Part shown: piece after piece, positions 1 through 64,000 of the stretch
Layout: each line of letters starts with the position of its first letter
How positions within the stretch are numbered: the stretch's first letter is position 1
From: an uncultured Desulfobulbaceae bacterium
GTDB lineage: Bacteria; Desulfobacterota; Desulfobulbia; Desulfobulbales; BM004
NCBI GenBank assembly: GCA_947259115.1
Contig: CAMYKS010000007.1
Span: forward strand, 36,696 to 100,695
Direction: 5' to 3'
DNA length: 64,000 bases
Notes under the pieces: generated by a model
What the model saw: only the letters and a program-made list of their open reading frames with translations
Told to the model about the DNA's origin: nothing
Databases searched by the model: none
Made by a program: the position numbers and the translations under genes

Positions 1-945
1 CTCAACAACATTTTCCAGCTCAATAGGTTCAACAATCTCTACAATTCCACCACCATCACACATAACTATTGTTGGAATACCTAAAGCTAAAGTTTCTACA
101 GCCACTAACCCAAAGGGTTCTCCACAGGATGGAAAAACACAGACATCCATTTTTGACTGGTAGTTATGCACATCCGCCTTATAGCCTGTGAACTCAACCT
201 GGTCAGCCACCCCCAAGGATTCAGCAAGAGACACATAAGATTGCCGCAGCGGACCATCCCCGACCAATATTAGATGACAATTCTGCCGATATTTCATCCC
301 TGCAAACGCTTTAATAAGCCGGTCTACCCTCTTAAACCCAGCAAACCGACTGGTTGTTCCAATCAAAAACAATCTTTTCTTTTTTGGGGTTGAATCTTCT
401 GGTTTTTTTGCAACCAGCTGATCATATCGATCAAAGTTGATGCCATTGTAGACTACGGATCTTTGAATGGCTGCTATATCAAAGTGTTCCTCTGATACTC
501 TTTGTGTGAAATAGGAGTTGAATGTAATGTAATCGACGTGTTTTTTGAGGAACCTTGACCTCATTCTAAACTTTATCTTATCACGCCATGTATGCTTTCT
601 TCCAAAGCCAAACAGTCCGTGTACTGTATAAACTATTGGTTTTTTCGAACATTGAATCCATTTGGCCATTGTCGGATTATAAACATGGACATGAATGATG
701 TCCGCAGTTTTAAGCACACCTTTGTAATGGTTTGATTTTAACCATCCCGGATCAAACCCGCTTTTTAACTCCGCATCAATAATTGTAATGCCAGAGGAAT
801 CGAAAATGTCTCCCATCTGCCCATGCCTACTGCCAACTAACACACCAACTTCAAGACCTTTTTTAAACTGCTCCTGACAAAGGTCAAGGACCAGGCGCTC
901 AATTCCACCAAACTCCATTGTCCTCATCACATGAATAATTTTCAT
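1..945 (-). CDS. Glycosyltransferase family 4, C-terminus outside window
   Basis: Transfers a sugar from a nucleotide donor during exopolysaccharide or O-antigen assembly, in the cytoplasm. The frame is open for 315 codons from an ATG at 945 to the left edge, so the end of the protein is missing. The N-terminus starts MKIIHVMRTMEFGGIERLVL, typical of the GT-B fold acceptor domain. The donor-site motif EPFGLVAVE, followed by a run of small residues and CDGGGIVEIV, is the classic family 4 E-x7-E signature. The start overlaps the stop of the upstream gene as ATGA, indicating translational coupling with the nucleotidyltransferase gene. The exact sugar cannot be told from sequence. Confidence 0.9.
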   Translation of the reverse strand, partial: MKIIHVMRTMEFGGIERLVLDLCQEQFKKGLEVGVLVGSRHGQMGDIFDSSGITIIDAELKSGFDPGWLKSNHYKGVLKTADIIHVHVYNPTMAKWIQCSKKPIVYTVHGLFGFGRKHTWRDKIKFRMRSRFLKKHVDYITFNSYFTQRVSEEHFDIAAIQRSVVYNGINFDRYDQLVAKKPEDSTPKKKRLFLIGTTSRFAGFKRVDRLIKAFAGMKYRQNCHLILVGDGPLRQSYVSLAESLGVADQVEFTGYKADVHNYQSKMDVCVFPSCGEPFGLVAVETLALGIPTIVMCDGGGIVEIVEPIELENVVE

Positions 946-1901
946 GGTGAAAGAACCAGGCTTGAAGTAAAGGGCATAAAATGTGGAAGGTTGTGCTGAT
1001 TAAATTTCACAGCTTGTTCAGTGTAATCGAATGCCTTTGCAATGACAGGGGGAAGTTTGTTGGTCTGAAATGGAATGCCGATGTTAAATTTATTAATTCT
1101 GTTCTGCAGTGAGATAAATTCACGCGCATAGCTCTTGGGCACCCATGGGAACTTTATACCATGTGACGAAGCATCCAGCCTTTCCGCATAATGGAGCTCG
1201 ATATTTTTTCCAATCAAATATGTTGTACGTTCAGGAAAATATAGTGGAATTTGCTTCAAGTTGTTTTCAATAAACTCGGTCAGTGCATCCCAAAGGCCTG
1301 TAATATTCAGGCTTATTTCTCTCTTGCTTGGCCTTTTGTTAAACCATCTTTCCCGCCAGGCAATAATCTCTTCGACATAAAACATTAACTCCGGCGCTTC
1401 CACTCCAAGGAAATCAATGTCGTACAAAAGAGCCTTTCCTGTCAAAAGCAGATTTCTGACCTTGTATATTCCATACTCTCTACTCACCGCCATGTTTATG
1501 AACATTTTGATTAAAAACTCATACGCCCATTGACGCTGCAAAACATCGCTACCTTCACCATGATTGGCGGCATTCAGATCTTTGCCGTAAATAAGCTTGA
1601 AATTGTGGAAAAAAGTGTACGACTGACTCTGCTTGAATAGTGATATGGAAGTTGCAAAGAGCCTGTGGGTGAACAGATATTTACCAATATCATTTTGTTG
1701 TCTACGTGGATCGTGATGACATGAAATTTCGTCTTCAAATACCACCACCATATCAATATCAGAAATACCTGGAGAGCTCAAACCACCGATTTGATAAACG
1801 CTTATAACCCCCGGCACCTTCGCTAGACATTCGGTCATCATTTGAATGGAGTTTTCGTAGCTTTCCAGTGATACCCACTGAGGTTCATCAATAAATATCA
1901 T
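942..1901 (-). CDS. Nucleotidyltransferase-fold protein A
   Basis: About 319 residues. The stretch GGLSSPGISDIDMVVVFEDE near residue 40 fits the nucleotidyltransferase pattern G-[GS]-S-x(8-10)-D-x-D of the DNA polymerase beta superfamily, with the two aspartates that bind metal. The rest shows no domain I recognise. The first ATG (1901) is preceded by an in-frame GTG, and no good ribosome binding site is visible. The gene overlaps the glycosyltransferase by ATGA. A second protein of the same fold lies immediately upstream, and both sit in an EPS locus, so a role in modifying a polysaccharide or a lipid carrier is possible but unproven. Substrate unknown. Confidence 0.7.
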   Translation of the reverse strand: MIFIDEPQWVSLESYENSIQMMTECLAKVPGVISVYQIGGLSSPGISDIDMVVVFEDEISCHHDPRRQQNDIGKYLFTHRLFATSISLFKQSQSYTFFHNFKLIYGKDLNAANHGEGSDVLQRQWAYEFLIKMFINMAVSREYGIYKVRNLLLTGKALLYDIDFLGVEAPELMFYVEEIIAWRERWFNKRPSKREISLNITGLWDALTEFIENNLKQIPLYFPERTTYLIGKNIELHYAERLDASSHGIKFPWVPKSYAREFISLQNRINKFNIGIPFQTNKLPPVIAKAFDYTEQAVKFNQHNLPHFMPFTSSLVLSP

Positions 1902-2091
1902 CACTGATTCTGATTTGTATTTTTTATTGGTTGTTTGATGACTGTTGACTTAGAAATCATCTTCTATCATGACAAGGTTGCTCAAGTTATGCCGCACATA
2001 GTCATACGTCAAATCCTAAATATCTCATTGTTGGTCCCTGAACGGCCCATTCCTGTAATAAATATATAGTTAATCATCTCTTCCCCTATGG

Positions 2092-3120
2092 TTACTGTAT
2101 TTCAATGGATTTCTCCATCAATCTAATCAGATTCTGTAATGCATATACAACGTCCTCATTAAACTGTTCACGAAATTTCTCCGGGACTGGCTGTCTGCGC
2201 TTCTTCCTCCAGATGTTTCCCAGCAGCCCCGGCCTTTCCGCCAGAAAATGCGGCTCCTTCTCGTTCAGCAATGGCCATTGCTGTCTAATTTTACTTGCAA
2301 CATCCACTGGCAACCACTCTTTCGCAGAAAAATCGACCTTGGCCAAATCAAAACTGTCACGCTTGAAAACACCTCTTCCATCTCGGACCTGAATATAGAG
2401 CGTTGGAATCAGCAGTACTTTGCTTATCATGCTTTTAAATCGGTATAGATTCAGGAAACAAGTGCCGGAAGTAATTTCACGCTTTACACCTTGTGACATT
2501 CTGAGCAATGCCGCTTCACAACGCTTAGTGTTAACCTCTGACACAAGCGCCAATTTTACAGGTTCCGACTCTGTGAGCACGCTAGAGTATCTTAACACCT
2601 CTACTGGCAAGTAATCCTCAGGCCACGAACTTAATGCTTGTTCAGGAAGAACAAACCAGCCGTGATGTTGCAACGGATCCTGCTCATACATAAATCGCCT
2701 TGATTGAAACAAACGGTGTGCTACTCTGGCTAACCGCTTAGAATCTTTCAGAACCTCATCCTTAATGATTACAAGCGCATCAAAATCGGAATAGGGCACA
2801 ACCTCGTTTATCCCTAGACTACCATGCAACATTGCCAAGAGAATGTCGTCCTTGACATACTGATCCAACCATACCTGCATTCGTTGCACGCATGTGTTTC
2901 TTATTTTACAGGGCTGGAGAACAATTGATACATTATCACCCTCCACCTTGCTGGCCATTCTCAACGAAGCGTACTGCTCAACAAGTTGCCTTGCTGTCCT
3001 GTTGGAAGCGAACATTGGCAATAACTCGGCTAGCAAACATTGTTTGCTAGAGCGAAATTCACCGTTGATTAAGGCAATCAACTCTGAATGCATCGCCCTC
3101 CATGATGTTTGATTAGTCAT
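2092..3120 (-). CDS. Nucleotidyltransferase-fold protein B
   Basis: About 342 residues. Residues near 100 read LLAMLHGSLGINEVVPYSDF followed by DALVIIKDE. This fits the nucleotidyltransferase motif HGS-x(9)-D-x-D. It is only distantly like the downstream nucleotidyltransferase A but has the same length class, so the two may be an old duplication or act on the same pathway. As with its neighbour, the ATG is preceded by an in-frame GTG, and the same short string (CATCACTGAT, plus strand) spans both starts. The C-terminal third is rich in Arg/Trp and unassigned. Function beyond the fold is not known. Confidence 0.65.
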   Translation of the reverse strand: MTNQTSWRAMHSELIALINGEFRSSKQCLLAELLPMFASNRTARQLVEQYASLRMASKVEGDNVSIVLQPCKIRNTCVQRMQVWLDQYVKDDILLAMLHGSLGINEVVPYSDFDALVIIKDEVLKDSKRLARVAHRLFQSRRFMYEQDPLQHHGWFVLPEQALSSWPEDYLPVEVLRYSSVLTESEPVKLALVSEVNTKRCEAALLRMSQGVKREITSGTCFLNLYRFKSMISKVLLIPTLYIQVRDGRGVFKRDSFDLAKVDFSAKEWLPVDVASKIRQQWPLLNEKEPHFLAERPGLLGNIWRKKRRQPVPEKFREQFNEDVVYALQNLIRLMEKSIEIQ

Positions 3121-3277
3121 CACTGATGTCTCATAGTTTTATCCACTAAAATGGGGTCAAAAATGAACGTTACAAAGAACAAGATTTAAGGTTTTAAAGC
3201 CAGTCGAAATGTTCATTGCATTACGCTTATCTGGTAGTATATCAGAAGACAGAAAAAAATGGTTTAAAGTATACGGT

Positions 3278-3613
3278 TTAAGGTGCACGGTTTGCCTCTT
3301 GGGACAGTTCCTGAATTTCTTGCTTTAATTGCTCATATTCGATTATTTTTCGCCGCAGAAATGATGCTGTAATTTTTGTTTTTTCATCAATTCCCCTGGG
3401 AGTCAACAGATACATATAGCCTGCTTTATTGTCTGAAGACTTGAAGCGTTCAATTTTTACAACCCCTTTTTTTACCAGTTCTTTCAGGCAGTAGTTGAAT
3501 TTTCCAAGACTGAGGCCCATTTCCTTGGCCATTTGACGCTGTGTCAAATTAGGATCCTTATCTAGTAGTCTAAGAATCTTGTACTTAATTTCTTGTTCAA
3601 TATAATTGTTCAT
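3278..3613 (-). CDS. EPS-associated MarR-family transcriptional regulator
   Basis: A 111-residue winged-helix DNA-binding protein. The segment LTQRQMAKEMGLSLGKFNYC and the following LKELVKKGVVKIERF match the helix-turn-helix and wing seen in the small MarR family found beside exopolysaccharide loci. The C-terminal part is a coiled coil (FLRRKIIEYEQLKQEIQELS). I chose the ATG at 3613 because the family begins around MNNYIEQEIKYKILRLL; an upstream ATG at 3655 would add 14 atypical residues. A short inverted repeat (GTTCA/TGAAC, 3609-3623) overlaps the start codon and could be an autoregulatory site. Together with the EPS genes downstream it probably sets EPS expression. Confidence 0.85.
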   Translation of the reverse strand: MNNYIEQEIKYKILRLLDKDPNLTQRQMAKEMGLSLGKFNYCLKELVKKGVVKIERFKSSDNKAGYMYLLTPRGIDEKTKITASFLRRKIIEYEQLKQEIQELSQEANRAP

Positions 3614-3623
3614 ATTGTGAACA
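3609..3623. promoter_or_regulatory. Possible autoregulatory palindrome over MarR start
   Basis: GTTCA-TATTG-TGAAC, 5-bp arms with a 5-nt spacer, covering the start codon of the MarR-type regulator. The position fits negative autoregulation, but the repeat is short enough to be chance. Confidence 0.3.
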
Positions 3624-3760
3624 TTTAAATATATCAAACAATTAAACACAATCATTAATATTTAAAAATCCGCTGGACACTACAAGAAAACTCTATCAGC
3701 AAAGGATATTTAGAAAATGCAGAGGTTGGATTTAAAAATCAAAAATGTAATAAAATAAAA

Positions 3761-3812
3761 AACCTCTTAAACAGGTATTAAATATTACCCGAAAAAGAGG
3801 TTTTATTTTTGC
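3761..3812 (-). terminator. Intrinsic terminator downstream of tandem pilins
   Basis: AAAACCTCTT and AAGAGGTTTT form a 10-bp stem with a second small hairpin (GGGTA/TACC) in the loop, followed by a T-rich run in the minus direction. It lies just after the pilin stop at 3829 and also has T-richness on the other side, so it may work in both directions. Confidence 0.75.
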
Positions 3813-3828
3813 AATATTTAAGAAAATT

Positions 3829-4503
3829 CTACTGCCTAACTTTCGTAAAGAAAACACCTTCTCTCACACCCGCTAAAGAATTAGCTCCCATTCCGGCATG
3901 AAAATTTGCTATTTGAGGATTCTGTGAAAATATTGTGCTATCTGTACCCTGAAATATAAAAGAATAGTATTCAAACGATCCACCAGTAGAACTATCTAAA
4001 GCATAAGCACATGCAATTGCCCCAGGTACTATTTCAGTAGCTGGTTCGTTAGGAGGCAAAAAGACACTGGCTCCATTAAATGGATTGCGGAGAATCTTCG
4101 CAGGATCAATAATTTCTTCCACCGAATTTTCTGGTATTACACTTGGAAAGTTATTCATAAACCTTCTAAGAATTCTTGTAGGAGCCCCTGTTTTATTCCA
4201 ATTGCTATCCGATGTGTCAGCTATCCAAGCAGCAGAATCATTCCCAGGAACAGATCCATCCCAATCCCTTAATGAACTTAAATAATCTCTTCTAGTTGCA
4301 GATGAATCTTCATCCTGTGCAAGAATCTGCTGTTCAATCCAATCGTTGCCATAGGCTGCTAATTCTGCACAGTTCTGACGTACAATATTGTATTTTGCAT
4401 CAGTTGTTGCACGAAGGCCTCTTGGCAGGATCACGGCCAGCATAAATCCGATGATCATGACAACCAGGAGCAATTCGATGAGAGTGAAACCTTTTTTATT
4501 CAT
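3829..4503 (-). CDS. Type IV prepilin paralogue 1 (MSHA-like region)
   Basis: Secreted pilin subunit. The class III leader is MNKKG, followed by FTLIELLLVVMIIGFMLAV, with Glu at mature position 5 and a hydrophobic alpha helix of about 20 residues. I chose the ATG at 4503; an upstream start would add a long leader not seen in the paralogues. The mature protein shares its first 60 residues and its last 35 (ending REGVFFTKVRQ) with the two pilins upstream, while the middle differs strongly. Cysteines at RQNCAEL and IACAY may form the pilin disulfide. It is the last gene of the tandem, before a terminator. Major or minor pilin status cannot be decided. Confidence 0.88.
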   Translation of the reverse strand: MNKKGFTLIELLLVVMIIGFMLAVILPRGLRATTDAKYNIVRQNCAELAAYGNDWIEQQILAQDEDSSATRRDYLSSLRDWDGSVPGNDSAAWIADTSDSNWNKTGAPTRILRRFMNNFPSVIPENSVEEIIDPAKILRNPFNGASVFLPPNEPATEIVPGAIACAYALDSSTGGSFEYYSFIFQGTDSTIFSQNPQIANFHAGMGANSLAGVREGVFFTKVRQ

Positions 4504-4592
4504 AATTTTCACCGAGTGAAAATAAACGCAAGGCACAGGGCACAAGGCGCATGGTTAAAAATTAACATAAAACTTAACATTTAAAATTTATC

Positions 4593-5297
4593 CTACTGTC
4601 TGACTTTTGTAAAAAAAACACCCTGTCGTACACCGGCAAGGTTTCCTCTTCGGGTTCCCATGCCAGCGTGGAAACCATTGTCTCTCATGGCAGGTATTCC
4701 GGGGTTTGGACCAAACTCAGTGCTGTCAGTACCCTGGAAAACAAAAGAATAGTAGTTAAAGGTTCCGCCGGTGGAACTGTCAGTAGCCACAGCGCTTGCA
4801 ATTGCTCCTGGAACAATCTCGGTTGCCGGGAAGTTTGGCGGCAGAAAAATGCTCGCACCGTTAAACGGATTTCTTGGAATCTTGGCCGGCTCAATAATAT
4901 CCTCAACCGAGTTGTCCGGGAACTGACCGATACCGGGCACTACACCGTTCATGCTGCGACCTGCAATTCGAAACAGCAGCGGAGCTGAAGATGTATTCCA
5001 GTTATTACGACCGGCACCTGCTACCCATGCCGAGTTATTCGGCCCACCAACTACACGCACTAAAGAAAAAAGGTAATTAGCCCTGGTGGCGGTTGAGGTT
5101 TCATCCTGGGCCAGGATCTGCTGCTCAATCCAGTCGTTGCCGTAGGCGGCCAGCTCAGCACAGTTCTGACGCACCAGGTTGTACTTGGTATCGGTGGTGG
5201 CTCGCAAACCGCGAGGCAAAATCACGGCCAGCATGAAGCCGATGATCATAACCACCAGGAGAAGTTCGATGAGTGTGAAGCCTTTTTTATTTTTCAT
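4593..5297 (-). CDS. Type IV prepilin paralogue 2
   Basis: Second of three tandem pilins. Leader MKNKKG, cleavage before FTLIELLLVVMIIGF, Glu5 present. The C-terminus keeps the family blocks NPFNGASIFLPPN, EIVPGAIA, STGGTFNYYSFVFQGTDS and GVFFTKVRQ. The central 60 residues (rich in Asn, Gly, Arg) differ from both neighbours. The gap to the next pilin contains a low-complexity spacer. Pilins of this kind are processed by PilD at the inner membrane and polymerised by the MshE/MshG machinery encoded further upstream on the same strand. Confidence 0.88.
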   Translation of the reverse strand: MKNKKGFTLIELLLVVMIIGFMLAVILPRGLRATTDTKYNLVRQNCAELAAYGNDWIEQQILAQDETSTATRANYLFSLVRVVGGPNNSAWVAGAGRNNWNTSSAPLLFRIAGRSMNGVVPGIGQFPDNSVEDIIEPAKIPRNPFNGASIFLPPNFPATEIVPGAIASAVATDSSTGGTFNYYSFVFQGTDSTEFGPNPGIPAMRDNGFHAGMGTRRGNLAGVRQGVFFTKVRQ

Positions 5298-5314
5298 TTA
5301 AAAGCTATTTTTTT

Positions 5315-5436
5315 GTTTAACCGAGGATAAATACAGATAAAAACGGACAAAGAACCTATCCACTGATCGACCTGATCAGTGGATAACTTGCACTTCCCTT
5401 CCAGGTTGTTACACCTGAAAGGGAAGAGAGTTTAGT
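5315..5436 (+). repeat. Dispersed four-hairpin element, copy 1 (shortened)
   Basis: Begins with TTTAACCGAGGATAAATAC and the ACGGACAAAG block of the left terminal repeat, then hairpin 1 (TCCACTGATC / GATCAGTGGA), then a second hairpin (CTTCCCTT / AAGGGAAG). The two middle hairpins and the right terminal repeat are missing. It lies between pilins 2 and 3. Confidence 0.7.
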
Positions 5437-5441
5437 TATTC

Positions 5442-6122
5442 TTATTGGCGAACCTTGGTGAAGAAAACACCTTCACGGGCACCTGGCAGGCTGCCGCCGG
5501 CATCCATACCTGCATGGTAATCTGCAGTTTCAGGTGCAAATGGTCCGACACCTGTGTCAAGACTGTCAGTACCCTGAAAAATAAAGGCATAGTAATCAAA
5601 CGATCCACCAGTACTGTCATCACCAGCAACAGTACATGCCAGGGCTCCAGGAATTACACTTGTTGCTGTTTCAGGATCGTTGGGACCTGACAAAAAGATG
5701 GAACCGCCGTTAAAAGGATTACGCGGAATCTTGGCAGGCTCAATAATTTCCTCGACGGAATTTTCGGGATCTGAGTCTGCAACATTATTCATATTGCGAC
5801 CTGTCACAGCGACAAGACCGGTTTGAGCATTCCAATTGTTAGCATCAATAGTTGCAACCCACTGAGCAGTATCAGCCCCATTAACGAGCGTATCAAGATA
5901 GTCGGCCCTTGTTGCTACAGAGTCTTCATCCTGGGCCAGGATCTGCTGCTCGATCCAGTCATTGGCAAATGCTGCCAGCTCGGCACCGTTCTGGCGCACC
6001 AGGTTGTACTTGGCATCGGTGGTGGCGCGCAGGCCCCTCGGCAGGATTACGGCCAGCATGAAGCCGATAATCATAACAACCAGAAGCAGCTCGATCAGGG
6101 TAAAACCTTTTTCATTCCTCAT
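5442..6122 (-). CDS. Type IV prepilin paralogue 3
   Basis: First of the three tandem pilins in transcription order. Start ATG at 6122 with a strong ribosome binding site (GGAGG) 7 nt upstream; an upstream in-frame ATG at 6155 is less likely. Leader MRNEKG, then FTLIELLLVVMIIGFMLAV with Glu5. The early cysteine of the other two is Gly here (RQNGAEL). The C-terminal blocks NPFNGGSIFL, FIFQGTDS, YHAGMDAGG and EGVFFTKVRQ are conserved. Acidic and probably surface-exposed in the variable middle. Upstream lies a 740-bp gap with the hairpin element, so this may be the promoter-proximal pilin. Confidence 0.88.
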   Translation of the reverse strand: MRNEKGFTLIELLLVVMIIGFMLAVILPRGLRATTDAKYNLVRQNGAELAAFANDWIEQQILAQDEDSVATRADYLDTLVNGADTAQWVATIDANNWNAQTGLVAVTGRNMNNVADSDPENSVEEIIEPAKIPRNPFNGGSIFLSGPNDPETATSVIPGALACTVAGDDSTGGSFDYYAFIFQGTDSLDTGVGPFAPETADYHAGMDAGGSLPGAREGVFFTKVRQ

Positions 6123-6529
6123 TTCTTTTCCTCCAGAATTTGAGTTTTGTGTCAATCTTCATCAGTTTCGCAAGATGACAATTTTGCATAAATGATTCCT
6201 AACAGGCCCGTTGTTTTTGGTAATTCTTGTTTCTTTTTAATGAGTTTTGTCGGTTGACTTTGTTTGTGCATACGTGGAAATAAATATATAGGCCGAATTT
6301 CAGGCTCCAGCCCTTTCATGCAAGAAGCATTCCTGAGAAGGATTCAGCTGTTAAAAAATTTCAGGGTGAGGCGTTAATACTTGCATTTCTGCTATTATTT
6401 TTTAAAAAAGTTGATTTTTTCAAGAAAGGGAAAAGGAATATCTGGGGGGAAATGTCTGAATTTTGTCGTGCCAGGAAGGAATGTTGACGTTTTTTGTCAC
6501 TATTTTAGTAACCAAAAATTTTATTATTA

Positions 6530-6773
6530 TTAACCGCAGACAACTACGGACAAAAGATGGACAAAAACAGTTCGTTGTGAGACCTGCACAACGAACTAGT
6601 GTCTGCCTCAGGCGGTTATGTTTGTGGCTTGGATAGTGGCACAGGTATAGAAAACTAACTTTGTGCATGTTGATCAACTCTGCATATTACTATCGCGACA
6701 GCGATGAACTCTATATCATCTGCTAGGTCAGCAGATCATATGTCTGTAGTTGTCCGCCTTTGTCTGCGGTCAA
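6530..6773 (+). repeat. Dispersed four-hairpin element, copy 2
   Basis: Full-length. Left end TTAACCGCAGACAACTACGG, hairpin 1 GTTCGTTGTG / CACAACGAAC, GC mini-hairpin region GCCTCAGGCGG, hairpin 3 ATCGC-GACA-GCGAT, hairpin 4 CTGCT / AGCAG, right end CGCCTTTGTCTGCGGTCAA. With the half copy next to it, this fills most of the 743-bp gap before the toxin gene. The remainder (6123-6529) is AT-rich and shows nothing else recognisable. Confidence 0.85.
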
Positions 6774-6793
6774 TTTTGTTTTTTTGTTTTTTT

Positions 6794-6840
6794 AGTAACC
6801 GCAGACAACTACGGATAAAAGATGGACACGGACAGACAAA
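6794..6840 (+). repeat. Dispersed four-hairpin element, left-end fragment
   Basis: Only the left terminal repeat is present (AGTAACCGCAGACAACTACG, then GATAAAAGATGGACA). It sits directly next to the right end of copy 2, as if two copies had been joined or one broken by deletion. Confidence 0.65.
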
Positions 6841-6866
6841 ATTACCAGGACACTAAAACACCTTAA

Positions 6867-7178
6867 CTATTTCTCATTTCTTGCCTCAAGCAGGTATTTG
6901 CGCAACTGTCTCTCACCACGCATCACATGGAGTATATAAACTTTGTCTTTCTCTATACGATAGAAAATCCGACAGGGCCCGATAATTATTTCCCGATATG
7001 GCATGTGCTGCAATTCCGGGGGCTGACGACCGGATTCAGGAAATGACGCAAGGAGATCAACACGTTCAAAGACTTTTTTAACCAGCCTCTGAGCTGCACT
7101 GACATCATCGAGTGCAATATAATCGGCAATTGCGTCAAGATCCAGCAGGGCGGGCTCAGTCCAGATCAATCGAGCCAT
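6867..7178 (-). CDS. RelE/ParE-family toxin
   Basis: A 103-residue toxin of a type II toxin-antitoxin pair, either an mRNA-cleaving ribosome-associated RNase (RelE type) or a gyrase inhibitor (ParE type). The order ALLDLDAIADYI, RLVKKVFERVDLLASFPESG, RIFYRIEKDKVYILHVMRGE is the family's helix-helix-beta pattern. The sequence alone does not separate the two activities. Its start overlaps the antitoxin stop by 13 nt, so the antitoxin is translated first. The pair is bracketed by copies of the dispersed hairpin element. Confidence 0.85.
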   Translation of the reverse strand: MARLIWTEPALLDLDAIADYIALDDVSAAQRLVKKVFERVDLLASFPESGRQPPELQHMPYREIIIGPCRIFYRIEKDKVYILHVMRGERQLRKYLLEARNEK

Positions 7179-7423
7179 TTTTTCATCTTGCTTTTAGCCT
7201 GTTTTTGCGTATAGGTGCGCTTCTCCAGAAGAGCCCTTTCGCCCCTGGCAATGCCTTCCAGTATACACATGCGCTTCTGCATCTGTTCAAAAGATTCTGC
7301 ATCAACGAGATACGCTGAAGGTTTACCATGCTCTGTAATCAGGATCGGCTCCTTGGACTCATGCAATTCTGCCAGTATCTTTGTTGCCTGTCTCTTCAAT
7401 GTGGTCACAATTTCTACTTTCAT
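7166..7423 (-). CDS. Phd/YefM-family antitoxin
   Basis: An 85-residue antitoxin. The N-terminus KVEIVTTLKRQATKILAELH with ILITEHGKPSAYLVDAESFE is the Phd/YefM DNA-binding fold; the C-terminal part is basic and helical and should wrap the toxin. It neutralises the downstream toxin and probably represses the operon through the perfect palindrome immediately upstream of its ATG. Encoded between two copies of the hairpin element. Confidence 0.87.
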   Translation of the reverse strand: MKVEIVTTLKRQATKILAELHESKEPILITEHGKPSAYLVDAESFEQMQKRMCILEGIARGERALLEKRTYTQKQAKSKMKKWLD

Positions 7424-7438
7424 AATAGTGACACTATT
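7424..7438. promoter_or_regulatory. Operator-like palindrome of the Phd/RelE pair
   Basis: AATAGTG-A-CACTATT, a perfect 7-bp inverted repeat directly adjoining the antitoxin start codon. The position is that of an autoregulatory operator for a Phd-type repressor. Confidence 0.6.
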
Positions 7439-7604
7439 GTATCACTTTCTTTTTTGCAAGCCTTTACTCTATCGGGAAAAGTCTTCATTTTTTTTAGGCT
7501 GAAGGCAAAACGGTTTCTCTGTGTGCTGGTGATCATCGACCATACCACATGGCGATAAAAATATTGCCACCAGTTTGTTGCCAGTATTTTGGGAGGATTT
7601 TTTT

Positions 7605-7660
7605 ATTAACCGCAGACCAAGACAGATCCTTTATTATGCCTGAGGGGCATAAAAGATGGA
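7605..7660 (+). repeat. Dispersed four-hairpin element, left-end fragment with short insert
   Basis: TTATTAACCGCAGACCAAGA is followed by TATGCCTGAGGGGCATAAAA (a small palindrome) and GATGGACA, and it then runs into the next full copy. The flank upstream (ttttgggaggattttttta) closely matches the flank upstream of the copy at 9240. Confidence 0.6.
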
Positions 7661-7670
7661 CATTTTTTTA

Positions 7671-7906
7671 TTAACCGCAGATTTACGCAGATGGACGCGG
7701 ATAAAAGACAGTTCGTTGTGCCACCTACACAACGAACCAGTGTCAGCCTCCGGCGGTTAGGTTTATGGCGGGATTAATTTTTCCGATTAACGGGCCAGGA
7801 CGATGGTTGCTAATGACCCCAGCTATATCGCGCAGCGATGGCACTATATCCTCTGCTAGGTCAGCAGATGATATGTCTGTATTTGTCCGCCTTTGTCTGC
7901 GGTTAT
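7671..7906 (+). repeat. Dispersed four-hairpin element, copy 4
   Basis: Left end TTAACCGCAGATTTACGCAG, hairpin 1 GTTCGTTGTG / CACAACGAAC, mini-hairpin CCTCCGGCGG, hairpin 3 ATCGC-GCA-GCGAT, hairpin 4 TCTGCT / AGCAGA, right end CGCCTTTGTCTGCGGTTA. The right end lies 4 nt from the stop codon of the BrnA-type antitoxin gene. Confidence 0.85.
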
Positions 7907-7910
7907 ACTA

Positions 7911-8180
7911 TCAATGCACCCCGAGTTCTTTTTCGATGCGTTCCGCCAGGAAAATTTTCAAAAGAGATTGATACGGTACATCTTTTTTATTAGCCAGAAG
8001 CTTCAACTCTTCCAGCATTGATTCAGGGAGGCGAAGTGAGATCTTCTTCACGGAAGGCTTGAGATTTGACAATGTTGCACGTTCTGCCTTTTTCCAATCA
8101 ATATATTCCGTTGCATCATGGGTTGCCCAGAATTCTCGTTCTTCATCTTCATTCTTGAATTCAGGTATTTTTTTGCGCAT
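7911..8180 (-). CDS. BrnA-like CopG-family antitoxin
   Basis: An 89-residue ribbon-helix-helix protein. The stretch FWATHDATEYIDWKKAERA is a hallmark of the antitoxins paired with BrnT. VKKISLRLPESMLEELKLLA is the ribbon-helix-helix DNA-binding segment. The start overlaps the end of the toxin gene by 20 nt, so in this pair the toxin gene comes first. Expected to bind BrnT and repress its own promoter. The stop lies 4 nt from a hairpin element. Confidence 0.87.
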   Translation of the reverse strand: MRKKIPEFKNEDEEREFWATHDATEYIDWKKAERATLSNLKPSVKKISLRLPESMLEELKLLANKKDVPYQSLLKIFLAERIEKELGVH

Positions 8181-8469
8181 CGTTATATACCCTCCTTTCT
8201 TTCCGGCTCATATCCCTTGCCGAAATGACGCGAATTAATTTTTTTCGCACAGTAAATGCAATAAATAAGGTTCTTTTCAGGTCTGTCCGGCCAAGGGCAT
8301 AATATCTTTCTTCGTTTTCTGAATGTTCAAGGTCACCCTGAACCACCAGTGGTTGATTAAAGAAAATTTGCTCACACTCGGATGGTGTTACTTTGTGTTT
8401 GAGCCAGTTTTTGGTGGTATTGGCATCATTCCAATCAAAACCTGTACACTCATACAAAAGTTTTTTCAT
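8161..8469 (-). CDS. BrnT-family toxin
   Basis: RelE-fold ribonuclease toxin of the BrnT family (about 102 residues). Family blocks visible: YECTGFDWNDANTTKNWLKH, EQIFFNQPLVV, SENEERYYALGRT, LFIAFTVRKKLIRVISARDM. The C-terminal RKERRVY fits the family. I prefer the ATG at 8469, which has GGATGAG upstream; another ATG lies four codons earlier at 8481. The promoter region contains a 7-bp-arm palindrome suited to autoregulation by the RHH antitoxin. Flanked on both sides by hairpin elements. Confidence 0.87.
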   Translation of the reverse strand: MKKLLYECTGFDWNDANTTKNWLKHKVTPSECEQIFFNQPLVVQGDLEHSENEERYYALGRTDLKRTLFIAFTVRKKLIRVISARDMSRKERRVYNDAQKNT

Positions 8470-8488
8470 TAACTCATCCATTTAATTA

Positions 8489-8509
8489 TGTATATACTCA
8501 TGATATACA
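8489..8509. promoter_or_regulatory. Operator-like palindrome of the BrnT/BrnA pair
   Basis: TGTATAT-ACTCATG-ATATACA, perfect 7-bp arms with a 7-nt spacer, immediately upstream of the toxin gene. A plausible site for the ribbon-helix-helix antitoxin. Confidence 0.55.
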
Positions 8510-8532
8510 CAATGTCAAGTTTCATTTATTTA

Positions 8533-8765
8533 TTAACCGCGGACAAAGGCGGACAAAAGATAGACAAAAGATCTAATCCACTTATCGACTGATAAGTGGC
8601 TTGAAGCCAGCCTCCGGCGGTTTGGCTCATAATTCATTGAATGGATCGAGTCGCAAATTAGCTCAGAGTCGTTTGATGAATTCAGCCCACTAATATCGCG
8701 TCAGCGATGACACTTTGATCTCTGTTAAGTCAGCAGAGATTATGTCTGCTTTTGTCTGCGGTTAA
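8533..8765 (+). repeat. Dispersed four-hairpin element, copy 5
   Basis: Left end TTAACCGCGGACAAAGGCGG, hairpin 1 CCACTTATC / GATAAGTGG, mini-hairpin CCTCCGGCGG, hairpin 3 ATCGC-GTCA-GCGAT, hairpin 4 ATCTCTG / CAGAGAT, right end TTTTGTCTGCGGTTAA. Ends one base before the stop codon of the four-helix-bundle gene. Confidence 0.87.
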
Positions 8766-8766
8766 T

Positions 8767-9120
8767 TTATTTTTTGCTGTCCGTTTTTTTTACTATGGCG
8801 GTTAAGAGGTTAATCAGCTCCTCGGATTTTTTGAGTGTTCCAGCAAAATCAATTTTTTCATTAATCTTGCTGTCTTTAAGAAGGCGCAGCCAATATCGAG
8901 CCTCCCGTGCCTCTTTGGAAGCTATGGCCATTTTGCTATAAAAATCTTTGCCGTTTTGCGCGGCTGTCGCCTCTTCAACATTGGCGCCTATGCTGGTGCC
9001 GGCCCGCACCAGTTGCTTTGAAAGGACATATTCGTTCTGGACCTGCAATGTTTTGTACAGGCGGGTTATTTCTACGGCAAACTGGTAGGACTTATCCTTG
9101 ATTACGTTTGGCTTTTCCAT
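8767..9120 (-). CDS. Four-helix-bundle protein (23S rRNA intervening-sequence/Avd-like)
   Basis: A 117-residue all-helical protein. The line YQFAVEITRLYKTL, SKQLVRAGTSIGANVEEA and KMAIASKEAREARYWLRLLK is the S23/four-helix-bundle family, whose members occur in rRNA intervening sequences or free in chromosomes and include the Avd protein of retroelements. No reverse transcriptase or template repeat is nearby, so it is not part of a diversity-generating element here. Good ribosome binding site (GGAGAAG). The gene stands alone between two hairpin elements, like a cassette. Molecular role unknown. Confidence 0.8.
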   Translation of the reverse strand: MEKPNVIKDKSYQFAVEITRLYKTLQVQNEYVLSKQLVRAGTSIGANVEEATAAQNGKDFYSKMAIASKEAREARYWLRLLKDSKINEKIDFAGTLKKSEELINLLTAIVKKTDSKK

Positions 9121-9239
9121 TTTCTTCTCCCTGGTTTTATGTCTGTCTGAAATCGGTCATTTTGTTTCTTTGAAGCTACCACAGGTTGGGGAGAATCATG
9201 ATGCCAATTAAATGCCAGGGTTTTGGGAGGGATTTTTTA

Positions 9240-9484
9240 TTAACCGCAGACAGGGACAGACAAAAGATGGACGTAAAAAAAATTTATCCACTTATCGACT
9301 TGATAAGTGTATATGTATCAGTTCCGGCGGTTTGGGTCTTGATTAAAGGGATTTATTTGCCGACTATCTCTGAGACTGTTGATGAACTCAGCATAGTAAA
9401 TATCGCGTCAGCGATGACACTATGACCGCTGCCGCGTCGGCAGCGGTCATGTCCGTTTTTGTCCGCTTTTGTCTGCGGTTAATA
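9240..9484 (+). repeat. Dispersed four-hairpin element, copy 6
   Basis: Left end TTAACCGCAGACAGGGACAG, hairpin 1 CACTTATC / GATAAGTG, mini-hairpin TTCCGGCGG, hairpin 3 ATCGC-GTCA-GCGAT, a strong GC-rich hairpin 4 GACCGCTGCC / GGCAGCGGTC, right end TTTTGTCTGCGGTTAA. Lies in the 371-bp gap between the four-helix-bundle gene and mshM; 9121-9239 shows nothing else. Confidence 0.87.
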
Positions 9485-9491
9485 AATTCTT

Positions 9492-11477
9492 TTAATCTTC
9501 CGGCAGGAAAAACTTCGCCACGATCTTCCAGGGGCGTTCGGGATATTCCCCTTCGCGGCGCAGGTAGAGGACCTTGACGCCCTTGTCAGAGTATGTGTTG
9601 GAACTGTACTCCTGGTGGAAAACCCCCATGGCAAGGTCCGGGTTCTGGGGATCAGTCAGGATGACAGGGACCGAGGTGTTAAGGGAGATATACGAACTGG
9701 TGCCCAGGATGCGTGCACGGATCTCACTGAGTTCGGCCAGGGAATAGGTTTCGGGCTCGATGCTGTCCAAGGAGTAGGAAGTAAAGGATTGGGCGTAGAA
9801 GCCCATGAGAGAGGATATGTCACGGTCGCGCCAGGCCTGGGCCCAGTCGTTTATGGTCTCCCGGATGGCGGTAATATCCTCTGTGGGCATATCCTTTTCT
9901 GTTTTACTGCCTGAATAGACGATAACCGGGACAAGGGTATTTTCGGTGTCGGCAACATATTCACCAACCTGGTCCCAGAGTGCGGCTGCGTTAAGCATGT
10001 TGTAGCCGCCCCACTGGAAAAGGATGGGGTTGAAGATAAATGCTCCATTATCCCTGTCGTTACCTAGGAGGTATAGACCTTCCAGGATGCGCCAATCAAG
10101 CGGGAATTCATGTTGCGCAGTCGAACCTGATGCACCTCCCTTCCAGAGCTGGGCCAGATTATTATCACGGTCGACGGCAAGGTAGAATTCGTTTGCCGGC
10201 AGAAGTGATGGGTATGGCTGCTCTGCAGCCAAATGCTCAGGGCGCAGGCCTGAGAGTGCAGGGCTTTCAGAGACTGGAGGCTGGAGAACGGAGGCAGCAG
10301 TTGAGGCACTGGTTGGTTCAGGCAGAACCCGGGCGTTTACCTGGATGTTTGATTTAGGAATAGGCCCAGGATCAGGAGGCTGGAGACCCGAGTCCGGAGG
10401 CTGAAGGTGAGAGGATGAGGCTTCAGGATTCGTGGATACGGGGGCAGCGGCATGAGGTGCGGAGGAAGCAGAAGCCTGTTGCTCTAATTTGGGGACAGAT
10501 TTCAAATCTGTCCCCGCTGAAGGTTTAGCCTGGGAGATTTCTTCTCTTGGTGCAACTTCCGGCTTGTAACCCACGGCAAACAACAGGGCAGTTAAAATGA
10601 CTGCCGCGCCTACAAGTGCAGGCCAGAGCCAGGCAGGAACTGTGCTGATCTTGTCCTCATGGCCCTCGATGCTTTTAATGGCCCGGACCAGGTGTTTTTT
10701 GGACACTGATTTCTCACCGTCCACATAGGCTGCCATCAGGGCTCTTTCGCAGATAAGGTTGATGCGGCGGGGAATGCCGCTGCTCAAACTATGAATGCGG
10801 CCCATGACCCTGGGCATGAAGCGGACGCTCATACCGTCGCCTGCCACTTCAAGACGGTGCCGCACATAGGCGCCGGTCTCTTCAGGAGACAGGGGTGTCA
10901 AACGGTGGCGGATGGTTATACGCTGGGCCAGCTGCTTCATCTCATCGTACAGCAGCCTTTCCTCAAGCTCCAGCTGGCCCACCAGGATGATCTGCAGAAG
11001 CTTTTCCTTGTCCGACTCCAGGTTGGAGAGCATGCGCAGCTCTTCAAGGGTGTCCTTAGGCAGGTTCTGGGCCTCGTCTATGATGATGATGGTCTTGACG
11101 CCATGGGATGATTTGTCCAGCAGGTAATCCCTGAAGCGCCGCAGGAGCATTTCTTTTGAGATGTCCCGGCTCTCCTCCATGCCGGTGATTTCGAGATCAT
11201 CAAGAATGACCGAAAGAAGTTCCCGGGGCGAGATGGTGGGGCTGAGTACCAGGGCCAGGTTGACCTTGTCACCCAACTCCCGCAGGAGCTTTCTGACCAG
11301 CAGGGTCTTGCCCACGCCCGGTGTGCCGGTAATCATGACAAAACCTTCACCGGAGCGTATGGAATACACCATGGTGTCCAGGGCTTCCTTGTGCACCCCG
11401 CTGGGAAAGAAGTAGTCCGGGTCGGGGGTGAGCCGGAACGGCGCGTCTTTTAAATGGAAGAACTCTTCGTAGGACAT
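9492..11477 (-). CDS. mshM: MshM/ExeA-type AAA ATPase with C-terminal extension
   Basis: Inner-membrane ATPase accessory to the MSHA pilus (ExeA/GspA-like). Residues 1-280: AAA+ ATPase with Walker A GTPGVGKT near 51, Walker B IIIIDEAQN near 135 and GIPRRINLICERAL (sensor 2). A single membrane segment follows (WLWPALVGAAVILTALLFAV). Residues ~310-430 are a Pro/Ser/Ala-rich linker, and the C-terminal ~200 residues form a separate periplasmic domain ending in an NTF2-like unit (WAQAWRDRDISSLMGFYAQS). The linker contains GTDLKSVP, encoded by a copy of a 25-bp palindrome that also occurs in intergenic DNA of this window. 661 residues is longer than typical ExeA because of the extra C-terminal domain. 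Confidence 0.85.
   Translation of the reverse strand: MSYEEFFHLKDAPFRLTPDPDYFFPSGVHKEALDTMVYSIRSGEGFVMITGTPGVGKTLLVRKLLRELGDKVNLALVLSPTISPRELLSVILDDLEITGMEESRDISKEMLLRRFRDYLLDKSSHGVKTIIIIDEAQNLPKDTLEELRMLSNLESDKEKLLQIILVGQLELEERLLYDEMKQLAQRITIRHRLTPLSPEETGAYVRHRLEVAGDGMSVRFMPRVMGRIHSLSSGIPRRINLICERALMAAYVDGEKSVSKKHLVRAIKSIEGHEDKISTVPAWLWPALVGAAVILTALLFAVGYKPEVAPREEISQAKPSAGTDLKSVPKLEQQASASSAPHAAAPVSTNPEASSSHLQPPDSGLQPPDPGPIPKSNIQVNARVLPEPTSASTAASVLQPPVSESPALSGLRPEHLAAEQPYPSLLPANEFYLAVDRDNNLAQLWKGGASGSTAQHEFPLDWRILEGLYLLGNDRDNGAFIFNPILFQWGGYNMLNAAALWDQVGEYVADTENTLVPVIVYSGSKTEKDMPTEDITAIRETINDWAQAWRDRDISSLMGFYAQSFTSYSLDSIEPETYSLAELSEIRARILGTSSYISLNTSVPVILTDPQNPDLAMGVFHQEYSSNTYSDKGVKVLYLRREGEYPERPWKIVAKFFLPED
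10491..10515. repeat. 25-bp palindromic repeat inside the mshM coding sequence
   Basis: Perfect arms GGGGACAGATTT and AAATCTGTCCCC around one central C. The same palindrome is intergenic at 58997-59021 and, slightly altered, at 52828-52852 and 41007-41032. Here it stays in frame in a low-complexity linker and encodes GTDLKSVP. Confidence 0.85.
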
Positions 11478-11498
11478 GATTTTTAAAACCTTATTTTA

Positions 11499-11726
11499 TT
11501 AACCGCAGATTTGCGCAGACAAAAGACAGTTCGTTGTGCGATTGCACAACGAACTGTCTTTTGTCTGCGGCAGCTTATGCCGTTAACTTTTAAATAGGTT
11601 GCAGCTCTCTTTTTATCTCTTTCTTCCATCTTAATCGAAACTAATTTTTATCGCGCAGCGATGATACCACATCTTTTGCCAGTCGGCAAAAGATGTATCC
11701 GCGAAAATCTGCGTATATCTGCGGTT
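11499..11726 (+). repeat. Dispersed four-hairpin element, copy 7 (rearranged)
   Basis: Left end TTAACCGCAGATTTGCGCAG. Hairpin 1 is extended into a perfect 26-bp stem (11514-11539 with 11544-11569, loop GATT) because the terminal repeat sequence is copied on both sides of it. Hairpin 3 ATCGC-GCA-GCGAT, hairpin 4 CATCTTTTGCC / GGCAAAAGATG, right end ATATCTGCGGTTTCAA. The mini-hairpin is replaced by GGCAGCTTATGCC. Confidence 0.85.
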
Positions 11727-11761
11727 TCAAAAAATCTTTTAACCTTTTCCTACCCTGCGCT

Positions 11762-12580
11762 TTATTCATTAATCATCACTTTTGCCTTGTCGCCATCCCA
11801 AAAATATCCTTTTCCCATTGGATCTTCGGGAATTTCCTCTATATACCCTTTTGCTACTATCTGGACTAGGGATGGAGGAAAATCACCTGTTTCCTGCTGA
11901 TAGGTGTCGGCTGCCTTCTGGATGAGAAAGACGTTCTGCAGTTGGACAAGCTTCTTGGCATAGATGGTTTTCACCTTATCGCTTTTGGCGCTATCATACA
12001 TGACCTTCATGGCCCAGTAAGCATTTTCATAATAGCCGCTTTCCTTGGAGACATTTACCAGCAGCCCCCAGTTGGCCTTTGGGGCATTGGGCTTCTGGGC
12101 CGCCAGCATGAAGTACCTTGAGGCGGTTTCACTGTCATCGAGATAAAAGTACTGATCATAACCGTACCAGTAAGGAAGCTCCCAGCTGTCCGGGTTGGCC
12201 TCAATGCCTTTTTTCAGGATGGGCAGAGCCAACTCGGCGTCTGAAAATTTATGGATAAGTCCCATGCCGGACATGAGGTACGCTTCGCGGTATTTGGGGT
12301 CAAGGTCGGTTACCAGGTCCATCATGCCGTAGGCCCATCCGGAGTCAAATTGTATGTCCAGCGGCTTCCACATGAGGCTGCCGGAGTGGATTGACACCTG
12401 GGTAAAAAGGTAGTCTGCAGCCGCACCCCGATGGTCAAAACTCAAGAGGCCCACCATCTCCCTGGTGGGCAGCAGACGCAGGTCATCACGTATCTCCTTG
12501 GGATAGGAACCATTGGCCATGACGTTGAAGAAAACCGCCGCACAGTAGAAGATGATGGAGGAGAAGACTAACTTTTTCAT
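11762..12580 (-). CDS. Exported helical-repeat protein with pseudopilin-like C-terminus
   Basis: 272 residues with a signal peptide (MKKLVFSSIIFYCAAVFFNV). The middle has TPR-like helices (PKYREAYLMSGMGLIHKF, ELALPILKKGIEANPDSWEL, ETASRYFMLAAQKPN). The last 50 residues (ADTYQQETGDFPPSLVQIVA, GYIEEIPEDPMGKGYFWD) resemble the C-terminal part of type II pseudopilins of the GspG kind, which carry GYLxxLPxDPWGxPY. It lies between the ABC transporter and MshM genes and may help assemble or anchor the pilus. Not otherwise recognised. Confidence 0.65.
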   Translation of the reverse strand: MKKLVFSSIIFYCAAVFFNVMANGSYPKEIRDDLRLLPTREMVGLLSFDHRGAAADYLFTQVSIHSGSLMWKPLDIQFDSGWAYGMMDLVTDLDPKYREAYLMSGMGLIHKFSDAELALPILKKGIEANPDSWELPYWYGYDQYFYLDDSETASRYFMLAAQKPNAPKANWGLLVNVSKESGYYENAYWAMKVMYDSAKSDKVKTIYAKKLVQLQNVFLIQKAADTYQQETGDFPPSLVQIVAKGYIEEIPEDPMGKGYFWDGDKAKVMINE

Positions 12581-12588
12581 TTTTTATT

Positions 12589-12765
12589 TAGCCACGGACA
12601 CACACGGACACACACAGACATTCAGCCTGCCGACGCGGCAGGCTGTATAGTGCCATCGCTACGCGCTAAAACATTAAGCCCCGCAGGGTGACAACTAGTT
12701 CGTTGTGCACGTTGCACAACGAACTGTCTTTTGTCCGTGTCCGTCTGTGTGTGTCTGTGGCTAAT
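12589..12765 (-). repeat. Dispersed four-hairpin element, copy 8 (inverted)
   Basis: Read on the minus strand: TTAGCCACAGACACACACAG, hairpin 1 GTTCGTTGTGC / GCACAACGAAC, mini-hairpin CCCTGCGGGG, hairpin 3 AGCGC-GTA-GCGAT, hairpin 4 CAGCCTGCC / GGCAGGCTG, right end GTGTGTCCGTGGCTA. It abuts the stop codon of the ABC permease gene. Terminal repeats have drifted to a CAGACACA pattern on both sides. Confidence 0.85.
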
Positions 12766-13538
12766 CATATGTCCTGTTTCTTCATCAATACCGAACTCAG
12801 CAGTAAAAGTGCTGCCAGGTAACAGAACCAATACAGGCTGACCAGCAATACCTGGCCTGCCGCTAATGCCTCGTTGTGCACAATGGCCAGGCGAAAATCA
12901 AACATGTCAAAGTTCGGCAGCACATAGGACAATAACTTCACCAGGGCCAGATGCGTCTTGGAGCCCAGCTGCCCCAGGCCGATGAAACTCTGGATCGCCT
13001 CTGTCATGGAATGGCCCACAAGATAGACTGCCAGAAGCATGAGTGAATTCAAGGTAAAGGTGACTCCCATTGCATAAAAAACCATGCCGATGCCGGTGAG
13101 CATGGTAAATTCCAGCACAGCCCAGTAGGAGGCCCAAAAGAGCTCGGGTGCAAGCCTCTGCCCGAATATCCAGGCCAGGAGAAAGATGGAAGCGCCGGCA
13201 AGAAAGCTGAAAATAATGATAATATAGGAGGTGCCCAGAAAACGTCCCAGGATATAGGCGGGCCGCGGTATCCTGTTTAACAGTACGTAGAGCTCGTTGC
13301 GCTCCTTCTCCCGGTATAAAGAGTACATGCCGAACAGGATTGAGACCGTCAAACAGACCATGGAGATACCGAGCATGCCGAAATTGATGATAAAGCGGGC
13401 AGCGGTGTTAAGCGACAGGGAGCTTACGTAAACGGAGAAGATTAGGAAGATACCGAGAAAAATAAGCAGGCCCCAGAATATCCTGTCCCGCAAACTTTCC
13501 TTAAAGGCTATCCTGCTGATGGTTATGATGTGACGCAT
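12765..13538 (-). CDS. ABC-2 type transporter permease
   Basis: 257 residues with six predicted membrane helices; the first is FWGLLIFLGIFLIFSVYVSS. The cytoplasmic loop LYREKERNELYVLLNRIPRP with YILGRFLGTSYI is typical of ABC-2 exporters. It overlaps the ATPase gene by 16 nt, so the two form one transporter. Substrate unknown; its place among pilus genes suggests a role in pilus or envelope assembly, but that is context only. Confidence 0.85.
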   Translation of the reverse strand: MRHIITISRIAFKESLRDRIFWGLLIFLGIFLIFSVYVSSLSLNTAARFIINFGMLGISMVCLTVSILFGMYSLYREKERNELYVLLNRIPRPAYILGRFLGTSYIIIIFSFLAGASIFLLAWIFGQRLAPELFWASYWAVLEFTMLTGIGMVFYAMGVTFTLNSLMLLAVYLVGHSMTEAIQSFIGLGQLGSKTHLALVKLLSYVLPNFDMFDFRLAIVHNEALAAGQVLLVSLYWFCYLAALLLLSSVLMKKQDI

Positions 13539-14248
13539 TTGACCTCCCTGCGGAAACCGGCATCCAGATTATCCACCTCCCATTTAGCGAGGAAATCCTT
13601 GACCTGGCCGACAAACTGCAACCTGCCCTCAACCAGGATACCAATCCTGTCGCATAACCGTTCCACCTCGGAGAGGATATGGGAACAGAAAAAGATGGTC
13701 TTGCCCTGCCTGTTAATTGAGAGCAGCAGGTCAATCACCTCACTGCGCCCGATGGGATCAAGACCGGAGGTGGGTTCGTCCAGGATGAGAAAATCAGGAT
13801 CACCGGCAAAGGCCTGGGCAAGACCAAGCCGCTGGCCCATGCCCTTGGAAAGGTCGGAGACCCGGCGCTGCTTGAAACGGTCCATGCCCACCAGACGCAG
13901 CTGCACATCGAGCTTTTCAGGATCAATACTGGAGCGTGCCAATTGGTTGTGGAAGCGCAGGTATTCCTCCACGGTCAGGTTCGGGTTGGGCTTGAAACTT
14001 TCCGGCAGATAGCCGAACTGTGGCCGGGGTTCCGCCATGGCAAGCTTTGTGTCCTGAAATATAATCTCTCCGGCAGTGGGCGCCATGAAACCCATGATCA
14101 TCTTGACCGTTGTGGTCTTGCCGGCACCGTTTGGGCCAAGCAGGCCGAAGATCTCACCGGCCTCCACCTGGAGATTGAGATTGGCAAGGGCGTGAATCGA
14201 ACCTTCGCGACCCTTATATGTTTTAGTGAGATTTTTTATTGATAACAT
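13523..14248 (-). CDS. ABC transporter ATP-binding protein
   Basis: 241 residues. Walker A GPNGAGKTT near 37, Q-loop in FGYLPESFKP, signature LSKGMGQRLGLAQAFAGDP (LSKGM variant of LSGGQ), Walker B FLILDEPTSGLDP, H-loop FFCSHILSEVERLCD. The class drives ABC-2 exporters. Overlaps the permease start by 16 nt. No substrate-binding protein is nearby, which fits an exporter. Confidence 0.93.
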   Translation of the reverse strand: MLSIKNLTKTYKGREGSIHALANLNLQVEAGEIFGLLGPNGAGKTTTVKMIMGFMAPTAGEIIFQDTKLAMAEPRPQFGYLPESFKPNPNLTVEEYLRFHNQLARSSIDPEKLDVQLRLVGMDRFKQRRVSDLSKGMGQRLGLAQAFAGDPDFLILDEPTSGLDPIGRSEVIDLLLSINRQGKTIFFCSHILSEVERLCDRIGILVEGRLQFVGQVKDFLAKWEVDNLDAGFRREVKCVTS

Positions 14249-14276
14249 TGATTAAACTACCATTAAAGATTTCTAT

Positions 14277-14515
14277 TTAACCGCAGACAAAGATGGACAA
14301 AAACAGACATGTCAATTGCCGACCGGCAAATGACATAGTGACATCGCTACGCGATACTATGCTGAATTCATGAAAAATCTCCAACATATTTCGATCAACT
14401 AGGATGTCAATTAATGCACAAACTAAAACCACCGGAGGTGGAAAATGAATCATTTATCAAGACGATAAATGATTCAAGAAATGTCAATTTTGTGTCTGTT
14501 TTTGTCTGCGGTTAA
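14277..14515 (-). repeat. Dispersed four-hairpin element, copy 9 (inverted)
   Basis: On the minus strand: TTTAACCGCAGACAAAAACA, hairpin 1 GAATCATTTATC / GATAAATGATTC (a third hairpin-1 type), mini-hairpin CCACCTCCGGTGG, hairpin 3 ATCGC-GTA-GCGAT, hairpin 4 TGTCATTTGCC / GGCAATTGACA, right end CATCTTTGTCTGCGGTTAAA. Fills the gap between the ABC ATPase and the fourth pilin. Confidence 0.87.
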
Positions 14516-14542
14516 ATTATCTTTTATCTTTACCCTCTCACT

Positions 14543-15184
14543 TCACGGTTTCAATCGTGCCACAAAAACCCCGTTGCGCAAGCCTTCAAATGTCGGGGGT
14601 ATGCCGTCCCCCATACCTGCATGCCAATCTGTTGCAGATATAGCTTCTGCCCCGGTATATATGAAATAATAGTTATTGAAGCCTTCACTGTCCAGAACAC
14701 TTGCCAGGTACAGAAGGCCCGGTTCCGTCCTGGAGCCGTCATGGACCCCATGCAGGAAGACCAGGCCGGTGAAGGGATTGCGCGGCTGATTTTCCCCGGG
14801 CATGATGTCGGCCACGGTAAAGTTTACAGGATTTGCAGTCCCCCCACTCCGGCACCCCGGTATCAGACTTTTAACAGTTCCAAACCAGTTATTGGGTATA
14901 TCTCCTGTGCGTCTGCCGCCTGTATATCCCACCAGAGAATCGACGTAGTCATTCAGGACGCAGGTGTCATCCTCATCCTGGGCCGCAAGGTTGCGCTCGG
15001 ACCATTCCATACCCCAGTTGCCCAGTTCCGTCGCTGCCTGACGGGTGAGGCTGTAGCTCGCATCACTGCGGGCCCGCCAGGCCCTTGGCAGAATAACGGC
15101 AAAGAGAATACCTACTATTCCCAGGACAAGGAGGAGTTCCAACAGGCTGAAACCTCGGTTTTTATGGTTCAAATACTTGTCCAT
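14543..15184 (-). CDS. Prepilin-like protein, divergent fourth paralogue
   Basis: 213 residues. Leader ends NHKNRG, then FSLLELLLVLGIVGILFAVI with Glu5. The pattern AVILPRAWRARSDASYSLTR, ERNLAAQDEDD, and the end WHAGMGDG...FEGLRNGVFV shows it belongs to the same family as the three tandem pilins, but it is far more diverged. It is bounded on both sides by hairpin elements. Probably a minor pilin that primes or tips the pilus; this is inferred from divergence and position. Confidence 0.83.
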   Translation of the reverse strand: MDKYLNHKNRGFSLLELLLVLGIVGILFAVILPRAWRARSDASYSLTRQAATELGNWGMEWSERNLAAQDEDDTCVLNDYVDSLVGYTGGRRTGDIPNNWFGTVKSLIPGCRSGGTANPVNFTVADIMPGENQPRNPFTGLVFLHGVHDGSRTEPGLLYLASVLDSEGFNNYYFIYTGAEAISATDWHAGMGDGIPPTFEGLRNGVFVARLKP

Positions 15185-15215
15185 GCTCTTCTTTTAAAAC
15201 ATAAATAATTTTTTA

Positions 15216-15460
15216 TTAACCGCAGACAGACGCAGATAAAAGCGGACAAAGAATACTACACACTTATCGACCGATAAGTGGATATGTGTCAGCCTCCGGC
15301 GGTTAAGCATTGTTTCTTAATCAAAGGTATTTACTTACAAACTTTCCCCGGGCTTATTGATTGACTCAACAAAATAATTATCGCGTCAGCGATGATACTA
15401 CATATTCGGCCAGTCGGCCAAATATGTGACCGTTGTTGTCTGCGTCCGTCTGCGGTTAAT
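15216..15460 (+). repeat. Dispersed four-hairpin element, copy 10
   Basis: Left end TTAACCGCAGACAGACGCAG, hairpin 1 CACTTATC / GATAAGTG, mini-hairpin CCTCCGGCGG, hairpin 3 ATCGC-GTCA-GCGAT, hairpin 4 CATATTCGGCC / GGCCAAATATG, right end CGTCCGTCTGCGGTTAA. The rest of the gap to mshG (15461-15542) is a low-complexity CCTTTTACC-like spacer. Confidence 0.87.
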
Positions 15461-15542
15461 TATTATTTTAAAAAGTCCTTTTTCCCTTTTACCTTTTATC
15501 TAAAGCCTTGTGCCTAAAGCCGTATCTTTTATCTCCTAACTA

Positions 15543-16778
15543 TTAAAATCCTGTATTCACCTGACTTGAGAGCTCATTGACCAAATCGTAAATCGGCAGC
15601 AGGATACCCATGATAAGGGCTAAAGCCAGGCCGGCAAGAATAAATATCAGGACCGGCTCCATGATAGCCAGGGCCCAACTGATCCTCCTGGTGAGATCCT
15701 CCTCATACTGGTCAGCCACATATTCCATTTGCTTGCTGACGTTGCCTGACTCCTCGCCCACGGCAACCATGCGGGTCACCATGCGGGGAATTATCTTTCT
15801 CTTGCGAAAGGCATCGGAGAGCATGGAGCCGGCTGTTATCTCACTGTGGCAACCGGACATGATCCTGCGCAGCACCAGGTTGTTCATGGACTTGATGGCA
15901 AGCTCCATGCCCCGCAGGGTATTGATGCCCGCGCCCAGAAGCATGGACATGTAGCGCATGAAAAAGGCCATGCGCAGCTGGATGAAGACCTTTTTGACAC
16001 CGGGCAGGTTCAATTCGCACCAGTCAAACCAGTAGCGCACCGTATCCAGCCTGCGGCTCAGGATAAAAAGAACAATGAGTACGATAATCCCAATAAAGAT
16101 AAAGGGCCACCAGGCCTGCATGAAATAGGAGAGTTTCTGCATGATCACGGTGATCAGGGGCAGTTCGACATCAAACTGCTCCATAAGTGAAAAAAGGAGC
16201 GGGAAGACCATGCTGAGGTAGACATAGGCTGCCAGGATCAGGGCAAGGATAACAAAGGAGGGGTAGATAAAGGCCTTGTGCGTCTGCAGGATGAGATCGT
16301 CGATACGCTTGAAATGCCGGGCCAGGTCAAAAAACACATTGTCGAGTAGGCCGGTTTCCTCGCCGATGGCAATGACATTGACATAGATTTCGGGAAATGT
16401 CTTGGGCTCACGGGCCATGGCCTCGTTCAGGCTGTCTCCGGCCGTGATATTGTCGATAAGCGACTTGATGACCTTCTTGAAATAACGGTTTTCCATATCC
16501 TCGTGCAGCTCGGAGAGGCTCTGGATCAGGGGGACGCCGGCCCGCAGCATGACGCCCATGTTGTTGCTGAACTCAATGAGGTCGCGGCGGCTGACAGTGC
16601 CGAGCTTCAGCAGATCCCAGAGGGAATGCAGGGCCTTGAGGCGGGTCTGTTTATATTCAAGCAGATGCAACCCGGCCTGGTGCAGCTGAGCGGCCAGTTC
16701 GGCATCCGAGGAGGCAGAGCGCACTCCCTTGATGATCAAACCGCTTGCATCTGTTGCTTTGTAGGAAAAATCAGGCAT
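15543..16778 (-). CDS. mshG: MSHA/type IV pilus inner-membrane platform protein
   Basis: 411 residues, GspF/PilC family. N-terminal FSYKATDASGLIIKGVRSAS is the usual start. Two GspF domains (about 70-190 and 275-395) carry GVMLRAGVPLIQSLSELHED and LLGAGINTLRGMELAIKSM, with VAVGEESGNVSKQMEYVADQ (the typical E-x-G/S-G turn). Three membrane helices are visible (around 170, 220 and 380). It anchors the MshE ATPase at the inner membrane. The gene lies alone between two hairpin elements, yet its order relative to mshE is as in known msh loci. Confidence 0.92.
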   Translation of the reverse strand: MPDFSYKATDASGLIIKGVRSASSDAELAAQLHQAGLHLLEYKQTRLKALHSLWDLLKLGTVSRRDLIEFSNNMGVMLRAGVPLIQSLSELHEDMENRYFKKVIKSLIDNITAGDSLNEAMAREPKTFPEIYVNVIAIGEETGLLDNVFFDLARHFKRIDDLILQTHKAFIYPSFVILALILAAYVYLSMVFPLLFSLMEQFDVELPLITVIMQKLSYFMQAWWPFIFIGIIVLIVLFILSRRLDTVRYWFDWCELNLPGVKKVFIQLRMAFFMRYMSMLLGAGINTLRGMELAIKSMNNLVLRRIMSGCHSEITAGSMLSDAFRKRKIIPRMVTRMVAVGEESGNVSKQMEYVADQYEEDLTRRISWALAIMEPVLIFILAGLALALIMGILLPIYDLVNELSSQVNTGF

Positions 16779-16812
16779 ATTTCATGAGCTTAAAAGTATA
16801 TATACTTTTTAA

Positions 16813-17052
16813 TTAACCGCAGACAAAGACGGACAAAAGATAGACAAAATACAGTTCGTTGTGCGACGTGCACAACGAACTACTGGTCAGCCTCCGGCGG
16901 TTATGTTTATGGCTTGATTTGCGTTGTTGGTTACCAAACTATCTCAGAGCATTTTAATAAAATAAACAAAAAATCGCGTTAGCGATGACACTGTAATCTC
17001 TGTCAGTCAACAGAGATTACGTCTGTTTTTGTCTGTCTTTGTCTGCGGCAAA
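16813..17052 (+). repeat. Dispersed four-hairpin element, copy 11
   Basis: Left end TTAACCGCAGACAAAGACGG, hairpin 1 GTTCGTTGTGC / GCACAACGAAC, mini-hairpin CCTCCGGCGG, hairpin 3 ATCGC-GTTA-GCGAT, hairpin 4 TAATCTCTG / CAGAGATTA, right end TGTCTTTGTCTGCGGCAAAT. A good reference copy because both terminal repeats are intact. Confidence 0.88.
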
Positions 17053-17089
17053 TTAAAATCTTTTATGTTTTCTTAACTCCTCACTTTTT

Positions 17090-18739
17090 TTACGTCACTT
17101 TAAGAACTTCCTCCAATGTCGTGACACCCCGGGCCACTTTTTTGAGGCCGTCGTCACGCATGGTCTTCATGCCGTCTTTTTTTGCCTCTGCCAGCAGCAG
17201 ATTGGATGGCGACTTCTGGGAGATAAGTTTGCTGAGTCCGTCGCTTATCTCAAGTATCTCATAAATTCCGATACGGCCGTGATAGCCAATATCTTCACAG
17301 TAGCCACAACCCCTCCCCTGCATGAGCTTCTTGTGCTCCAGGCCCCATTCTCCTAAGCCATAAGGTGCGAGGTCCCTGACATTGACTTCATACTCCGTCT
17401 TGCAGTTGCGGCAGATGCGGCGCACCAGGCGCTGGGCAATTACGGCTCGCAGCACCGAAGAAACAAGGTAGGGCTCAACCCCCAAGTCAAGGAGCCTTGG
17501 AACCGTGGAGACCGCATCGTTTGTATGGATGGTTGACAGGACGAGATGGCCTGTCATGCCGGCCTGCATGGCTATACGGGCGGTTTCAAGATCGCGGATC
17601 TCACCCACCAGGATGACGTCCGGATCCTGCCGGAAAAAATGCTTGATGGCCTCTGAAAATGTGAGACCTGTGGTTTCATTAACCTGGGTCTGCTTGATGA
17701 ACGGCAGGGTGTACTCAATGGGGTCTTCGATGGTGAGGATGTTTCTCTCCAGGGTATTGACGGACTGGAGCATGGCGTAAAGGGTGGTGGTTTTGCCGGA
17801 GCCGGTGGGACCGGAGTTCAGGATAATGCCATGGGGTTTTTCCGCCAGCTTTTCAACGCTTAAGCGCTCCTTTTCATCCAGGCCGAGGAAGTTGAGATCA
17901 AGGAGTACGGAGCTTTTGTCAAGCAAACGCAGGACCACGTTTTCACCATACTTGCAGGGAGAGGTGGAAGTCCTGATATCAATAGCCCGGCCGCCAAGGT
18001 CGTGAGCCATGCCGCCTTCCTGGGGCAGACGCTGCTCCGCGATGTTCATGCCGGAGGCGATCTTCAGCCGGTTGACAATGGGCATATGGAGATGCTTGGG
18101 CATGACCATGCCGCTGTGCAGGACCCCGTCTATCCGGTAGCTCACCCGAAAGGCTTTCTCCTCCGGGGTGAAGTGGATATCAGTGGCATGTTCCTGGATT
18201 CCTTTAGAGATGACAAGGTCCACCAACCGCACAATGGGTGTCATGGAATCACCGGTGCTGAATGAGCCCTTGACCGCAGCCTCAATGTTGCGGTCTATCT
18301 CCTCTTCGATGGAACCGCCAACGCCCGCATACATCTCGATCGCCTTCTGGATGGCGCAGAGATCGGCCCCAAATATCTCAACTTTTTTGCCGGTCTCCCT
18401 CCGCAGACTGTCCAGGGCGTGGATGTCGCTGGGGTTTTCCATGGCCACCTGAAGGGTTTCATCCCCAAATGCAAAGGGCACCACCATGAATCTTCTGGCA
18501 GTTTCGTTTGAAACCAGGCGGAAGGCCTCGGGGTTGATCGGCGTTTTGTTCAGGGGAATGAATGAGACTTCGGCCTGAATGGCCAGGGCCCGGGCCAATT
18601 CTTTATGGGTGATCACCCCCATACGCACCAGGACCGCGCCGATGAGTTCACCCGTGCGTTTCTGCTCACCCAGTCCAATCTCCAGTTTCTGGGAAGACAC
18701 CATCTGGTTTTCAACCAGTATTTCACCGATGAGTTTCAA
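17090..18739 (-). CDS. mshE: MSHA pilus extension ATPase (GspE/PilB family)
   Basis: 549 residues. C-terminal GspE ATPase: Walker A SGPTGSGKTTTLYAMLQS, Asp box ILTIEDPIEY, Walker B DPDVILVGEIRDLETA, His box TGHLVLSTIHTNDA, and a tetracysteine zinc site (CRNC...CGYC). The N-terminus has two tandem 24-residue units, LIGEILVEN...LEIGLGEQ and LIGAVLVRM...LARALAIQ, separated by KRTGE. This is the arrangement of the MshEN c-di-GMP-binding motif, though the leading Arg-Leu of each unit is Leu-Ile here. It powers pilus extension from the cytoplasmic face. Bounded by hairpin elements. Confidence 0.93.
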   Translation of the reverse strand: MKLIGEILVENQMVSSQKLEIGLGEQKRTGELIGAVLVRMGVITHKELARALAIQAEVSFIPLNKTPINPEAFRLVSNETARRFMVVPFAFGDETLQVAMENPSDIHALDSLRRETGKKVEIFGADLCAIQKAIEMYAGVGGSIEEEIDRNIEAAVKGSFSTGDSMTPIVRLVDLVISKGIQEHATDIHFTPEEKAFRVSYRIDGVLHSGMVMPKHLHMPIVNRLKIASGMNIAEQRLPQEGGMAHDLGGRAIDIRTSTSPCKYGENVVLRLLDKSSVLLDLNFLGLDEKERLSVEKLAEKPHGIILNSGPTGSGKTTTLYAMLQSVNTLERNILTIEDPIEYTLPFIKQTQVNETTGLTFSEAIKHFFRQDPDVILVGEIRDLETARIAMQAGMTGHLVLSTIHTNDAVSTVPRLLDLGVEPYLVSSVLRAVIAQRLVRRICRNCKTEYEVNVRDLAPYGLGEWGLEHKKLMQGRGCGYCEDIGYHGRIGIYEILEISDGLSKLISQKSPSNLLLAEAKKDGMKTMRDDGLKKVARGVTTLEEVLKVT

Positions 18740-18806
18740 AGCTGCTTAATTTTAAGTTTTAAGTTTTGTGTCCGTCATCAGCAGTAATGAATACGGATTT
18801 TTATTA

Positions 18807-18986
18807 TTAACCGCTGACCACAACAGACAAAGACAGACTTTTAAAAATCCGTTCGTTGTGCGACATGCACAACGAACTACTTGTCACCCTGCGGGGCTTA
18901 TTACTTTATCGCGCAGCGATGAGCATATATTCGCTGCCAGGTTAGCAGCGAATATGTCCGTTTTTGTCTGCGCCTGTCTGCGGTTA
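18807..18986 (+). repeat. Dispersed four-hairpin element, copy 12
   Basis: Left end TTAACCGCTGACCACAACAG, hairpin 1 GTTCGTTGTGC / GCACAACGAAC, mini-hairpin CCCTGCGGGG as in copy 8, hairpin 3 ATCGC-GCA-GCGAT, hairpin 4 CATATTCGCTGCC / GCAGCGAATATG, right end GCCTGTCTGCGGTTAAA. The spacer between hairpins 2 and 3 is nearly absent, so this is a compact form. Confidence 0.87.
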
Positions 18987-19035
18987 AATATTTTTTTATC
19001 ATTTTGTCCTGTGCCCTTATCCTTGCACCCTGTGC

Positions 19036-19509
19036 CTATTCCTTCTCCAGCACAATATGCAGGCTGATGGGGCTTTTGTTGGGTTTGCGGAAAAACCTGC
19101 TGCGCATGAGTCTGTTCAATTCCACGGAACGGCTTCTGTAGCCGTCTGCCTTAAAAAAGGCCCAGAAATTATCCGCAGTGAGCGGTTCAAAAGTGAAGGC
19201 ATAATTGCCGTCTTCATCGGTTGTCGCCACCACCTCTTCATCCGTTACAACATATTGCACTTCTTCTTTAGCAACAGTTTCCGCCCCCTGCTGATTCTCT
19301 GCATTCTTTTCTTCTTCCAGCGCCAAGCGTTTGATAAGAAGCACCGTGCAGCTGCCCACGGGCTTATCCTCCTGGTTCATCACGCGTCCGAAAAAATGAT
19401 ATATTCCCGGTGCAGTCGACATGGCCGAAGATGTTGCTGCCGAAAGGCAAAAAGCAGCAGCAAGCACTATTGCAGCAACGGGTAGCAGTATTTTTGTTTT
19501 ATTATCCAT
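19036..19509 (-). CDS. Exported protein with carboxypeptidase-regulatory-like (beta-sandwich) domain
   Basis: 157 residues. Signal peptide (residues ~6-28, LLPVAAIVLAAAFCLSAA) followed by a single beta-sandwich of the CarboxypepD_reg type: FFGRVMNQEDKPVGSCTVLL, then VATTDEDGNYAFTFEPL and FFKADGYRSRSVEL. Between them is a charged insert (LEEEKNAENQQGAE). I chose the ATG at 19509, which has GAGG upstream; the ATG at 19521 is the alternative. It starts 31 nt after the TPR gene and is probably cotranscribed. Likely a periplasmic structural accessory; no enzymatic residues seen. Confidence 0.72.
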   Translation of the reverse strand: MDNKTKILLPVAAIVLAAAFCLSAATSSAMSTAPGIYHFFGRVMNQEDKPVGSCTVLLIKRLALEEEKNAENQQGAETVAKEEVQYVVTDEEVVATTDEDGNYAFTFEPLTADNFWAFFKADGYRSRSVELNRLMRSRFFRKPNKSPISLHIVLEKE

Positions 19510-19539
19510 TATGAACCTCATTGTTTTTCCAGGCTGGAT

Positions 19540-20766
19540 TTATGGCCGCGCATTTTTCACGGCCCCGTCCAGCAATCTCATTCTGTCCGATATCCTGCTA
19601 TGGAGCCGCCGGTCCTTTTTCACCGGGCCAAGCTCAAGGGTTTCCCCATACAGGGCCAATGCCTCGGGGTAGCGTCCCTGCTCTTCAAGCAGATGTCCAT
19701 AGGCAAGGAGCACTTCCAGGTTATCCGGAGCAATCTGCAACAGCTCCCTGTAATACATCTCAGTGGCTGCATAATCCCTGTTCTTCTCAGCCAGGTAGGC
19801 AAGATTGACTAGGGCATTTTCCTCCAGGGGGTTGGCATCCAGTGCTGCGCCAAACTGTGCTTCCGCCCTTGATTCATTACCCTGAAAGAGGCTGACCACC
19901 CCCATATTGAGCAGGGCTTTACTGTTTGTCGGCTCAATGGCAAGAATTACTGCCAGGATCTCTTCCGCCTCATGGTAGCGCTCCTGCTGGACATAGAGCG
20001 CCGAGAGATTGATCATGGCCTCCATATGACCCGGCGCCTCTTCCAAGGCCCTTTTATAATATATCTCTGCAATACGGCCGTCTCCCTTATGCTGGGCCTG
20101 TAGACCGGCCTGGTAAAACTTCTTGCTCTTCTCCCGGGCTCCAGAACTTACCCCGGAGGAAGGGTAATTTTTTGCGTCCGCTGCAGCGCTTCTTCCGGTT
20201 GGTCTTGACAAAACAGCTGCGACCTTCTCAACTGAATCTTGAGGTTCGGTATAAACCGGCATATTTTCCGGAAAAGTAATCTTCATGATTTCACTTTCCA
20301 GTTCCAGGGGTTGCACCGGTTTCTTCCCCATGATCTCCTGCCGCTCTGATGAAGTCTCTGCAATTGCGGAGCGGGAAGAAGAGGCATTAACCGATTTGGA
20401 TTTTTCCGGTTCCGGAAAAACCTGGATAACCTGCACCATGTCCTGTCGGGTAGCACGCCTTTCCACTTCCTTTATGACATCGGTTTTCTGAGGAACACCG
20501 GCAGTTACTGCAGGCTTATCCGGTAGGGCCTGCAGAGGAGCAGGAGGATCGGCATGGACTGCAATCTTAACATTCTGAGCGGGATAAAATATCTTGTAAA
20601 CTAAAAACAAGAGAAGAACACCGATGAGGCAGGAGCCGAGAATCAGCAGGAAAGATGGCCGCTTGGGCTTACTGCTGTCCCTGCGCATCAGGGCCGGGGG
20701 GATCTCGACATCCACATCCGAGCCGTTCTTTCCTTGTATTTTCAGGTAGTCATAGATCAGGCTCAT
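19540..20766 (-). CDS. TPR protein, MshN-like pilus accessory
   Basis: 408 residues, type II membrane topology: cytoplasmic N-terminus, one membrane helix (FLLILGSCLIGVLLLFLVYK near 40-60), a long Pro/Ser-rich periplasmic linker, then about five TPR units from residue 220 (AQHKGDGRIAEIYYKRALEE, MEAMINLSALYVQQERYHEA, SKALLNMGVVSLFQGNESRA, ...). This layout and its place directly after mshL match MshN, a pilotin or assembly-like factor. It overlaps the mshL stop by 4 nt. Sequence identity to known MshN cannot be judged by eye. Confidence 0.72.
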   Translation of the reverse strand: MSLIYDYLKIQGKNGSDVDVEIPPALMRRDSSKPKRPSFLLILGSCLIGVLLLFLVYKIFYPAQNVKIAVHADPPAPLQALPDKPAVTAGVPQKTDVIKEVERRATRQDMVQVIQVFPEPEKSKSVNASSSRSAIAETSSERQEIMGKKPVQPLELESEIMKITFPENMPVYTEPQDSVEKVAAVLSRPTGRSAAADAKNYPSSGVSSGAREKSKKFYQAGLQAQHKGDGRIAEIYYKRALEEAPGHMEAMINLSALYVQQERYHEAEEILAVILAIEPTNSKALLNMGVVSLFQGNESRAEAQFGAALDANPLEENALVNLAYLAEKNRDYAATEMYYRELLQIAPDNLEVLLAYGHLLEEQGRYPEALALYGETLELGPVKKDRRLHSRISDRMRLLDGAVKNARP

Positions 20767-22352
20767 TGTTCTATAATTGTCGGATTAAGCATTATGACCA
20801 GCTCTCTTTTCTCAGACTCCTTTGTCTGGCCTGAAAAGAAGATTTGACCAAGATAGGGGATATCGCCAAGGACCGGGATGCCGGTGGAATCTTCTATGGT
20901 GCGCTCCAGGATGAGGCCGCCCAGGACAATTGTTGAGCCGTTTCTGGCCCTGACGATGGAATCGGTGGCCCGCATGTCTATTATGGGTATTTCCCAGGTG
21001 TCACCGTCCTGGGTGAACTGTTTGAAGCCGACAAGATCGGTGATGACCGGCACGATGTGAAGGGTTGCCACGCCATTTTCATCTATCTGAGGTGTAACAC
21101 CCAGGGAGATGCCGACCCGGGTGTTCTGCATTGTGGGCACCAGCTGGGTAAAGCGCCCCAGTATATCATCTGGATCCTGGACCGTACTGAGCTGCCAGTC
21201 GATATAGGGAATGTTGCGGGCCACGGTGATGAGGGCCGTCTGGTTGTTAACCGCGCTTATCCTGGGGGAGGCCAGGACATTGACATTACCCTGTTGTGAG
21301 AGTGCCTCAATAAAGCCGCCGATGACGTTAGAGCTGGTTTCCCTTAAAAACTCCATGGTGATGTTGCCGCCGCCCGTGGTAAAATCAGAGATGAACTGCA
21401 GATCGCCACCGGAGTTTAAAAAGTCCCGGGCCAGCACATCCCACTTTATGCCGTACCTGTAATTATCGTTTAAGGTAACTTCCAGGATCTTGGCCTCAAT
21501 GGTGACCTGCCTGCGCAGTACCTTTTGCAGAACATTGAAATACTCTTCTATGAGTATAAGGTTCTCGCGGCGGTCCGTTATCATGATAGTGCCGGCAAGC
21601 TTATTGATCTGCATCCTGCCCTGCTCGCTCAAGAGCCCCTGCTGCCCTTCGCCGCCGCCTCTCAGGGAGCGCTCCAACTGTTTCCACAGGTCAAGGGCGC
21701 CGGAGTCAACACTGGTTTCTATGCTGAACTCGCCGCGCATGTCATTTTCATCATTTGAATTTGAACGCCTGTTGTTATTGTTGTTGCCCCTGGTGCCCAG
21801 CATGTCGCCGCCTACATTTGAGGTGGGGGTATTTACCATGAGCGGATAATCGAAATGGAAAATTTTTGTTTCCATGGCCTTTATGCGCAGGATATTGCCG
21901 TCTATGTCATAAAAATACCCGTAGGCATTCAGTATCATGTCAAGGACAGTGGCAAGGGGCAGGTCGTAAAGCTCAACGGAAACAGGCTCGTTGTATTGCA
22001 CACCTCTTTCAATGACCAGGTTCAGCTCCGCCTGTTTGCTCAAACCGAGCAGAACATCACGCATGGGTGTGGATCGTGCAGATAGTGAAAAAAGTTTGCT
22101 CTCATAGCCCATTTTTTCCGCCGCAGCGACTCTTGGTTTCAGAGACGCAAGGGGGGACAGGGACGAGCGCGGCCTGGATTCAATTCTGCGGGGGGGCTGC
22201 TTCTCAAGCTCGGTTCGCGGTGCTGCCTGGGGCTGGATGGAAGGCTCCGGCGGGGTGCTTGTTGCTGCACAACCGGCCAGAAAAACCAACGCCAGGAAAC
22301 ACACACAAAAAATCCGCTTTATATTGGTCTGGGAATTATGCTTTAGATTCAT
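20763..22352 (-). CDS. mshL: MSHA pilus secretin (outer-membrane channel)
   Basis: 529 residues from the ATG at 22352; upstream residues of the longer frame lack signal character. Lipoprotein signal IFCVCFLALVFLAGC. An STN/secretin short domain (PVSVELYDLPLATVLDMILN) is followed by a low-complexity Asn-rich loop, an N1-like domain (MITDRRENLILIEEYFNVL) and the secretin core: VTIEAKILEVTLNDNYRYG, VLASPRISAVNNQTALITVA, VGISLGVTPQIDENGVATLH, and the final STIVLGGLI...VLGDIPYLGQIFF. It forms the multimeric pore through which the pilus leaves the cell. The stop overlaps the TPR gene start. Confidence 0.93.
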   Translation of the reverse strand: MNLKHNSQTNIKRIFCVCFLALVFLAGCAATSTPPEPSIQPQAAPRTELEKQPPRRIESRPRSSLSPLASLKPRVAAAEKMGYESKLFSLSARSTPMRDVLLGLSKQAELNLVIERGVQYNEPVSVELYDLPLATVLDMILNAYGYFYDIDGNILRIKAMETKIFHFDYPLMVNTPTSNVGGDMLGTRGNNNNNRRSNSNDENDMRGEFSIETSVDSGALDLWKQLERSLRGGGEGQQGLLSEQGRMQINKLAGTIMITDRRENLILIEEYFNVLQKVLRRQVTIEAKILEVTLNDNYRYGIKWDVLARDFLNSGGDLQFISDFTTGGGNITMEFLRETSSNVIGGFIEALSQQGNVNVLASPRISAVNNQTALITVARNIPYIDWQLSTVQDPDDILGRFTQLVPTMQNTRVGISLGVTPQIDENGVATLHIVPVITDLVGFKQFTQDGDTWEIPIIDMRATDSIVRARNGSTIVLGGLILERTIEDSTGIPVLGDIPYLGQIFFSGQTKESEKRELVIMLNPTIIEQ

Positions 22353-22616
22353 TTTTTTTTCTTTCTCCGCCCGAAAACATACTATAATATTAACATGATG
22401 TATATACTTTAACTGGGTCCATGACAGGAAATGTTTAAAAACTGTCGGCCTCATGGATTACAAATTTCATTCAATCGATCCTGCCTTTAAAAGAGTTAAA
22501 TGTTTAACCTGAAGGATATCTTATTTCTGTTGTTGCCATTTCACGCCGCCGAGCAGCAGGAAGGCGTAGGGCGCAAGGCTGAAAATTTCATAAAATGACA
22601 TACTGATTATTTTCAT

Positions 22617-22833
22617 TAACCGCAGATTATTTTTAATGCACCCTTGAATACAGGGTATAAACCACCTTGAGGGGCACAAAAACAGACTGACCTCTGACGA
22701 CCTGTCAGAGGTCAAAGTGCCATCACTGCGTGATAAACATTTCGCCCCGTAGGGGAACAGATATCCACTTATCAAGTCGATAAGTGGATAAACTCTTTTG
22801 TCTGTGTTTGTCTGTGTATGTCTGCGGCTAATC
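22617..22833 (-). repeat. Dispersed four-hairpin element, copy 13 (inverted, with insert)
   Basis: On the minus strand: TTAGCCGCAGACATACACAG, hairpin 1 TCCACTTATC / GATAAGTGGA, mini-hairpin CCCCTACGGGG, hairpin 3 ATCAC-GCA-GTGAT (a base-pair swap relative to ATCGC/GCGAT), hairpin 4 TGACCTCTGAC / GTCAGAGGTCA. Its right arm is interrupted by a 40-bp module (CCTCAAGGTGGTTTATACCC...) that also occurs near 40870 and partly at 7636. The gap 22353-22616 holds no convincing gene. Confidence 0.85.
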
Positions 22834-22896
22834 ATTTTTTTATATTCTTACCTTGTGCCCTTGTCCCTATGCCTTGCGCCTTGCACCCATTACTTT

Positions 22897-23436
22897 TTAC
22901 CGCTCAATAAGTCCGCCCGGGGGCTGGGCCTGACCTTTTTCATCAGCGCCTGCTGCCAAATAGATGCGCAACTCGCCAAGATCATCGCTCAGAATCACTT
23001 GGTGATCTTCAATGCGCTTAACCAGAAAGCCGTGGTACATGTCCCCCTCATGCACAAAGGCATTGTCCAGCAGGGCCTGTTTGCCCTTTTCGCCGATGAT
23101 TACCATGGAGAGTTGCGGCTGCCTTGGGGCCTGCTGCACTGATTTTTTCTGCTGAGATTTTTCCGCCGGCCAATAAAAAGGATTCCGCAGTACGTCATCT
23201 TCAGGGTCGCCATAGATGATCCCTTCGCCGATACCATTTTTCCGGATAACAGCAAGGGTATCTACCATCACGATAATGTCATCCTGCTCCATTTTTACAG
23301 GAGCTTCTTCTGCAAGAGTTGCGACCTGCACAGGGTTCAAATGCTTCTGCGGCATGAAAACAAAAACATTGACAAGAATAAGGAGCGCAACCAGAAAGAG
23401 CAGCGCCAGCCCTATGTTTTTCACCAAACGCCCCAT
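22897..23436 (-). CDS. PilP/GspC-like inner-membrane pilus protein (MshK position)
   Basis: 179 residues. One N-terminal membrane helix (IGLALLFLVALLILVNVFVF) and a periplasmic C-terminal domain (QLSMVIIGEKGKQALLDNAF, VHEGDMYHGFLVKRIEDHQV, ILSDDLGELRIYL), which has the beta pattern of PilP/GspC homology regions that touch the secretin. It sits in the MshK position between MshJ and MshL. Stop and start overlap with mshJ (ATGA-type). Confidence 0.75.
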   Translation of the reverse strand: MGRLVKNIGLALLFLVALLILVNVFVFMPQKHLNPVQVATLAEEAPVKMEQDDIIVMVDTLAVIRKNGIGEGIIYGDPEDDVLRNPFYWPAEKSQQKKSVQQAPRQPQLSMVIIGEKGKQALLDNAFVHEGDMYHGFLVKRIEDHQVILSDDLGELRIYLAAGADEKGQAQPPGGLIER

Positions 23437-24029
23437 CAGTTGCCCTCTTCCCTTGAACCAAAAATGGGCCGTTGCTGCCGGGCCGGAATCAGTAAAGAGG
23501 TCTGCAGAATTCCTGTTATTTTGCGCTCGCCGCTGGTGTGCAGTTCCAGAGAGCGAACAACCAGCGGATAGTAATCCTGGTCCAGGATGAGGGAAAGAAA
23601 CTTCCTGGCATCTGAGAGGTGGGTGAAGGAAAAATCAAAGGTCATGTCATGCTCAAAAAGCGGCACAGGCCTGTTGATATACTTCCTGGCGCCCTGCAGG
23701 GAGACCTTTGCATCCACCGAGTCCAATTCAGAACCCTTTATATAATCCAGGAAACCGGCCAGCATAACCTCATGGTCTTCATAGCCCTGCAGAATTTGTT
23801 CAGGAACAGTGGCTGCTATCTCATCATACTCGTTCTGCAGGCTTGCAAGGTACAGCTGCAGATCCTGCCTTGTTACAGATAACTGTTCAATTTCCTGCTG
23901 CATCCGCACCCTGTCATTTCGTGATCGTATGAGATTTCCGGAGTTGACTGCGTTGTAGAACAGGAGTTGCACCAACAAAAGCACGCCCACCATGCAGAGA
24001 ACAATCTTCGACTTGATAGCAGTGCTCAT
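23436..24029 (-). CDS. mshJ: PilO-like pilus assembly protein
   Basis: 197 residues: a short cytoplasmic stretch, one membrane helix (IVLCMVGVLLLVQLLFYNAV), a coiled coil (RVRMQQEIEQLSVTRQDLQL) and a small periplasmic ferredoxin-like domain ending in LVVRSLELHTSGERKITGIL. This is the PilO/GspM architecture. Overlaps both neighbours, showing a tight mshI-mshJ-mshK set. Part of the inner-membrane alignment complex. Confidence 0.8.
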   Translation of the reverse strand: MSTAIKSKIVLCMVGVLLLVQLLFYNAVNSGNLIRSRNDRVRMQQEIEQLSVTRQDLQLYLASLQNEYDEIAATVPEQILQGYEDHEVMLAGFLDYIKGSELDSVDAKVSLQGARKYINRPVPLFEHDMTFDFSFTHLSDARKFLSLILDQDYYPLVVRSLELHTSGERKITGILQTSLLIPARQQRPIFGSREEGN

Positions 24030-25456
24030 TTATTTTCTTCTCCCGGGATAAATTGCAGGGAAAGCTGAAAACTGATGGTCGATGCATCCATACCGGCCTG
24101 TCCCAGGGAATGGCTTACATTTTGTATGTCAATATTGGCAAAAGCATAAAGAGCCCTGCCGAATTCCCGCAGGGTGTCAAGGCGCTCCTGCCAGTCCCGC
24201 CCCTTTATCTTGCCTGTTATCACGCAATTCCAGGCGCTTTCCTCTGGTGTCATAGTGAAATTGTCAAATACCATTTCTGCTGGGACCACTGCCGCAATTT
24301 GCTGCAGGAACGTTATGAATTCCGGTTTTTTGTCAAGGAAGGCTGACTGGTAATATTTTATTCTGCCTTCAATCGGCTTAAGACCGGCAATTGAAGTTTC
24401 AAGTTCTCTAATATCAAACTGGAGTTCCCGCATGCGGTCGACAAGATCCAGGTTGGACTTGGGCTCGGAAATATTTAGGGTCCAGAACCCTGCCAGTCCT
24501 ATAAGCAGCAGCAAACCAACGAGTGCAGCTGTAAGAACAGAGCTTGCCTTACGCTCCTGAGTCTCCTGCAGGGGCAGGAAATTAAAGGATTCATTGGCCC
24601 AGAGGTTGCCTAAAAGATGCGCATTTTCATTGAATTTTTCCGTGGTAATGCCCTCTGAAAAACTCCCTGAAAGGCTGTAAGATATTGAACCTTCCAAATT
24701 TTTAATCGGGAAGTCCTTTATAATTGTCTGCAGTCTGGCATCCCCAAGCAGGTACATGTCTGCCGGAGCACTCTCCCGGAATTTCTGCTTGAAGTAGTTG
24801 ACGGTCATCATTATTTCCCTGCTTATTTCAGCAGAAAAGTTTGAGGCCGCAATATGTGCTGCATCGGGTCCTTCCAGGTCAGGTAGACTATAGGGGAGCG
24901 TACGGGCTATTTTAATTAAACCGTCCGCTGAGACTATGGCAATTATGGAAACATCTTCCCTGACCCAGAAGAGAAGAAAATTGCCTGCCGGTTTTTCCGA
25001 CTGCAAAACTGCACCTGCAAGGGCGGCAGGCAGAGTATAAATATATTTGACCTTCTGGCGGAATTTACTCAGAAGATCAAAAACAGATTCTATGTCATTT
25101 TTTTCGATTGACTGGTAGGCAACAAGGGAGCTGGCATTGCCGTCCTTGACCACATCATGGATGTATTGAAACCTGGCACTGACTCTGGCGGAGGGACTTT
25201 TTCTCTGAATCGAACTGGTGATGAGGGAATGGAGATAGCGCTCCTGGACCTTTGGAAATATTTCCCATTCATACTGAGCTGTTGGGAAAAGGGTGTTCAG
25301 ATATATCTCGTCAGCCCTGGCACAGGCGGCCTGCAGAGATTCACCTGTATAGGCATAGGATGGTGACAGAGTGTAACCGCCGCTCAGCGATCCTTCCACC
25401 TCGATGAATTCAGCAGAGCCGTTTAAATAGCTTATGCTGACAATTTTTTTACTCAT
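24026..25456 (-). CDS. mshI: PilM-PilN-like fusion (MshI)
   Basis: 476 residues. The first ~290 residues are an actin/PilM-like cytoplasmic domain (SLITSSIQRK, VDVFDLL-like segments, LLFWVREDVSIIAIVSADGL). A membrane helix follows (LTAALVGLLLLIGLAGFWTL), then a coiled coil and a PilN-type periplasmic domain (ITFLQQIAAVVPAEMVFDNF, GRDWQERLDTLREFGRAL). I use the ATG at 25456; GTG and TTG codons lie immediately upstream in frame. First gene of the core pilus operon in transcription order. Confidence 0.8.
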   Translation of the reverse strand: MSKKIVSISYLNGSAEFIEVEGSLSGGYTLSPSYAYTGESLQAACARADEIYLNTLFPTAQYEWEIFPKVQERYLHSLITSSIQRKSPSARVSARFQYIHDVVKDGNASSLVAYQSIEKNDIESVFDLLSKFRQKVKYIYTLPAALAGAVLQSEKPAGNFLLFWVREDVSIIAIVSADGLIKIARTLPYSLPDLEGPDAAHIAASNFSAEISREIMMTVNYFKQKFRESAPADMYLLGDARLQTIIKDFPIKNLEGSISYSLSGSFSEGITTEKFNENAHLLGNLWANESFNFLPLQETQERKASSVLTAALVGLLLLIGLAGFWTLNISEPKSNLDLVDRMRELQFDIRELETSIAGLKPIEGRIKYYQSAFLDKKPEFITFLQQIAAVVPAEMVFDNFTMTPEESAWNCVITGKIKGRDWQERLDTLREFGRALYAFANIDIQNVSHSLGQAGMDASTISFQLSLQFIPGEENK

Positions 25457-25924
25457 CACCAACCTACCCCCGTTTTGAGCAAAACCCTAGCAGGTTAACA
25501 TTCAGAGCGTTCGTATACAATAAAATCAAAAATAGACCTCGAAAAAATTTAAAGGGTTCAAGGGGTCGAGGGGTCAAGGATACAAGGGTAAAACCTTTTA
25601 TAAATTCGCCTGTCATGTCGGTTCAGTAGGAGTTACATAATGATATAACTTAAAATAATAAAAAATAAATTAGTGCCAATTAATCATACTCAGTTAGAAG
25701 AACTGGATCGGAGTCTCCCTTTGGTCGCTTACCTCACGCCTGCGCAGAAATGACGGAGCAGTTGCTTTTATTATCTTCCCCGCGAAGGCGAAGGCCAGGA
25801 TATTAAAGAAATCTAATCGTTTTGGCTGAGTTCAGTATAGAGCCACTTAAATTTTTTATCTTTTACCCTTGAACCCTTGAGACCTGGAATCCTTGAACCC
25901 TTTGGTCCCTTGGCCCCTTGGCCC
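25457..25924. other. Intergenic region with low-complexity strings
   Basis: No gene seen. It holds two patches of the degenerate AAGGGGTCGAGG / CCTTGAACCC spacer type (25553-25592 and 25862-25926) and, at 25706-25727, the 22-bp string starting GATCGGAGTCTCCCTTTGG that recurs inverted at 40910-40931. It separates the core pilus operon from the pseudopilin gene. Confidence 0.6.
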
Positions 25925-26818
25925 CTACGGCACTAAATCATCCCCATCCCCTGCGATTCGGTTGGGACCGGATGAAAAAAACTTATGAAAACGTGGATCT
26001 GAATTGCCGTATGATGATGCGCCACCCCAGACATATTCCTGCAGCCAGGGATCAAGCAGAAATGTATCTCCCAGTTCATAGAAATAAACTATAAGTTCAT
26101 TCGGAGCATTTACGGTTTTGCCACAGAAAGAAGAGGAAGAGGTAATGGCGTCCAGTGTGGCGCTGGAGCAGTTCGGGTCATTCAGTGTCCCGGTTTGCGG
26201 GCAACCGATTGCCTGGACACAACCACTTTCATCAACACTGCCATCAGAATTATTATCCATACCCGCAAAAATTTTATCCAGGGCCCGCACCTTGTCCTGC
26301 AGCACCTGCAAGTCGTTCATGGCCATGGCAAAAGCCTGTTCTGCAACAGTAATGGCCATGACTATATCATCACCGGCAGTTGCATACGGACTGTTTTTAT
26401 TTGCGGTCTCAAGGGTCTGGTCAGGGCCGGAGCTGATTATGACCCCGGCGACTGCTTTGCCGTCCACCGTCATACCGGTTATGTCGGTCCTGGAAGTATG
26501 CACCGAATGCAGGGACCGGTCATAATAGAAGTATCTGCCCCAGCCATCCAGCCTGTGTTTCTGCTCCAGGTTAAGGGCTGAAGCAGCCACCGGCACTTCA
26601 TTTGATCCTGCTGCAGCCGGCAGGTCTCCATGGCCCTGGTAATAATCACGCGCAGCGCGGTTAATCTCTCTCATTCTGTTCTTGCTATCGTTTATCTTGC
26701 TGAGATTCCTGGTTGAATGGGAGAGGGATATGGCAAATACTGCAATAATACCTAAGATCCCTAGGCTAAGGAGGATTTCCAGGAGAGTAAAACCATTATT
26801 TTTTATTTTAAGGGCCAT
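25925..26818 (-). CDS. Type II pseudopilin-like protein with EF-hand-like segment
   Basis: 297 residues. Leader ends KIKNNG, then FTLLEILLSLGILGIIAVFA with Glu5, a clear prepilin signal. The body carries YYQGHGDLPAAAG, DGWGRYFYYDRS (GspG/MshO-like) and VIISSGPDQTLETA. Near residue 190 the stretch DNNSDGSVDESG looks like a calcium-binding EF-hand loop. The C-terminus FFSSGPNRIAGDGDDL repeats the SGP-x-D theme. It precedes the mshI operon and may be a large minor pilin; cysteines near 200-235 may form disulfides. Confidence 0.75.
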   Translation of the reverse strand: MALKIKNNGFTLLEILLSLGILGIIAVFAISLSHSTRNLSKINDSKNRMREINRAARDYYQGHGDLPAAAGSNEVPVAASALNLEQKHRLDGWGRYFYYDRSLHSVHTSRTDITGMTVDGKAVAGVIISSGPDQTLETANKNSPYATAGDDIVMAITVAEQAFAMAMNDLQVLQDKVRALDKIFAGMDNNSDGSVDESGCVQAIGCPQTGTLNDPNCSSATLDAITSSSSFCGKTVNAPNELIVYFYELGDTFLLDPWLQEYVWGGASSYGNSDPRFHKFFSSGPNRIAGDGDDLVP

Positions 26819-27006
26819 TGATATATCATTAATTTCAATATAACCAGTAATTTACAAATTTAATTACGGTTTTTTCAAGGCGTATTTTTTGGGCGCTGCC
26901 CCTCTTGGGCCCATCGTCGGCCTGTAAAGCTGTCGACGATTATCGTCAGTAATACGAACAATTTTTGTCTGATTGGACCCTCAAAGCTTTTTGGCCTTCT
27001 CCCCTC

Positions 27007-28251
27007 TTAAGCTTTGTGGATCATGTTACCCGCTGCTGTAACGAGGCCGCATAGTACCGTAAATAGCAAGGCATTAACCGGAATATGCAGGTTGAAATCT
27101 ATGAAGCTGTGACAAAGAATGGCAACTATTCCGGCCATTGCCCCAAGAGCAATACTTCTGGCCAAAAGATTCGCTCCTTCAAAAATGCAAAAACCATGCC
27201 GAAATAAAGCAATGGCCATCCAGACCATAAGCAGAGGAAAGAAAATGCCCAGCTCTGCTGTAAAGTGGGCGTAATCGTTATGGGCCATGTTATACCAACC
27301 CTGGATGCCGGCAGGCTGGTACTTGAAAAATGAGTAGGCAAAAGTACCGGGCCCAAACCCCAGAAGAGGCCGGTCCGCAATCATTACCCCTACCGCTTTG
27401 CTCACCTGCATTCGACTCTCAAAGCCTCCAGCCTTGTCAATAACTGCAGGGATTGTCAAAAGTTCCTGCACAGCTGGAAAAGACGAAAGCATCACCAGAA
27501 AGAGCAGTACAGCACCGGCGCTCAGGGTTATTAAAGTTCCGTGGCGGGGAAAATCCTGTTTAAAAACAAGGACTGCCGCCAGGAATACCAGTGACAGCAT
27601 GGAGCAGGTCCAACCTCCCCGTGACATGGTCAGGATCAGGGCTGTGCCGAATAAAAAAAGTATCGGCACATGGTACTTTGCCTGCAGCCTGGCCTTGTCA
27701 GCAGCAAGTAAAAGTCCAAAGACCAGTCCAATGGCCATTTCAAAAAAGCCGGCCATGTGATTCGGGTTGCCATAGGTTGATGTAAGGGCGCCGAAGTTTG
27801 GGAGGTCCTCATAATGGAACCAGGGAAAGAATTTGAGGCCCGAGAATTTAAGAATTCCGAAAATTGCCAAAAAAATTCCCAGGCAGATTATCAACCAGGC
27901 AAAGTCATATAACTTTTCTGCATTTATGACAACATGAATAACCAGATAATAAACGGCAACATAATTGACCAGCAGAAGCATTGCCCTGAAACTGGCTGCT
28001 TGAATCGATGAATTCCATGTTGATGCAGCAGCAAGAATAAGCAGGAAGAAAATGGGCCCATCCAGGGGGGTTCGTATCCAAGTCCAGTCCCAGTCAAGGC
28101 TTTTTTGGATCAGCAGCACGGCCACAGCCGCCAGGGTCATGATATGAATAATAATAATGGCCCATCCCTGAACTCCACCCCGGGCCAGGGGAGCGAAAAT
28201 CAGTAAGGCACAGAGCAGGAAAAAAGTTATGTTAGACTGTCTCTCTTTCAT
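27007..28251 (-). CDS. O-antigen ligase/polymerase family membrane protein (Wzy_C)
   Basis: 414 residues with about 11-12 membrane helices. The periplasmic Wzy_C region shows the hallmark RPLLGFGPGTFAYSFFKYQP and the following MAHNDYAHFTAELGIFFPLL (H-N-x-[YF]-[AL]). These proteins join or polymerise polysaccharide repeat units in the inner membrane. The gene is last in the EPS export run (beta-barrel, SLBB, Wzz, kinase, TPR, ligase). Ligase versus polymerase cannot be settled from sequence alone. Confidence 0.85.
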   Translation of the reverse strand: MKERQSNITFFLLCALLIFAPLARGGVQGWAIIIIHIMTLAAVAVLLIQKSLDWDWTWIRTPLDGPIFFLLILAAASTWNSSIQAASFRAMLLLVNYVAVYYLVIHVVINAEKLYDFAWLIICLGIFLAIFGILKFSGLKFFPWFHYEDLPNFGALTSTYGNPNHMAGFFEMAIGLVFGLLLAADKARLQAKYHVPILFLFGTALILTMSRGGWTCSMLSLVFLAAVLVFKQDFPRHGTLITLSAGAVLLFLVMLSSFPAVQELLTIPAVIDKAGGFESRMQVSKAVGVMIADRPLLGFGPGTFAYSFFKYQPAGIQGWYNMAHNDYAHFTAELGIFFPLLMVWMAIALFRHGFCIFEGANLLARSIALGAMAGIVAILCHSFIDFNLHIPVNALLFTVLCGLVTAAGNMIHKA

Positions 28252-28564
28252 ATAAATGTTAAAGCGATTTTAACCACCGGCAGACATAGGTTAGATTATG
28301 AAGGGTTCAAGGCGCAAGGCGCAGGGCACAAGGTAAAATAAAAGGCCAGAAATGATAAAATAATCTGCATGAGAAACCCTAATGTCTTTCGTAGTCTCGT
28401 TAACTCGCCTACCTTGGAAGAAGCGGGAAATAGCCACTTTTCAGCTGGTTATATCGTTTCAAGATTTCTCCCGTTGGTCGAAATGACGCCTTTTCGATAT
28501 TTGACGATTAAAAAAAGTAAATTTTATCCTGTGCCCTGTACCCTGCGCCTTGAGCCAAATTTTT
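28252..28564. other. Intergenic region with low-complexity strings
   Basis: No gene seen. Patches GGGTTCAAGGCGCAAGGCGC (near 28298) and CCCTGTACCCTGCGCCTTG (near 28535) belong to the window-wide CCTTG spacer family, facing each other as imperfect complements about 230 bp apart. Confidence 0.55.
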
Positions 28565-30124
28565 TCATTCCTCAGGCCTCACCCCATATTTCTTAGCCAA
28601 TCTTTCCAATCGTTGTACATACGTTTTATTCCCAGGCGCCAGTTCCATTGCTTTCTGAAAATACTCTGCCGCCTCATCAATTCGGCCCATCTTTTCAGCA
28701 ACATCGCCGGCCTGAAAATAGAAGGACGCATTTCCCGGGTCAACAGTAACGGCCTGGAGCAAATCCGCAAGGGCACCTTCATAATCACCTGTCCGCACCC
28801 TGAGGGTTGCACGGTAACGGTAAAGCCCGGCAGACCCATTATCGTAATATTTCAAGGCCAAACCCGCTTCATTTTCCGCCCTCTCGTACTTCTGCAACCT
28901 GTTCAGTACCTGGGAAAACACGAGATGGTAACGGCTGTTTTCAGGGTCATACATGGCAGCCTTCTGGATGGCAAGTTCCATTTCATCCCAGTCCTGCTTT
29001 TTCTCCGCTATCTGCGCCAGTACATAATAGGCCTCTGCGTTCGAATGCATGGAAACACCTTTAAGGAGTATTTGCTTAGCATTTTCCAGATCCTGCAGTT
29101 CAACCAGAAAACGGGCTGCAGCTATATCCATTCTTATTGAATTACCGAATTTCTCATGTGCTTTCAGGTAAAAATTTACCAGAGTTTGCGCATCCTCCGC
29201 TTTTCTGCAGGAGCGCATTATTGCAATAATGTCATCTTCAATGTCCGTGCTGTTGCCCAGGGCCAGAAAAAAATTCTCCAAAGCCGGGTCAGGTTCACCT
29301 GCATTCACATACAGGTTTCCCAGGCCAATATAATCAGCCGCGGTGTTTAATGCTGACTGGATTGCCATCCCCTCTATTCTGTAAGAGATTGCCTCATGCC
29401 AGTTTTCCTCTTCTGACTTCATTGCCGACAGGCTGAAAAGGGATTGACGGGGGGTGATACCTGCGGCCAAAGCCTCATGCACGCCCAGTTCAAATGCATT
29501 TCTGGCATCAACAGACCAGAAGGATTCCCGCTGCATCCGGCCCAGGTTCGATGGCTGCAAACGTCCAAGTGACTGCACCTCTGACAGGAGACGTTCATAT
29601 TCATTATGCAGATACAGGTATCGTGCCAGGGTCAGACGGTATATAGTGCTTGCCGGTCGCAACTCGATTGCCTTTTCCAGGGCCGGCAGGGCTTTTGCCT
29701 CCGCACCATCAGCATCTCTTGCCCCTGCCAGAACTTCATGCTGCTCCAGGCGGATTTCCACCCTGGCAAGTCCATAGGCTGACCTGGCATCGAGAGGGTT
29801 TAAGACAAGGGCTCTGGCAAAATGGAGTTTTGCCTTATCCAGCAGCTGCAGGCCATTGCTGCTCTCCTGTTCTTTAATGCCAAGTTTGTAATAGACATTC
29901 CCCAGTTCATTATGGATTAGAAAATCATTGGGCTGCAGGCCGGCGGCCTGCTTTAATTCTTCAAGTGCTGCAGAATAATGCAACGCGGTAATGTGTTTAT
30001 CAGCTGCACTTACATGCAGTTGTGCCAGCAAACGGATTGTCAGGGGATAAAGGGCGGTGAGGGAGATCAGGATAATGATAAAAGCACAAAACAGTCGGAT
30101 GGGTGACAGGGGGGATTTTTCCAT
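28565..30124 (-). CDS. TPR protein of the EPS locus
   Basis: 519 residues. One N-terminal membrane helix (LFCAFIIILISLTALYPLTI) and then TPR helices throughout: HYSAALEELKQAAGLQPNDF, DARSAYGLARVEIRLEQHEV, IDEAAEYFQKAMELAPGNKT. Such large periplasmic TPR proteins commonly accompany polysaccharide ligases and exporters, where they scaffold the envelope complex. Last seven residues (KYGVRPEE) are charged. Function is by context. Confidence 0.75.
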   Translation of the reverse strand: MEKSPLSPIRLFCAFIIILISLTALYPLTIRLLAQLHVSAADKHITALHYSAALEELKQAAGLQPNDFLIHNELGNVYYKLGIKEQESSNGLQLLDKAKLHFARALVLNPLDARSAYGLARVEIRLEQHEVLAGARDADGAEAKALPALEKAIELRPASTIYRLTLARYLYLHNEYERLLSEVQSLGRLQPSNLGRMQRESFWSVDARNAFELGVHEALAAGITPRQSLFSLSAMKSEEENWHEAISYRIEGMAIQSALNTAADYIGLGNLYVNAGEPDPALENFFLALGNSTDIEDDIIAIMRSCRKAEDAQTLVNFYLKAHEKFGNSIRMDIAAARFLVELQDLENAKQILLKGVSMHSNAEAYYVLAQIAEKKQDWDEMELAIQKAAMYDPENSRYHLVFSQVLNRLQKYERAENEAGLALKYYDNGSAGLYRYRATLRVRTGDYEGALADLLQAVTVDPGNASFYFQAGDVAEKMGRIDEAAEYFQKAMELAPGNKTYVQRLERLAKKYGVRPEE

Positions 30125-30156
30125 GAAAAAGTTTGGTTCGGCAGTTGAAGTCAGAG

Positions 30157-30229
30157 TTTATGCCCTGTTTTTAAGGGTATTTATGCCCTGTTTTTAAGGG
30201 TATTTATGCCCTGTTTTTAAGGGTACTTA
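30157..30229. repeat. Three tandem 23-bp repeats
   Basis: Three near-identical units of TGCCCTGTTTTTAAGGGTAT plus TTA, starting at 30161, 30184 and 30207. The same 23-mer appears inverted near 40867. Located upstream of the TPR gene in the gap to the kinase gene. Confidence 0.9.
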
Positions 30230-30394
30230 TCTGAGAATTGTCAGTGAAAGTCTGATTTGAGTCCTTTGCCTCCTGATGCTGGTTCAAACAACTCAAGGCA
30301 TACTATTTCAATTTACATTTCAACTCACTTTAGTTCACTTTTGTCAATCGTCGGCAGTTTTGTATGCCGACAAACTTCAGGCACTTCCTCTGGC

Positions 30395-31618
30395 CTATTG
30401 ACCGGAAGCCTGCTCCCCGTAGTAGCCGCTGTAGTACTTATGATAATAACTTGAATCTCCGGATTTACTTATATCCACGTCATTTAAGGCAACGCCCAGA
30501 ATATTGGCCTGTGCAAGCTGCAGCTGTTCCACAGCTTTCTGCACCAAGTCCCTGTTCAGCAAACCGGCTTTGACAACCAGGAGCACCCCGTCAGCTTGGG
30601 GTGAAATCAGGAGTGCGTCGCTGGCAGGAAGAATCGGCGGGCTGTCAATTATGATGACATCAAACATGTTCTGCAGATACTGCAGGAGAAATTCCATGCG
30701 GCTTGAACCAAGAATTTCACTTGGATTGGGTGGTATGGGCCCGCTGGCAAGCAGATATAGGTTGTCAGAAATGCATATGACGGCTTCCTTTATTTTTTCT
30801 TCCAGGTAGGGCAGTACCTCCCGTCCGGAATTCGCCTGCCTGGCCAGTTGCTCAAGATCAACCAGGGCTGCAATATCCAACTCAAGATGTGATTCCGGCA
30901 GTTCATTAAATTCGAAAATTCCTGCCCGCATATTGAAAAAAACCTGCAGAGCTTCGATGATATAAATGTTGAGGGCGCCTGTAAGGGCTTCATCATTGGT
31001 AAACCCCATGTTGGCAGCAATATATTCCATGCGCTGTCCGGTGTCCTGTTGGCGGTTTTGGGCCAGTTCGACCTGTTCAGCGCTGATGACATTTTCCAGG
31101 GACAGGACATTGAAAAGTGCTTTGCTCTCAGGCCTGGTACGCCAATAAATATCAGCCATCTTGCCATTTACAAAAAATACTTCAAGACTATCCTTTGCAG
31201 ATTTCAGAAGCAGGCGTCCGGTCTTTTTCTGCAAGGCCGCAAGCCTTGCAAGGTCCCCTACCCCCATTTTCTCCAGACTGCCCTGATCCGGCATTGTGCC
31301 GAAGAAATTTGCCAGCAAGCCGGTAACTCCCGGGGTCTCGGAAGTTGAAATTATTTTGGATAGAGTTGGCCGGCGCATGTCAGCGTCAAGCATAAGAATC
31401 TTTTTGCCTGTCTGGGCCATGGTATAGGCAAGATTGGCAACCGTTGATGTCTTACCCTCGCCGGCTCCGGCGCTGGTGACCAGAAGGGTCCTAAATTTTT
31501 TATCCATCACCGAAAACTGGATATTTGTCCGCAATGTCCTATACGCCTCGGCAAAACGGGAATGGGGCGTGTAATCTGCAAGAAACGGTATAATTTGTTT
31601 TTTCGGTTCTGCTGTCAT
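30395..31618 (-). CDS. Tyrosine autokinase (BY-kinase/CpsD-Wzc type) with inserted DUF4388-like domain
   Basis: About 407 residues from the ATG at 31618. BY-kinase parts, numbered in the longer frame that starts 11 codons upstream: RTLRTNIQFS (40-47), Walker A TSAGAGEGKTST (59-70), Walker A' MLDADMRRP (87-95), Walker B DVIIIDSPPI (331-340), and a Tyr-rich tail SSYYHKYYSGYYG for autophosphorylation. Between Walker A' and B lies an extra ~150 residues (MGVGDLARLAALQKKTGRLL, LEVFFVNGKMADIYW, ...) resembling the PATAN/DUF4388 domain. Standard kinases lack this. It controls EPS chain length together with the Wzz protein encoded just upstream. Confidence 0.85.
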   Translation of the reverse strand: MTAEPKKQIIPFLADYTPHSRFAEAYRTLRTNIQFSVMDKKFRTLLVTSAGAGEGKTSTVANLAYTMAQTGKKILMLDADMRRPTLSKIISTSETPGVTGLLANFFGTMPDQGSLEKMGVGDLARLAALQKKTGRLLLKSAKDSLEVFFVNGKMADIYWRTRPESKALFNVLSLENVISAEQVELAQNRQQDTGQRMEYIAANMGFTNDEALTGALNIYIIEALQVFFNMRAGIFEFNELPESHLELDIAALVDLEQLARQANSGREVLPYLEEKIKEAVICISDNLYLLASGPIPPNPSEILGSSRMEFLLQYLQNMFDVIIIDSPPILPASDALLISPQADGVLLVVKAGLLNRDLVQKAVEQLQLAQANILGVALNDVDISKSGDSSYYHKYYSGYYGEQASGQ

Positions 31619-31693
31619 AGATTTCGTTTTAAAGTTGTAAGTGACCGTCAATGGTCGTCTCGTTTAGTATACGGTATCGTGTCCTTCAGCCTT

Positions 31694-33307
31694 TTACCTT
31701 ATTACCTTTCTCCCTTGGTCCCTTGCCCCTTGAACCCTTGCCCCCTGTCTTCTTGCCTTCTTCCCGTACCCTTCTCCCTTGGCCTTTTCAGCTTTAGGAA
31801 TGATGCTTAACACCGTCAACCCCAGGACCCGCTGCACATCTTCTTCGGTATGCAATGTCCGGTCGATGTTTTCTCTTAAAAAAGCAAGTGCCACCCCCAG
31901 CATAAGGCCGACTAAAATACTGAGCAGCAGGTTGCGCTTCTTGTTCGGCTTAAATGGAGAGCCGGGAACGGCTGCCTCCTCCGCCACCCTTATATTCGAG
32001 ACCTCCATGGTATCTGTTATGTCTGATTCCTTGAGCTTGGCAAGCAGCGTATCATGCAGCCGCTGGTTTGTTTCCACATCACGCTCCAGTATTGTATACT
32101 GCAGCTGTTTACGATTTATAGCCAGGGCCTCAGCCTCATAATCTCTGACCGCTTGTTGATAGACTTCCTCTCTGGTTTTGAATGCGGTCAAATCTGCTGC
32201 CAGAATCGCTTTCTCCTTATCTACTTCTTCTTGTATTTTCTCATAAATATTTTCTATTTTAGAGTTCACCTGGATCATTTTTGGATGTTTATCTTTAAAA
32301 ACTTTACTGAGCCTGGTTTTTTCTAATTCCGCTTCTATCAACTTACTGTACAAGGAGTTAAGCAGAGTACTGTCCAGCTGGGAAATTGCTGGTCTTATGT
32401 CCTTTTTTTTCCCGCTTGTCAAAGAGTTGAGTTCCTTAAGTTTCGCCTCAGCCTGCAAGCGGTCATTCCTTGTTCCCAGGTATGAATTGTTCGCCTCCCT
32501 TATTTTATGGAGAATCTCATCCTGCCTGCCCTGTACGGAAAAGAGCTTTTCAACTTCCTTATAGTTCAGGAAATCCCTTTCCGTGTCTTCAAGCTTCTTT
32601 TTCACTTCATAGAACTGACTGCTCATCCAGAGGAAGGAATTTTTGGAATACTTGACCCGGTTGGCGATATCAAATTCAATATACGTTTGCGCCAGACTGT
32701 TTGCGGCATCCCGGGCAAAAACAGGATCAGCATCCTCTACGCTTAATTCATACAGCATGGTGTCACGAATTTCGCTGACCTTAATCCTGGGCTTCAGCCT
32801 GGCGACGGCAGCGTCAATCCTGCTGCCGGGTTTGGTACTTTCCTTGTCTTTAGCCGATATTTTTCCGATATTTTTCTTTAAGCGTATGCTGTCCTTGATC
32901 TGCTTGAGAAAAGTTCTGAATGAGGATGTTTTTTGGGGCGTCGGTGCGCTCTGTTCATGGAGGCCAAGGTTGACGACCACCTGCTCCAGGACCGCGCGTG
33001 AAGTGAGAAGCTTGGCATGGGTTTTAAACCTGGCAGTCTCTGCGAAGAAGCTTTCATAGTTCATGATTTCGCCGGTAATTGGAGACTTTGACGACTGCTT
33101 ATCAATGACTATCAGGGAGGTAGCCCGGTATAAAGGAGTGGTCGTATAGCTCCAGGCAACAACCAGGAACACGCACATCAGCAGGGAAAACAGGATGAGC
33201 CTCCTATGCTTTTTTATAACCCGATAATATTCCTGGATATCCAGCCCGGAATCCTCTTCCGGCCCCAGGGAGTTCGGGTCAAATCCTGTCGGTTGTTGAT
33301 TGCTCAT
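31694..33307 (-). CDS. Polysaccharide chain-length/export protein (Wzz/GumC family)
   Basis: 537 residues. N-terminal membrane helix (LILFSLLMCVFLVVAWSYTT), Wzz domain, a long periplasmic coiled coil (about 215-410), and a second helix (NLLLSILVGLMLGVALAFLR) preceded by the proline-rich VPGSPFKPNKKRN. It forms the periplasmic part of the EPS export complex with the kinase. The last ~20 residues (GARVQGARDQGRK) are encoded by the CCTTGNNCC low-complexity spacer, so the stop may have been moved by growth of that repeat. Confidence 0.88.
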   Translation of the reverse strand: MSNQQPTGFDPNSLGPEEDSGLDIQEYYRVIKKHRRLILFSLLMCVFLVVAWSYTTTPLYRATSLIVIDKQSSKSPITGEIMNYESFFAETARFKTHAKLLTSRAVLEQVVVNLGLHEQSAPTPQKTSSFRTFLKQIKDSIRLKKNIGKISAKDKESTKPGSRIDAAVARLKPRIKVSEIRDTMLYELSVEDADPVFARDAANSLAQTYIEFDIANRVKYSKNSFLWMSSQFYEVKKKLEDTERDFLNYKEVEKLFSVQGRQDEILHKIREANNSYLGTRNDRLQAEAKLKELNSLTSGKKKDIRPAISQLDSTLLNSLYSKLIEAELEKTRLSKVFKDKHPKMIQVNSKIENIYEKIQEEVDKEKAILAADLTAFKTREEVYQQAVRDYEAEALAINRKQLQYTILERDVETNQRLHDTLLAKLKESDITDTMEVSNIRVAEEAAVPGSPFKPNKKRNLLLSILVGLMLGVALAFLRENIDRTLHTEEDVQRVLGLTVLSIIPKAEKAKGEGYGKKARRQGARVQGARDQGRKVIR

Positions 33308-33559
33308 TATAAAGTCAGGCTGATATCACGGTCAGATTTGTTTAAATTATTTGCAGGTTGATATTATGTTTCGAGGTTTCGAGGTTTCGAGGAAAAATAT
33401 CTTAAATCCACTTTCACATTTCAACTATAAATTACTGTTTAGTTATGTATGAAGAAGAATTTTTACGTGCTACCATTCCAAGCTAATTTTCAATTTATTT
33501 AACGATTTTACCCTTGGCCCCTTGAAACCTTGGCCCCTTGGCCCCTCGAACCCTGCCCT
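33308..33559. other. Intergenic region with short tandem repeats
   Basis: Contains three copies of the 8-mer GTTTCGAG at about 33367-33391 and a CCTTGGCCCCTTGGCCCC spacer near 33525-33550. No gene or clear promoter seen. Confidence 0.6.
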
Positions 33560-34477
33560 TTACAGCCATGTCTCCGGAATATGAATAAGATCACCCGGCA
33601 TTAGCTTTACATCCTGTACCGCGCCCTTTTTGACATCTTCCAGATTAATCGGGATTATTTTCTGGGCATCCCCTTCCTTCCTGATAATACGGGCCCGGTT
33701 CGCTGCTGCATATTTCGTAAAACCACCTGCCATGATACAGGCATTCAGGGCATTCAAACCCGGTTGATAGGTATAAACCCCTGGTTTGTTGACTTCACCT
33801 TCCACATAAATGTTTGATTCTCCCAGGTCAAGCGCCCTTTCCAGAGGGATATAAATAACATCACCTGTCTGCAGGAGCAAATTTTTACCCATGTCACCCT
33901 TATCAAGCAGATCCTGGAGATCGACCTTCAGGGGATCACTCGCGGCAGCCAGTGTGTCTGAACCTTCGGCCTTTTTTTCCTGCGAAATGCCTTCCCGCAT
34001 GATGTAAGCAACATTACCCCTTCCCGCGGTGACTCCGCCGGCCTTGGCAATAAGTTCCAAAAGGGTGGCCTTTGAGGTCATTTCATAGAGGCCCGGCTTA
34101 TTGACCGAACCCGAAATATAGTACCGCAGACTATGGTATCCCTTTATAATAATTGTAACCTGGGGATCCACAAAATAATCCCGTGCCAATGGTTCATAAA
34201 CCGCCTTTTCCAGACTGACAAGCGTCAAACCTTCGGCCCTTAAATTACCCAGCAGAGGCACATTTACCATTCCTCCCTGGGAGACTGTCAGGTCGGATTC
34301 CTGCTGGATCTCTCCGCCGGCATAAATTATTAAATGCAGCACATCACGGGGACCGATCTGGTAATCGGCATCCTGGGCAGTAGAATGACAAGGTGCGCCG
34401 AAAGTAATGCCCGTTATAACTAACGCTGCCAAATAGATACAGGCTGATTGTCTTAAAAGAGATAATGCAGGACGCAT
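33560..34477 (-). CDS. Polysaccharide export outer-membrane protein (Wza-like, SLBB)
   Basis: 305 residues with a signal peptide (ACIYLAALVITGITFGA). Poly_export domain YQIGPRDVLHLIIYAGGEIQ followed by LGNLRAEGLTLVSLEKAVYE, then two SLBB domains: YYISGSVNKPGLYEM and IYVEGEVNKPGVYTY. It forms the outer-membrane or periplasmic exit conduit for the EPS. There is no convincing lipobox at the only N-terminal Cys, unlike E. coli Wza. Confidence 0.9.
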   Translation of the reverse strand: MRPALSLLRQSACIYLAALVITGITFGAPCHSTAQDADYQIGPRDVLHLIIYAGGEIQQESDLTVSQGGMVNVPLLGNLRAEGLTLVSLEKAVYEPLARDYFVDPQVTIIIKGYHSLRYYISGSVNKPGLYEMTSKATLLELIAKAGGVTAGRGNVAYIMREGISQEKKAEGSDTLAAASDPLKVDLQDLLDKGDMGKNLLLQTGDVIYIPLERALDLGESNIYVEGEVNKPGVYTYQPGLNALNACIMAGGFTKYAAANRARIIRKEGDAQKIIPINLEDVKKGAVQDVKLMPGDLIHIPETWL

Positions 34478-34654
34478 AACGTTATGATGGTTTGTGGCTG
34501 ATTATTTCTGAATTGAAGTTTCGAATGCTTTCCAGCTTATGTTAATGAACTGCAATTTTACCTACTGTCTCTCCCAGCACAACACAGCATAACGTATTGC
34601 GTAATGAAAAACTGCATAAAATTACCGTAGAGATATACTTCTCAACAATTCATA

Positions 34655-35809
34655 TTACTCTTTGCCGAAGTCATAATCGAACTGCAGTTCCACCAAGCCT
34701 ATGAACCTGTCGTAATCTTTCAGCTCTTCTTTGGAATCTCTTTGCTCGTAGGATACTGAAAAGACCAGTTCCAGCCATTCTTTGATCAGATAGCCGATAT
34801 CACCGGCTGCAGCATAAATATCATCGTCCCGTCGTGTGTTGACATAATCATTGTTCTGGTAGGAAGCCTCCACCCCCGCAGTAATCCGCATGGTCAAATC
34901 ATAGTCATATTTGCCGGCAAATATGTAGGCCTTGTAATAATCATTATTCTGAAAGCCTAAATAATTATAGTTCTGCAGGGCGGAGAGTCCGAACCTGCTC
35001 TTTCCCGACTTGGACGCTCCGTCAAGTTCGAGGCTGTAAATAAATGTATCGTTGTCCTCCAGTTTATGGTCGTCATAACTCCTTTCGTGGTAGCCGATGC
35101 CTGCTTCCAGTGATACCAGGCGCCACTCCTTCCTGGATTTCAACCACAGAAGGTGGGATTGATAATCAGAAGTCGTATCGTCATAATCCATGGCCCAGTA
35201 CTGGTATTTGAGATCAACGGCCGTAGAACGGTTCAGGTGGTAGATAAGAGAAATGGCACCCTGGTTACCGACTGCATCCTCCAAGTCACCGTCTCGATAA
35301 TCAGTTATCCAGTTCTCATATCTCCCTTTAACGGTAATCTTTGGTTCGAAATGATAGGACAGAGCAGCAGCAAATCGATTCTGAAAATATTTTTCTCGAG
35401 ATGCCGGGGTGCCGATGGGTTCGAGCTGGGCCGGGTCACGGGTGTAGACTAAACGATCCTTCAGATCTAATTGCAGTCTGTCCGTGAGTTCGAATTCACC
35501 CAGCAGCAGGCCGCTATGCCCGTAGAAATCATCTTCACCCGACTGGTTATAGAAGTTGGCATCAAGGGTATAACGCGCAGCAAGAAGACCCTTAGCAGTT
35601 TCCAGGCCAATTTCAAAACCCGGCTGCACGAGATAGGTGGTGACGCTTATTTCATCTTCAGGGAGGTAGTAGAAATTGTTATCATAATTCAGCTGCAGAT
35701 TTAATATGGCATTGGGGATGAATGTCGTCTGGGCCCGGCACCAGGAAACACTCATGCAGCTTATAACTAACAGAAGCAGTATGACCTTTATGAATGTATT
35801 GTTGGACAT
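34655..35809 (-). CDS. Outer-membrane beta-barrel protein of the EPS locus
   Basis: About 384 residues. Signal peptide (FIKVILLLLVISCMSVSWCRA) and then alternating amphipathic strands rich in Tyr, Asp and Leu (LAARYTLDANFYNQSGEDDF, VDLKYQYWAMDYDDTTSDYQ), ending FDYDFGKE. This is typical of the Gram-negative barrels encoded first in EPS clusters (EpsL/BcsC-like porin role). I chose the ATG at 35809; an in-frame TTG at 35833 would only add eight residues. Pore function is inferred. Confidence 0.78.
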   Translation of the reverse strand: MSNNTFIKVILLLLVISCMSVSWCRAQTTFIPNAILNLQLNYDNNFYYLPEDEISVTTYLVQPGFEIGLETAKGLLAARYTLDANFYNQSGEDDFYGHSGLLLGEFELTDRLQLDLKDRLVYTRDPAQLEPIGTPASREKYFQNRFAAALSYHFEPKITVKGRYENWITDYRDGDLEDAVGNQGAISLIYHLNRSTAVDLKYQYWAMDYDDTTSDYQSHLLWLKSRKEWRLVSLEAGIGYHERSYDDHKLEDNDTFIYSLELDGASKSGKSRFGLSALQNYNYLGFQNNDYYKAYIFAGKYDYDLTMRITAGVEASYQNNDYVNTRRDDDIYAAAGDIGYLIKEWLELVFSVSYEQRDSKEELKDYDRFIGLVELQFDYDFGKE

Positions 35810-35879
35810 ATTGTGATGGTTGACTTTGTTCAAAACATCAGGCTTTATAGGCCTTACATCAACAAAGCAGCGTTACTCC

Positions 35880-36617
35880 TTATACCGGGCTTGGCTCTTC
35901 ATCGTCATCATGGTCCTTGATATTTTCCCATTCTTTGATGAAGTCATTGCAGATGTCTTCAAAATTCTCCAACAGCAGGTTAAGTTCTTTGGCCAGGGCT
36001 ATGCATTCCTTAGCAGTTTCCGTGCCCTTATCGGCCTCTTCTGCTGCAGTCTCCTGCACGGAAATGGCAGAACTGGCATGCTCCAGTGATTTATCAGCCA
36101 GAGCGACTATCTTTTTCATGGTGCGCCAGGTCCTCTGCTTATCCCTGAGGGCATCGTTGGTTTCTTCTGCGCAGTCAAGTTCATTATCAGCCGCAAATTG
36201 CAGAGCCTTTAAAAAAAGCAAGCCTATCTTTGCATAGGTGCGGGCCGTATCCGCTTCAGCCCTTGAGGTATAGGAAACAGCAGTGGCCACTGTATCGGTT
36301 GAGGCAGAATGAAATTCCTCAGCCATATCCGTTGAATCGTCTCTATGTTTAGAGGCCGCAGCCAGCATTCGTTCCGCCTCTTCCTTTATCTCCCTTGCTA
36401 TACGGTATTCGTTTTCAGTGCCGCGGTCTTTAATCTGCTGCAGGATTACTTCTGCATTCTCTAAGCCGTCTTCAAGGGTGACCATGGTTTCCTGTGCCTT
36501 GTTCATTGCATCTTCTGCCGCCCTCTCAACAGCAAAAGCATGCTCCACAGCAAAAAACAGAAACGGAAGGGAGGCAGCCAAACAGAGTAATGTCAACGGG
36601 AAGGTCAACTTTTTCAT
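35880..36617 (-). CDS. Exported helical protein of unknown function
   Basis: 245 residues. Signal peptide (LTFPLTLLCLAASLPFLFFA) followed by an almost entirely alpha-helical, Ala/Glu-rich chain (AEDAMNKAQETMVTLEDGLE, AREIKEEAERMLAAASKHR) with two cysteines (LDCAEE, KECIAL) and an acidic end (IKDHDDDEEPSPV). No domain recognised. It is divergent in style from its EPS neighbours and could be a periplasmic coiled-coil adaptor. Confidence 0.6.
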   Translation of the reverse strand: MKKLTFPLTLLCLAASLPFLFFAVEHAFAVERAAEDAMNKAQETMVTLEDGLENAEVILQQIKDRGTENEYRIAREIKEEAERMLAAASKHRDDSTDMAEEFHSASTDTVATAVSYTSRAEADTARTYAKIGLLFLKALQFAADNELDCAEETNDALRDKQRTWRTMKKIVALADKSLEHASSAISVQETAAEEADKGTETAKECIALAKELNLLLENFEDICNDFIKEWENIKDHDDDEEPSPV

Positions 36618-37127
36618 AACATAATCCCAAGCAATATTTACTGAATTATTTTAATGACTTGCAACAGACAATAAGCATCGGCAGGAAATCATACATATTC
36701 CCGGCAGTAACGCAACACACCCCCAACGGCTCCTAAGAATACTCCTTAAATACTTGAAATGTCAATCTGTTTTTCAATTAGACCGGGGGCACATAAAACT
36801 TCAGCCCTGATCAAACAACTATGATTGGCAATAAAAAAGAGTGAGGCAGGAATGGGCGGAGTTCTATTATCTTGAAAAAATATGGCGCTCTTCCAGAAAA
36901 TTGAGGATTTTTTATAACGTTGGTCTCAATGGTTTTTATGAAACAGGGGTCGCGGGGTCGAGGGGTCGAGGGGTCGAGGAAAATATTTTAATTCTAAACT
37001 TATAACTCAAAATTAATACTTTATTCTGTGGTGCGCCCGGCAGGATTGTCCCGCAACGAAACGGCGGGACGTTATGGGGGCATCTCCTAACGCATCAACT
37101 CCGATTTACTCTTTTCTTGCTGCACCG
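36618..37127. other. Gene-free region before tRNA-Arg
   Basis: No gene seen. A tandem GGGGTCGA patch lies at about 36949-36980. At 37028-37047 there is a 20-bp duplicate of the tRNA-Arg 3' end (GTGGTGCGCCCGGCAGGATT), followed by a 7-bp hairpin GTCCCGC / GCGGGAC. Confidence 0.7.
37028..37047 (-). repeat. 20-bp duplicate of the tRNA-Arg 3' end
   Basis: Identical to 37127-37146 (the 3' end of tRNA-Arg with its CCA plus one base), in direct orientation 99 bp away. Could be an attachment-site remnant or the stub of a second tRNA copy. Confidence 0.8.
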
Positions 37128-37204
<77 letters not shown>

Positions 37205-37267
37205 AATATAAAAAACCAGGCCAAAGGTACAAGGTTAAAGGCCAAAGGTCAAAGAGAAAACGCTGGG

Positions 37268-37351
37268 TTCTGGATTCTGGATTCTGGATTCTGGATTCTG
37301 GATTCTGGATTCTGGATTCTGGATTCTGGATTCTGGATTCTGGATTCTGGA
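37268..37351. repeat. Twelve perfect tandem copies of a 7-bp unit
   Basis: TTCTGGA repeated exactly 12 times. The flanks (37205-37260) are of the degenerate AAAGGTACAAGG spacer type. Located just downstream of tRNA-Arg in the gap to the chloride channel gene. Confidence 0.97.
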
Positions 37352-37506
37352 AGTTATTTTTTATCGAGTACCTTTTGCCTGGTACCAAATCTTTACCCAG
37401 CAAATTGTACCTAGTGTCCAGCATCAAGTGTTTTCTCCCCAATCTTTACGCCTGACTCCTGACCTTATTCCATTCGGCTTGCATCCTGTGCCTTATGCCA
37501 TATGCC

Positions 37507-39276
37507 TTACGTAAGTTTTATCGATGCTGTCCTTTCACTGATCCCCTTTAAGAGCACTTCACGGTTATAAGCATCAACCACATCACGCCGTTTCAGCATA
37601 CCGACCACCCACATATCATCAGGTGACTCGACCACAGGGATCTCGGCAATGCCCCGCACGTCAAAATAGGTCATTGCAGTATAAAGGTTGTCGTCAGGGG
37701 TCAGGATAAGCACATTCCTGGTACAGATGTCGCCCACGGTGGCGGAAAGGCGCAGTTCTTTGTCATGGAGAACACCTTTCACATCCTGCATGGATATAAT
37801 GCCGACCATATGGCCTGTTTCATCTACCACCGGGAAATAAAAACTGTCATGGGCCATTTGGAAAATTTTCAGCAGCTGGTTGACATTGGCCTTTTCGCTG
37901 ATGAAATCTACCTCTTCGGTAATCACCTTGCCGACCCGTATTGATTTCATGAGGGCAATTTCCCGGCCCTCATGGATGTCAATCCCCTCACGGGTGAGGT
38001 CAACTGTATCAATGGAATCAGGATTAAGTTTGCTGGCCACTGCCGTACCGATAATACTGGTGAGCATGATCGGGATGATTATCAGATGATTGCCGGTCAT
38101 TTCAAAGAGCAAAAATATTGCAGTTATGGGCGCATGGGTTGAGGCGGCAAGAAAGGCACCGAGCCCGACCGCTGCATAGGCTCCAGAAGAAGCGGTTACA
38201 GTTGGGAAGAAATTATGCACAATGGTGCCGTATGCTCCCCCCAGAACTGCGCCGATAAACAGGGCCGGAGCAAAAACACCGCCTGATCCGCCGGAACCAA
38301 GGGTTACCGCCGTGGTAATAATTTTCAACAAAACGAGAATGGCCATTACCCACATAACGCCATTGCCGGCCAGCACATCCTTAATATAATGGTAGCCGTC
38401 CCCCATTATCTGCGGAAAAAGCATGGCGCACACCCCGATACAGAAAGCGCCGATGATGGGCTTAAAATGCTGGTTTATCTGCAGGTCGGCAAAGCGATCC
38501 CGTATTTCGTAAAAAACATAGATATAAAGGACCGCGACAAGACCCATTATGACCCCTAAAATCATATAGAGCGGGATTTCCGCCAGCGGGTTGATGAGAT
38601 GGAATTCCGGGATGGGAAAAGCCGGGGTTTCACCGTAATAAGACCTGGAAACCACTGTGGCAATGGCTGAAGAGATCACTAAAACAGAAAATGACGATAT
38701 TTCATAAGTACCAAGCAGGACTATCTCCGCTGCAAAAAAGACTCCGGCTATGGGAGCATTGAACATGGCAGCCACCCCCCCGGCACACCCGGCTGCAGTA
38801 TAGACCTTTGTCCGGTTGCCGGACACCCGGAATATTTTTCCAATCAGGGAGCCCAGTGCTCCGCCGACTTGGGCGATAGGCCCTTCTACACCGGCGGAAT
38901 TCCCTGTGCCGATGGTTAATGAACACGAGATGATCTTTAAAATATTTTTCCTGAATTTCATGGAGCCCCCGCGTATATTGACCTTGCGCAGAAACTTGGT
39001 AAAACCGTAGCCGTATATTTCACCGGGAAAGAAAATGGCCAGGGGAATCAGGAGAACCATGCCGCTGATCGGGACAAGGGGCAGCAGGAGAATGTACCAA
39101 CCACCCTGGCTTGCCATGGCATAGCCGGGAACAAAGATGGTGTGGTGCACAAATTCGAGAACCGTGCGGAAACAGATATTGGCCAGCCCAGCTATGACAC
39201 CTATGAGAGATGCAACGAATACCATGCGGGTATTTTCACCCGGCAGGAAAAATTTTCTTACTCGAGCAGTATTCAT
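37507..39276 (-). CDS. ClC-family chloride channel/antiporter with tandem CBS domains
   Basis: 589 residues. Membrane part about 1-430 with the selectivity motifs GTGNSAGVEGP (gating Glu in GxEGP), LGSGGSGGVFAPALFIGAV (GxFxP) and the C-terminal tyrosine region. Two CBS domains follow: about 440-500 (IRVGKVITEEVDFISEKAN) and 505-575 (VGDICTRNVLILTPDDNLYT), which usually bind adenine nucleotides and gate transport. The stop of the upstream HD gene overlaps the start (ATGA). A Glu at the expected proton position (FFAAEIV) makes an H+/Cl- antiporter possible. Confidence 0.92.
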   Translation of the reverse strand: MNTARVRKFFLPGENTRMVFVASLIGVIAGLANICFRTVLEFVHHTIFVPGYAMASQGGWYILLLPLVPISGMVLLIPLAIFFPGEIYGYGFTKFLRKVNIRGGSMKFRKNILKIISCSLTIGTGNSAGVEGPIAQVGGALGSLIGKIFRVSGNRTKVYTAAGCAGGVAAMFNAPIAGVFFAAEIVLLGTYEISSFSVLVISSAIATVVSRSYYGETPAFPIPEFHLINPLAEIPLYMILGVIMGLVAVLYIYVFYEIRDRFADLQINQHFKPIIGAFCIGVCAMLFPQIMGDGYHYIKDVLAGNGVMWVMAILVLLKIITTAVTLGSGGSGGVFAPALFIGAVLGGAYGTIVHNFFPTVTASSGAYAAVGLGAFLAASTHAPITAIFLLFEMTGNHLIIIPIMLTSIIGTAVASKLNPDSIDTVDLTREGIDIHEGREIALMKSIRVGKVITEEVDFISEKANVNQLLKIFQMAHDSFYFPVVDETGHMVGIISMQDVKGVLHDKELRLSATVGDICTRNVLILTPDDNLYTAMTYFDVRGIAEIPVVESPDDMWVVGMLKRRDVVDAYNREVLLKGISERTASIKLT

Positions 39277-40466
39277 ATCTTTTTCGGTATGGGGCAGCCG
39301 TAAAAGGCAGCCTCCTTCAGGAAATAATCGTCAGTCATACCTGCAATAAAATCTCTGACGATTTCCGCCGGCCCATGTTTTTCAACATAATAACGCTCCA
39401 TATTGTCTATCATTTCCGTGAAGATCTCAGATGTTGTTTCCATCTTTACTACCTGGTCAAGATATGTTTCAAAAAGCAAGCGGTAGCAGTTCCGGATTTT
39501 TGGAAACTCCTTTTTGATAACCGGATTCATGTAAATGTACCGGTAATTGAAGGCTTTCAATTCTTTGAGGCTGTCGCTGACCCCGGAGCTGAAACCGATG
39601 GAGTCCCGGGCAAGCTCACCACCCTGCCCCGACGCAAGACTGTTTGTTATCAGATCCTCCACCAAGTGGTAGACAATGGTGCCGTTGGTATCACCCAGTA
39701 CCTTTCGGCAGCTGCCGGGGATGTCGCTGCGCTTGATGAGCTTTAGCTCAATGGCATCCTCAATATCCCTGCCTATATAGGCTATGGTATCGCTCAAGCG
39801 CACAACACTGCCTTCCAGGGTCATGGGGGAGAGTTCAACGTTCGGATCTTTGCTTTTTGCCAGCAATTCACGGTCAAAAACTGCAAAATCCTTGCCGCGC
39901 TCGGGCTTCAAAAAACGGCTGTGTATCTCACCGTCGTGGCAGAGGATGCCATCCAGGGTCTGCAGGGTCAGGTCCCAGCCCTGGCCCTTTTTTTCAATAT
40001 TTTCCAAAAACTGGATACTCTGGACATTGTGCTGAAACGGGGGAAGCCCATGTTCGCTGCAGAGCTGGGCCAATTCCTTTTCGCCATCATGGCCGAAAGG
40101 AGGATGGCCGATATCATGTCCTAAGCCGATGGCTTCAATAAGGTCTTCATTAAGCCGCAGGAAGCGGCCTATGGTGCGGGCAATCTTAGATACCAGCTGC
40201 ACATGCAGCACCCGGTGGGTGATATGGTCGTTGCTGACCATGTAGAACACCTGGGTTTTGTCAATATATCTGGTATAGGCCCTTGAATGCAGAATCCTGT
40301 CAGCATCAAGGGCAAAGGCCTGGCGATGCCCCGTCTGCTTTACCTGCCGGCGCCGGATACCATCGCGACTCAAAGTTGCAAGGCTGCAGAGGTGGTTTTG
40401 TTCACGCTCATCAAGCCTTTCCTTTAAATCCAAAAGCTTTGAAATTTTATAATCTTCAGTACTCAT
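39273..40466 (-). CDS. dGTP triphosphohydrolase-like HD protein
   Basis: About 397 residues from the ATG at 40466 (MSTEDYKISKLLDL). HD metal motif: HVQLVSKIARTIGRFL, then GLGHDIGHPPFGHDGE (H..HD), and a later Asp in VVRLSDTIAYIGRD. The N-terminal RDADR-like stretch FALDADRILHSRAYTRYIDK, followed by TQVF, is typical of the dGTPase family. It hydrolyses dNTPs to nucleosides and tripolyphosphate and so tunes nucleotide pools. Coupled to the ClC gene by an ATGA overlap. Confidence 0.88.
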   Translation of the reverse strand: MSTEDYKISKLLDLKERLDEREQNHLCSLATLSRDGIRRRQVKQTGHRQAFALDADRILHSRAYTRYIDKTQVFYMVSNDHITHRVLHVQLVSKIARTIGRFLRLNEDLIEAIGLGHDIGHPPFGHDGEKELAQLCSEHGLPPFQHNVQSIQFLENIEKKGQGWDLTLQTLDGILCHDGEIHSRFLKPERGKDFAVFDRELLAKSKDPNVELSPMTLEGSVVRLSDTIAYIGRDIEDAIELKLIKRSDIPGSCRKVLGDTNGTIVYHLVEDLITNSLASGQGGELARDSIGFSSGVSDSLKELKAFNYRYIYMNPVIKKEFPKIRNCYRLLFETYLDQVVKMETTSEIFTEMIDNMERYYVEKHGPAEIVRDFIAGMTDDYFLKEAAFYGCPIPKKI

Positions 40467-41180
40467 AGTATTACCGGTATAGCAGACATATTGGCTGCCA
40501 TACATTTTATTACACTGGATTTTCAATAAATTTATCTATAGTATTAATTCTCTGAGATTTATAGGCTCACATTAAACTGAAGGCACACCATAGAGCCTGA
40601 AGGGCCGCAGTGCAAGATAAAATGTCCCTCAATGCCGGTTTCCAGGCATCAGGACCCGGGGCGATGGGGCGATGGGGCGAGGGGGCGAGAAAAAATTATA
40701 ACTTTTTCATATATCACTTCTCAACTTCATTTTTTAAAGTGGCTCTTCATGAAACCCAGCTTTCATCTTCCTGGACTCCCGCCTTCGCGGGAGAGACGCT
40801 GTCTTTTTACAATGTCATTCCTGCGAAGGCGGGAGGTAAGCACCCTTTCAGGGCACTCTTTTTAGTACACCCTTAAAAACAGGGCATAAACCCCCTTGAG
40901 GGGTATAAACGACCAGAGGGAGACTCCGATCTAGCCCCCATAGACCGATCAAAGAGTGAAAAAGTGTCTTTAGCTGAGTTTTCTATATAGCCACTTTTTT
41001 TATAGTTGTCTGCAGATTTAGAATCTGTCCCCATATCAACATTAACTTTTTACCCTTGACCCCTCGACCCCTTGAATCCTTGGCCCCTTTCTTTATAACC
41101 TGCCGGCAATTGACAAACCTTTAACCAAGTATTTATAGTACAAAAAAAGTTACATACCAATACAGGAGGACACCCCAGCC
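40467..41180. other. Gene-free region rich in dispersed repeat fragments
   Basis: No gene supported. Contains facing copies of a GACTCCCGCCTTCGCGGGAG / TCCTGCGAAGGCGGGAGG string (40774-40835), a CCCTTAAAAACAGGGCATAA module (40868-40909), the inverted 22-mer at 40910-40931, a degenerate copy of the ATCTGTCCCC palindrome (41007-41032), and a CCTTGACCCC spacer (41050-41090). A patchwork of insertion-derived pieces. Confidence 0.6.
41007..41032. repeat. Degenerate copy of the ATCTGTCCCC palindrome
   Basis: TTGTCTGCAGATTTAGAATC followed by TGTCCCC. Related to the perfect 25-bp palindromes at 10491 and 58997, with changes in the left arm. Confidence 0.55.
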
Positions 41181-41402
41181 ATGAAGATATCCATCAAATA
41201 CTGCAAACAATGAAACTATCTTCCCAGGGCTTCCAGTATGGGGGACGAATTAAAAAAGAATCTTGGGGCGGAGATTGAACTGATTGCAGGATCCAATGGT
41301 ATTTTTGATGTTACTGTTGATAGTAAAATGGTTTTCTCAAAATCAGAACAGGGCCGCTTTCCCCAGGCAGATGAAATCATCAGCCTCATCCGGCAAGTCT
41401 AA
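41181..41402 (+). CDS. SelW-like Rdx selenoprotein (Sec at internal TGA)
   Basis: 73 residues with one in-frame TGA (41211-41213) read as selenocysteine. ATG preceded by AGGAGGA. Residues 1-17 read MKISIKYCKQUNYLPRA; Cys8-x-x-Sec11 is the redox motif of the SelT/SelW/SelH family. The C-terminal half, GSNGIFDVTVDSKMVFSKSE then QGRFPQADEIISLI, matches the family's conserved G-x-F-[ED]-V and GRFP blocks. After the TGA, TTCCCA (41221-41226) can pair with TGGGGG (41239-41244) around a G-starting 12-nt loop, a possible but weak SECIS. Expected to be a cytoplasmic thioredoxin-fold redox protein. Confidence 0.85.
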
Positions 41403-41450
41403 AAACTTCAGGCAGCATAATTTTATTCAACTAACCGCTGCTTCAACTTG

Positions 41451-41954
41451 CTATGTAACTTGGGGTTTTTTGAGCGTATTTGACAAACATTGCCCACAGC
41501 TCTCCTTCGTTCTGCCCTTTTCACAGTATTCGGAAAAGCCTGCTATCAGGTCGGCACCACCGCGGGGGCAGACCTCAATAAATTTAACAAAACGAATCAG
41601 GCGGTCAATGACCTCTGGTGGTGCGGCATGTTCTATACGGCAGGCGCTTTCCTCGGCAATGGTGTCATCAATTGCCAGTACTTTGATAAAAAACTCTTTG
41701 AGCGCCACGTGCCGCCGTATTACATCCTCGGCCACCTCCTTGCCTTTTTCGGTGAGGGTGATCACTTCATAGGGCTCATAATTAACCAACCCTTTTTTAG
41801 AAAGAGCCCGCAGGGCTTCAGTAACTGAAGCATTGCTTACCTTCAATCGCTTGGCTATTTCTTTGCCCCTGGCCACCTTTTTTTCATTCACAATGTGGGC
41901 AATGGCTTCAATATAGTCTTCAAGGCTGGCACTGAGGCTTATCAAATTACTCAC
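41451..41954 (-). CDS. DtxR/MntR-family metal-dependent repressor
   Basis: 167 residues. N-terminal winged helix (EDYIEAIAHI, GKEIAKRLKVSNASVTEALR, LSKKGLVNYEPYEVITLTEK) and the metal-binding/dimerisation helices RRHVALKEFFIKVL and EESACRIEHAAP. The C-x-x-E-H pattern (ACRIEH) resembles the Cys102-Glu105-His106 site of DtxR rather than the Glu-based MntR site, favouring iron, though this is not conclusive. The C-terminus has a Cys-rich tail (YCEKGRTKESCGQC). Convergent with the selenoprotein gene. A DtxR-box-like palindrome lies over the hyb promoter 4 kb away. Confidence 0.85.
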   Translation of the reverse strand: MSNLISLSASLEDYIEAIAHIVNEKKVARGKEIAKRLKVSNASVTEALRALSKKGLVNYEPYEVITLTEKGKEVAEDVIRRHVALKEFFIKVLAIDDTIAEESACRIEHAAPPEVIDRLIRFVKFIEVCPRGGADLIAGFSEYCEKGRTKESCGQCLSNTLKKPQVT

Positions 41955-42218
41955 TGGCTCCTCTGGTTATTATTTCATGGGGACAAAAAGAGACACCTTG
42001 TCTGCTTTCACAAGGTAGGTTCCCGGTATCTTTTTTATTGTAATTCTTACTTTTTACATTAATTTCTGGACGAGTCAAGTTCTATTGCATTCTCCATAAA
42101 TTGCGCTATAGAAAGGTTGTCAGCCAAGTAAATCACTTGGCCGACAGATGTTACGGGCGTAACTGAATGTATCAGGCCCATTGCTGACTGTACTACTTTA
42201 TAATATTGTATTCCAATT

Positions 42219-43922
42219 ATGCTGCGCGAATTGAAAATTAACAACCTGGCTCTCATTGAATCACTGCATCTGGTATTAAGCGGGCCCGAAACAAATGGAG
42301 CTTTGTCATCCCTTGTTGTACTGACCGGTGAAACCGGAGCAGGCAAATCCATCATCCTGCAGGCACTTAATCTGCTTTCCGGCTGCAAGGCCTCAAGCGC
42401 CTGGCTAAGAACCGGGGCTGATTCAGCCTCTGTGGAAGCCTTTTTTGACATAGAGCCGAACAAAAAAAATCTCCTGGCCGGGCTCCAAAATAAAGGATTT
42501 GCTGTTGAAGACAGTCTGATACTTAAGCGCATAATAAGCAGAAAGGGCAGAAGCCGCTATTTCATCAATGACAGTATGGCAACTGCAGCACTGGTAGGGT
42601 CTGTCTGCGAGAACCTCTTTTCAGTAGCCAGCCAGCATGAACACCAGATGCTGCTTCATCCCCGCAGCCATCTTGATTTCATAGATTCTGTGGGCGAGCT
42701 CTGGGGCTTGCGTGAGCAATTTGGGGAATTATTTTCAAAGTGGAAGGATTTAAAAGCCCATCAGAAAAAACTGCAGCAGCTGGAGCAGGACCGGGAACAG
42801 CGGCGGGACCTTCTTTCCTTCCAACTGCAGGAAATCAGGGACAGCGCCATCAGTGCAGGGGAGGATGAGGAACTGGCAGTGGAGAAAAAAATTCTCCGGT
42901 CATCTGATACGCTCCATGACCTGGGCCGGCTGAGCTACAATATTTTATCTGACACAGTCACCGGCAGCCTGGCCCAAGTCCGTAAAAACCTTGAACAGAT
43001 GGCGCACTACGATGAAACGGTGCATGAAATAGCTGAAAGGATAACGAGCAGCAGCTATGAGGTTGATGATCTGACCCTGCAGCTGAACCAGTACCTTAAT
43101 AATATACCCAATGATCCCACACGGCTCGAAGAAATTGAGGTGAGAATCGACCTGCTGCAGAAACTGAAACGAAAATATGGTGGCCCGCAAATGCAACTGC
43201 CAGTTGTTTTACACTATGCAGACCAGGCTCATCAGGAACTTGCCGATCTTGACACAATGGACCAGAAACTTGCAGGTATTGGGAAAAAACTGACAGACCT
43301 TGAAAAGGAAATCACTGTTAGAGCTGAGGCACTCTCTCAATCCAGAAGCAAAACCGCCGACCGACTCAAAAAAGCTATCAGCCGGGAACTGAATACCTTG
43401 AGTTTTGCAACAGCTGAATTTAAAACTGAATTTGAATCTGTCGAGAAAAACCTCCATGAACTGACGCAGACCGGCTGGGATCGAGTGGAATTCATGTTTT
43501 CCGCAAACCCGGGTGAGCCACTGAAACCTCTGGCAAAGATAGCATCGGGAGGAGAACTGTCCAGGCTGCTGCTGGGCCTCAAATGCATTCTGGCCCGCAG
43601 GGACCAGGTAGGAACAGTGATATTTGACGAGGTTGATGCCGGCATAGGCGGCCAGGCTGCAGAAGACATTTCCCAGAAAATAAAAGAATTATCAGGCCAC
43701 CATCAGGTTCTTTGCATTACACATCTGCCGCAGATCGCAGCAAAGGCTGATGAGCATTTCCGGGTTGACAAGGCCCTGCGGAACAGAAGAACCATTACAG
43801 AGATAAGCCTGCTTGACGAGGATAGCAGGGTATCTGAACTGGCCCGTATGCTTTCCGGGGATTCCGTCACAGAGGAAACTCTTGCCTTTGCCAAGGAGTT
43901 GTTGCAGAAAGGGAAAGGGTAA
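42219..43922 (+). CDS. recN: DNA repair ATPase RecN
   Basis: 567 residues, SMC-like. The N-terminus MLRELKINNLALIESLHLVL and Walker A LTGETGAGKSIILQALNLLS (near 40) are diagnostic. Middle coiled coil about 160-390 with the hinge-like zone; C-terminal signature KIASGGELSRLLLGLKCILA and Walker B TVIFDEVDAGIGGQAAEDIS. Acts in double-strand break repair in the nucleoid. A TATAAT hexamer lies 15 nt before the ATG and there is no Shine-Dalgarno sequence, so the mRNA may have a very short leader. Confidence 0.96.
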   Translation: MLRELKINNLALIESLHLVLSGPETNGALSSLVVLTGETGAGKSIILQALNLLSGCKASSAWLRTGADSASVEAFFDIEPNKKNLLAGLQNKGFAVEDSLILKRIISRKGRSRYFINDSMATAALVGSVCENLFSVASQHEHQMLLHPRSHLDFIDSVGELWGLREQFGELFSKWKDLKAHQKKLQQLEQDREQRRDLLSFQLQEIRDSAISAGEDEELAVEKKILRSSDTLHDLGRLSYNILSDTVTGSLAQVRKNLEQMAHYDETVHEIAERITSSSYEVDDLTLQLNQYLNNIPNDPTRLEEIEVRIDLLQKLKRKYGGPQMQLPVVLHYADQAHQELADLDTMDQKLAGIGKKLTDLEKEITVRAEALSQSRSKTADRLKKAISRELNTLSFATAEFKTEFESVEKNLHELTQTGWDRVEFMFSANPGEPLKPLAKIASGGELSRLLLGLKCILARRDQVGTVIFDEVDAGIGGQAAEDISQKIKELSGHHQVLCITHLPQIAAKADEHFRVDKALRNRRTITEISLLDEDSRVSELARMLSGDSVTEETLAFAKELLQKGKG

Positions 43923-44149
43923 AACAGGGGCCAAGGAGTCGAGGGGTCAAGGGTGAAAACTGGTGCAATTGTTGTTAAACTGTCGCTGGTAAATAAGTAA
44001 TTTCCTCTTCAATCTTAAAAAATTTATTTTTTAATTCAAATAAACATCTACAGGCATTTAATACCCTTATTTTTTGTTTTGAATTTGATTATAATCTTTT
44101 CCAACCCTCGAAACCTTGAACCCTTGAACCCTCGAAACCTTTTATTGCC

Positions 44150-45166
44150 ATGACCGACAAACAAACTACAGCGCTCGCTCTCTACTCCGGTGGCCTTGAC
44201 TCCACCCTGGCCTGTCGTGTGGTGGCGGAACAGGGTATAAAAGTTGTGGCCGTAAAATTCGTCACACCTTTTTTCGGCTATGACCTTCTGCTCAAAAAAC
44301 AGGAATATATTGAAGAATCAAAAGAAAAATTCGGCATCGACGTCATTTTAAAAGATGTAACAGTGCCATACCTGGAACTGCTGAAAAAACCGGCCCATGG
44401 TTTCGGCAGATACTTCAACCCCTGCATTGATTGCAAAATTTTCCTGCTTGCAGAAGCAAAAAAGATGATGCCCGAGATCGGGGCATCATTTCTCGTCACC
44501 GGTGAAGTTGTCGGCCAGCGCCCCATGTCACAGCGGCGCGATGCATTACGGGCCATCGAACGGGACAGCGGCTGCGAGGGTATTTTACTGCGTCCCCTTT
44601 GTGCCAAAAACCTGAAACCGACACGGGCTGAACTTGACGGCCTTATTAACCGGGAGCAATTGCTTGCTTTCAGCGGCCGCAACCGGACACCGCAAATGAA
44701 GCTGGCAGAGCGATTCGGCATCACCGATTATCCCAGTCCGGCAGGCGGCTGCATCCTTGCAGACCCGATCCTCAGTGCACGTATCCAGAAATACTACCGG
44801 CAAAACCAAAAGATCGTGCCGGAGGACATCCTGCTGCTCATGGTCGGGCGCCAGTTCAGGCTGCCCAGCGGTGGCTGGCTTGTGGTCGGACGCGATGAAA
44901 AGCAAAACGAAAAGATTGAAGCCCTGCGGCGGCCCGATGACTGGTTGCTGCAGCCAAGTGTTATCCCCGGCCCTACAGCTATTCTGCGCCACAGCACGGA
45001 TGCAGAAGAGCTTGAGACAGCTGCGGCGATAGTGACCCGTTACGCTAAAAAGTCAGCCCTTGTTGATGGAACTGCAATAATTATTGCCGAGCGTAGAGGT
45101 ATTTCACGCGAAATGGAAGCCTCTGCCCTTGATGACTGCATATTGAAACCATGGCTGCAAAGATAA
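44150..45166 (+). CDS. PP-loop ATPase, tRNA thiolation-like (MnmA/ThiI relative)
   Basis: 338 residues. N-terminal PP-loop ALALYSGGLDSTLACRVVAE (SGGxDS) binds ATP for adenylation. Two conserved cysteines appear as FNPCIDCKIFLLAEAKK and later PSPAGGCILADP, a pattern of 2-thiouridine-type enzymes. VTGEVVGQRPMSQRRDALRA is a family block. The C-terminal ~120 residues are a separate unassigned domain (FRLPSGGWLVVGRDEKQNEK). It probably modifies tRNA or another sulfur acceptor; the exact substrate is uncertain. Stop overlaps the cytochrome gene by 16 nt. Confidence 0.78.
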   Translation: MTDKQTTALALYSGGLDSTLACRVVAEQGIKVVAVKFVTPFFGYDLLLKKQEYIEESKEKFGIDVILKDVTVPYLELLKKPAHGFGRYFNPCIDCKIFLLAEAKKMMPEIGASFLVTGEVVGQRPMSQRRDALRAIERDSGCEGILLRPLCAKNLKPTRAELDGLINREQLLAFSGRNRTPQMKLAERFGITDYPSPAGGCILADPILSARIQKYYRQNQKIVPEDILLLMVGRQFRLPSGGWLVVGRDEKQNEKIEALRRPDDWLLQPSVIPGPTAILRHSTDAEELETAAAIVTRYAKKSALVDGTAIIIAERRGISREMEASALDDCILKPWLQR

Positions 45167-45510
45167 CCGTTGTGAGACAATATACCCGGCATGCCATAAA
45201 GAAATCATCCGGTTTTATCCTGGTTTGCTTCATAATTTTCTCGGCAGCTATTCTTATTTCCGGATGCTCCATGACCTACAACGGCGAAAAAATTTTCTTC
45301 CGGGAGGGCTGCATCCAGTGTCATAGCTTTAAAGGCAGGGGAGGCAGAATGGGACCGGATCTCTCAGCTATAACCAATATTCGAAGCGACAGCTGGATTG
45401 AGAACTATCTAGATGAGCCCAAGAAAATATATCCCTTGACCAGGATGCCATCTTTCAAATATCTCTCCCGCGCCAAACGCAAGGCAATCATTACATACCT
45501 CAAAAACTGA
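45151..45510 (+). CDS. Small monohaem cytochrome c lipoprotein
   Basis: 119 residues. Lipoprotein signal ending ILISGC, then one haem site REGCIQCHSFKGRGGRMGPD (CxxCH) and the distal Met in LTRMPSFKYLSRA. The fold is class I cytochrome c of about 80 residues. Membrane-tethered in the periplasm, where it could pass electrons to or from the hydrogenase encoded 320 bp downstream, but they are not obviously one operon. Overlaps the upstream ATPase gene. Confidence 0.85.
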   Translation: MAAKITVVRQYTRHAIKKSSGFILVCFIIFSAAILISGCSMTYNGEKIFFREGCIQCHSFKGRGGRMGPDLSAITNIRSDSWIENYLDEPKKIYPLTRMPSFKYLSRAKRKAIITYLKN

Positions 45511-45831
45511 GCAGGTAAATTCGGGTGCTGCCTGTTCTCAATCTAACCTGTTCTCTTCCTGCAGCAAATATCCAGTTACCATATAGTTCCACCTAAGGCT
45601 TTTGGACTTCCAGGCCTATATTTTTTCATACCACTGCTATCCTGTACTTTTCCAGTCGCAGCATAATTTATCCTCATTTTCATCTGCACATTTTTTTATT
45701 AATTCAGAAAAAATACTTGCATTTCATATTGGTTAGGTATTAATACCTAATGCATTAGTGGAAATACCCAGCTCGTTTCATACAATAAAATATGCACCAG
45801 GGATAACTAAACAAACCCGATTTAAGGAGGA
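45511..45831 (+). promoter_or_regulatory. hyb promoter region with DtxR-box-like palindrome
   Basis: No gene. At 45733-45750 lies the perfect 18-bp palindrome TTAGGTATTAATACCTAA. A possible -35 (TTGCAT, 45717) and -10 (TTAATA, 45740) spaced 17 bp put the palindrome on top of the -10 box, the position of a repressor operator. The TTAGGT half-site is that of DtxR-type boxes. A strong ribosome binding site (AAGGAGG) precedes the hybO ATG. Confidence 0.65.
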
Positions 45832-46950
45832 TTGTCTATGAGATGCAGAGAGTCTGACTTTGAAAAAATTCCCGGCAGCGTGTCGCGGAGGGACTTTCTC
45901 AAGGTATGTACCGCAACCGCGGTATATATGGGTCTTCCAGCCAGTTTTGGCCCGAAGATTGCTGAGGCGGCAACAGCTGCCAAAAAACGACCTCCAGTTA
46001 TCTGGCTTTCAGCCCAAGAGTGCACGGGTTGCGTCGAAACCTTGCTGCGGACCACGCACCCAACCCTCGAGCACCTCATTCTGGATTTAATCTCTCTTGA
46101 TTACTCTGAAACCCTCAATACCGGGGCCGGTCACCAGGCAGAGGAGTACAGAGAGAAATCCATCGAGGAGAACAAGGGTAAATTCATCCTAGTCTGTGAC
46201 GGCTCCATACCTGTTAAGGACGGCGGCATATACTGCAAGATAGCCGGCAAACCCGTGCTTGAGATTTTGAAGGAGACTGCACCAAAGGCCGCAGCGGTAG
46301 TTGCAATCGGCTCCTGTGCTTCCTGGGGCGGTGTTCCTTCAGCAGAGCCGAATCCAACCGGAGCAACCCCGGTATACAAAATCCTTGAAGGCACAGGCAT
46401 CCCGGTGATAAACATTCCAGGTTGCCCGCCCAATGGCTATAACTTTCTGTCAACAGTTCTCTACTATGTAACCTTCAGCAAACTGCCGGAACTCGACGAC
46501 AAGCTCAGACCAAAATTCGCCTACGGCCGCTTGATTCACGAAAACTGCGAACGGCGCCCCCACTTTGATGCGGGCCGTTTTGCCGAGCAGTTCGGTGATG
46601 AAGGGCATCTCCAAGGATACTGCCTCTATAAACTAGGATGCAAAGGGCCGGAAACCTACAACAACTGTTCAACCTTACGCTTCAATGATATGGGTACCTG
46701 GCCTGTCAATACCGGGCATCCCTGTTTCGGTTGTTCCGAAGAGGGCGTCGGGTTCAACATTCCACTCCATACTCCTGCTGTAGTGAAAAATGTCACCCCT
46801 TCAGCTGTCCAGACTCCCATTACGGTTGACCACGGCGGCGGTATGAGTTCAGGGGCTGTAGCCCTGGCGGCAGGTGTTGCCGGTGCTGCAATTGGCGCCG
46901 GAGTGGTGGCGATGAAGAAAGTTGGCCAGGAAGAAAAGAAACAGGACTAA
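45832..46950 (+). CDS. hybO: [NiFe] hydrogenase small subunit precursor, Hyb type
   Basis: 372 residues. Twin-arginine signal SRRDFLKVCTATAVYMGL for folded export. Cys ligands of the three iron-sulfur clusters: proximal ECTGCVE, GSCASWGG and GCPPNGYNF; distal HENCERR, GYCLYKLGC; medial NNCSTLRF and HPCFGCSEEG. The C-terminus has a hydrophobic helix (ALAAGVAGAAIGAGVVAMKK) that anchors the enzyme in the inner membrane, facing the periplasm, as in HybO. First gene of the operon. Confidence 0.95.
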   Translation: MSMRCRESDFEKIPGSVSRRDFLKVCTATAVYMGLPASFGPKIAEAATAAKKRPPVIWLSAQECTGCVETLLRTTHPTLEHLILDLISLDYSETLNTGAGHQAEEYREKSIEENKGKFILVCDGSIPVKDGGIYCKIAGKPVLEILKETAPKAAAVVAIGSCASWGGVPSAEPNPTGATPVYKILEGTGIPVINIPGCPPNGYNFLSTVLYYVTFSKLPELDDKLRPKFAYGRLIHENCERRPHFDAGRFAEQFGDEGHLQGYCLYKLGCKGPETYNNCSTLRFNDMGTWPVNTGHPCFGCSEEGVGFNIPLHTPAVVKNVTPSAVQTPITVDHGGGMSSGAVALAAGVAGAAIGAGVVAMKKVGQEEKKQD

Positions 46951-46970
46951 TAACCTAGGAGCTCAGGCTG

Positions 46971-47924
46971 ATGAAAATCAAACGACGAGATTTTCTTAAG
47001 GGCGCTGCCGGGTGCGGTGTCCTGGCAGCAGTTGGACAACCAACCTTTGCAGAAGCAAAGAAAAAAGAGCGCCTGCCCGGCGCCCTCGGCTTCCTGTATG
47101 ATTCAACACTCTGTATAGGGTGCCAGGCTTGCATGGTTGGTTGTAAAAAAGCAAACGATATGCCCGTTGAAAGCTCCGACCTGTTGCCGATATGGGAAAA
47201 CCCCCGCGATCTGTCAGCAAAAACACTCAACGTTATCAAAAAATACGAGAACGGCACAGGTGAAGAGAAAGATCATGAAACTGACGGGTTTGCGTATGTA
47301 AAACGACAATGCATGCACTGTGTTGATCCCGGCTGCGTATCAGCATGTCCGGTTTCCGCTATGCGCAAAAATCCGGATAACGGGGTCGTAACCTATAACA
47401 AGGATGCCTGTATAGGTTGCCGTTACTGCCAGGTTGCCTGCCCGTTCAATATCCCGAAATTTCAATGGGATTCCGCCTTTCCCGAGATCGTCAAATGCCA
47501 GCTCTGCTCGCATCTGCTGCCAAAGGGTGAAATAGCGGCCTGCTGCAGTTCATGCCCGACCGGGGCATCGCTCTTCGGACCGACGAACGAACTTATGGCA
47601 GAAGCGAAACGCCGTCAGCAGATGGAGCCTGGAAAATACTATAACTTCCCGGTATCTTCCATTGACTCTGGCAAGACCTTCTCCCAGAAAGCTTCCCGCT
47701 ATGTTCCCCAGATCTACGGTGAAAACGAAGTGGGCGGCACCCAGGTTCTCTTGCTTTCAGGGGTGCCCTTCGATAAGCTCGGCCTGCCCGAACTGCGGGA
47801 AAAATCCTATGCTTCCACGGCGGAGAGTATCCAGCATACACTCTACAAGGGTATGATTGCCCCAATCGTAGTGCTGGCCGGGTTATTTTACTTTGTTAAT
47901 AGAAGCCAGAATGATAAAGACTGA
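46971..47924 (+). CDS. hybA: Hydrogenase iron-sulfur electron transfer subunit
   Basis: 317 residues. Twin-arginine signal (KRRDFLKGAAGCGVLAAV) and sixteen-cysteine ferredoxin pattern for four [4Fe-4S] clusters: CIGCQACMVGC, CMHCVDPGCVSACP, CIGCRYCQVACP, CQLCSH...CCSSCP. A C-terminal membrane helix (MIAPIVVLAGLFYFVNRS). HybA relays electrons between the small subunit and the membrane subunit HybB. 20 nt after hybO. Confidence 0.95.
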   Translation: MKIKRRDFLKGAAGCGVLAAVGQPTFAEAKKKERLPGALGFLYDSTLCIGCQACMVGCKKANDMPVESSDLLPIWENPRDLSAKTLNVIKKYENGTGEEKDHETDGFAYVKRQCMHCVDPGCVSACPVSAMRKNPDNGVVTYNKDACIGCRYCQVACPFNIPKFQWDSAFPEIVKCQLCSHLLPKGEIAACCSSCPTGASLFGPTNELMAEAKRRQQMEPGKYYNFPVSSIDSGKTFSQKASRYVPQIYGENEVGGTQVLLLSGVPFDKLGLPELREKSYASTAESIQHTLYKGMIAPIVVLAGLFYFVNRSQNDKD

Positions 47925-47957
47925 AACCTCAATATTAAAGAACTGGAGGTATAGAAT

Positions 47958-49094
47958 ATGAACGAGGCAAAGCCTGTAGGAGGGAAAGTTTTTACGGGTC
48001 CGTTCCTTTTTTTCCTCGTAGTTACCCTGATCGGCATATATTTCCTGGCAAAACGCTTCATGTTCGGTATCGGAGCAGTCACCAATATGAACGACGGCTT
48101 TCCCTGGGGTATCTGGATCACCTACGACGTTGTTGTCGGCACCGCTTTTGCCTGTGGCGGCTACTCCATGGCTCTCCTGGTATATGCCTTTAACAACGGA
48201 GAATATCACCCCCTGGTGCGGCCGGCTCTTCTTGCCAGCATGTTCGGCTACACCCTGGCCGGCGTCTCCGTCTTCATTGATATCGGACGCTACTGGCACA
48301 TCTATAATGTTTTTCTGCCCTGGTTCACCAACTTCAACTCCATACTGCTCGAAGTCGCCCTGTGTATCGCGGCATATATAGCGGTGCTCTGGATAGAGTT
48401 CTCTCCGACCTTTCTCGAGGCAAAAGCAGGAACCAAGTCAAAGGTCAACAAGATCCTTATCTTCTTTATTGCCCTTGGTATCCTGCTGCCAACCATGCAT
48501 CAGTCCTCCCTGGGCAGCCTCATGATCCTGGCAGGCCACAAGCTTTCTCCGCTCTGGTGGACGCCTGTGCTGCCGTTGATCTTTCTTATTTCAGCAATCA
48601 CCATGGGCTATACGGTGGTCATTTTTGAGTCTACCCTCTCTGCCGTTGGCTTTAAAAGGCCACTGGAAACTGACATTCTGGCCAAGCTCTCTCTGGTTAT
48701 CCCCATACTTCTGGTTATTTTCCTGATTGTCCGTTTCGCTGACCTTTTAATGCGGGGCCAGCTCGGGCTTGCCTTCAGTGGTGATTTGCAGGGCAACATG
48801 TTCCTGCTGGAAAACATTCTTCACATTGTGCCGCTGGTCATCCTTGCTTCGGCGACAAACAGAAAGAGCGCCAAAATGCTCTTTTTAGCCGCCTGCTGCC
48901 TCATGTCCGGAGGCCTGCTCTTCCGGTTCAATACTTACCTGATAGGGTTTAATCCAGGTGAAGGATGGCATTACTTCCCGGCCATCGGTGAGCAGTTCAT
49001 TACCTATACCATCATCTCAGCCGAGATTCTGCTGTACATGATATTTGTCAAGAAACTGCCGGTCCTGCCAAGTCATGGGCAGGTCAAGGCCTAA
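47958..49094 (+). CDS. hybB: Hydrogenase integral membrane subunit, NrfD/PsrC family
   Basis: 378 residues with about ten membrane helices (FFLVVTLIGIYFLAKRF, ASMFGYTLAGVSVFIDIGRY, and so on). Family blocks: MNDGFPWGIWITYDVVVGTA, LPTMHQSSLGSLMILAGHKL, LVIPILLVIFLIVRFADLL. It has no haem ligand set and exchanges electrons with the quinone pool, probably coupled to proton movement. Its GAGG-type ribosome binding site is visible. Confidence 0.94.
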   Translation: MNEAKPVGGKVFTGPFLFFLVVTLIGIYFLAKRFMFGIGAVTNMNDGFPWGIWITYDVVVGTAFACGGYSMALLVYAFNNGEYHPLVRPALLASMFGYTLAGVSVFIDIGRYWHIYNVFLPWFTNFNSILLEVALCIAAYIAVLWIEFSPTFLEAKAGTKSKVNKILIFFIALGILLPTMHQSSLGSLMILAGHKLSPLWWTPVLPLIFLISAITMGYTVVIFESTLSAVGFKRPLETDILAKLSLVIPILLVIFLIVRFADLLMRGQLGLAFSGDLQGNMFLLENILHIVPLVILASATNRKSAKMLFLAACCLMSGGLLFRFNTYLIGFNPGEGWHYFPAIGEQFITYTIISAEILLYMIFVKKLPVLPSHGQVKA

Positions 49095-49153
49095 TAAGAT
49101 AATACAATTTTGCGTCTATACATTACTGACTCGAAAGTAAGGAGAAAAAACAA

Positions 49154-50854
49154 ATGGCGAAGAGAATAACAATTGATCCGGTTACCAGGATAGAAGGGCA
49201 TCTTCGGATTGACTGCGAGATTGATAACGGCAAGGTCAGCAATGCCTGGTCATCGGGCCAGATGTGGCGTGGTTTCGAGGTGATTCTTCAGGGCCGCGAT
49301 CCTCGAGAAGCATGGCTTTTTGTCCAGCGCTTCTGCGGGGTCTGAACGTCAGTCCACGCACTGGCTTCAGTGCGTTCGGTTGAAAATGCCCTTGGCATGG
49401 AAATTCCTAAGAATGCCCAGTACATTAGAAATCTGATCATGGGAGCCCATGCTGTTCATGATCACATTGTACATTTCTACCATCTCTGCGCCCTGGATTG
49501 GGTAGATATTGTTTCTGCTCTTTCTGCTGATCCCTTGGCTACCGCCAAGCTCGGCCAGAGCCTGTCACCCTGGAAGCGCAACAGTTTCCAGGAAATCAAA
49601 GGCGCCCAACAGCGTTTGCAGACCCTGGTTGACTCGGGCCAGCTCGGCATATACGGCAGCGGCTACTGGGGCCACCCGGCCATGAAACTTTCTCCTGAGG
49701 TAAACCTGCTTGCAGCAACCCATTATCTACAGGCCCTGGAATACCAGAGAAAGATCAATAATGTCGTGGCCATTCTGGGCAGTAAAACGCCTCATATTCA
49801 GAATATGGCTGTGGGCGGTGTATCCAATGCAATCAACCTGGACAGCCCAGACACGCTTAATATGGAGAAACTTTATCTCATCAAGACCCTGATCGGTGAG
49901 GCCACTGACTTTGTCAACCAGGTTGCCCTGGTGGACGTTGCTGCAGTTGGAGCTTTTTATGCTGAATGGACCGGTTACGGCAAAGGCGTGACCAACTATC
50001 TTTCCGCTCCTGATATGCCCATGGACACCAAGGGCACTGAATTTGCCCTGCCCGGCGGCTATATCCCGGGCGGTGATATCGGCAAATTCACCCCGATCAA
50101 GAGCTTTGATGACCCATTCTTCGAGGACAACGTTAAGGAATCCATCAAGCATTCCTGGTATGAAGGAGAGTGGAACAGGCACCCCTATGAGGGGGAAACC
50201 GTACCCAATTATACCGACTGGCAGGATGACGGCAAGTATTCCTGGGTTAAAGCTCCAACGTTCCAGGACGAGCCTGCCCAGGTGGGTCCCCTGGCCAATA
50301 TTCTCTGCATGTTTGCCGCCGGCCATAAACCGACGCAGAAATATGCCACCACGGTTCTTGATACGGTCAGTACTCTTGTGGGCAGCAAGGTGGGTGTGGA
50401 TGCCCTGCATTCCACCATCGGCAGGATCGCGGCCCGGGTTATCCGCTGCGCCGTGTTGAACGATACCCTGGAAGATCAATGGACAGCCCTGGTGAGCAAT
50501 ATTGCCAGCGGCGATACCTCTACCTTTAATCCTCCGAACTTTCCCAAGGGCGAGGTCCAGGGTTTCGGCTATCATGAGGCACCCCGCGGCATCCTGTCCC
50601 ACTGGATAGTCATCGACAACGGCATAATCAAAAATTACCAGGCAGTTGTTCCCTCAACGTGGAATGCCGGACCGCGCAACAGCAAAGATGACCTCGGTCC
50701 TTATGAGGCAGCGCTTCTCGATAACCCGGTGGCGGAACCTGAGAAACCCCTTGAGATCCTGCGAACGGTTCATTCCTTTGACCCGTGCCTGGCATGCGCC
50801 ATTCACATGGTTGATAAAAATAATAACGAAATTATCAGGGTTCGGGCCCTGTAA
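49154..50854 (+). CDS. hybC: [NiFe] hydrogenase large subunit with Sec in the N-terminal CxxC motif
   Basis: 566 residues if the in-frame TGA at 49343-49345 is read as selenocysteine. The N-terminal active-site motif is [16 protein letters not shown], so Sec replaces the second cysteine (a bridging Ni-Fe ligand in classical enzymes). The C-terminal motif keeps cysteines: [10 protein letters not shown], cleaved by HybD after His, leaving a 15-residue tail. A perfect 8-bp hairpin (ACGCACTG-GCTT-CAGTGCGT, 49356-49375) starts 11 nt after the TGA, as expected for a bacterial SECIS. The reading frame continues without any other break for 500 codons. H2 oxidation in the periplasm. Confidence 0.92.
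49343..49375 (+). promoter_or_regulatory. TGA-Sec codon with SECIS-like hairpin
   Basis: TGA at 49343-49345. The hairpin arms are 49356-49363 and 49368-49375, with loop GCTT, whose first base is G as SelB prefers. This decides that the two open frames are one gene. Confidence 0.85.
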
Positions 50855-50875
50855 TTCTCATACAGAGGAGTTCCC

Positions 50876-51394
50876 TTGGATATACTTGTTCTGGGCATTG
50901 GCAATGTCCTCTTAACCGATGAGGGCATTGGAGTCCGGGCCCTGAAAGAGCTGGAAAGAAGGTATATTTTCCCAGCCAATGTGGAGCTTCTTGACGGCGG
51001 CACTGCAGGCATTGAACTGCTGCGCCATATCCGCAATAGGGATTGTCTCATTATCATAGACGCGATGACATGGGACCAGAAACCCGGCACTGTGGGCCGG
51101 GTAGAAGGTAAAGATGTGCCGGCGGCGTTCCGGACCAGGATTTCACCCCACCAGCTTGGCCTCTCAGACCTCCTTGCCGCTGCCATGCTCACGGGTGAAC
51201 TTCCGAAAAGCCTGGTACTTTTTGGTGTTGAGCCTGAATCCATTGATATAGGACTCGACCTGACCGATACGGTTGAGGCAAGCGTGGACAAACTGGTCGA
51301 AGCAGTTGCGGATGAACTCCGTGGTATTAATTGCACTGTGGTGCCCACTGAAACGGTTTTTAGCGAAAAGGCGCGCTTCTGGGATACTGTGTAA
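50876..51394 (+). CDS. hybD: Hydrogenase maturation endopeptidase
   Basis: 172 residues with a TTG start (GAGGAG 5 nt upstream). M52 family peptidase: GIGNVLLTDEGIGVRALKEL (G-x-GN-x-L-x-x-DEG-x-G; Ni-sensing Glu), IIIDAMTW (Asp) and ISPHQLGLSDLL (His). It cuts the HybC C-terminal tail after nickel insertion. Last gene of the operon, followed by a strong terminator. Whether it accepts a Sec-containing site is not evident from sequence. Confidence 0.93.
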   Translation: MDILVLGIGNVLLTDEGIGVRALKELERRYIFPANVELLDGGTAGIELLRHIRNRDCLIIIDAMTWDQKPGTVGRVEGKDVPAAFRTRISPHQLGLSDLLAAAMLTGELPKSLVLFGVEPESIDIGLDLTDTVEASVDKLVEAVADELRGINCTVVPTETVFSEKARFWDTV

Positions 51395-51461
51395 GAAATA
51401 AAAATCAGCCAACTTACAAAAGAGTGAAGCAGAAAATATTTATCTATAATATAGACCCCAA

Positions 51462-51502
51462 AAAGCGGGACATCAATCGTCGGATGTTCCGCTTTAATTT
51501 TT
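51462..51502. terminator. Bidirectional intrinsic terminator after hybD
   Basis: AAAGCGGGACATC (51462-51474) pairs with GATGTTCCGCTTT over about 13 bp (one GU), with loop AATCGTC. A T-run follows on the plus strand, and A-richness on the other side serves the convergent dacB. Confidence 0.9.
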
Positions 51503-51505
51503 TTC

Positions 51506-52771
51506 TTACTTTCCGGTAGATGTTTGATATATCCGTTCCAGCGCCCCAAGCACTTTGTCCCTGTTATTTCTCTCCTGGTTTAACAGCAGAACGAAACTGT
51601 CCAATCTTTCATTTTCCGTAAAATATCCCGCATAGGTATAGACTCCCTTCAAGGTGCCGGATTTCAAAAGCCTGCCATTTTCCCGGGGCAGGAGTCTTGC
51701 GTAGGGCTTGAATGAATCAAGCAGCAGCAGCATGGCATGGGCACTTATCCTGTTTTTCCTGGATAGGCCTGAGCCTTCAACCATTTTTATCTCCCCGGCA
51801 GAAAGACTGTATTTTTTCTGCAGGTATTCGGCCACAGCCGCCCTGCCCTTTTCCCAGGTGGCTGGGTTGCCGTATCTGGCAGCGCCCACGGCGAGAAATA
51901 TCTGGTTGGCAATAAAGTTGTTGGAATAAAGCATGAGGGGAGCAATGATCCCTTCTAATGATTTACCTGACTGGTGGATGTACACCGGCTCCAAGTCAGC
52001 AGGTGTAGTGCGGTTCTTTATTTTTCCGGCCACTGCAATATTTTCTCTTTGCAGCATGGCGGAAAATAATTCTCCGGCATAAAGGCTGATGATTGCAGCA
52101 CCATTTTTTTTTGCCCTGGTGATATTGATTCTATGGGTGCCGGGCTCCAGATCTTCCGCCAGGTCTGCCATTAATGGCAGTGTGGGAGTCTGCTCTTCTG
52201 CCGACATTACCCTGCCCGTTCCATCCTTCTTTCGCACCTTGACGGTATTAAAATTGACTGCCAGCCCGCTGTTTTGCGCATCATAGGGATTGTCGCTCAA
52301 ACCAGCCCCGTCAGTCAACTCTTGAATGGCGAAAAGGCTGTTATCAATATTGATGTCCCTGATACCTGAGCAGCCCTTTTTTTTGAGATTGGCGACAATA
52401 ATTGCAACCTCCTCTGATACGAGGAAGGGATCACCTGTGCCCTGTATATAAAGATTCTGCTGCGCATCCAGGTAAAACTTGGTGCTGAAACGATACTCAG
52501 GCCCCAGGATATCCAAGGCTGCAAGCGTGGTTGCAATCTTAATGATACTGGCCGGCACATAGGTTTTGTGCAGATTATGCGTCACAAGATATTGACCATG
52601 CTTTTGGACTGCATATCCGCCATTATCAACAAGTGCCTCTGTTTCCGCAGCAAATTCTGCAGCACTCAAAGACCGGGGCTTGACGACTGATACTGCCATC
52701 ATTAATATGATCGCCAGGAGGAAATATTTTCGTAAGAGCACTTTTCTCACGCCACACACTTCATTAATCAA
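51506..52771 (-). CDS. dacB: D-alanyl-D-alanine carboxypeptidase (PBP4/DacB type)
   Basis: 421 residues. Signal peptide (KYFLLAIILMMAVSVVKPRS). Serine-peptidase S13 motifs: SxxK in PASIIKIATTLAALDILGPE, SxN in LMLYSNNFIANQIFLAVGAA, and KSGTL near the end (RLLKSGTLKGVYTYAGYF). It trims or crosslinks periplasmic peptidoglycan. Slightly shorter than E. coli PBP4 (477). Shares a terminator with the convergent hyb operon. Confidence 0.92.
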   Translation of the reverse strand: MINEVCGVRKVLLRKYFLLAIILMMAVSVVKPRSLSAAEFAAETEALVDNGGYAVQKHGQYLVTHNLHKTYVPASIIKIATTLAALDILGPEYRFSTKFYLDAQQNLYIQGTGDPFLVSEEVAIIVANLKKKGCSGIRDINIDNSLFAIQELTDGAGLSDNPYDAQNSGLAVNFNTVKVRKKDGTGRVMSAEEQTPTLPLMADLAEDLEPGTHRINITRAKKNGAAIISLYAGELFSAMLQRENIAVAGKIKNRTTPADLEPVYIHQSGKSLEGIIAPLMLYSNNFIANQIFLAVGAARYGNPATWEKGRAAVAEYLQKKYSLSAGEIKMVEGSGLSRKNRISAHAMLLLLDSFKPYARLLPRENGRLLKSGTLKGVYTYAGYFTENERLDSFVLLLNQERNNRDKVLGALERIYQTSTGK

Positions 52772-52775
52772 AAAA

Positions 52776-52806
52776 GAAGGCGGCAGGGATATTCCTGCCG
52801 CCTTCT
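52776..52806 (-). terminator. Intrinsic terminator of trpB
   Basis: In the minus direction: AGAAGGCGGCAGG-AATAT-CCCTGCCGCCTTCT followed by TTTTT. A 13-bp GC-rich stem, just downstream of trpB and upstream of dacB. Confidence 0.92.
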
Positions 52807-52827
52807 AAATTAACAGATTTTACATAT

Positions 52828-52852
52828 TGGGACAGATTTCAAATCTGTCTCC
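52828..52852. repeat. Imperfect copy of the 25-bp ATCTGTCCCC palindrome
   Basis: GGGACAGATTTCAAATCTGT then CTCC, in the gap between trpB and its terminator. Differs from the perfect copy at the outer bases. Confidence 0.7.
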
Positions 52853-52867
52853 TGTAAATAAAACAAA

Positions 52868-54214
52868 CTAGAGTTGCGGAAGATGCTTCATGGACTCTTC
52901 AATGGCCTCGGCCGGGTACTCACAATCATGCAGGGCGCCGCTGAAAAACTGCTCATAGGCGGTAAGATCCAGCAGTCCGTGACCGGAAAAGTTGAAAAGA
53001 ATTGTTTTTGGTTCATTGAGGTCACGGGTGGCCTCTATGATGGCGCCGCGTACAGCATGACAGGTCTCAGGCGCCGGAATAATTCCCTCGGTTCGGGCAA
53101 AAAGCACACCTGCCTCAAAAGACTCCATCTGGTGCACGCTTATGGGATCAACAATTTTTTCCCGCACAAGGGCACTGACAACAGGCGCCATGCCGTGATA
53201 CCGCAGACCGCCGGCGTGGATACCGGGTGAGACGAAATCATGGCCTAGGGTGTACATGTTCATCAGAGGGGTGGTCTGGCCCGTATCACCGAAATCATAG
53301 GCCAGTCTGCCCTTGGTCAGGGTTGGGCATGAAGCCGGTTCAACCCCGACAAAACGAACTTTCCTGCCATCAAGCATATCGGCTACAAAAGGTACGGCAA
53401 GGCCGGCGAAATTGGAACCGCCGCCGCAGCAGCCGATCACCACATCCGGATAATCGCCGGCGATCTCCATCTGCTTCTTAGCCTCCAGGCCGACTATGGA
53501 CTGGTGCAGGATCACGTGGTTCAGAACAGACCCCAGAGAGTAGTTAGTGCCCTCTGTGGTGGCAGCGTCTTCAATGGCCTCACTGATGGCTAAACCGAGG
53601 GAGCCGTGGGTGTTGGGATCTTTTTCAAGATAGGCCCGTCCTGTATTGGTATCCGGGCTGGGACTGGCAACCACCGTGCCGCCGAAGGTCTGCATCATGG
53701 TCTTGCGGTACGGTTTCTGGTCAAAGGAAATTCGCACCATGTAAACCTTGCACTCAATACCGAACTTGTTGGTTGCAAAGCAGAGGGCACTGCCCCATTG
53801 CCCGGCACCGGTTTCTGTAGCAAGCCGTGTTATGCCTTCTTTCTTGTTAAAATAGGCCTGTGGGACTGCACTGTTAGGCTTATGGCTGCCATTGGGGGAA
53901 ACTCCCTCATTCTTAAAATAGATCTTGGCCTTGGTGCCCAGGGCCTCTTCCAGTTTCGTGGCCCTGACCAAAGGTGAGGGGCGCCAGATGGAGTAAATTT
54001 CCAGCACCTCATCCGGAATATCAATCCAGCGGTTCGGGCTCATTTCCTGCTCAAGAAGTCCCATGGGGAAAATCGCAGCAAGCTTTTCAGGTGCCATGGG
54101 TTCTTTGGTTCCGGGATCCAGGGGCGGCTGCAGGCCGTTTGGGATATCAGGGCATATATTATACCACTGCTTGGGCATCTCATCTTCACGAAGAACGATC
54201 TTTTTCTGACTCAT
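52868..54214 (-). CDS. trpB: Tryptophan synthase beta chain, TrpB2 type
   Basis: 448 residues, about 50 longer than TrpB1. PLP Lys in [15 protein letters not shown], phosphate loop [15 protein letters not shown], and TrpB2-type N-terminus [20 protein letters not shown]. It makes tryptophan from serine and indole. No trpA or other trp gene is near, which is common for TrpB2; a salvage role is likely. Ends just before a strong terminator. Confidence 0.93.
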
Positions 54215-54591
54215 GCTCTCTCCTTTCCATTAGCAACTTTTTAGCTGTAAACCATCCACAGACGTGGATAAATCATTACTATAAAGTTTGTTAAATCGCA
54301 AATGTAAATATCCCATAAATAAGTATTTTTTGTGGGAGGTAAAAGGTGAAAGGGTAAAGGTTTCAAGGTTTCAAGGTTTCAAGGGGTCGAGGTGTAGTAA
54401 AAACTTAAGTGTTTGTTACTAATTCAGTGTTGGGAGAAAATAATTTTTACAGAATGCTGTTTACACGGTACCAGTAAAAGAAATTTGCCTCAGTTGACCT
54501 ATCCCCGCCGCAAACAGCGGGGTATTATTGAATGGCTTCGCAACAATACTCTTTTTTTAGCTTTTCTCTTGACCCCTTGAAACCTTGAAAC
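54215..54591. other. Gene-free region upstream of trpB
   Basis: No gene seen. Contains GGTTTCAAGGTTTCAAGG tandem repeats near 54358-54385 and a CCTTGAAACCTTGAAACC spacer at 54570-54596 that reaches the RND stop codon. The trpB promoter should be here, but no box is convincing. Confidence 0.5.
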
Positions 54592-57500
54592 CTAGACCCC
54601 TGCACTGCCGTTCACCTCCAACTCCTTAAAACCAAACAGTTTACGAGCATCCTCCAGAATCATATACAGGGTGGGAATGAGCAGCAAAGTGATACCGGTG
54701 GCAAACATTATACCGAAACCAAGGCTGATGGCCATGGGGATCAGGAACTGGGCCTGGACGCTTGTTTCCAGGATCATCGGCATCAAGCCGCAAAAAGTGG
54801 TGAGCGAGGTCAAGAGGATCGGCCTGAAGCGACGCATGCCGCCATCCATGACCGCCTGAAATAATTCTTGCCCCCTCCTCCTGTTCCGGTTTACCTGGTC
54901 TATCAGCAGCAGTGAATCGTTTACCACCACTCCGGACAGGGCGACAATCCCGAAGATGCTCAATATACTCAGATTGAACCCCATGATAAGGTGGCCTATA
55001 ACAGCACCGACCATGCCGAAGGGAATGGCAGCCATTATGATAAAAGGCTGGGTATAGCTTCTAAATGGAATTGCCAGGAGGGCATAGATGACAAATAGCG
55101 CCAAGATGAATCCCTTGCCCATACTGACCAGGGAATCCCGCCGCTCCTTTTCCTGGCCTTCCATGTCATAGGTCAAGCCCGGATAATCCATTGCAAGTTC
55201 AGCCAGAACCGTCTGTTTCAGATCAGTGATTATCTCATCGGCATTTGCCTTGGTATTATCAACACTGGCAGTGACATTGATGACACGTTTGCGGTCTGCC
55301 CGGTTGATGACACTGTAGCCGCGTCCTTCGAAAATAGTTGCCGCCTGCTGCAGTGGTATATCCCCGCCATCGGGAGTGCGCAGACGCATATTTTCAAAAT
55401 CCCAGAGATTCCGGCGCTTCTCTTCAGGATAGCGGACCATGACTTTAACCTCGTTTCTGCCGCGCTGCAGGCGCAGGGCTTCGGCACCGTAGAATGCGCC
55501 CCGTATCTGCCTCCCCAGGTTGTCTTCCGTAAGGCCCAATGTTCTGGCAGCCGGTTTCAGCTTGACCTTGAGTTCCTTTTTACCTTCCGGATAGGAGTCC
55601 TTGATGTCAAGCACTCCCGGGTACTGGGCCAGGGCCTCCTTTAAGCGCTGTGTGGCCTGCTCCAGCGTGTTGAAATCATTATGGGCAAACCGTACGTCTA
55701 TATCATCGCCAACGCGCATGAGATTGGAGGTAAATGTCAGGGAATCGATGCCGCTGATCTCGCCCACTTCCCGGCGCCACCGCTTTGCTATATCTGTTGC
55801 AGGATACTTTCTTTCTTCGCTGGGAGTTAACAGCAGGGCGATATTTACCAGATGCGCCCCTGAACTTGAAGCGCCTCCGGCCGGCCCCCCCTGGGCGATT
55901 GTGCCGCCAACCACTGAATACAGCTGCCGCAGGCTTGATTCCTCCGCCCCCCTGTCCCGGTCATACTCCTTGACAACATGTGTGGCCTTTTCAACCAGAA
56001 AATTGTGTACAGCAGCTGTCTCATCAACCAGTGTACCGCGGGGCATTTCCAGTGAGACCCTGATCAAATCTCCCTCAACGGCCGGCATGAATTGGAATTT
56101 GACTATACCTCCCTTGGTAATGCCGACAGCCAAGAAAAGCAGGGCAATGGCTGCAGCAAGCGACACATAGCGGTACTCCAGGCAGAGCTTAAGAAAACGC
56201 TGGTACGGTCCTTTAACAAAACGGGCCAGACCTCCCACAGTATATTTGCGTATTTGTGCAGCCGCAGAAGGCCTGGTCATTTTCTGCAGTTTCCTGCCAC
56301 CGAGACTGAGGTGGGCCGGCAGCACAAATAATGATTCGATCAGGGAGACCATGAGGATTGATATGACCACGAACGGGATCACCTTGATAAACTTGCCCAT
56401 AATTCCTTCCACAAAGATGAGCGGCATAAATGCTGCAACGGAGGTGAGAATGGAGAAGGTCACCGGCAATGCCACTTCCTGGGCACCGTCAACTGCCGCC
56501 TGTGCATAAGTTTTGCCCTTCTGGCGGTGTTCAAAAATATTTTCACCGACTACGATTGCATCGTCCACCACGATACCCAGGGCCATGATAAAGGCAAAGA
56601 GGGAAATCATGTTAATGGACACATCAAAGGCCGGCATGAAAAGCAGCGCCCCGAAGAAGGATATGGGAATGCCGAGCATAACCCACAGGGCAAGCCGGAT
56701 CTGCAGAAACATGCTGAGAATAATGAGAACCATGATGAGCCCGAGAACGGCATTTTTCAAGAGCAGTTTCAGGCGGCTGTCAAAGAGCTCCGACGTGTCG
56801 TTCCAGACGTCCACCTGGATTGATTCAGGCAGCATCTCTCTCTTTTTGAGCATATACTCATAGACCACATCAGATATTACCGTCGGCTTTTCCTGGCCTA
56901 CCCTGAAAACAGAAACCATTGCCGCCGGCATACCATTGAAACGGGCGAATTGATCCGTTTCTTCGAAGCTGTCGCGTACCGTGGCAATTTCGCTCAGCTT
57001 CACTTCGCTGCCGTCTGCATTTACCAAAATGACAATATCAGCGTACTCAGTCCCCTTATAGCGCCGCTCCTTTGTACGGAGCAGGATCTCACCTCCCTCC
57101 GCCTTGACCGAACCGCCCGGCAGATCAAGGGAAGCCTGCCGGACGCGCATGGCCACCTGGTTCAGGGTCAGGTTGTAGCGCTGCAGATTTTCCTCTGATA
57201 TCTCAATTGATATTTCATAGGGCCGCACGCCTCCCAGCTCAGCCTGGGTGATTTGGTCCATGGCCAGCAGTTCATCACGCATGGCCTCGGCCTGCTGTCG
57301 CAGGGATCGTTCGGAAACATTGCCGTATACAACCAGCGAGGCAACTTCACGCCGGGTTAAAACCTTATTGATCACAGGCTTCTCGGATTCTTCCGGAAAA
57401 GTGATGATCCGGTCCACTTCACTTTTGATTTCCTGCAGGATGATATTAGCATCTTCTCCATCCCTGATGACTGCGGTCACGGTCCCATATCCCTCAGACG

Positions 57501-57753
57501 CTGCCGAGGTAATTTCCTTGATACCGTCTATACCGCTGATATTCTCCTCAATCTTTAGGATGATGCCCTCTTCGACCTCCTCAGGGCCGGCACCGGGGTA
57601 GGCGACTGAGACCTGGATCCTGTCCAGATTGACCTCGGGAAACACCTCCTGTTTGACGGTGTATCCAAGTGCCAGACCCCCGACTATGAAAACCATCATC
57701 AGCAGGTTGGCGGCCACATGGTTCTGGGCCATCCATTTGATAGACTGCCTCAT
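54592..57753 (-). CDS. RND-family efflux transporter, inner-membrane pump
   Basis: 1053 residues, AcrB/HAE-like. Start MRQSIKWMAQNHVAANLLMM; two hydrophobic halves with twelve helices and two large periplasmic loops. Proton-relay Asp pair in MALGIVVDDAIVVGENIFEH; VALSGVVVNDSLLLIDQVN in helix 10. The loop starting GYTVKQEVFPEVNLDRIQVS, followed by the signature AYPGAGPEEVEEGI, is typical of the family's porter domain. Uses the proton gradient to expel drugs or lipids. Overlaps the adaptor gene by 4 nt. Confidence 0.94.
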   Translation of the reverse strand: MRQSIKWMAQNHVAANLLMMVFIVGGLALGYTVKQEVFPEVNLDRIQVSVAYPGAGPEEVEEGIILKIEENISGIDGIKEITSAASEGYGTVTAVIRDGEDANIILQEIKSEVDRIITFPEESEKPVINKVLTRREVASLVVYGNVSERSLRQQAEAMRDELLAMDQITQAELGGVRPYEISIEISEENLQRYNLTLNQVAMRVRQASLDLPGGSVKAEGGEILLRTKERRYKGTEYADIVILVNADGSEVKLSEIATVRDSFEETDQFARFNGMPAAMVSVFRVGQEKPTVISDVVYEYMLKKREMLPESIQVDVWNDTSELFDSRLKLLLKNAVLGLIMVLIILSMFLQIRLALWVMLGIPISFFGALLFMPAFDVSINMISLFAFIMALGIVVDDAIVVGENIFEHRQKGKTYAQAAVDGAQEVALPVTFSILTSVAAFMPLIFVEGIMGKFIKVIPFVVISILMVSLIESLFVLPAHLSLGGRKLQKMTRPSAAAQIRKYTVGGLARFVKGPYQRFLKLCLEYRYVSLAAAIALLFLAVGITKGGIVKFQFMPAVEGDLIRVSLEMPRGTLVDETAAVHNFLVEKATHVVKEYDRDRGAEESSLRQLYSVVGGTIAQGGPAGGASSSGAHLVNIALLLTPSEERKYPATDIAKRWRREVGEISGIDSLTFTSNLMRVGDDIDVRFAHNDFNTLEQATQRLKEALAQYPGVLDIKDSYPEGKKELKVKLKPAARTLGLTEDNLGRQIRGAFYGAEALRLQRGRNEVKVMVRYPEEKRRNLWDFENMRLRTPDGGDIPLQQAATIFEGRGYSVINRADRKRVINVTASVDNTKANADEIITDLKQTVLAELAMDYPGLTYDMEGQEKERRDSLVSMGKGFILALFVIYALLAIPFRSYTQPFIIMAAIPFGMVGAVIGHLIMGFNLSILSIFGIVALSGVVVNDSLLLIDQVNRNRRRGQELFQAVMDGGMRRFRPILLTSLTTFCGLMPMILETSVQAQFLIPMAISLGFGIMFATGITLLLIPTLYMILEDARKLFGFKELEVNGSAGV

Positions 57754-58937
57754 CGGGGCTCTCCATCACCAGCAGGGCGAAGCTTCATGCCGTCCACAAC
57801 GCCTGACAGTGTTGTCAGAATGATCCGGGCGCCATCTTCAAGACTGCCGCTGATCAATACAGTATCTTTTTGCAGACGAATTATCTCAACGGGAACTATC
57901 TTTAATTTCTGCTCACTGTCCATGGTCCACACCGTGGAGTTTTCCCGCAATGCCCTCCGGGGTATCTGCACCACATCCGGTAGAGTTTCACCCTGGAAAA
58001 CAACCTCGACAAACGTACCCAGCTCAAGGTTTAACTTCTGTGTATTGTATTCTGCCTGCAACCTGTAAGGATCTTCAACCCTGACGGCCAGCTGGGCCAT
58101 GCGGCTTTTCATATCAACCGCGCCCAGCGACCGTACCAGTTGTCCCTGCCATTGGTAAAGGTTGGAGCCCACCTCAAGGCGGACCGTTGCCGGCGAGCCC
58201 TTTGTAGAATCATTCTGCCTGGGTATATTCAACCATCTCAGATCATCAAGGGGCAGGGGAACAACAATTTCAGCACCATCCACACTTGCAATAACAGCCA
58301 CACTGTTACCTGCTCTCACATATTTGCCTAAGCCAACCTCTTCAGAACGCACCAGGCAATTAAAGGGTGCTGTAATCCTCGTGCGCTGCAAATCAAGTTT
58401 GGCCTGTTTGAGAGAGGCTACGGCGGCATCGCGGCTTGCCTTGGCATCCTCGTATTGGGGCTCATAGACAATAAGCGGATTGGGCTCCTTTTCATCTTTC
58501 AGTTTCAAGCGTTCCCATTCCTGACGGGCTACTGTGGCCTTGCTCTCGATTATGATGATCTCATTCTCCGCCCGTATAAGAACAGCCTTGGCCCGCTCAA
58601 CAGCCAGTTCATAGTCAATTGACTCCACTGCAAAAAGCAGGTCTCCCTGGCGGAAAAAAGCTCCTGTAGTGAATCCTGGCGCCACCTCGTTTATGACTCC
58701 GTTTACCTGCAGGGTGATGGTCACTTCCTGTTCAGGCTGCACCGTTCCGGTACCAAAGATCTGTACCTGCCTCTCCTGTTTTTCAGCCTTGATTACCTGC
58801 ACCAGGGCTCCCGGATTCACCCGGGCCTGCCTTTGCGGTGCAGGCCGACTGAGTATTAATATTCGCATGGCAAAAATACCGGCTGCCAAAACCAGTATCG
58901 GCAGGATTATTTTTATTGCTTTCTGTTTTGCCCCCAT
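57750..58937 (-). CDS. RND efflux periplasmic adaptor (membrane fusion protein)
   Basis: 395 residues from the ATG at 58937 (AGGAAAATTCT upstream). Membrane anchor IILPILVLAAGIFAMRILIL, lipoyl-like half-motifs around VQIFGTGTVQPEQEVTITLQ and RITAPFNCLVRSEEVGLGKY, a helical hairpin between (KAKLDLQRT type), and beta-barrel part VRLEVGSNLYQWQGQLV. It bridges the RND pump and the outer-membrane factor. Confidence 0.92.
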   Translation of the reverse strand: MGAKQKAIKIILPILVLAAGIFAMRILILSRPAPQRQARVNPGALVQVIKAEKQERQVQIFGTGTVQPEQEVTITLQVNGVINEVAPGFTTGAFFRQGDLLFAVESIDYELAVERAKAVLIRAENEIIIIESKATVARQEWERLKLKDEKEPNPLIVYEPQYEDAKASRDAAVASLKQAKLDLQRTRITAPFNCLVRSEEVGLGKYVRAGNSVAVIASVDGAEIVVPLPLDDLRWLNIPRQNDSTKGSPATVRLEVGSNLYQWQGQLVRSLGAVDMKSRMAQLAVRVEDPYRLQAEYNTQKLNLELGTFVEVVFQGETLPDVVQIPRRALRENSTVWTMDSEQKLKIVPVEIIRLQKDTVLISGSLEDGARIILTTLSGVVDGMKLRPAGDGEPR

Positions 58938-58996
58938 AGAATTTTCCTTTTTTATTCCACAGCCTTTCGGGCCCGGGAAATCATATTTATGCACCT

Positions 58997-59021
58997 GGGG
59001 ACAGATTTCAAATCTGTCCCC
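58997..59021. repeat. Perfect 25-bp palindrome between adaptor and OMF genes
   Basis: GGGGACAGATTT-C-AAATCTGTCCCC, 12-bp arms. The same sequence sits inside mshM at 10491. Confidence 0.9.
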
Positions 59022-59053
59022 TTTCTTAGTTATTTAACACCACTCTCAGACGA

Positions 59054-60448
59054 CTAATGCCTGGAAATATATTCTTCCATCCAGTCTCCGCCAAGGGCCC
59101 TGACCAGGCTTATCCTGTCTGAAACAAGCTGGCGGTGGGCCGAAATTACCTGGATCTGCACATCGAAATACTGCCGTTCGGCAATAAGTACCGGCAGGTA
59201 GTCGTTTATGCCGAAGAAGTATCCGTCGCGGGCTACCCGCACATTGGCGTTTGAAACAGACTCCTGTTCTTTAAGAAGATTCAAGCGTTCTTCCGTTGTC
59301 CTGTTGTCTGAAAGCCCATCCTCCACCTCCTGAAAAGCCTTGAGGACCGTCTGACGGTAATTTGCCACAACCTCGCGCAGGGCGGCACGGTTACGGTCTT
59401 CCTCCGCCTTGCGGCGTCCGCCGTCAAATAATGGCTGGCCACCACTTGCCAGAAGATTCCAGAAGGCGCCACTGGTTGTTGAGCCGAAATCCAGCCAGGA
59501 CACACCGTAGGAAGCGGCAAGGTTCAAAGCAGGGAATCTGTCGGCTATTGCTGCTGCCACTCTGGCATCCTGGGCCTTTACCCCCATAAATGCCGCTTCG
59601 ATGTCAGGCCTTCTCTGCAGGAGACCGGCAGGCATTCCCACATTAAATATGGTTCCCATTTCCGGCAACGACACCAGGTTCCCGGCAATGTTTTCTGCGG
59701 GCAAACGGCCGAGTAAGACAGCCATGGCATGTTCCGTCCTGGCAAGAATAGCTTCAAATATCGGCCGCCTCTGTTTGGCAACCGCCAGTTCCTGCCTGGC
59801 CTGATAAACGGCCAGGGCTTCTGTCTGACCCAGTTGATAACGGAACTCGACGCGTTCAACCGTGTCTTTATAGGAAGCGATGATTTCATCCAACAGTTGC
59901 AGCTGCGCCCGCTGCTCCACGGCAACAAAATAGAGATCCGCCATCCCGGCAGTTAAACTGATGTATAATGATTTTATGTTCTCCCTTGCAGAAAGGGCAT
60001 CAAGCAGGGCAGCTTCACTGCGATTCTTGAGCTTCTGCCAGAGGTCCACTTCGTAGCCGGCAGTGACGGAAAGACGATACGCGGTCCCTACCGTGTTGCC
60101 AAAAGTAGTGTACTGCTTATCACGGCTTGCAGTACCGCCGAGATTGAGAAAGGGTTTACGCTGTGAATCAACCGCCCGGTAAACTGCTTCAACCTGTTCG
60201 AGACGGGCATATGCCTTTTCCAGATCAAGATTATTGACCAGCGCTTCATCCATTAAACTATTGAGCACCGGGTCCTCAAACTGTTCCCACCATCTGCCGC
60301 CAATCTGCTTTACCACTGTTTCCTTTCCTACTTCAAGGTATGCTTCAGGGACGGGTCCGGGTTCGATGGATATGGGCTCGTGTACGCTGCAGCCGCTAAG
60401 CGCGGCCAACAACGCTGTCACCATTATCATATGTGATATCTTATTCAT
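59054..60448 (-). CDS. RND efflux outer-membrane factor (TolC-like lipoprotein)
   Basis: 464 residues from the ATG at 60448 (MNKISHMIMVTALLAALSGC), a lipoprotein signal. Repeat structure of the OEP/NodT family: WWEQFEDPVLNSLMDEALVN, NNLDLEKAYARLEQVEAVYR, LLQRRPDIEAAFMGVKAQDA, SWLDFGSTTSGAFWNLLASG, then LGQTEALAVYQARQELAVAK. It forms the trimeric channel in the outer membrane. First of the pump genes after tetR; overlaps the tetR stop within 10 nt. Confidence 0.9.
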   Translation of the reverse strand: MNKISHMIMVTALLAALSGCSVHEPISIEPGPVPEAYLEVGKETVVKQIGGRWWEQFEDPVLNSLMDEALVNNLDLEKAYARLEQVEAVYRAVDSQRKPFLNLGGTASRDKQYTTFGNTVGTAYRLSVTAGYEVDLWQKLKNRSEAALLDALSARENIKSLYISLTAGMADLYFVAVEQRAQLQLLDEIIASYKDTVERVEFRYQLGQTEALAVYQARQELAVAKQRRPIFEAILARTEHAMAVLLGRLPAENIAGNLVSLPEMGTIFNVGMPAGLLQRRPDIEAAFMGVKAQDARVAAAIADRFPALNLAASYGVSWLDFGSTTSGAFWNLLASGGQPLFDGGRRKAEEDRNRAALREVVANYRQTVLKAFQEVEDGLSDNRTTEERLNLLKEQESVSNANVRVARDGYFFGINDYLPVLIAERQYFDVQIQVISAHRQLVSDRISLVRALGGDWMEEYISRH

Positions 60449-61079
60449 AAGGAGCTTCCATGCCGTTTTCGACAAACACGACAAACTGTTCCACAAGGGT
60501 ATTGGAATCAACTTTGAAACTTAATCCATCAGGGATCAACTGGCACATTTGGCTTATATTCATCGAATGTGCCATGGCCCCAAGCATGAAATTGAGACGC
60601 AGGTAAACAACATTCCTGGGCAGCGAGGGCAATGCCTCGCAGAGAAGTTCAAAAAGGGGCTGAAATACCGGCTCCACCATTTTCATAAATACTTTCCGTA
60701 CGGTATCTCTCGGATCTGAAAATGCCCGGCCAATCAGGGAAATAAAATCCTGCGCACCTCTTGCCGATTTTCTGAATGCAAAAGTCGGTTCAAGAAAGGC
60801 AAGGAGAATTTCCCTGATATCCGGGGGGCAGTCCTCAGCACGAGCGATATTTTTTATTTTCTGCAGCCTTTCAATCCGTATGGCGTTTAAGGGCAGTATC
60901 CGGCGTGCAATGACAGCTTTTATCAACTCTTCCTTGGAACCAAAATGGTAATTGACAGACGCCAGATTCACCTCTGCCTCCCGCGTCAGCATACGCAGGG
61001 AAGTTGCGTCAAACCCCTGGCGGGCAAAAAGTTTTTCAGCTGCATCCAGAATACGTGTCTTGGTGTCAGTATGCCCCAT
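60441..61079 (-). CDS. TetR-family repressor of the RND pump
   Basis: 212 residues. HTH: TRILDAAEKLFARQGFDATS, LRMLTREAEVNLASVNYHFG, SKEELIKAVI. The C-terminal ligand domain matches AcrR/UidR-type (FLEPTFAFRKSARGAQDFIS, FMKMVEPVFQPLFELLCEAL). It should repress the operon tetR-OMF-MFP-RND from the operator upstream. Confidence 0.9.
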   Translation of the reverse strand: MGHTDTKTRILDAAEKLFARQGFDATSLRMLTREAEVNLASVNYHFGSKEELIKAVIARRILPLNAIRIERLQKIKNIARAEDCPPDIREILLAFLEPTFAFRKSARGAQDFISLIGRAFSDPRDTVRKVFMKMVEPVFQPLFELLCEALPSLPRNVVYLRLNFMLGAMAHSMNISQMCQLIPDGLSFKVDSNTLVEQFVVFVENGMEAPYE

Positions 61080-61136
61080 AACTCACCCTGTCATTCTCAA
61101 AAAAAAAGATACCCACCTAATTATTTCATACGTTCG

Positions 61137-61157
61137 ATTTAAACAACTGTTTTAAAT
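61137..61157. promoter_or_regulatory. Operator-like palindrome upstream of tetR
   Basis: ATTTAAA-CAACTGT-TTTAAAT, perfect 7-bp arms with a 7-nt spacer, 58 bp before the tetR start. Likely the autorepression site. Confidence 0.5.
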
Positions 61158-61583
61158 GTGTCAATATTTATTATTGAAAAACTCCCATTTCTATCCCATA
61201 CAGAGTACATGAATGATGATATAAATTGATATCTTTATTCAGTTTGATAACGTTAAGGGATGGATAAAACCAGGGGGTGAATACGACCTCCTTCTAGACA
61301 ATTTAGCTGATGAAAGCCCCATTTTGGCCATTATAAGCCAGATAGAACAAAGGCCAGGCGTGAGATCAATATTTCTCGGCCTGACCTTTTATTTCCGACT
61401 TGAAAATTTACCTGGACTCCTTGACTGTCAGGTAAAGATAGCCAGCATACACCTAACAAGCTACTACAAGGAGGCATGATCATCTATGTTGGCAAGATAA
61501 GTTGACCTCGACTATTAAAATTTTTCTTCTTTATTACTCCCAATTATAATGTGTTACATATTTGCAAATATTACGGAAATATA
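61158..61583. other. Gap with a hairpin terminator and direct-repeat copy
   Basis: No gene is certain. A 10-bp hairpin AAGGCCAGGC / GCCTGACCTT followed by TTTATTT (61350-61396) looks like a terminator. The frame from 61233 to 61479 is open without an ATG and reads FIQFDNVKGWIKPGGEY..., too doubtful to call. The first copy of the 63-bp direct repeat is at 61435-61497. Confidence 0.5.
61435..61497 (+). repeat. 63-bp direct repeat, copy A
   Basis: From AAGATAGCCAGCATACACCT to GGCAAGA. 62 of 63 bases equal copy B at 63316-63378. Contains AAGGAGG followed by ATGATCATCTATG. Confidence 0.92.
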
Positions 61584-61613
61584 TTGACATAGGCATTAAT
61601 ACTGATGTTATAT
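61584..61613 (+). promoter_or_regulatory. Promoter of the riboswitch transcript
   Basis: TTGACA at 61584-61589 and TTATAT/TATATT at 61608-61614, spaced 18-19 bp. A good sigma-70-like pair directly before the aptamer. Confidence 0.6.
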
Positions 61614-61632
61614 TGACAGTAATTTTTATCTG

Positions 61633-61701
61633 GATAAAGCCAAACCTGTTGTAAGACAGGGACGGAAAACTACGGGTCTTGCTCAAGATAGCCGGGTTGC
61701 C
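61633..61701 (+). ncRNA. c-di-GMP-I (GEMM) riboswitch aptamer
   Basis: AAAGCCAAACC, P2 stem CCTGTT / GACAGG with a GTAA (GNRA) tetraloop, then GGGACGGAAAAC, P3 around GGTCTT / AAGAT, and TAGCCGGGTTGCC as tetraloop receptor side. The order and core bases follow the GEMM-I consensus. The base aligned to the ligand-contact position 20 is G, which favours c-di-GMP over cGAMP. The 3' part overlaps the terminator stem below. Confidence 0.87.
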
Positions 61702-61727
61702 TTGTAAGAAGGCAATCCGGTTTTTTA
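61692..61727 (+). terminator. Riboswitch expression platform (intrinsic terminator)
   Basis: CCGGGTTGCCTT pairs with AAGGCAATCCGG (loop GTAAG, one GU pair), followed by TTTTTT. The 5' arm is also part of the aptamer, so ligand binding should disrupt the terminator: an ON switch is predicted. Confidence 0.85.
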
Positions 61728-61778
61728 TTTTTTCGGGATTTGTTTGTTAACTCAACGAATAATTGGAGGAGCAAAATT

Positions 61779-63182
61779 ATGAAAACTATGTGCATGAGAT
61801 ATTTGCTGATTTTTTTCTTCATCCTTTCTTTATGTGCTGCATGTGGCGGCGGGGGTGGGGGCGATGGAGGAGGTCCTGCCCCGGCAAGTGTTAAAAGCGG
61901 CATATTCGTTGACAGTGCTGTGGACGGCCTCTATTACGAGACAGTTACCCAATCAGGCTACACCGATAATGGCACATTTAAGTATATGGCCGGAGAATCT
62001 GTAGCCTTTTATATCGGCAACCTCTTAATCGGGCAAGGACAGGCAAAATCAAAAATGTCACCTATTGACCTCGTGGATGGTGCCGATGACGAATCTAACC
62101 CGACAGTTATAAATATTTGCAGGTTGCTGCAGTCCCTTGATTACGATGGCAACCCGGATAACGGCATAGTCATTACTAAAGAAGTTGAAGACCAGGTGGA
62201 TAATTACCTGCTTAATTTTGTTGACAGCATAAGTAATTTTGAAAACTCCAGTGCTATTAAAGACCTGTTCAATTCGCTCAACGATCTAGACCTCTTTGAA
62301 GAAGGTATAACTGGTTCCCTGGTGTCTGCAGTCCAGGCCCAGGCTCATCTGGATGCTTCCTTAAATGACCTGCCGGACGGATCTGTAAAAACAGCGATAG
62401 GAACGTACACATATAATTCCAATAGCAGCATACTTACAATTCACTATACAGATTCAACTTTTACGGGCTGCGGTCCCAGCTTAAGTCGGTCGGATGAATT
62501 TGAAGTATTGTCCTTAACCTCTACACAGATGGTTTTTGCTGAAGATGACGGCCCCATGGTCTGGACTAGGAATTCCGGAACCGGAACCGATCTGGTTGGT
62601 AACTGGATCTTTTATGATTCTGATAACGGCAATACTTATACAGTGGATATTGGTGATGACGGCTCAGTTATAGTTACCGGCTATATTGTCTTTTGCGATG
62701 ATGGTGGATCTGTTGGAGGCACTTTCACTTTACCTCATAAAACTATAACTATTGACGGAAATTACGGTGATTGGGATTCTGGTGACCGCGTCTACCTGGA
62801 TGAAGGAGGTGCTGATTGTGATAATGTACCTGGGTTGGACCTAAGGGAAGTATACCTCGCCCAAGATACTACCTTTATTTATTTCCGTTATGTACTTAAT
62901 GGGCCTTTGAATGAAACTTTTGGTTACAAGTTCGGCGAAGCTTTTCGTCACCTTTTTGTGAACTCCAAATCAGAAATTTTCTACGCCAGTGCTTATTATA
63001 ACGGAGTAAACCTGCCCAGTTCTTTTGTTCATGTGGATGGCAACCAGTTTGAAGCTAAGTTCTACAAGTCAGATGTTAAAGATTATTGGATTGGTGAACA
63101 ATTGGATGCCTGGTTAGACCAGGGAGTTGCGACAATCTGCCGTGATATTATACATCTACCGGACCTGATAATTGATTGGTGA
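61779..63182 (+). CDS. Secreted lipoprotein under c-di-GMP riboswitch control
   Basis: 467 residues from the ATG at 61779 (GGAGGA 8 nt upstream). Lipobox LSLCAAC followed by GGGGGG, a flexible Gly linker. Residues ~25-75: SGIFVDSAVDGLYYET, then GYTDNGTFKYMAGESVAFYI and GNLLIGQGQAKSKMSPIDLV, a motif found at the N-terminus of many surface lipoproteins. The middle holds Asn/Asp-rich segments (DYDGNPDNGIVITKEVEDQV) and the C-terminus a beta-rich domain (TIDGNYGDWDSGDRVYLDEG). Likely adhesive or matrix protein made at high c-di-GMP (inference). Confidence 0.8.
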   Translation: MKTMCMRYLLIFFFILSLCAACGGGGGGDGGGPAPASVKSGIFVDSAVDGLYYETVTQSGYTDNGTFKYMAGESVAFYIGNLLIGQGQAKSKMSPIDLVDGADDESNPTVINICRLLQSLDYDGNPDNGIVITKEVEDQVDNYLLNFVDSISNFENSSAIKDLFNSLNDLDLFEEGITGSLVSAVQAQAHLDASLNDLPDGSVKTAIGTYTYNSNSSILTIHYTDSTFTGCGPSLSRSDEFEVLSLTSTQMVFAEDDGPMVWTRNSGTGTDLVGNWIFYDSDNGNTYTVDIGDDGSVIVTGYIVFCDDGGSVGGTFTLPHKTITIDGNYGDWDSGDRVYLDEGGADCDNVPGLDLREVYLAQDTTFIYFRYVLNGPLNETFGYKFGEAFRHLFVNSKSEIFYASAYYNGVNLPSSFVHVDGNQFEAKFYKSDVKDYWIGEQLDAWLDQGVATICRDIIHLPDLIIDW

Positions 63183-63224
63183 TAAGTTGTATAGTTAGGT
63201 ATTTTATTAATAAATTACAGTAAA

Positions 63225-63257
63225 AAGGTAGGGTCAGAAACGGCCCTGCCTTTTTTA
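63225..63257 (+). terminator. Intrinsic terminator of the lipoprotein gene
   Basis: AAGGTAGGGTC pairs with GGCCCTGCCTT (two GU pairs), loop AGAAAC, then TTTTATT. Confidence 0.88.
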
Positions 63258-63315
63258 TTCCGCCAGTTACAGTGTCTGCTATGAAGGTTGGGTTTCAACA
63301 AACAACGAGTCGTTT

Positions 63316-63378
63316 AAGATAGCCAGCATACACCTGACAAGCTACTACAAGGAGGCATGATCATCTATGTTGGCAAGA
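63316..63378 (+). repeat. 63-bp direct repeat, copy B
   Basis: Same as copy A at 61435 except for CTA to CTG (in the frame that reads KIASIHLTSYYKEA-stop). The two copies flank the riboswitch-lipoprotein unit. The rest of 63258-63485 shows nothing else recognisable. Confidence 0.92.
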
Positions 63379-63485
63379 CACCTTGACTTTAGATAAACAT
63401 TTGAGTTTATATTTAAATTTATAAACGTCTATTGATCAGGAAAGCAAATACATGCATGGTGAAGATTGAGTGAAAAGCGCTTATC

Positions 63486-64000
63486 ATGAATGACAAGATC
63501 TCCAGTTATCCTTTCATGCGCACCAAGCTGCACCGGCCGCCGGTACCTGATGACCACATACCCCGGCCGCAGTTGATCCGTCAGCTGGAAAAGCAGAGTA
63601 AAGTGCCGTTGATTCTTGTATCGGCACCGGCCGGTTATGGTAAAAGCACCCTGATCAGTTGCTGGTTGAGTGGGTCCGAAAAACCAAGTGCCTGGTTGTC
63701 CCTTGATGAAAATGACAACGACCTGGGCCAATTTCTTTCCTATTTTGTCGCTGCCGTCCAGTCCATTTTTCCCGAAGCTATCCCTGAAACACAGGCGATA
63801 ATGGAAGCACAGGTTCTCCCACCAATACATGTTATTGCAATTACCCTAATCAATGAACTGGACAGGATAGAGCAGGATTTCATTGTTGTGCTGGATGACA
63901 TCCAATACGTTCAGGATAAAAACATTTATGAATTTTTGAACATGATTCTGGAACACCCGGGCCGCTCCATGCAGCTTGTTGTGGTCGGCCGGCGTGATCC
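63486..64000 (+). CDS. MalT-like LuxR-family ATP-dependent regulator, partial
   Basis: 171 codons to the window end. N-terminus MNDKISSYPFMRTKLHRPPV is typical of the MalT/STAND family. Walker A ILVSAPAGYGKSTLISCWLS (near 45-60) and Walker B FIVVLDDIQYVQDKNIYEFL; then GRSMQLVVVGRRD. The rest, including TPR-like sensor and LuxR HTH, is outside. An effector-activated transcription factor; target unknown. Confidence 0.88.
   Translation, partial: MNDKISSYPFMRTKLHRPPVPDDHIPRPQLIRQLEKQSKVPLILVSAPAGYGKSTLISCWLSGSEKPSAWLSLDENDNDLGQFLSYFVAAVQSIFPEAIPETQAIMEAQVLPPIHVIAITLINELDRIEQDFIVVLDDIQYVQDKNIYEFLNMILEHPGRSMQLVVVGRRD

Follow-up and report, generated by a model that had tools for sequence, protein, structure and literature searches.

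Intergenic hairpin elements in an uncultured Desulfobulbaceae bacterium are probably gene-less members of a GxxExxY mobile-element family

Gaps in a region with pilus-type genes of an uncultured Desulfobulbaceae bacterium are occupied by copies of a short, hairpin-bearing element. We consider it probable that these copies are gene-less, i.e., MITE-like and non-autonomous, members of a mobile-element family with the gene GxxExxY, moved by the predicted nuclease that this gene encodes; the family is apparently undescribed. Direct support was obtained for the dispersal of the element, its common layout, its presence or absence at matching sites between species, the location of GxxExxY between the same arms, and the match between arm flavour and GxxExxY tree, and from sequence data of this kind we infer that GxxExxY moves the elements.

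The window, i.e., the whole 64,000-nt stretch of DNA that was analysed, contains 11 copies (eight long and three short) and three fragments, all located within positions 5315 to 22834. The original prediction had counted eleven long copies, one short copy, and two fragments; this tally had to be revised. An nhmmer profile seeded by nine of the 11 copies detected all of them in the window with E values between 1e-65 and 3e-20, including the two outside the seed (11500 to 11727, E = 5.7e-23; 22616 to 22832, E = 3.4e-20), and the rest of the window, outside 5.3 to 22.9 kb, gave no match better than E = 1, in line with the earlier remark that no copies were seen elsewhere in the window. The copies are 176 to 245 nt long, and all 11 are intergenic. 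As originally described, they lie at the 3' ends of genes, often at the stop codon (at a distance of 0 to 92 nt for all 11, measured to the stop codon of the neighbouring gene at higher coordinates), and in both orientations (eight plus, three minus). Seven long copies are on the plus strand, namely, copies a (6530 to 6774), b (7671 to 7906; the stop codon of an antitoxin-like gene at 7911 to 8180 is 4 nt away), c (8533 to 8766, touching the stop codon of an IVP gene at 8767 to 9120), d (9240 to 9483; the gene at 9492 to 11477 has its stop codon 8 nt away), j (11500 to 11727, its left half rearranged to arm-hairpin-arm as judged from the sequence), f (15216 to 15460), and g (16813 to 17051). 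The eighth, copy e (14276 to 14515), was scored by nhmmer on both strands (119 and 111 bits) and assigned to the minus strand by its hairpin order. The short copies are h (18807 to 18988, plus), i (12589 to 12764, minus, supported by nhmmer and DNA fold and touching the stop codon of the gene at 12765 to 13538), and k (22616 to 22832, minus, whose right arm contains about 40 additional nt). All three fragments are on the plus strand: a left half with arm and hairpin 1 (5315 to 5391, E = 5.5e-10 and sequence), a left arm (6794 to 6846, E = 7.8e-4), and a second left arm directly before copy b (7604 to 7665), for which nhmmer gave only E = 0.027 and which was recognised in the sequence.

Several genes between the copies are of the pilus type. 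The supposed tie of the element to the pilus locus was not upheld, since within the same block copies also stand between toxin-antitoxin-like genes and next to an IVP gene, which lies between two complete copies and not inside one, and since the element occurs on seven other contigs. In integron arrays, recombination sites follow genes singly, and toxin-antitoxin genes are found among the cassettes. The elements likewise follow genes one by one, with toxin-antitoxin-like genes between some of them, so that gene and element might together form a cassette; we regard this as extremely improbable, because three of the 11 copies are reversed, several intervening genes are pilus-type, elements on the other contigs are scattered singly, and related elements contain a gene.

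At each end, the element has an approximately 33-bp arm made up of three repeats of approximately 11 bp (CGCAGAC type), and next to the arm stands a hairpin whose stem varies and whose loop is GAC or GTC; hairpins 1 (GAC) and 4 (GTC) are mirror images, two mini-hairpins lie between them, and the element ends are TTAA-like. The TTAACCGCAGAC-type inverted ends and the fixed hairpin order of the original prediction were thereby recovered by nhmmer and folding. In copy d, the left arm with its three repeats (9240 to 9272) is followed on the plus strand by hairpin 1 (CACTTATC-GACTT-GATAAGTG, 9289 to 9309), hairpin 3 (ATCGC-GTCA-GCGAT, 9402 to 9415), hairpin 4 (ATGACCGCTGCC-GCGTC-GGCAGCGGTCAT, 9422 to 9450), and the right arm (9451 to 9483); the arms were read from the sequence and the hairpins from DNA folds, with covariation as additional evidence for hairpins 3 and 4. 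Single-strand DNA folds of two copies gave z = -8.7 and -9.1, and none of 200 shuffled sequences was equally stable. Both sides of hairpin 4 had changed in 11 of 12 pairs (16 copies), and the structure covariation score was 0.49 compared with 0.17 after shuffling (equally high in 0 of 500). The likeness of arms within a copy was not clearly greater than that between copies (133 of 2,000 permutations as high), and a co-evolution of the arms within copies was dismissed as not significant.

These base-pair statistics show structure and do not separate RNA from DNA. The hairpins kept by compensatory change, the position of copies after stop codons on a single operon strand, and an excess of G-T over A-C among end-hairpin mismatches (15 versus 5), which somewhat favours G-T and would allow an RNA role, are what might be expected if the host had selected the copies as regulatory or RNA-processing signals between operon genes, either as structured mRNA or as paired IHF/HU-like sites. 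We consider this explanation quite improbable, as the copies occur in both orientations relative to the operon, in related species the same operon gap is occupied by other repeat elements or is without any, and some members contain the GxxExxY gene. A regulatory RNA was also set aside on the basis of Rfam, which gave no element match at the gathering score in the whole window, the only hits elsewhere being a tRNA and a c-di-GMP riboswitch.

RNAalifold found no structure in the left halves, probably because of a misplaced gap, and therefore the right half alone was modelled (model R1). Right-half matches were obtained at no fewer than 24 places in the genome, spread over eight contigs (that of the window and seven others). 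Across the phylum, R1 was found at E <= 1e-5 in 15 of 297 genomes, which represent 13 of 199 genera, and other genomes there display the same layout with different stems; the expectation of many copies genome-wide was thus borne out. The gmd-fcl gap contains an element in the window's genome and is short and free of it in three sister species (G001, G003, and G008), whereas the pcrA-folC gap contains one in G006 and none in the other six congeneric genomes that were read, including the window's own. In relatives, the ech-acs gap harbours GxxExxY elements of three arm flavours, one of which (G348) has lost most of the gene by deletion, and in G366 and G361 it is without an element. No target-site duplication was readable, the flanks at the gmd-fcl site being too diverged. 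The pilus loci of sister species could not serve as empty sites, because the PilC-like protein had only 25 to 30% identical matches in nine of ten relatives and no match in the tenth, and 26 to 30% identical matches in six named loci; consequently, other operons were used for site comparison. Viral contigs contained neither an exact match to one end pattern nor, with one query, a GxxExxY relative.

The GxxExxY family corresponds to TIGR04256 / PF13366. In some members elsewhere in the phylum, the end hairpins enclose one gene, namely, GxxExxY, whose product is a predicted PDDEXK nuclease. Specifically, locus L146 (G193) reads arm, hairpin 1, GxxExxY, hairpin 3, hairpin 4, and arm between two operon genes, and L237 (G347), situated in the same gap, has GxxExxY flanked on both sides by an end hairpin and an arm; the two proteins are 86% identical and the stems unrelated. 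Against TIGR04256 (cut-off, 35 bits), L146, L237, and L147 scored 152.2, 151.4, and 153.6 bits. G018, of the same order as the window's genome, has a gene of the GxxExxY type flanked by complete elements that have one hairpin each and arms of the window type. The E, D, K, and Q residues of the catalytic type are invariant in 25 aligned GxxExxY proteins, with the E of ExK present in 24. One GxxExxY protein had no sequence match in the PDB, and the literature searched, as far as its text was accessible, contains the name with no function found and no treatment as an element. The copies are not an isolated oddity; they represent one flavour among a wider group of inverted-repeat-array elements, the coding members of which carry GxxExxY. 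The failure to find an Rfam match agrees with their original description as unrecognised.

The association of gene and arms was quantified. Among 30 GxxExxY loci of about 3 kb each, taken from 12 genomes all chosen for holding R1 matches, R1 was found in 12 at E <= 0.1 and in six at E < 1e-6. R1 also matched a single IVP locus among 30, where it lay about 1.3 kb away from the gene, and IVP was accordingly set apart as a linked gene. Inverted-arm scores of at least 15 were reached by 20 of 30 GxxExxY genes (the best of each of 30 genomes), compared with five of 40 ORFs from the neighbourhood and 15 of 236 pairs made up of flanks from different loci; the ten GxxExxY genes below 15 include L174 and L202, which still have weak arms. 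The arms beside GxxExxY come in several sequence flavours, and flavour follows the GxxExxY tree (11 changes versus 20.4 after shuffling; as low in 0 of 200). The seven rows with window-type arms, from four host families, are separated from all other rows by a branch (92/94, not starred), and the flavours GCAGAG and ACGGA are scattered on the tree. As arms and gene are physically linked, the common tree indicates joint inheritance and not recognition.

The elements might also be mobile with GxxExxY as a passenger, e.g., a defence or toxin-like nuclease, while an unrelated recombinase moves arms and gene. The window's genome (assembly 91% complete) has no GxxExxY match, and eight of the nine genomes of the genus have none, yet copies differ between the species. 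The single match in the genus, which favours the GxxExxY reading, is a contig-end fragment (G008) directly internal to an arm of the window type with its hairpin 1. Moreover, IVP genes, which belong to another family, show a similar arrangement between inverted arrays with other repeats; the inverted-array pattern is wider than GxxExxY. Rpn is a PDDEXK-type nuclease. Of a different family from GxxExxY, the Rpn recombination-promoting nucleases have been linked to RecA-independent DNA transfer (PMC5350276) and to toxic anti-phage defence (PMC10327210), and the opening parts of these abstracts do not tie them to short inverted elements. A passenger role nevertheless seems rather unlikely to us, given that the simplest members hold GxxExxY as the sole gene between their arms, within 10 bp of both in six loci (L174, L179, L185, L195, L196, and L203), and that arm flavour follows the GxxExxY tree.

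Among known systems, REP/BIME elements comprise paired inverted hairpins in intergenic gaps and are associated with RAYT (Y1) transposases, whereas the window element has long inverted arms and four hairpins, and its relatives hold a gene of another family. MITEs such as Correia and ERIC, as portrayed in excerpts of PMC10969869, resemble the element in being short, dispersed, intergenic, and gene-less, with inverted ends and a stable fold, and one Coxiella MITE is found mainly in 3' UTRs (PMC10969869). The window element is itself short and gene-less and has terminal inverted repeats and many dispersed copies, but its arms are arrays of approximately 11-bp repeats followed by variable-stem, fixed-loop hairpins, and its coding relative has a PDDEXK-type gene and not a known transposase. 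Its ends are common to the GxxExxY-carrying elements, and GxxExxY is a candidate, not proven, transposase. In Geobacter metallireducens, arrays interpreted as predicted global regulator binding sites are, in the excerpted text, tandem 7- to 9-bp repeats (classes 1 to 3), classes 1 and 2 forming opposite-strand pairs at variable distance (PMC2700814), a similarity that would favour the regulatory explanation above. That text discusses them with IHF/HU and, in the part available, describes neither hairpins nor GxxExxY; by eye, class 3 (MTYCTGA) resembles the repeat beside the IVP genes of L132 and L139. The intervening sequences of 23S rRNA with an S23/IVP gene are, according to the portion consulted of PMC4990558, small one-gene elements with complementary ends. 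The IVP genes seen here similarly lie between inverted arrays, and none was found inside a window-type element; in the 23S case the gene is IVP, not GxxExxY, and the insertion is in 23S rRNA.

If the copies are indeed GxxExxY elements, the arm repeats would be binding sites of the GxxExxY protein and the hairpins, with free stem and fixed loop, DNA-level structural marks for cutting; by cutting, the protein would move the element, acting in trans on gene-less copies. In that case, the copies in the window's genome may be relics, their source having been lost or left unassembled, and their accumulation behind stop codons may reflect insertion where it does little harm. We see about an even chance that a large undescribed superfamily of bacterial mobile elements, marked by inverted repeat arrays and by end hairpins of the "fixed loop, free stem" kind, has GxxExxY proteins as its mobility nucleases, that much unexplained inverted-repeat-array DNA in environmental genomes is its gene-less progeny, and that IVP (S23) genes form a parallel family. 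The one-gene element keeps its end hairpins while the stems are replaced, even between copies that occupy one and the same site (L146 versus L237). The tie of GxxExxY to the element ends makes it directly testable whether the protein binds and cuts its own arms. If true, repeat arrays formerly read as regulator sites would be explained, and a common gene family without an assigned role would gain one in moving elements.

Nine copies of the element, picked by hand, served as seeds for a profile, which in the window recovered all nine and two further copies, with E values of 1e-65 to 3e-20, plus fragments. All 11 copies (a to k) fall at 6.5 to 22.9 kb, and beyond 5.3 to 22.9 kb the best match in the whole window had an E value of only 1.1. 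Eight copies are long (228 to 245 nt) and three short (176 to 217 nt), the long ones having about 60 nt extra between hairpins 2 and 3. Every copy is intergenic, with a predicted gene on either side; the gap to the stop codon of the high-side gene is, by position, 92, 4, 0, 8, 34, 0, 27, 82, 38, 47, and 64 nt. The flanking genes include pilin-like, PilB/GspE-like, and PilC-like genes, a PEP-CTERM-type ATPase relative, toxin-antitoxin-like genes, and a gene of the S23 four-helix family (IVP; PF05635, TIGR02436), several of these names being tentative or resting on scores below curated cut-offs. The stretch among copies a, b, and c (6867 to 8481) holds a RelE/ParE-like toxin gene (TIGR02385, 21.8 bits, under the cut-off) with an antitoxin-like partner and a second gene pair that we take to be BrnT/BrnA-like; the gene at 8161 to 8481 had no NCBIfam match. 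A c-di-GMP-I-GGC riboswitch aptamer (67.8 bits) lies at 61630 to 61705.

The element consists, in order, of an arm, hairpin 1, mini-hairpin 2 (GCC-TCC-GGC type), hairpin 3 (ATCGC-loop-GCGAT), hairpin 4, and a second arm. Each arm spans about 33 nt and comprises three repeats of roughly 11 bp of the CGCAGAC type; hairpin 4 is the mirror image of hairpin 1, their loops being GTC and GAC, respectively. In a right-half alignment of 16 copies, 11 of the 12 pairs of hairpin 4 had changed on both sides, and five structure measures exceeded both slid controls and shuffles (0 of 500 shuffles as high for four measures, 10 of 500 for pair types). Across 60 end-hairpin regions from several genomes, 54 stems were distinct, and of 687 pairs 655 were Watson-Crick, 15 G-T, and 5 A-C; most loops were of the A(R)GTC type, and one region, at locus L112, formed no real hairpin. 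The arms, unlike the end hairpins, are conserved in sequence and not paired copy by copy. Since extra small hairpins or insertions occur in some arms, e.g., GTACCCCTC...GAGGGGGTAT (window 7604 to 7665 and 22616 to 22690; locus L031, 5473 to 5606, 5615 to 5893, and 8181 to 8297; locus L034, 9000 to 9060), the elements look modular. In genome G002, the copies at L076 and L081 share about 80 nt just beyond the left arm, and that at L068 a shorter part.

R1, a covariance model built on right-half sequences, gave 41 matches in the window's genome (E ≤ 0.01). Many were the mirror half of an element already matched; by manual count, 24 right-half places were clear and one was weak. The window's contig (C7) holds 16 of these, 11 in the window block and 5 at 22.4 to 26.3 kb of the contig, and the other 8 lie on contigs C1, C8, C12, C20, C29, C37, and C38. 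The copies are clustered, 16 of about 24 lying at 22400 to 59530 of one 100-kb contig (C7), 11 of them within 17.5 kb. In a set of 38 genomes of relatives, R1 matched six at E ≤ 0.001: the window's genome, G018 from the same order, and four of the eight congeners. With stricter filters and E ≤ 1e-5, it matched 15 of 297 phylum genomes. Several of the 14 phylum loci read show the full layout with unrelated stems, and in G106 six elements surround a GxxExxY gene and a second gene within a 2.6-kb stretch.

At the gmd-fcl gap, R1 matches the window's genome only, which has a short copy; the gaps of the congeners G008, G001, and G003 are short and without the element, G005 has other sequence, and G004 has no gmd on its contig stretch. 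At the pcrA-folC gap, R1 matches only G006, which has a copy; the window's genome, G007, G004, G008, and G001 have other sequence, several with runs of 7- to 8-bp repeats, and the gap is shorter in G005. Judged from sequence, the differences at both gaps are species-level gains or losses. The differing short-repeat sequences of several congeners at pcrA-folC (L266 to L270) are read as an insertion hot spot. The gmd-fcl gap of L210 (genome G334) contains an IVP gene (1079 to 1465; TIGR02436, 121 bits) flanked on either side by GGGTGAGG-type repeats.

Some related elements contain a gene of the predicted PDDEXK nuclease family GxxExxY (PF13366, TIGR04256). Locus L146 (G193) reads arm, hairpin 1, GxxExxY gene, hairpin 3, hairpin 4, arm, and this element fills the gap that separates two genes of acyl-CoA metabolism. 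In the same gap, G347 has a GxxExxY gene flanked by end hairpins and arms, weakly scored by R1, whose protein is 86% identical to that of L146 and whose stems are unrelated; G357, G355, and G353 have other GxxExxY genes (50, 42, and 41% identical) and other arms, the copy in G348 has lost most of its gene, and no element is present in G366 or G361. In G018, a GxxExxY-type gene lies about 10 to 25 nt from complete one-hairpin elements on both sides, with CACAGAC/CACGGAC arms.

In 12 genomes, all chosen for having R1 matches, GxxExxY genes were present in 10 and IVP genes in 12. R1 matched 12 of 30 GxxExxY loci versus 1 of 30 IVP loci at E ≤ 0.1, and 6 of the 30 GxxExxY loci at E < 1e-6, not every match adjoining the gene. 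R1-negative GxxExxY genes are often also flanked by inverted arrays of other repeat types (GCAGAG, GCAAAG, ACGAAG, ACGGA, and ATCCTGTC). GCAGAG-type elements have an end-hairpin loop of their own, TTGAGAGG, which flanks the gene on both sides in L145 and, slightly altered, on at least one side in L151, L152, and L170. An inverted-arm score ≥ 15 was reached by 17 of 29 GxxExxY genes in the first sample; fixing the gene ends gave 14 of 29, versus 3 of 41 neighbors and 11 of 224 mismatched flanks. The second sample took the best gene from each of the 30 top-scoring genomes (48 of 148 were positive). Here 20 of 30 GxxExxY genes reached that score, compared with 5 of 40 neighboring ORFs and, among mismatched flanks, 15 of 236; gene ends were at fixed positions for 7 of the 30, and 5 of the 30 genes were shared with the first sample.

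On a tree of 32 GxxExxY proteins, arm flavor (repeat type, labeled by eye) changed 11 times, versus a mean of 20.4 after shuffling, and none of 200 shuffles gave as few. One side of a branch with support of 92/94 consists of the seven window-type rows, and the GCAGAG and ACGGA flavors are scattered. The tree excludes loci whose arms could not be read, duplicates of the same gene, and broken genes, as well as some loci with readable arms that were missed by the ORF filter or not added (L151, L159, L170, and L249). Because GxxExxY is the sole open frame between the arms, has nuclease-type residues, and matches arm flavor on the tree, we infer that it is the best candidate for the enzyme moving the elements, and the arm repeats would be its putative sites. 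The main weak point of this reading is the lack of any GxxExxY match in the window's genome; among the nine genomes of the genus, the only match is a contig-end fragment in G008, directly inside a window-type arm and hairpin 1.

In the literature searched, largely outside subscription titles, GxxExxY occurred in two papers, once in each, as a gene-table entry and in a comment concerning a CRISPR neighbor, and PF13366 was named in one publication. The nearest printed observation within that search is that of the Geobacter metallireducens genome paper, of arrays of 7- to 9-bp repeats, mostly paired and called predicted global regulator sites (PMC2700814). The G. bemidjiensis paper describes families of palindromes and of direct repeats, and 12% of intergenic regions there contain multicopy sequences (PMC2996986).

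IVP genes, too, are flanked by inverted arrays of repeats of about 7 to 8 bp (window 8767 to 9120; loci L114 to L143), and an inverted-arm score ≥ 15 was reached at 22 of 29 IVP loci, versus 2 of 44 neighbors and 9 of 214 mismatched flanks. It seems likely that the IVP genes form a parallel element family.
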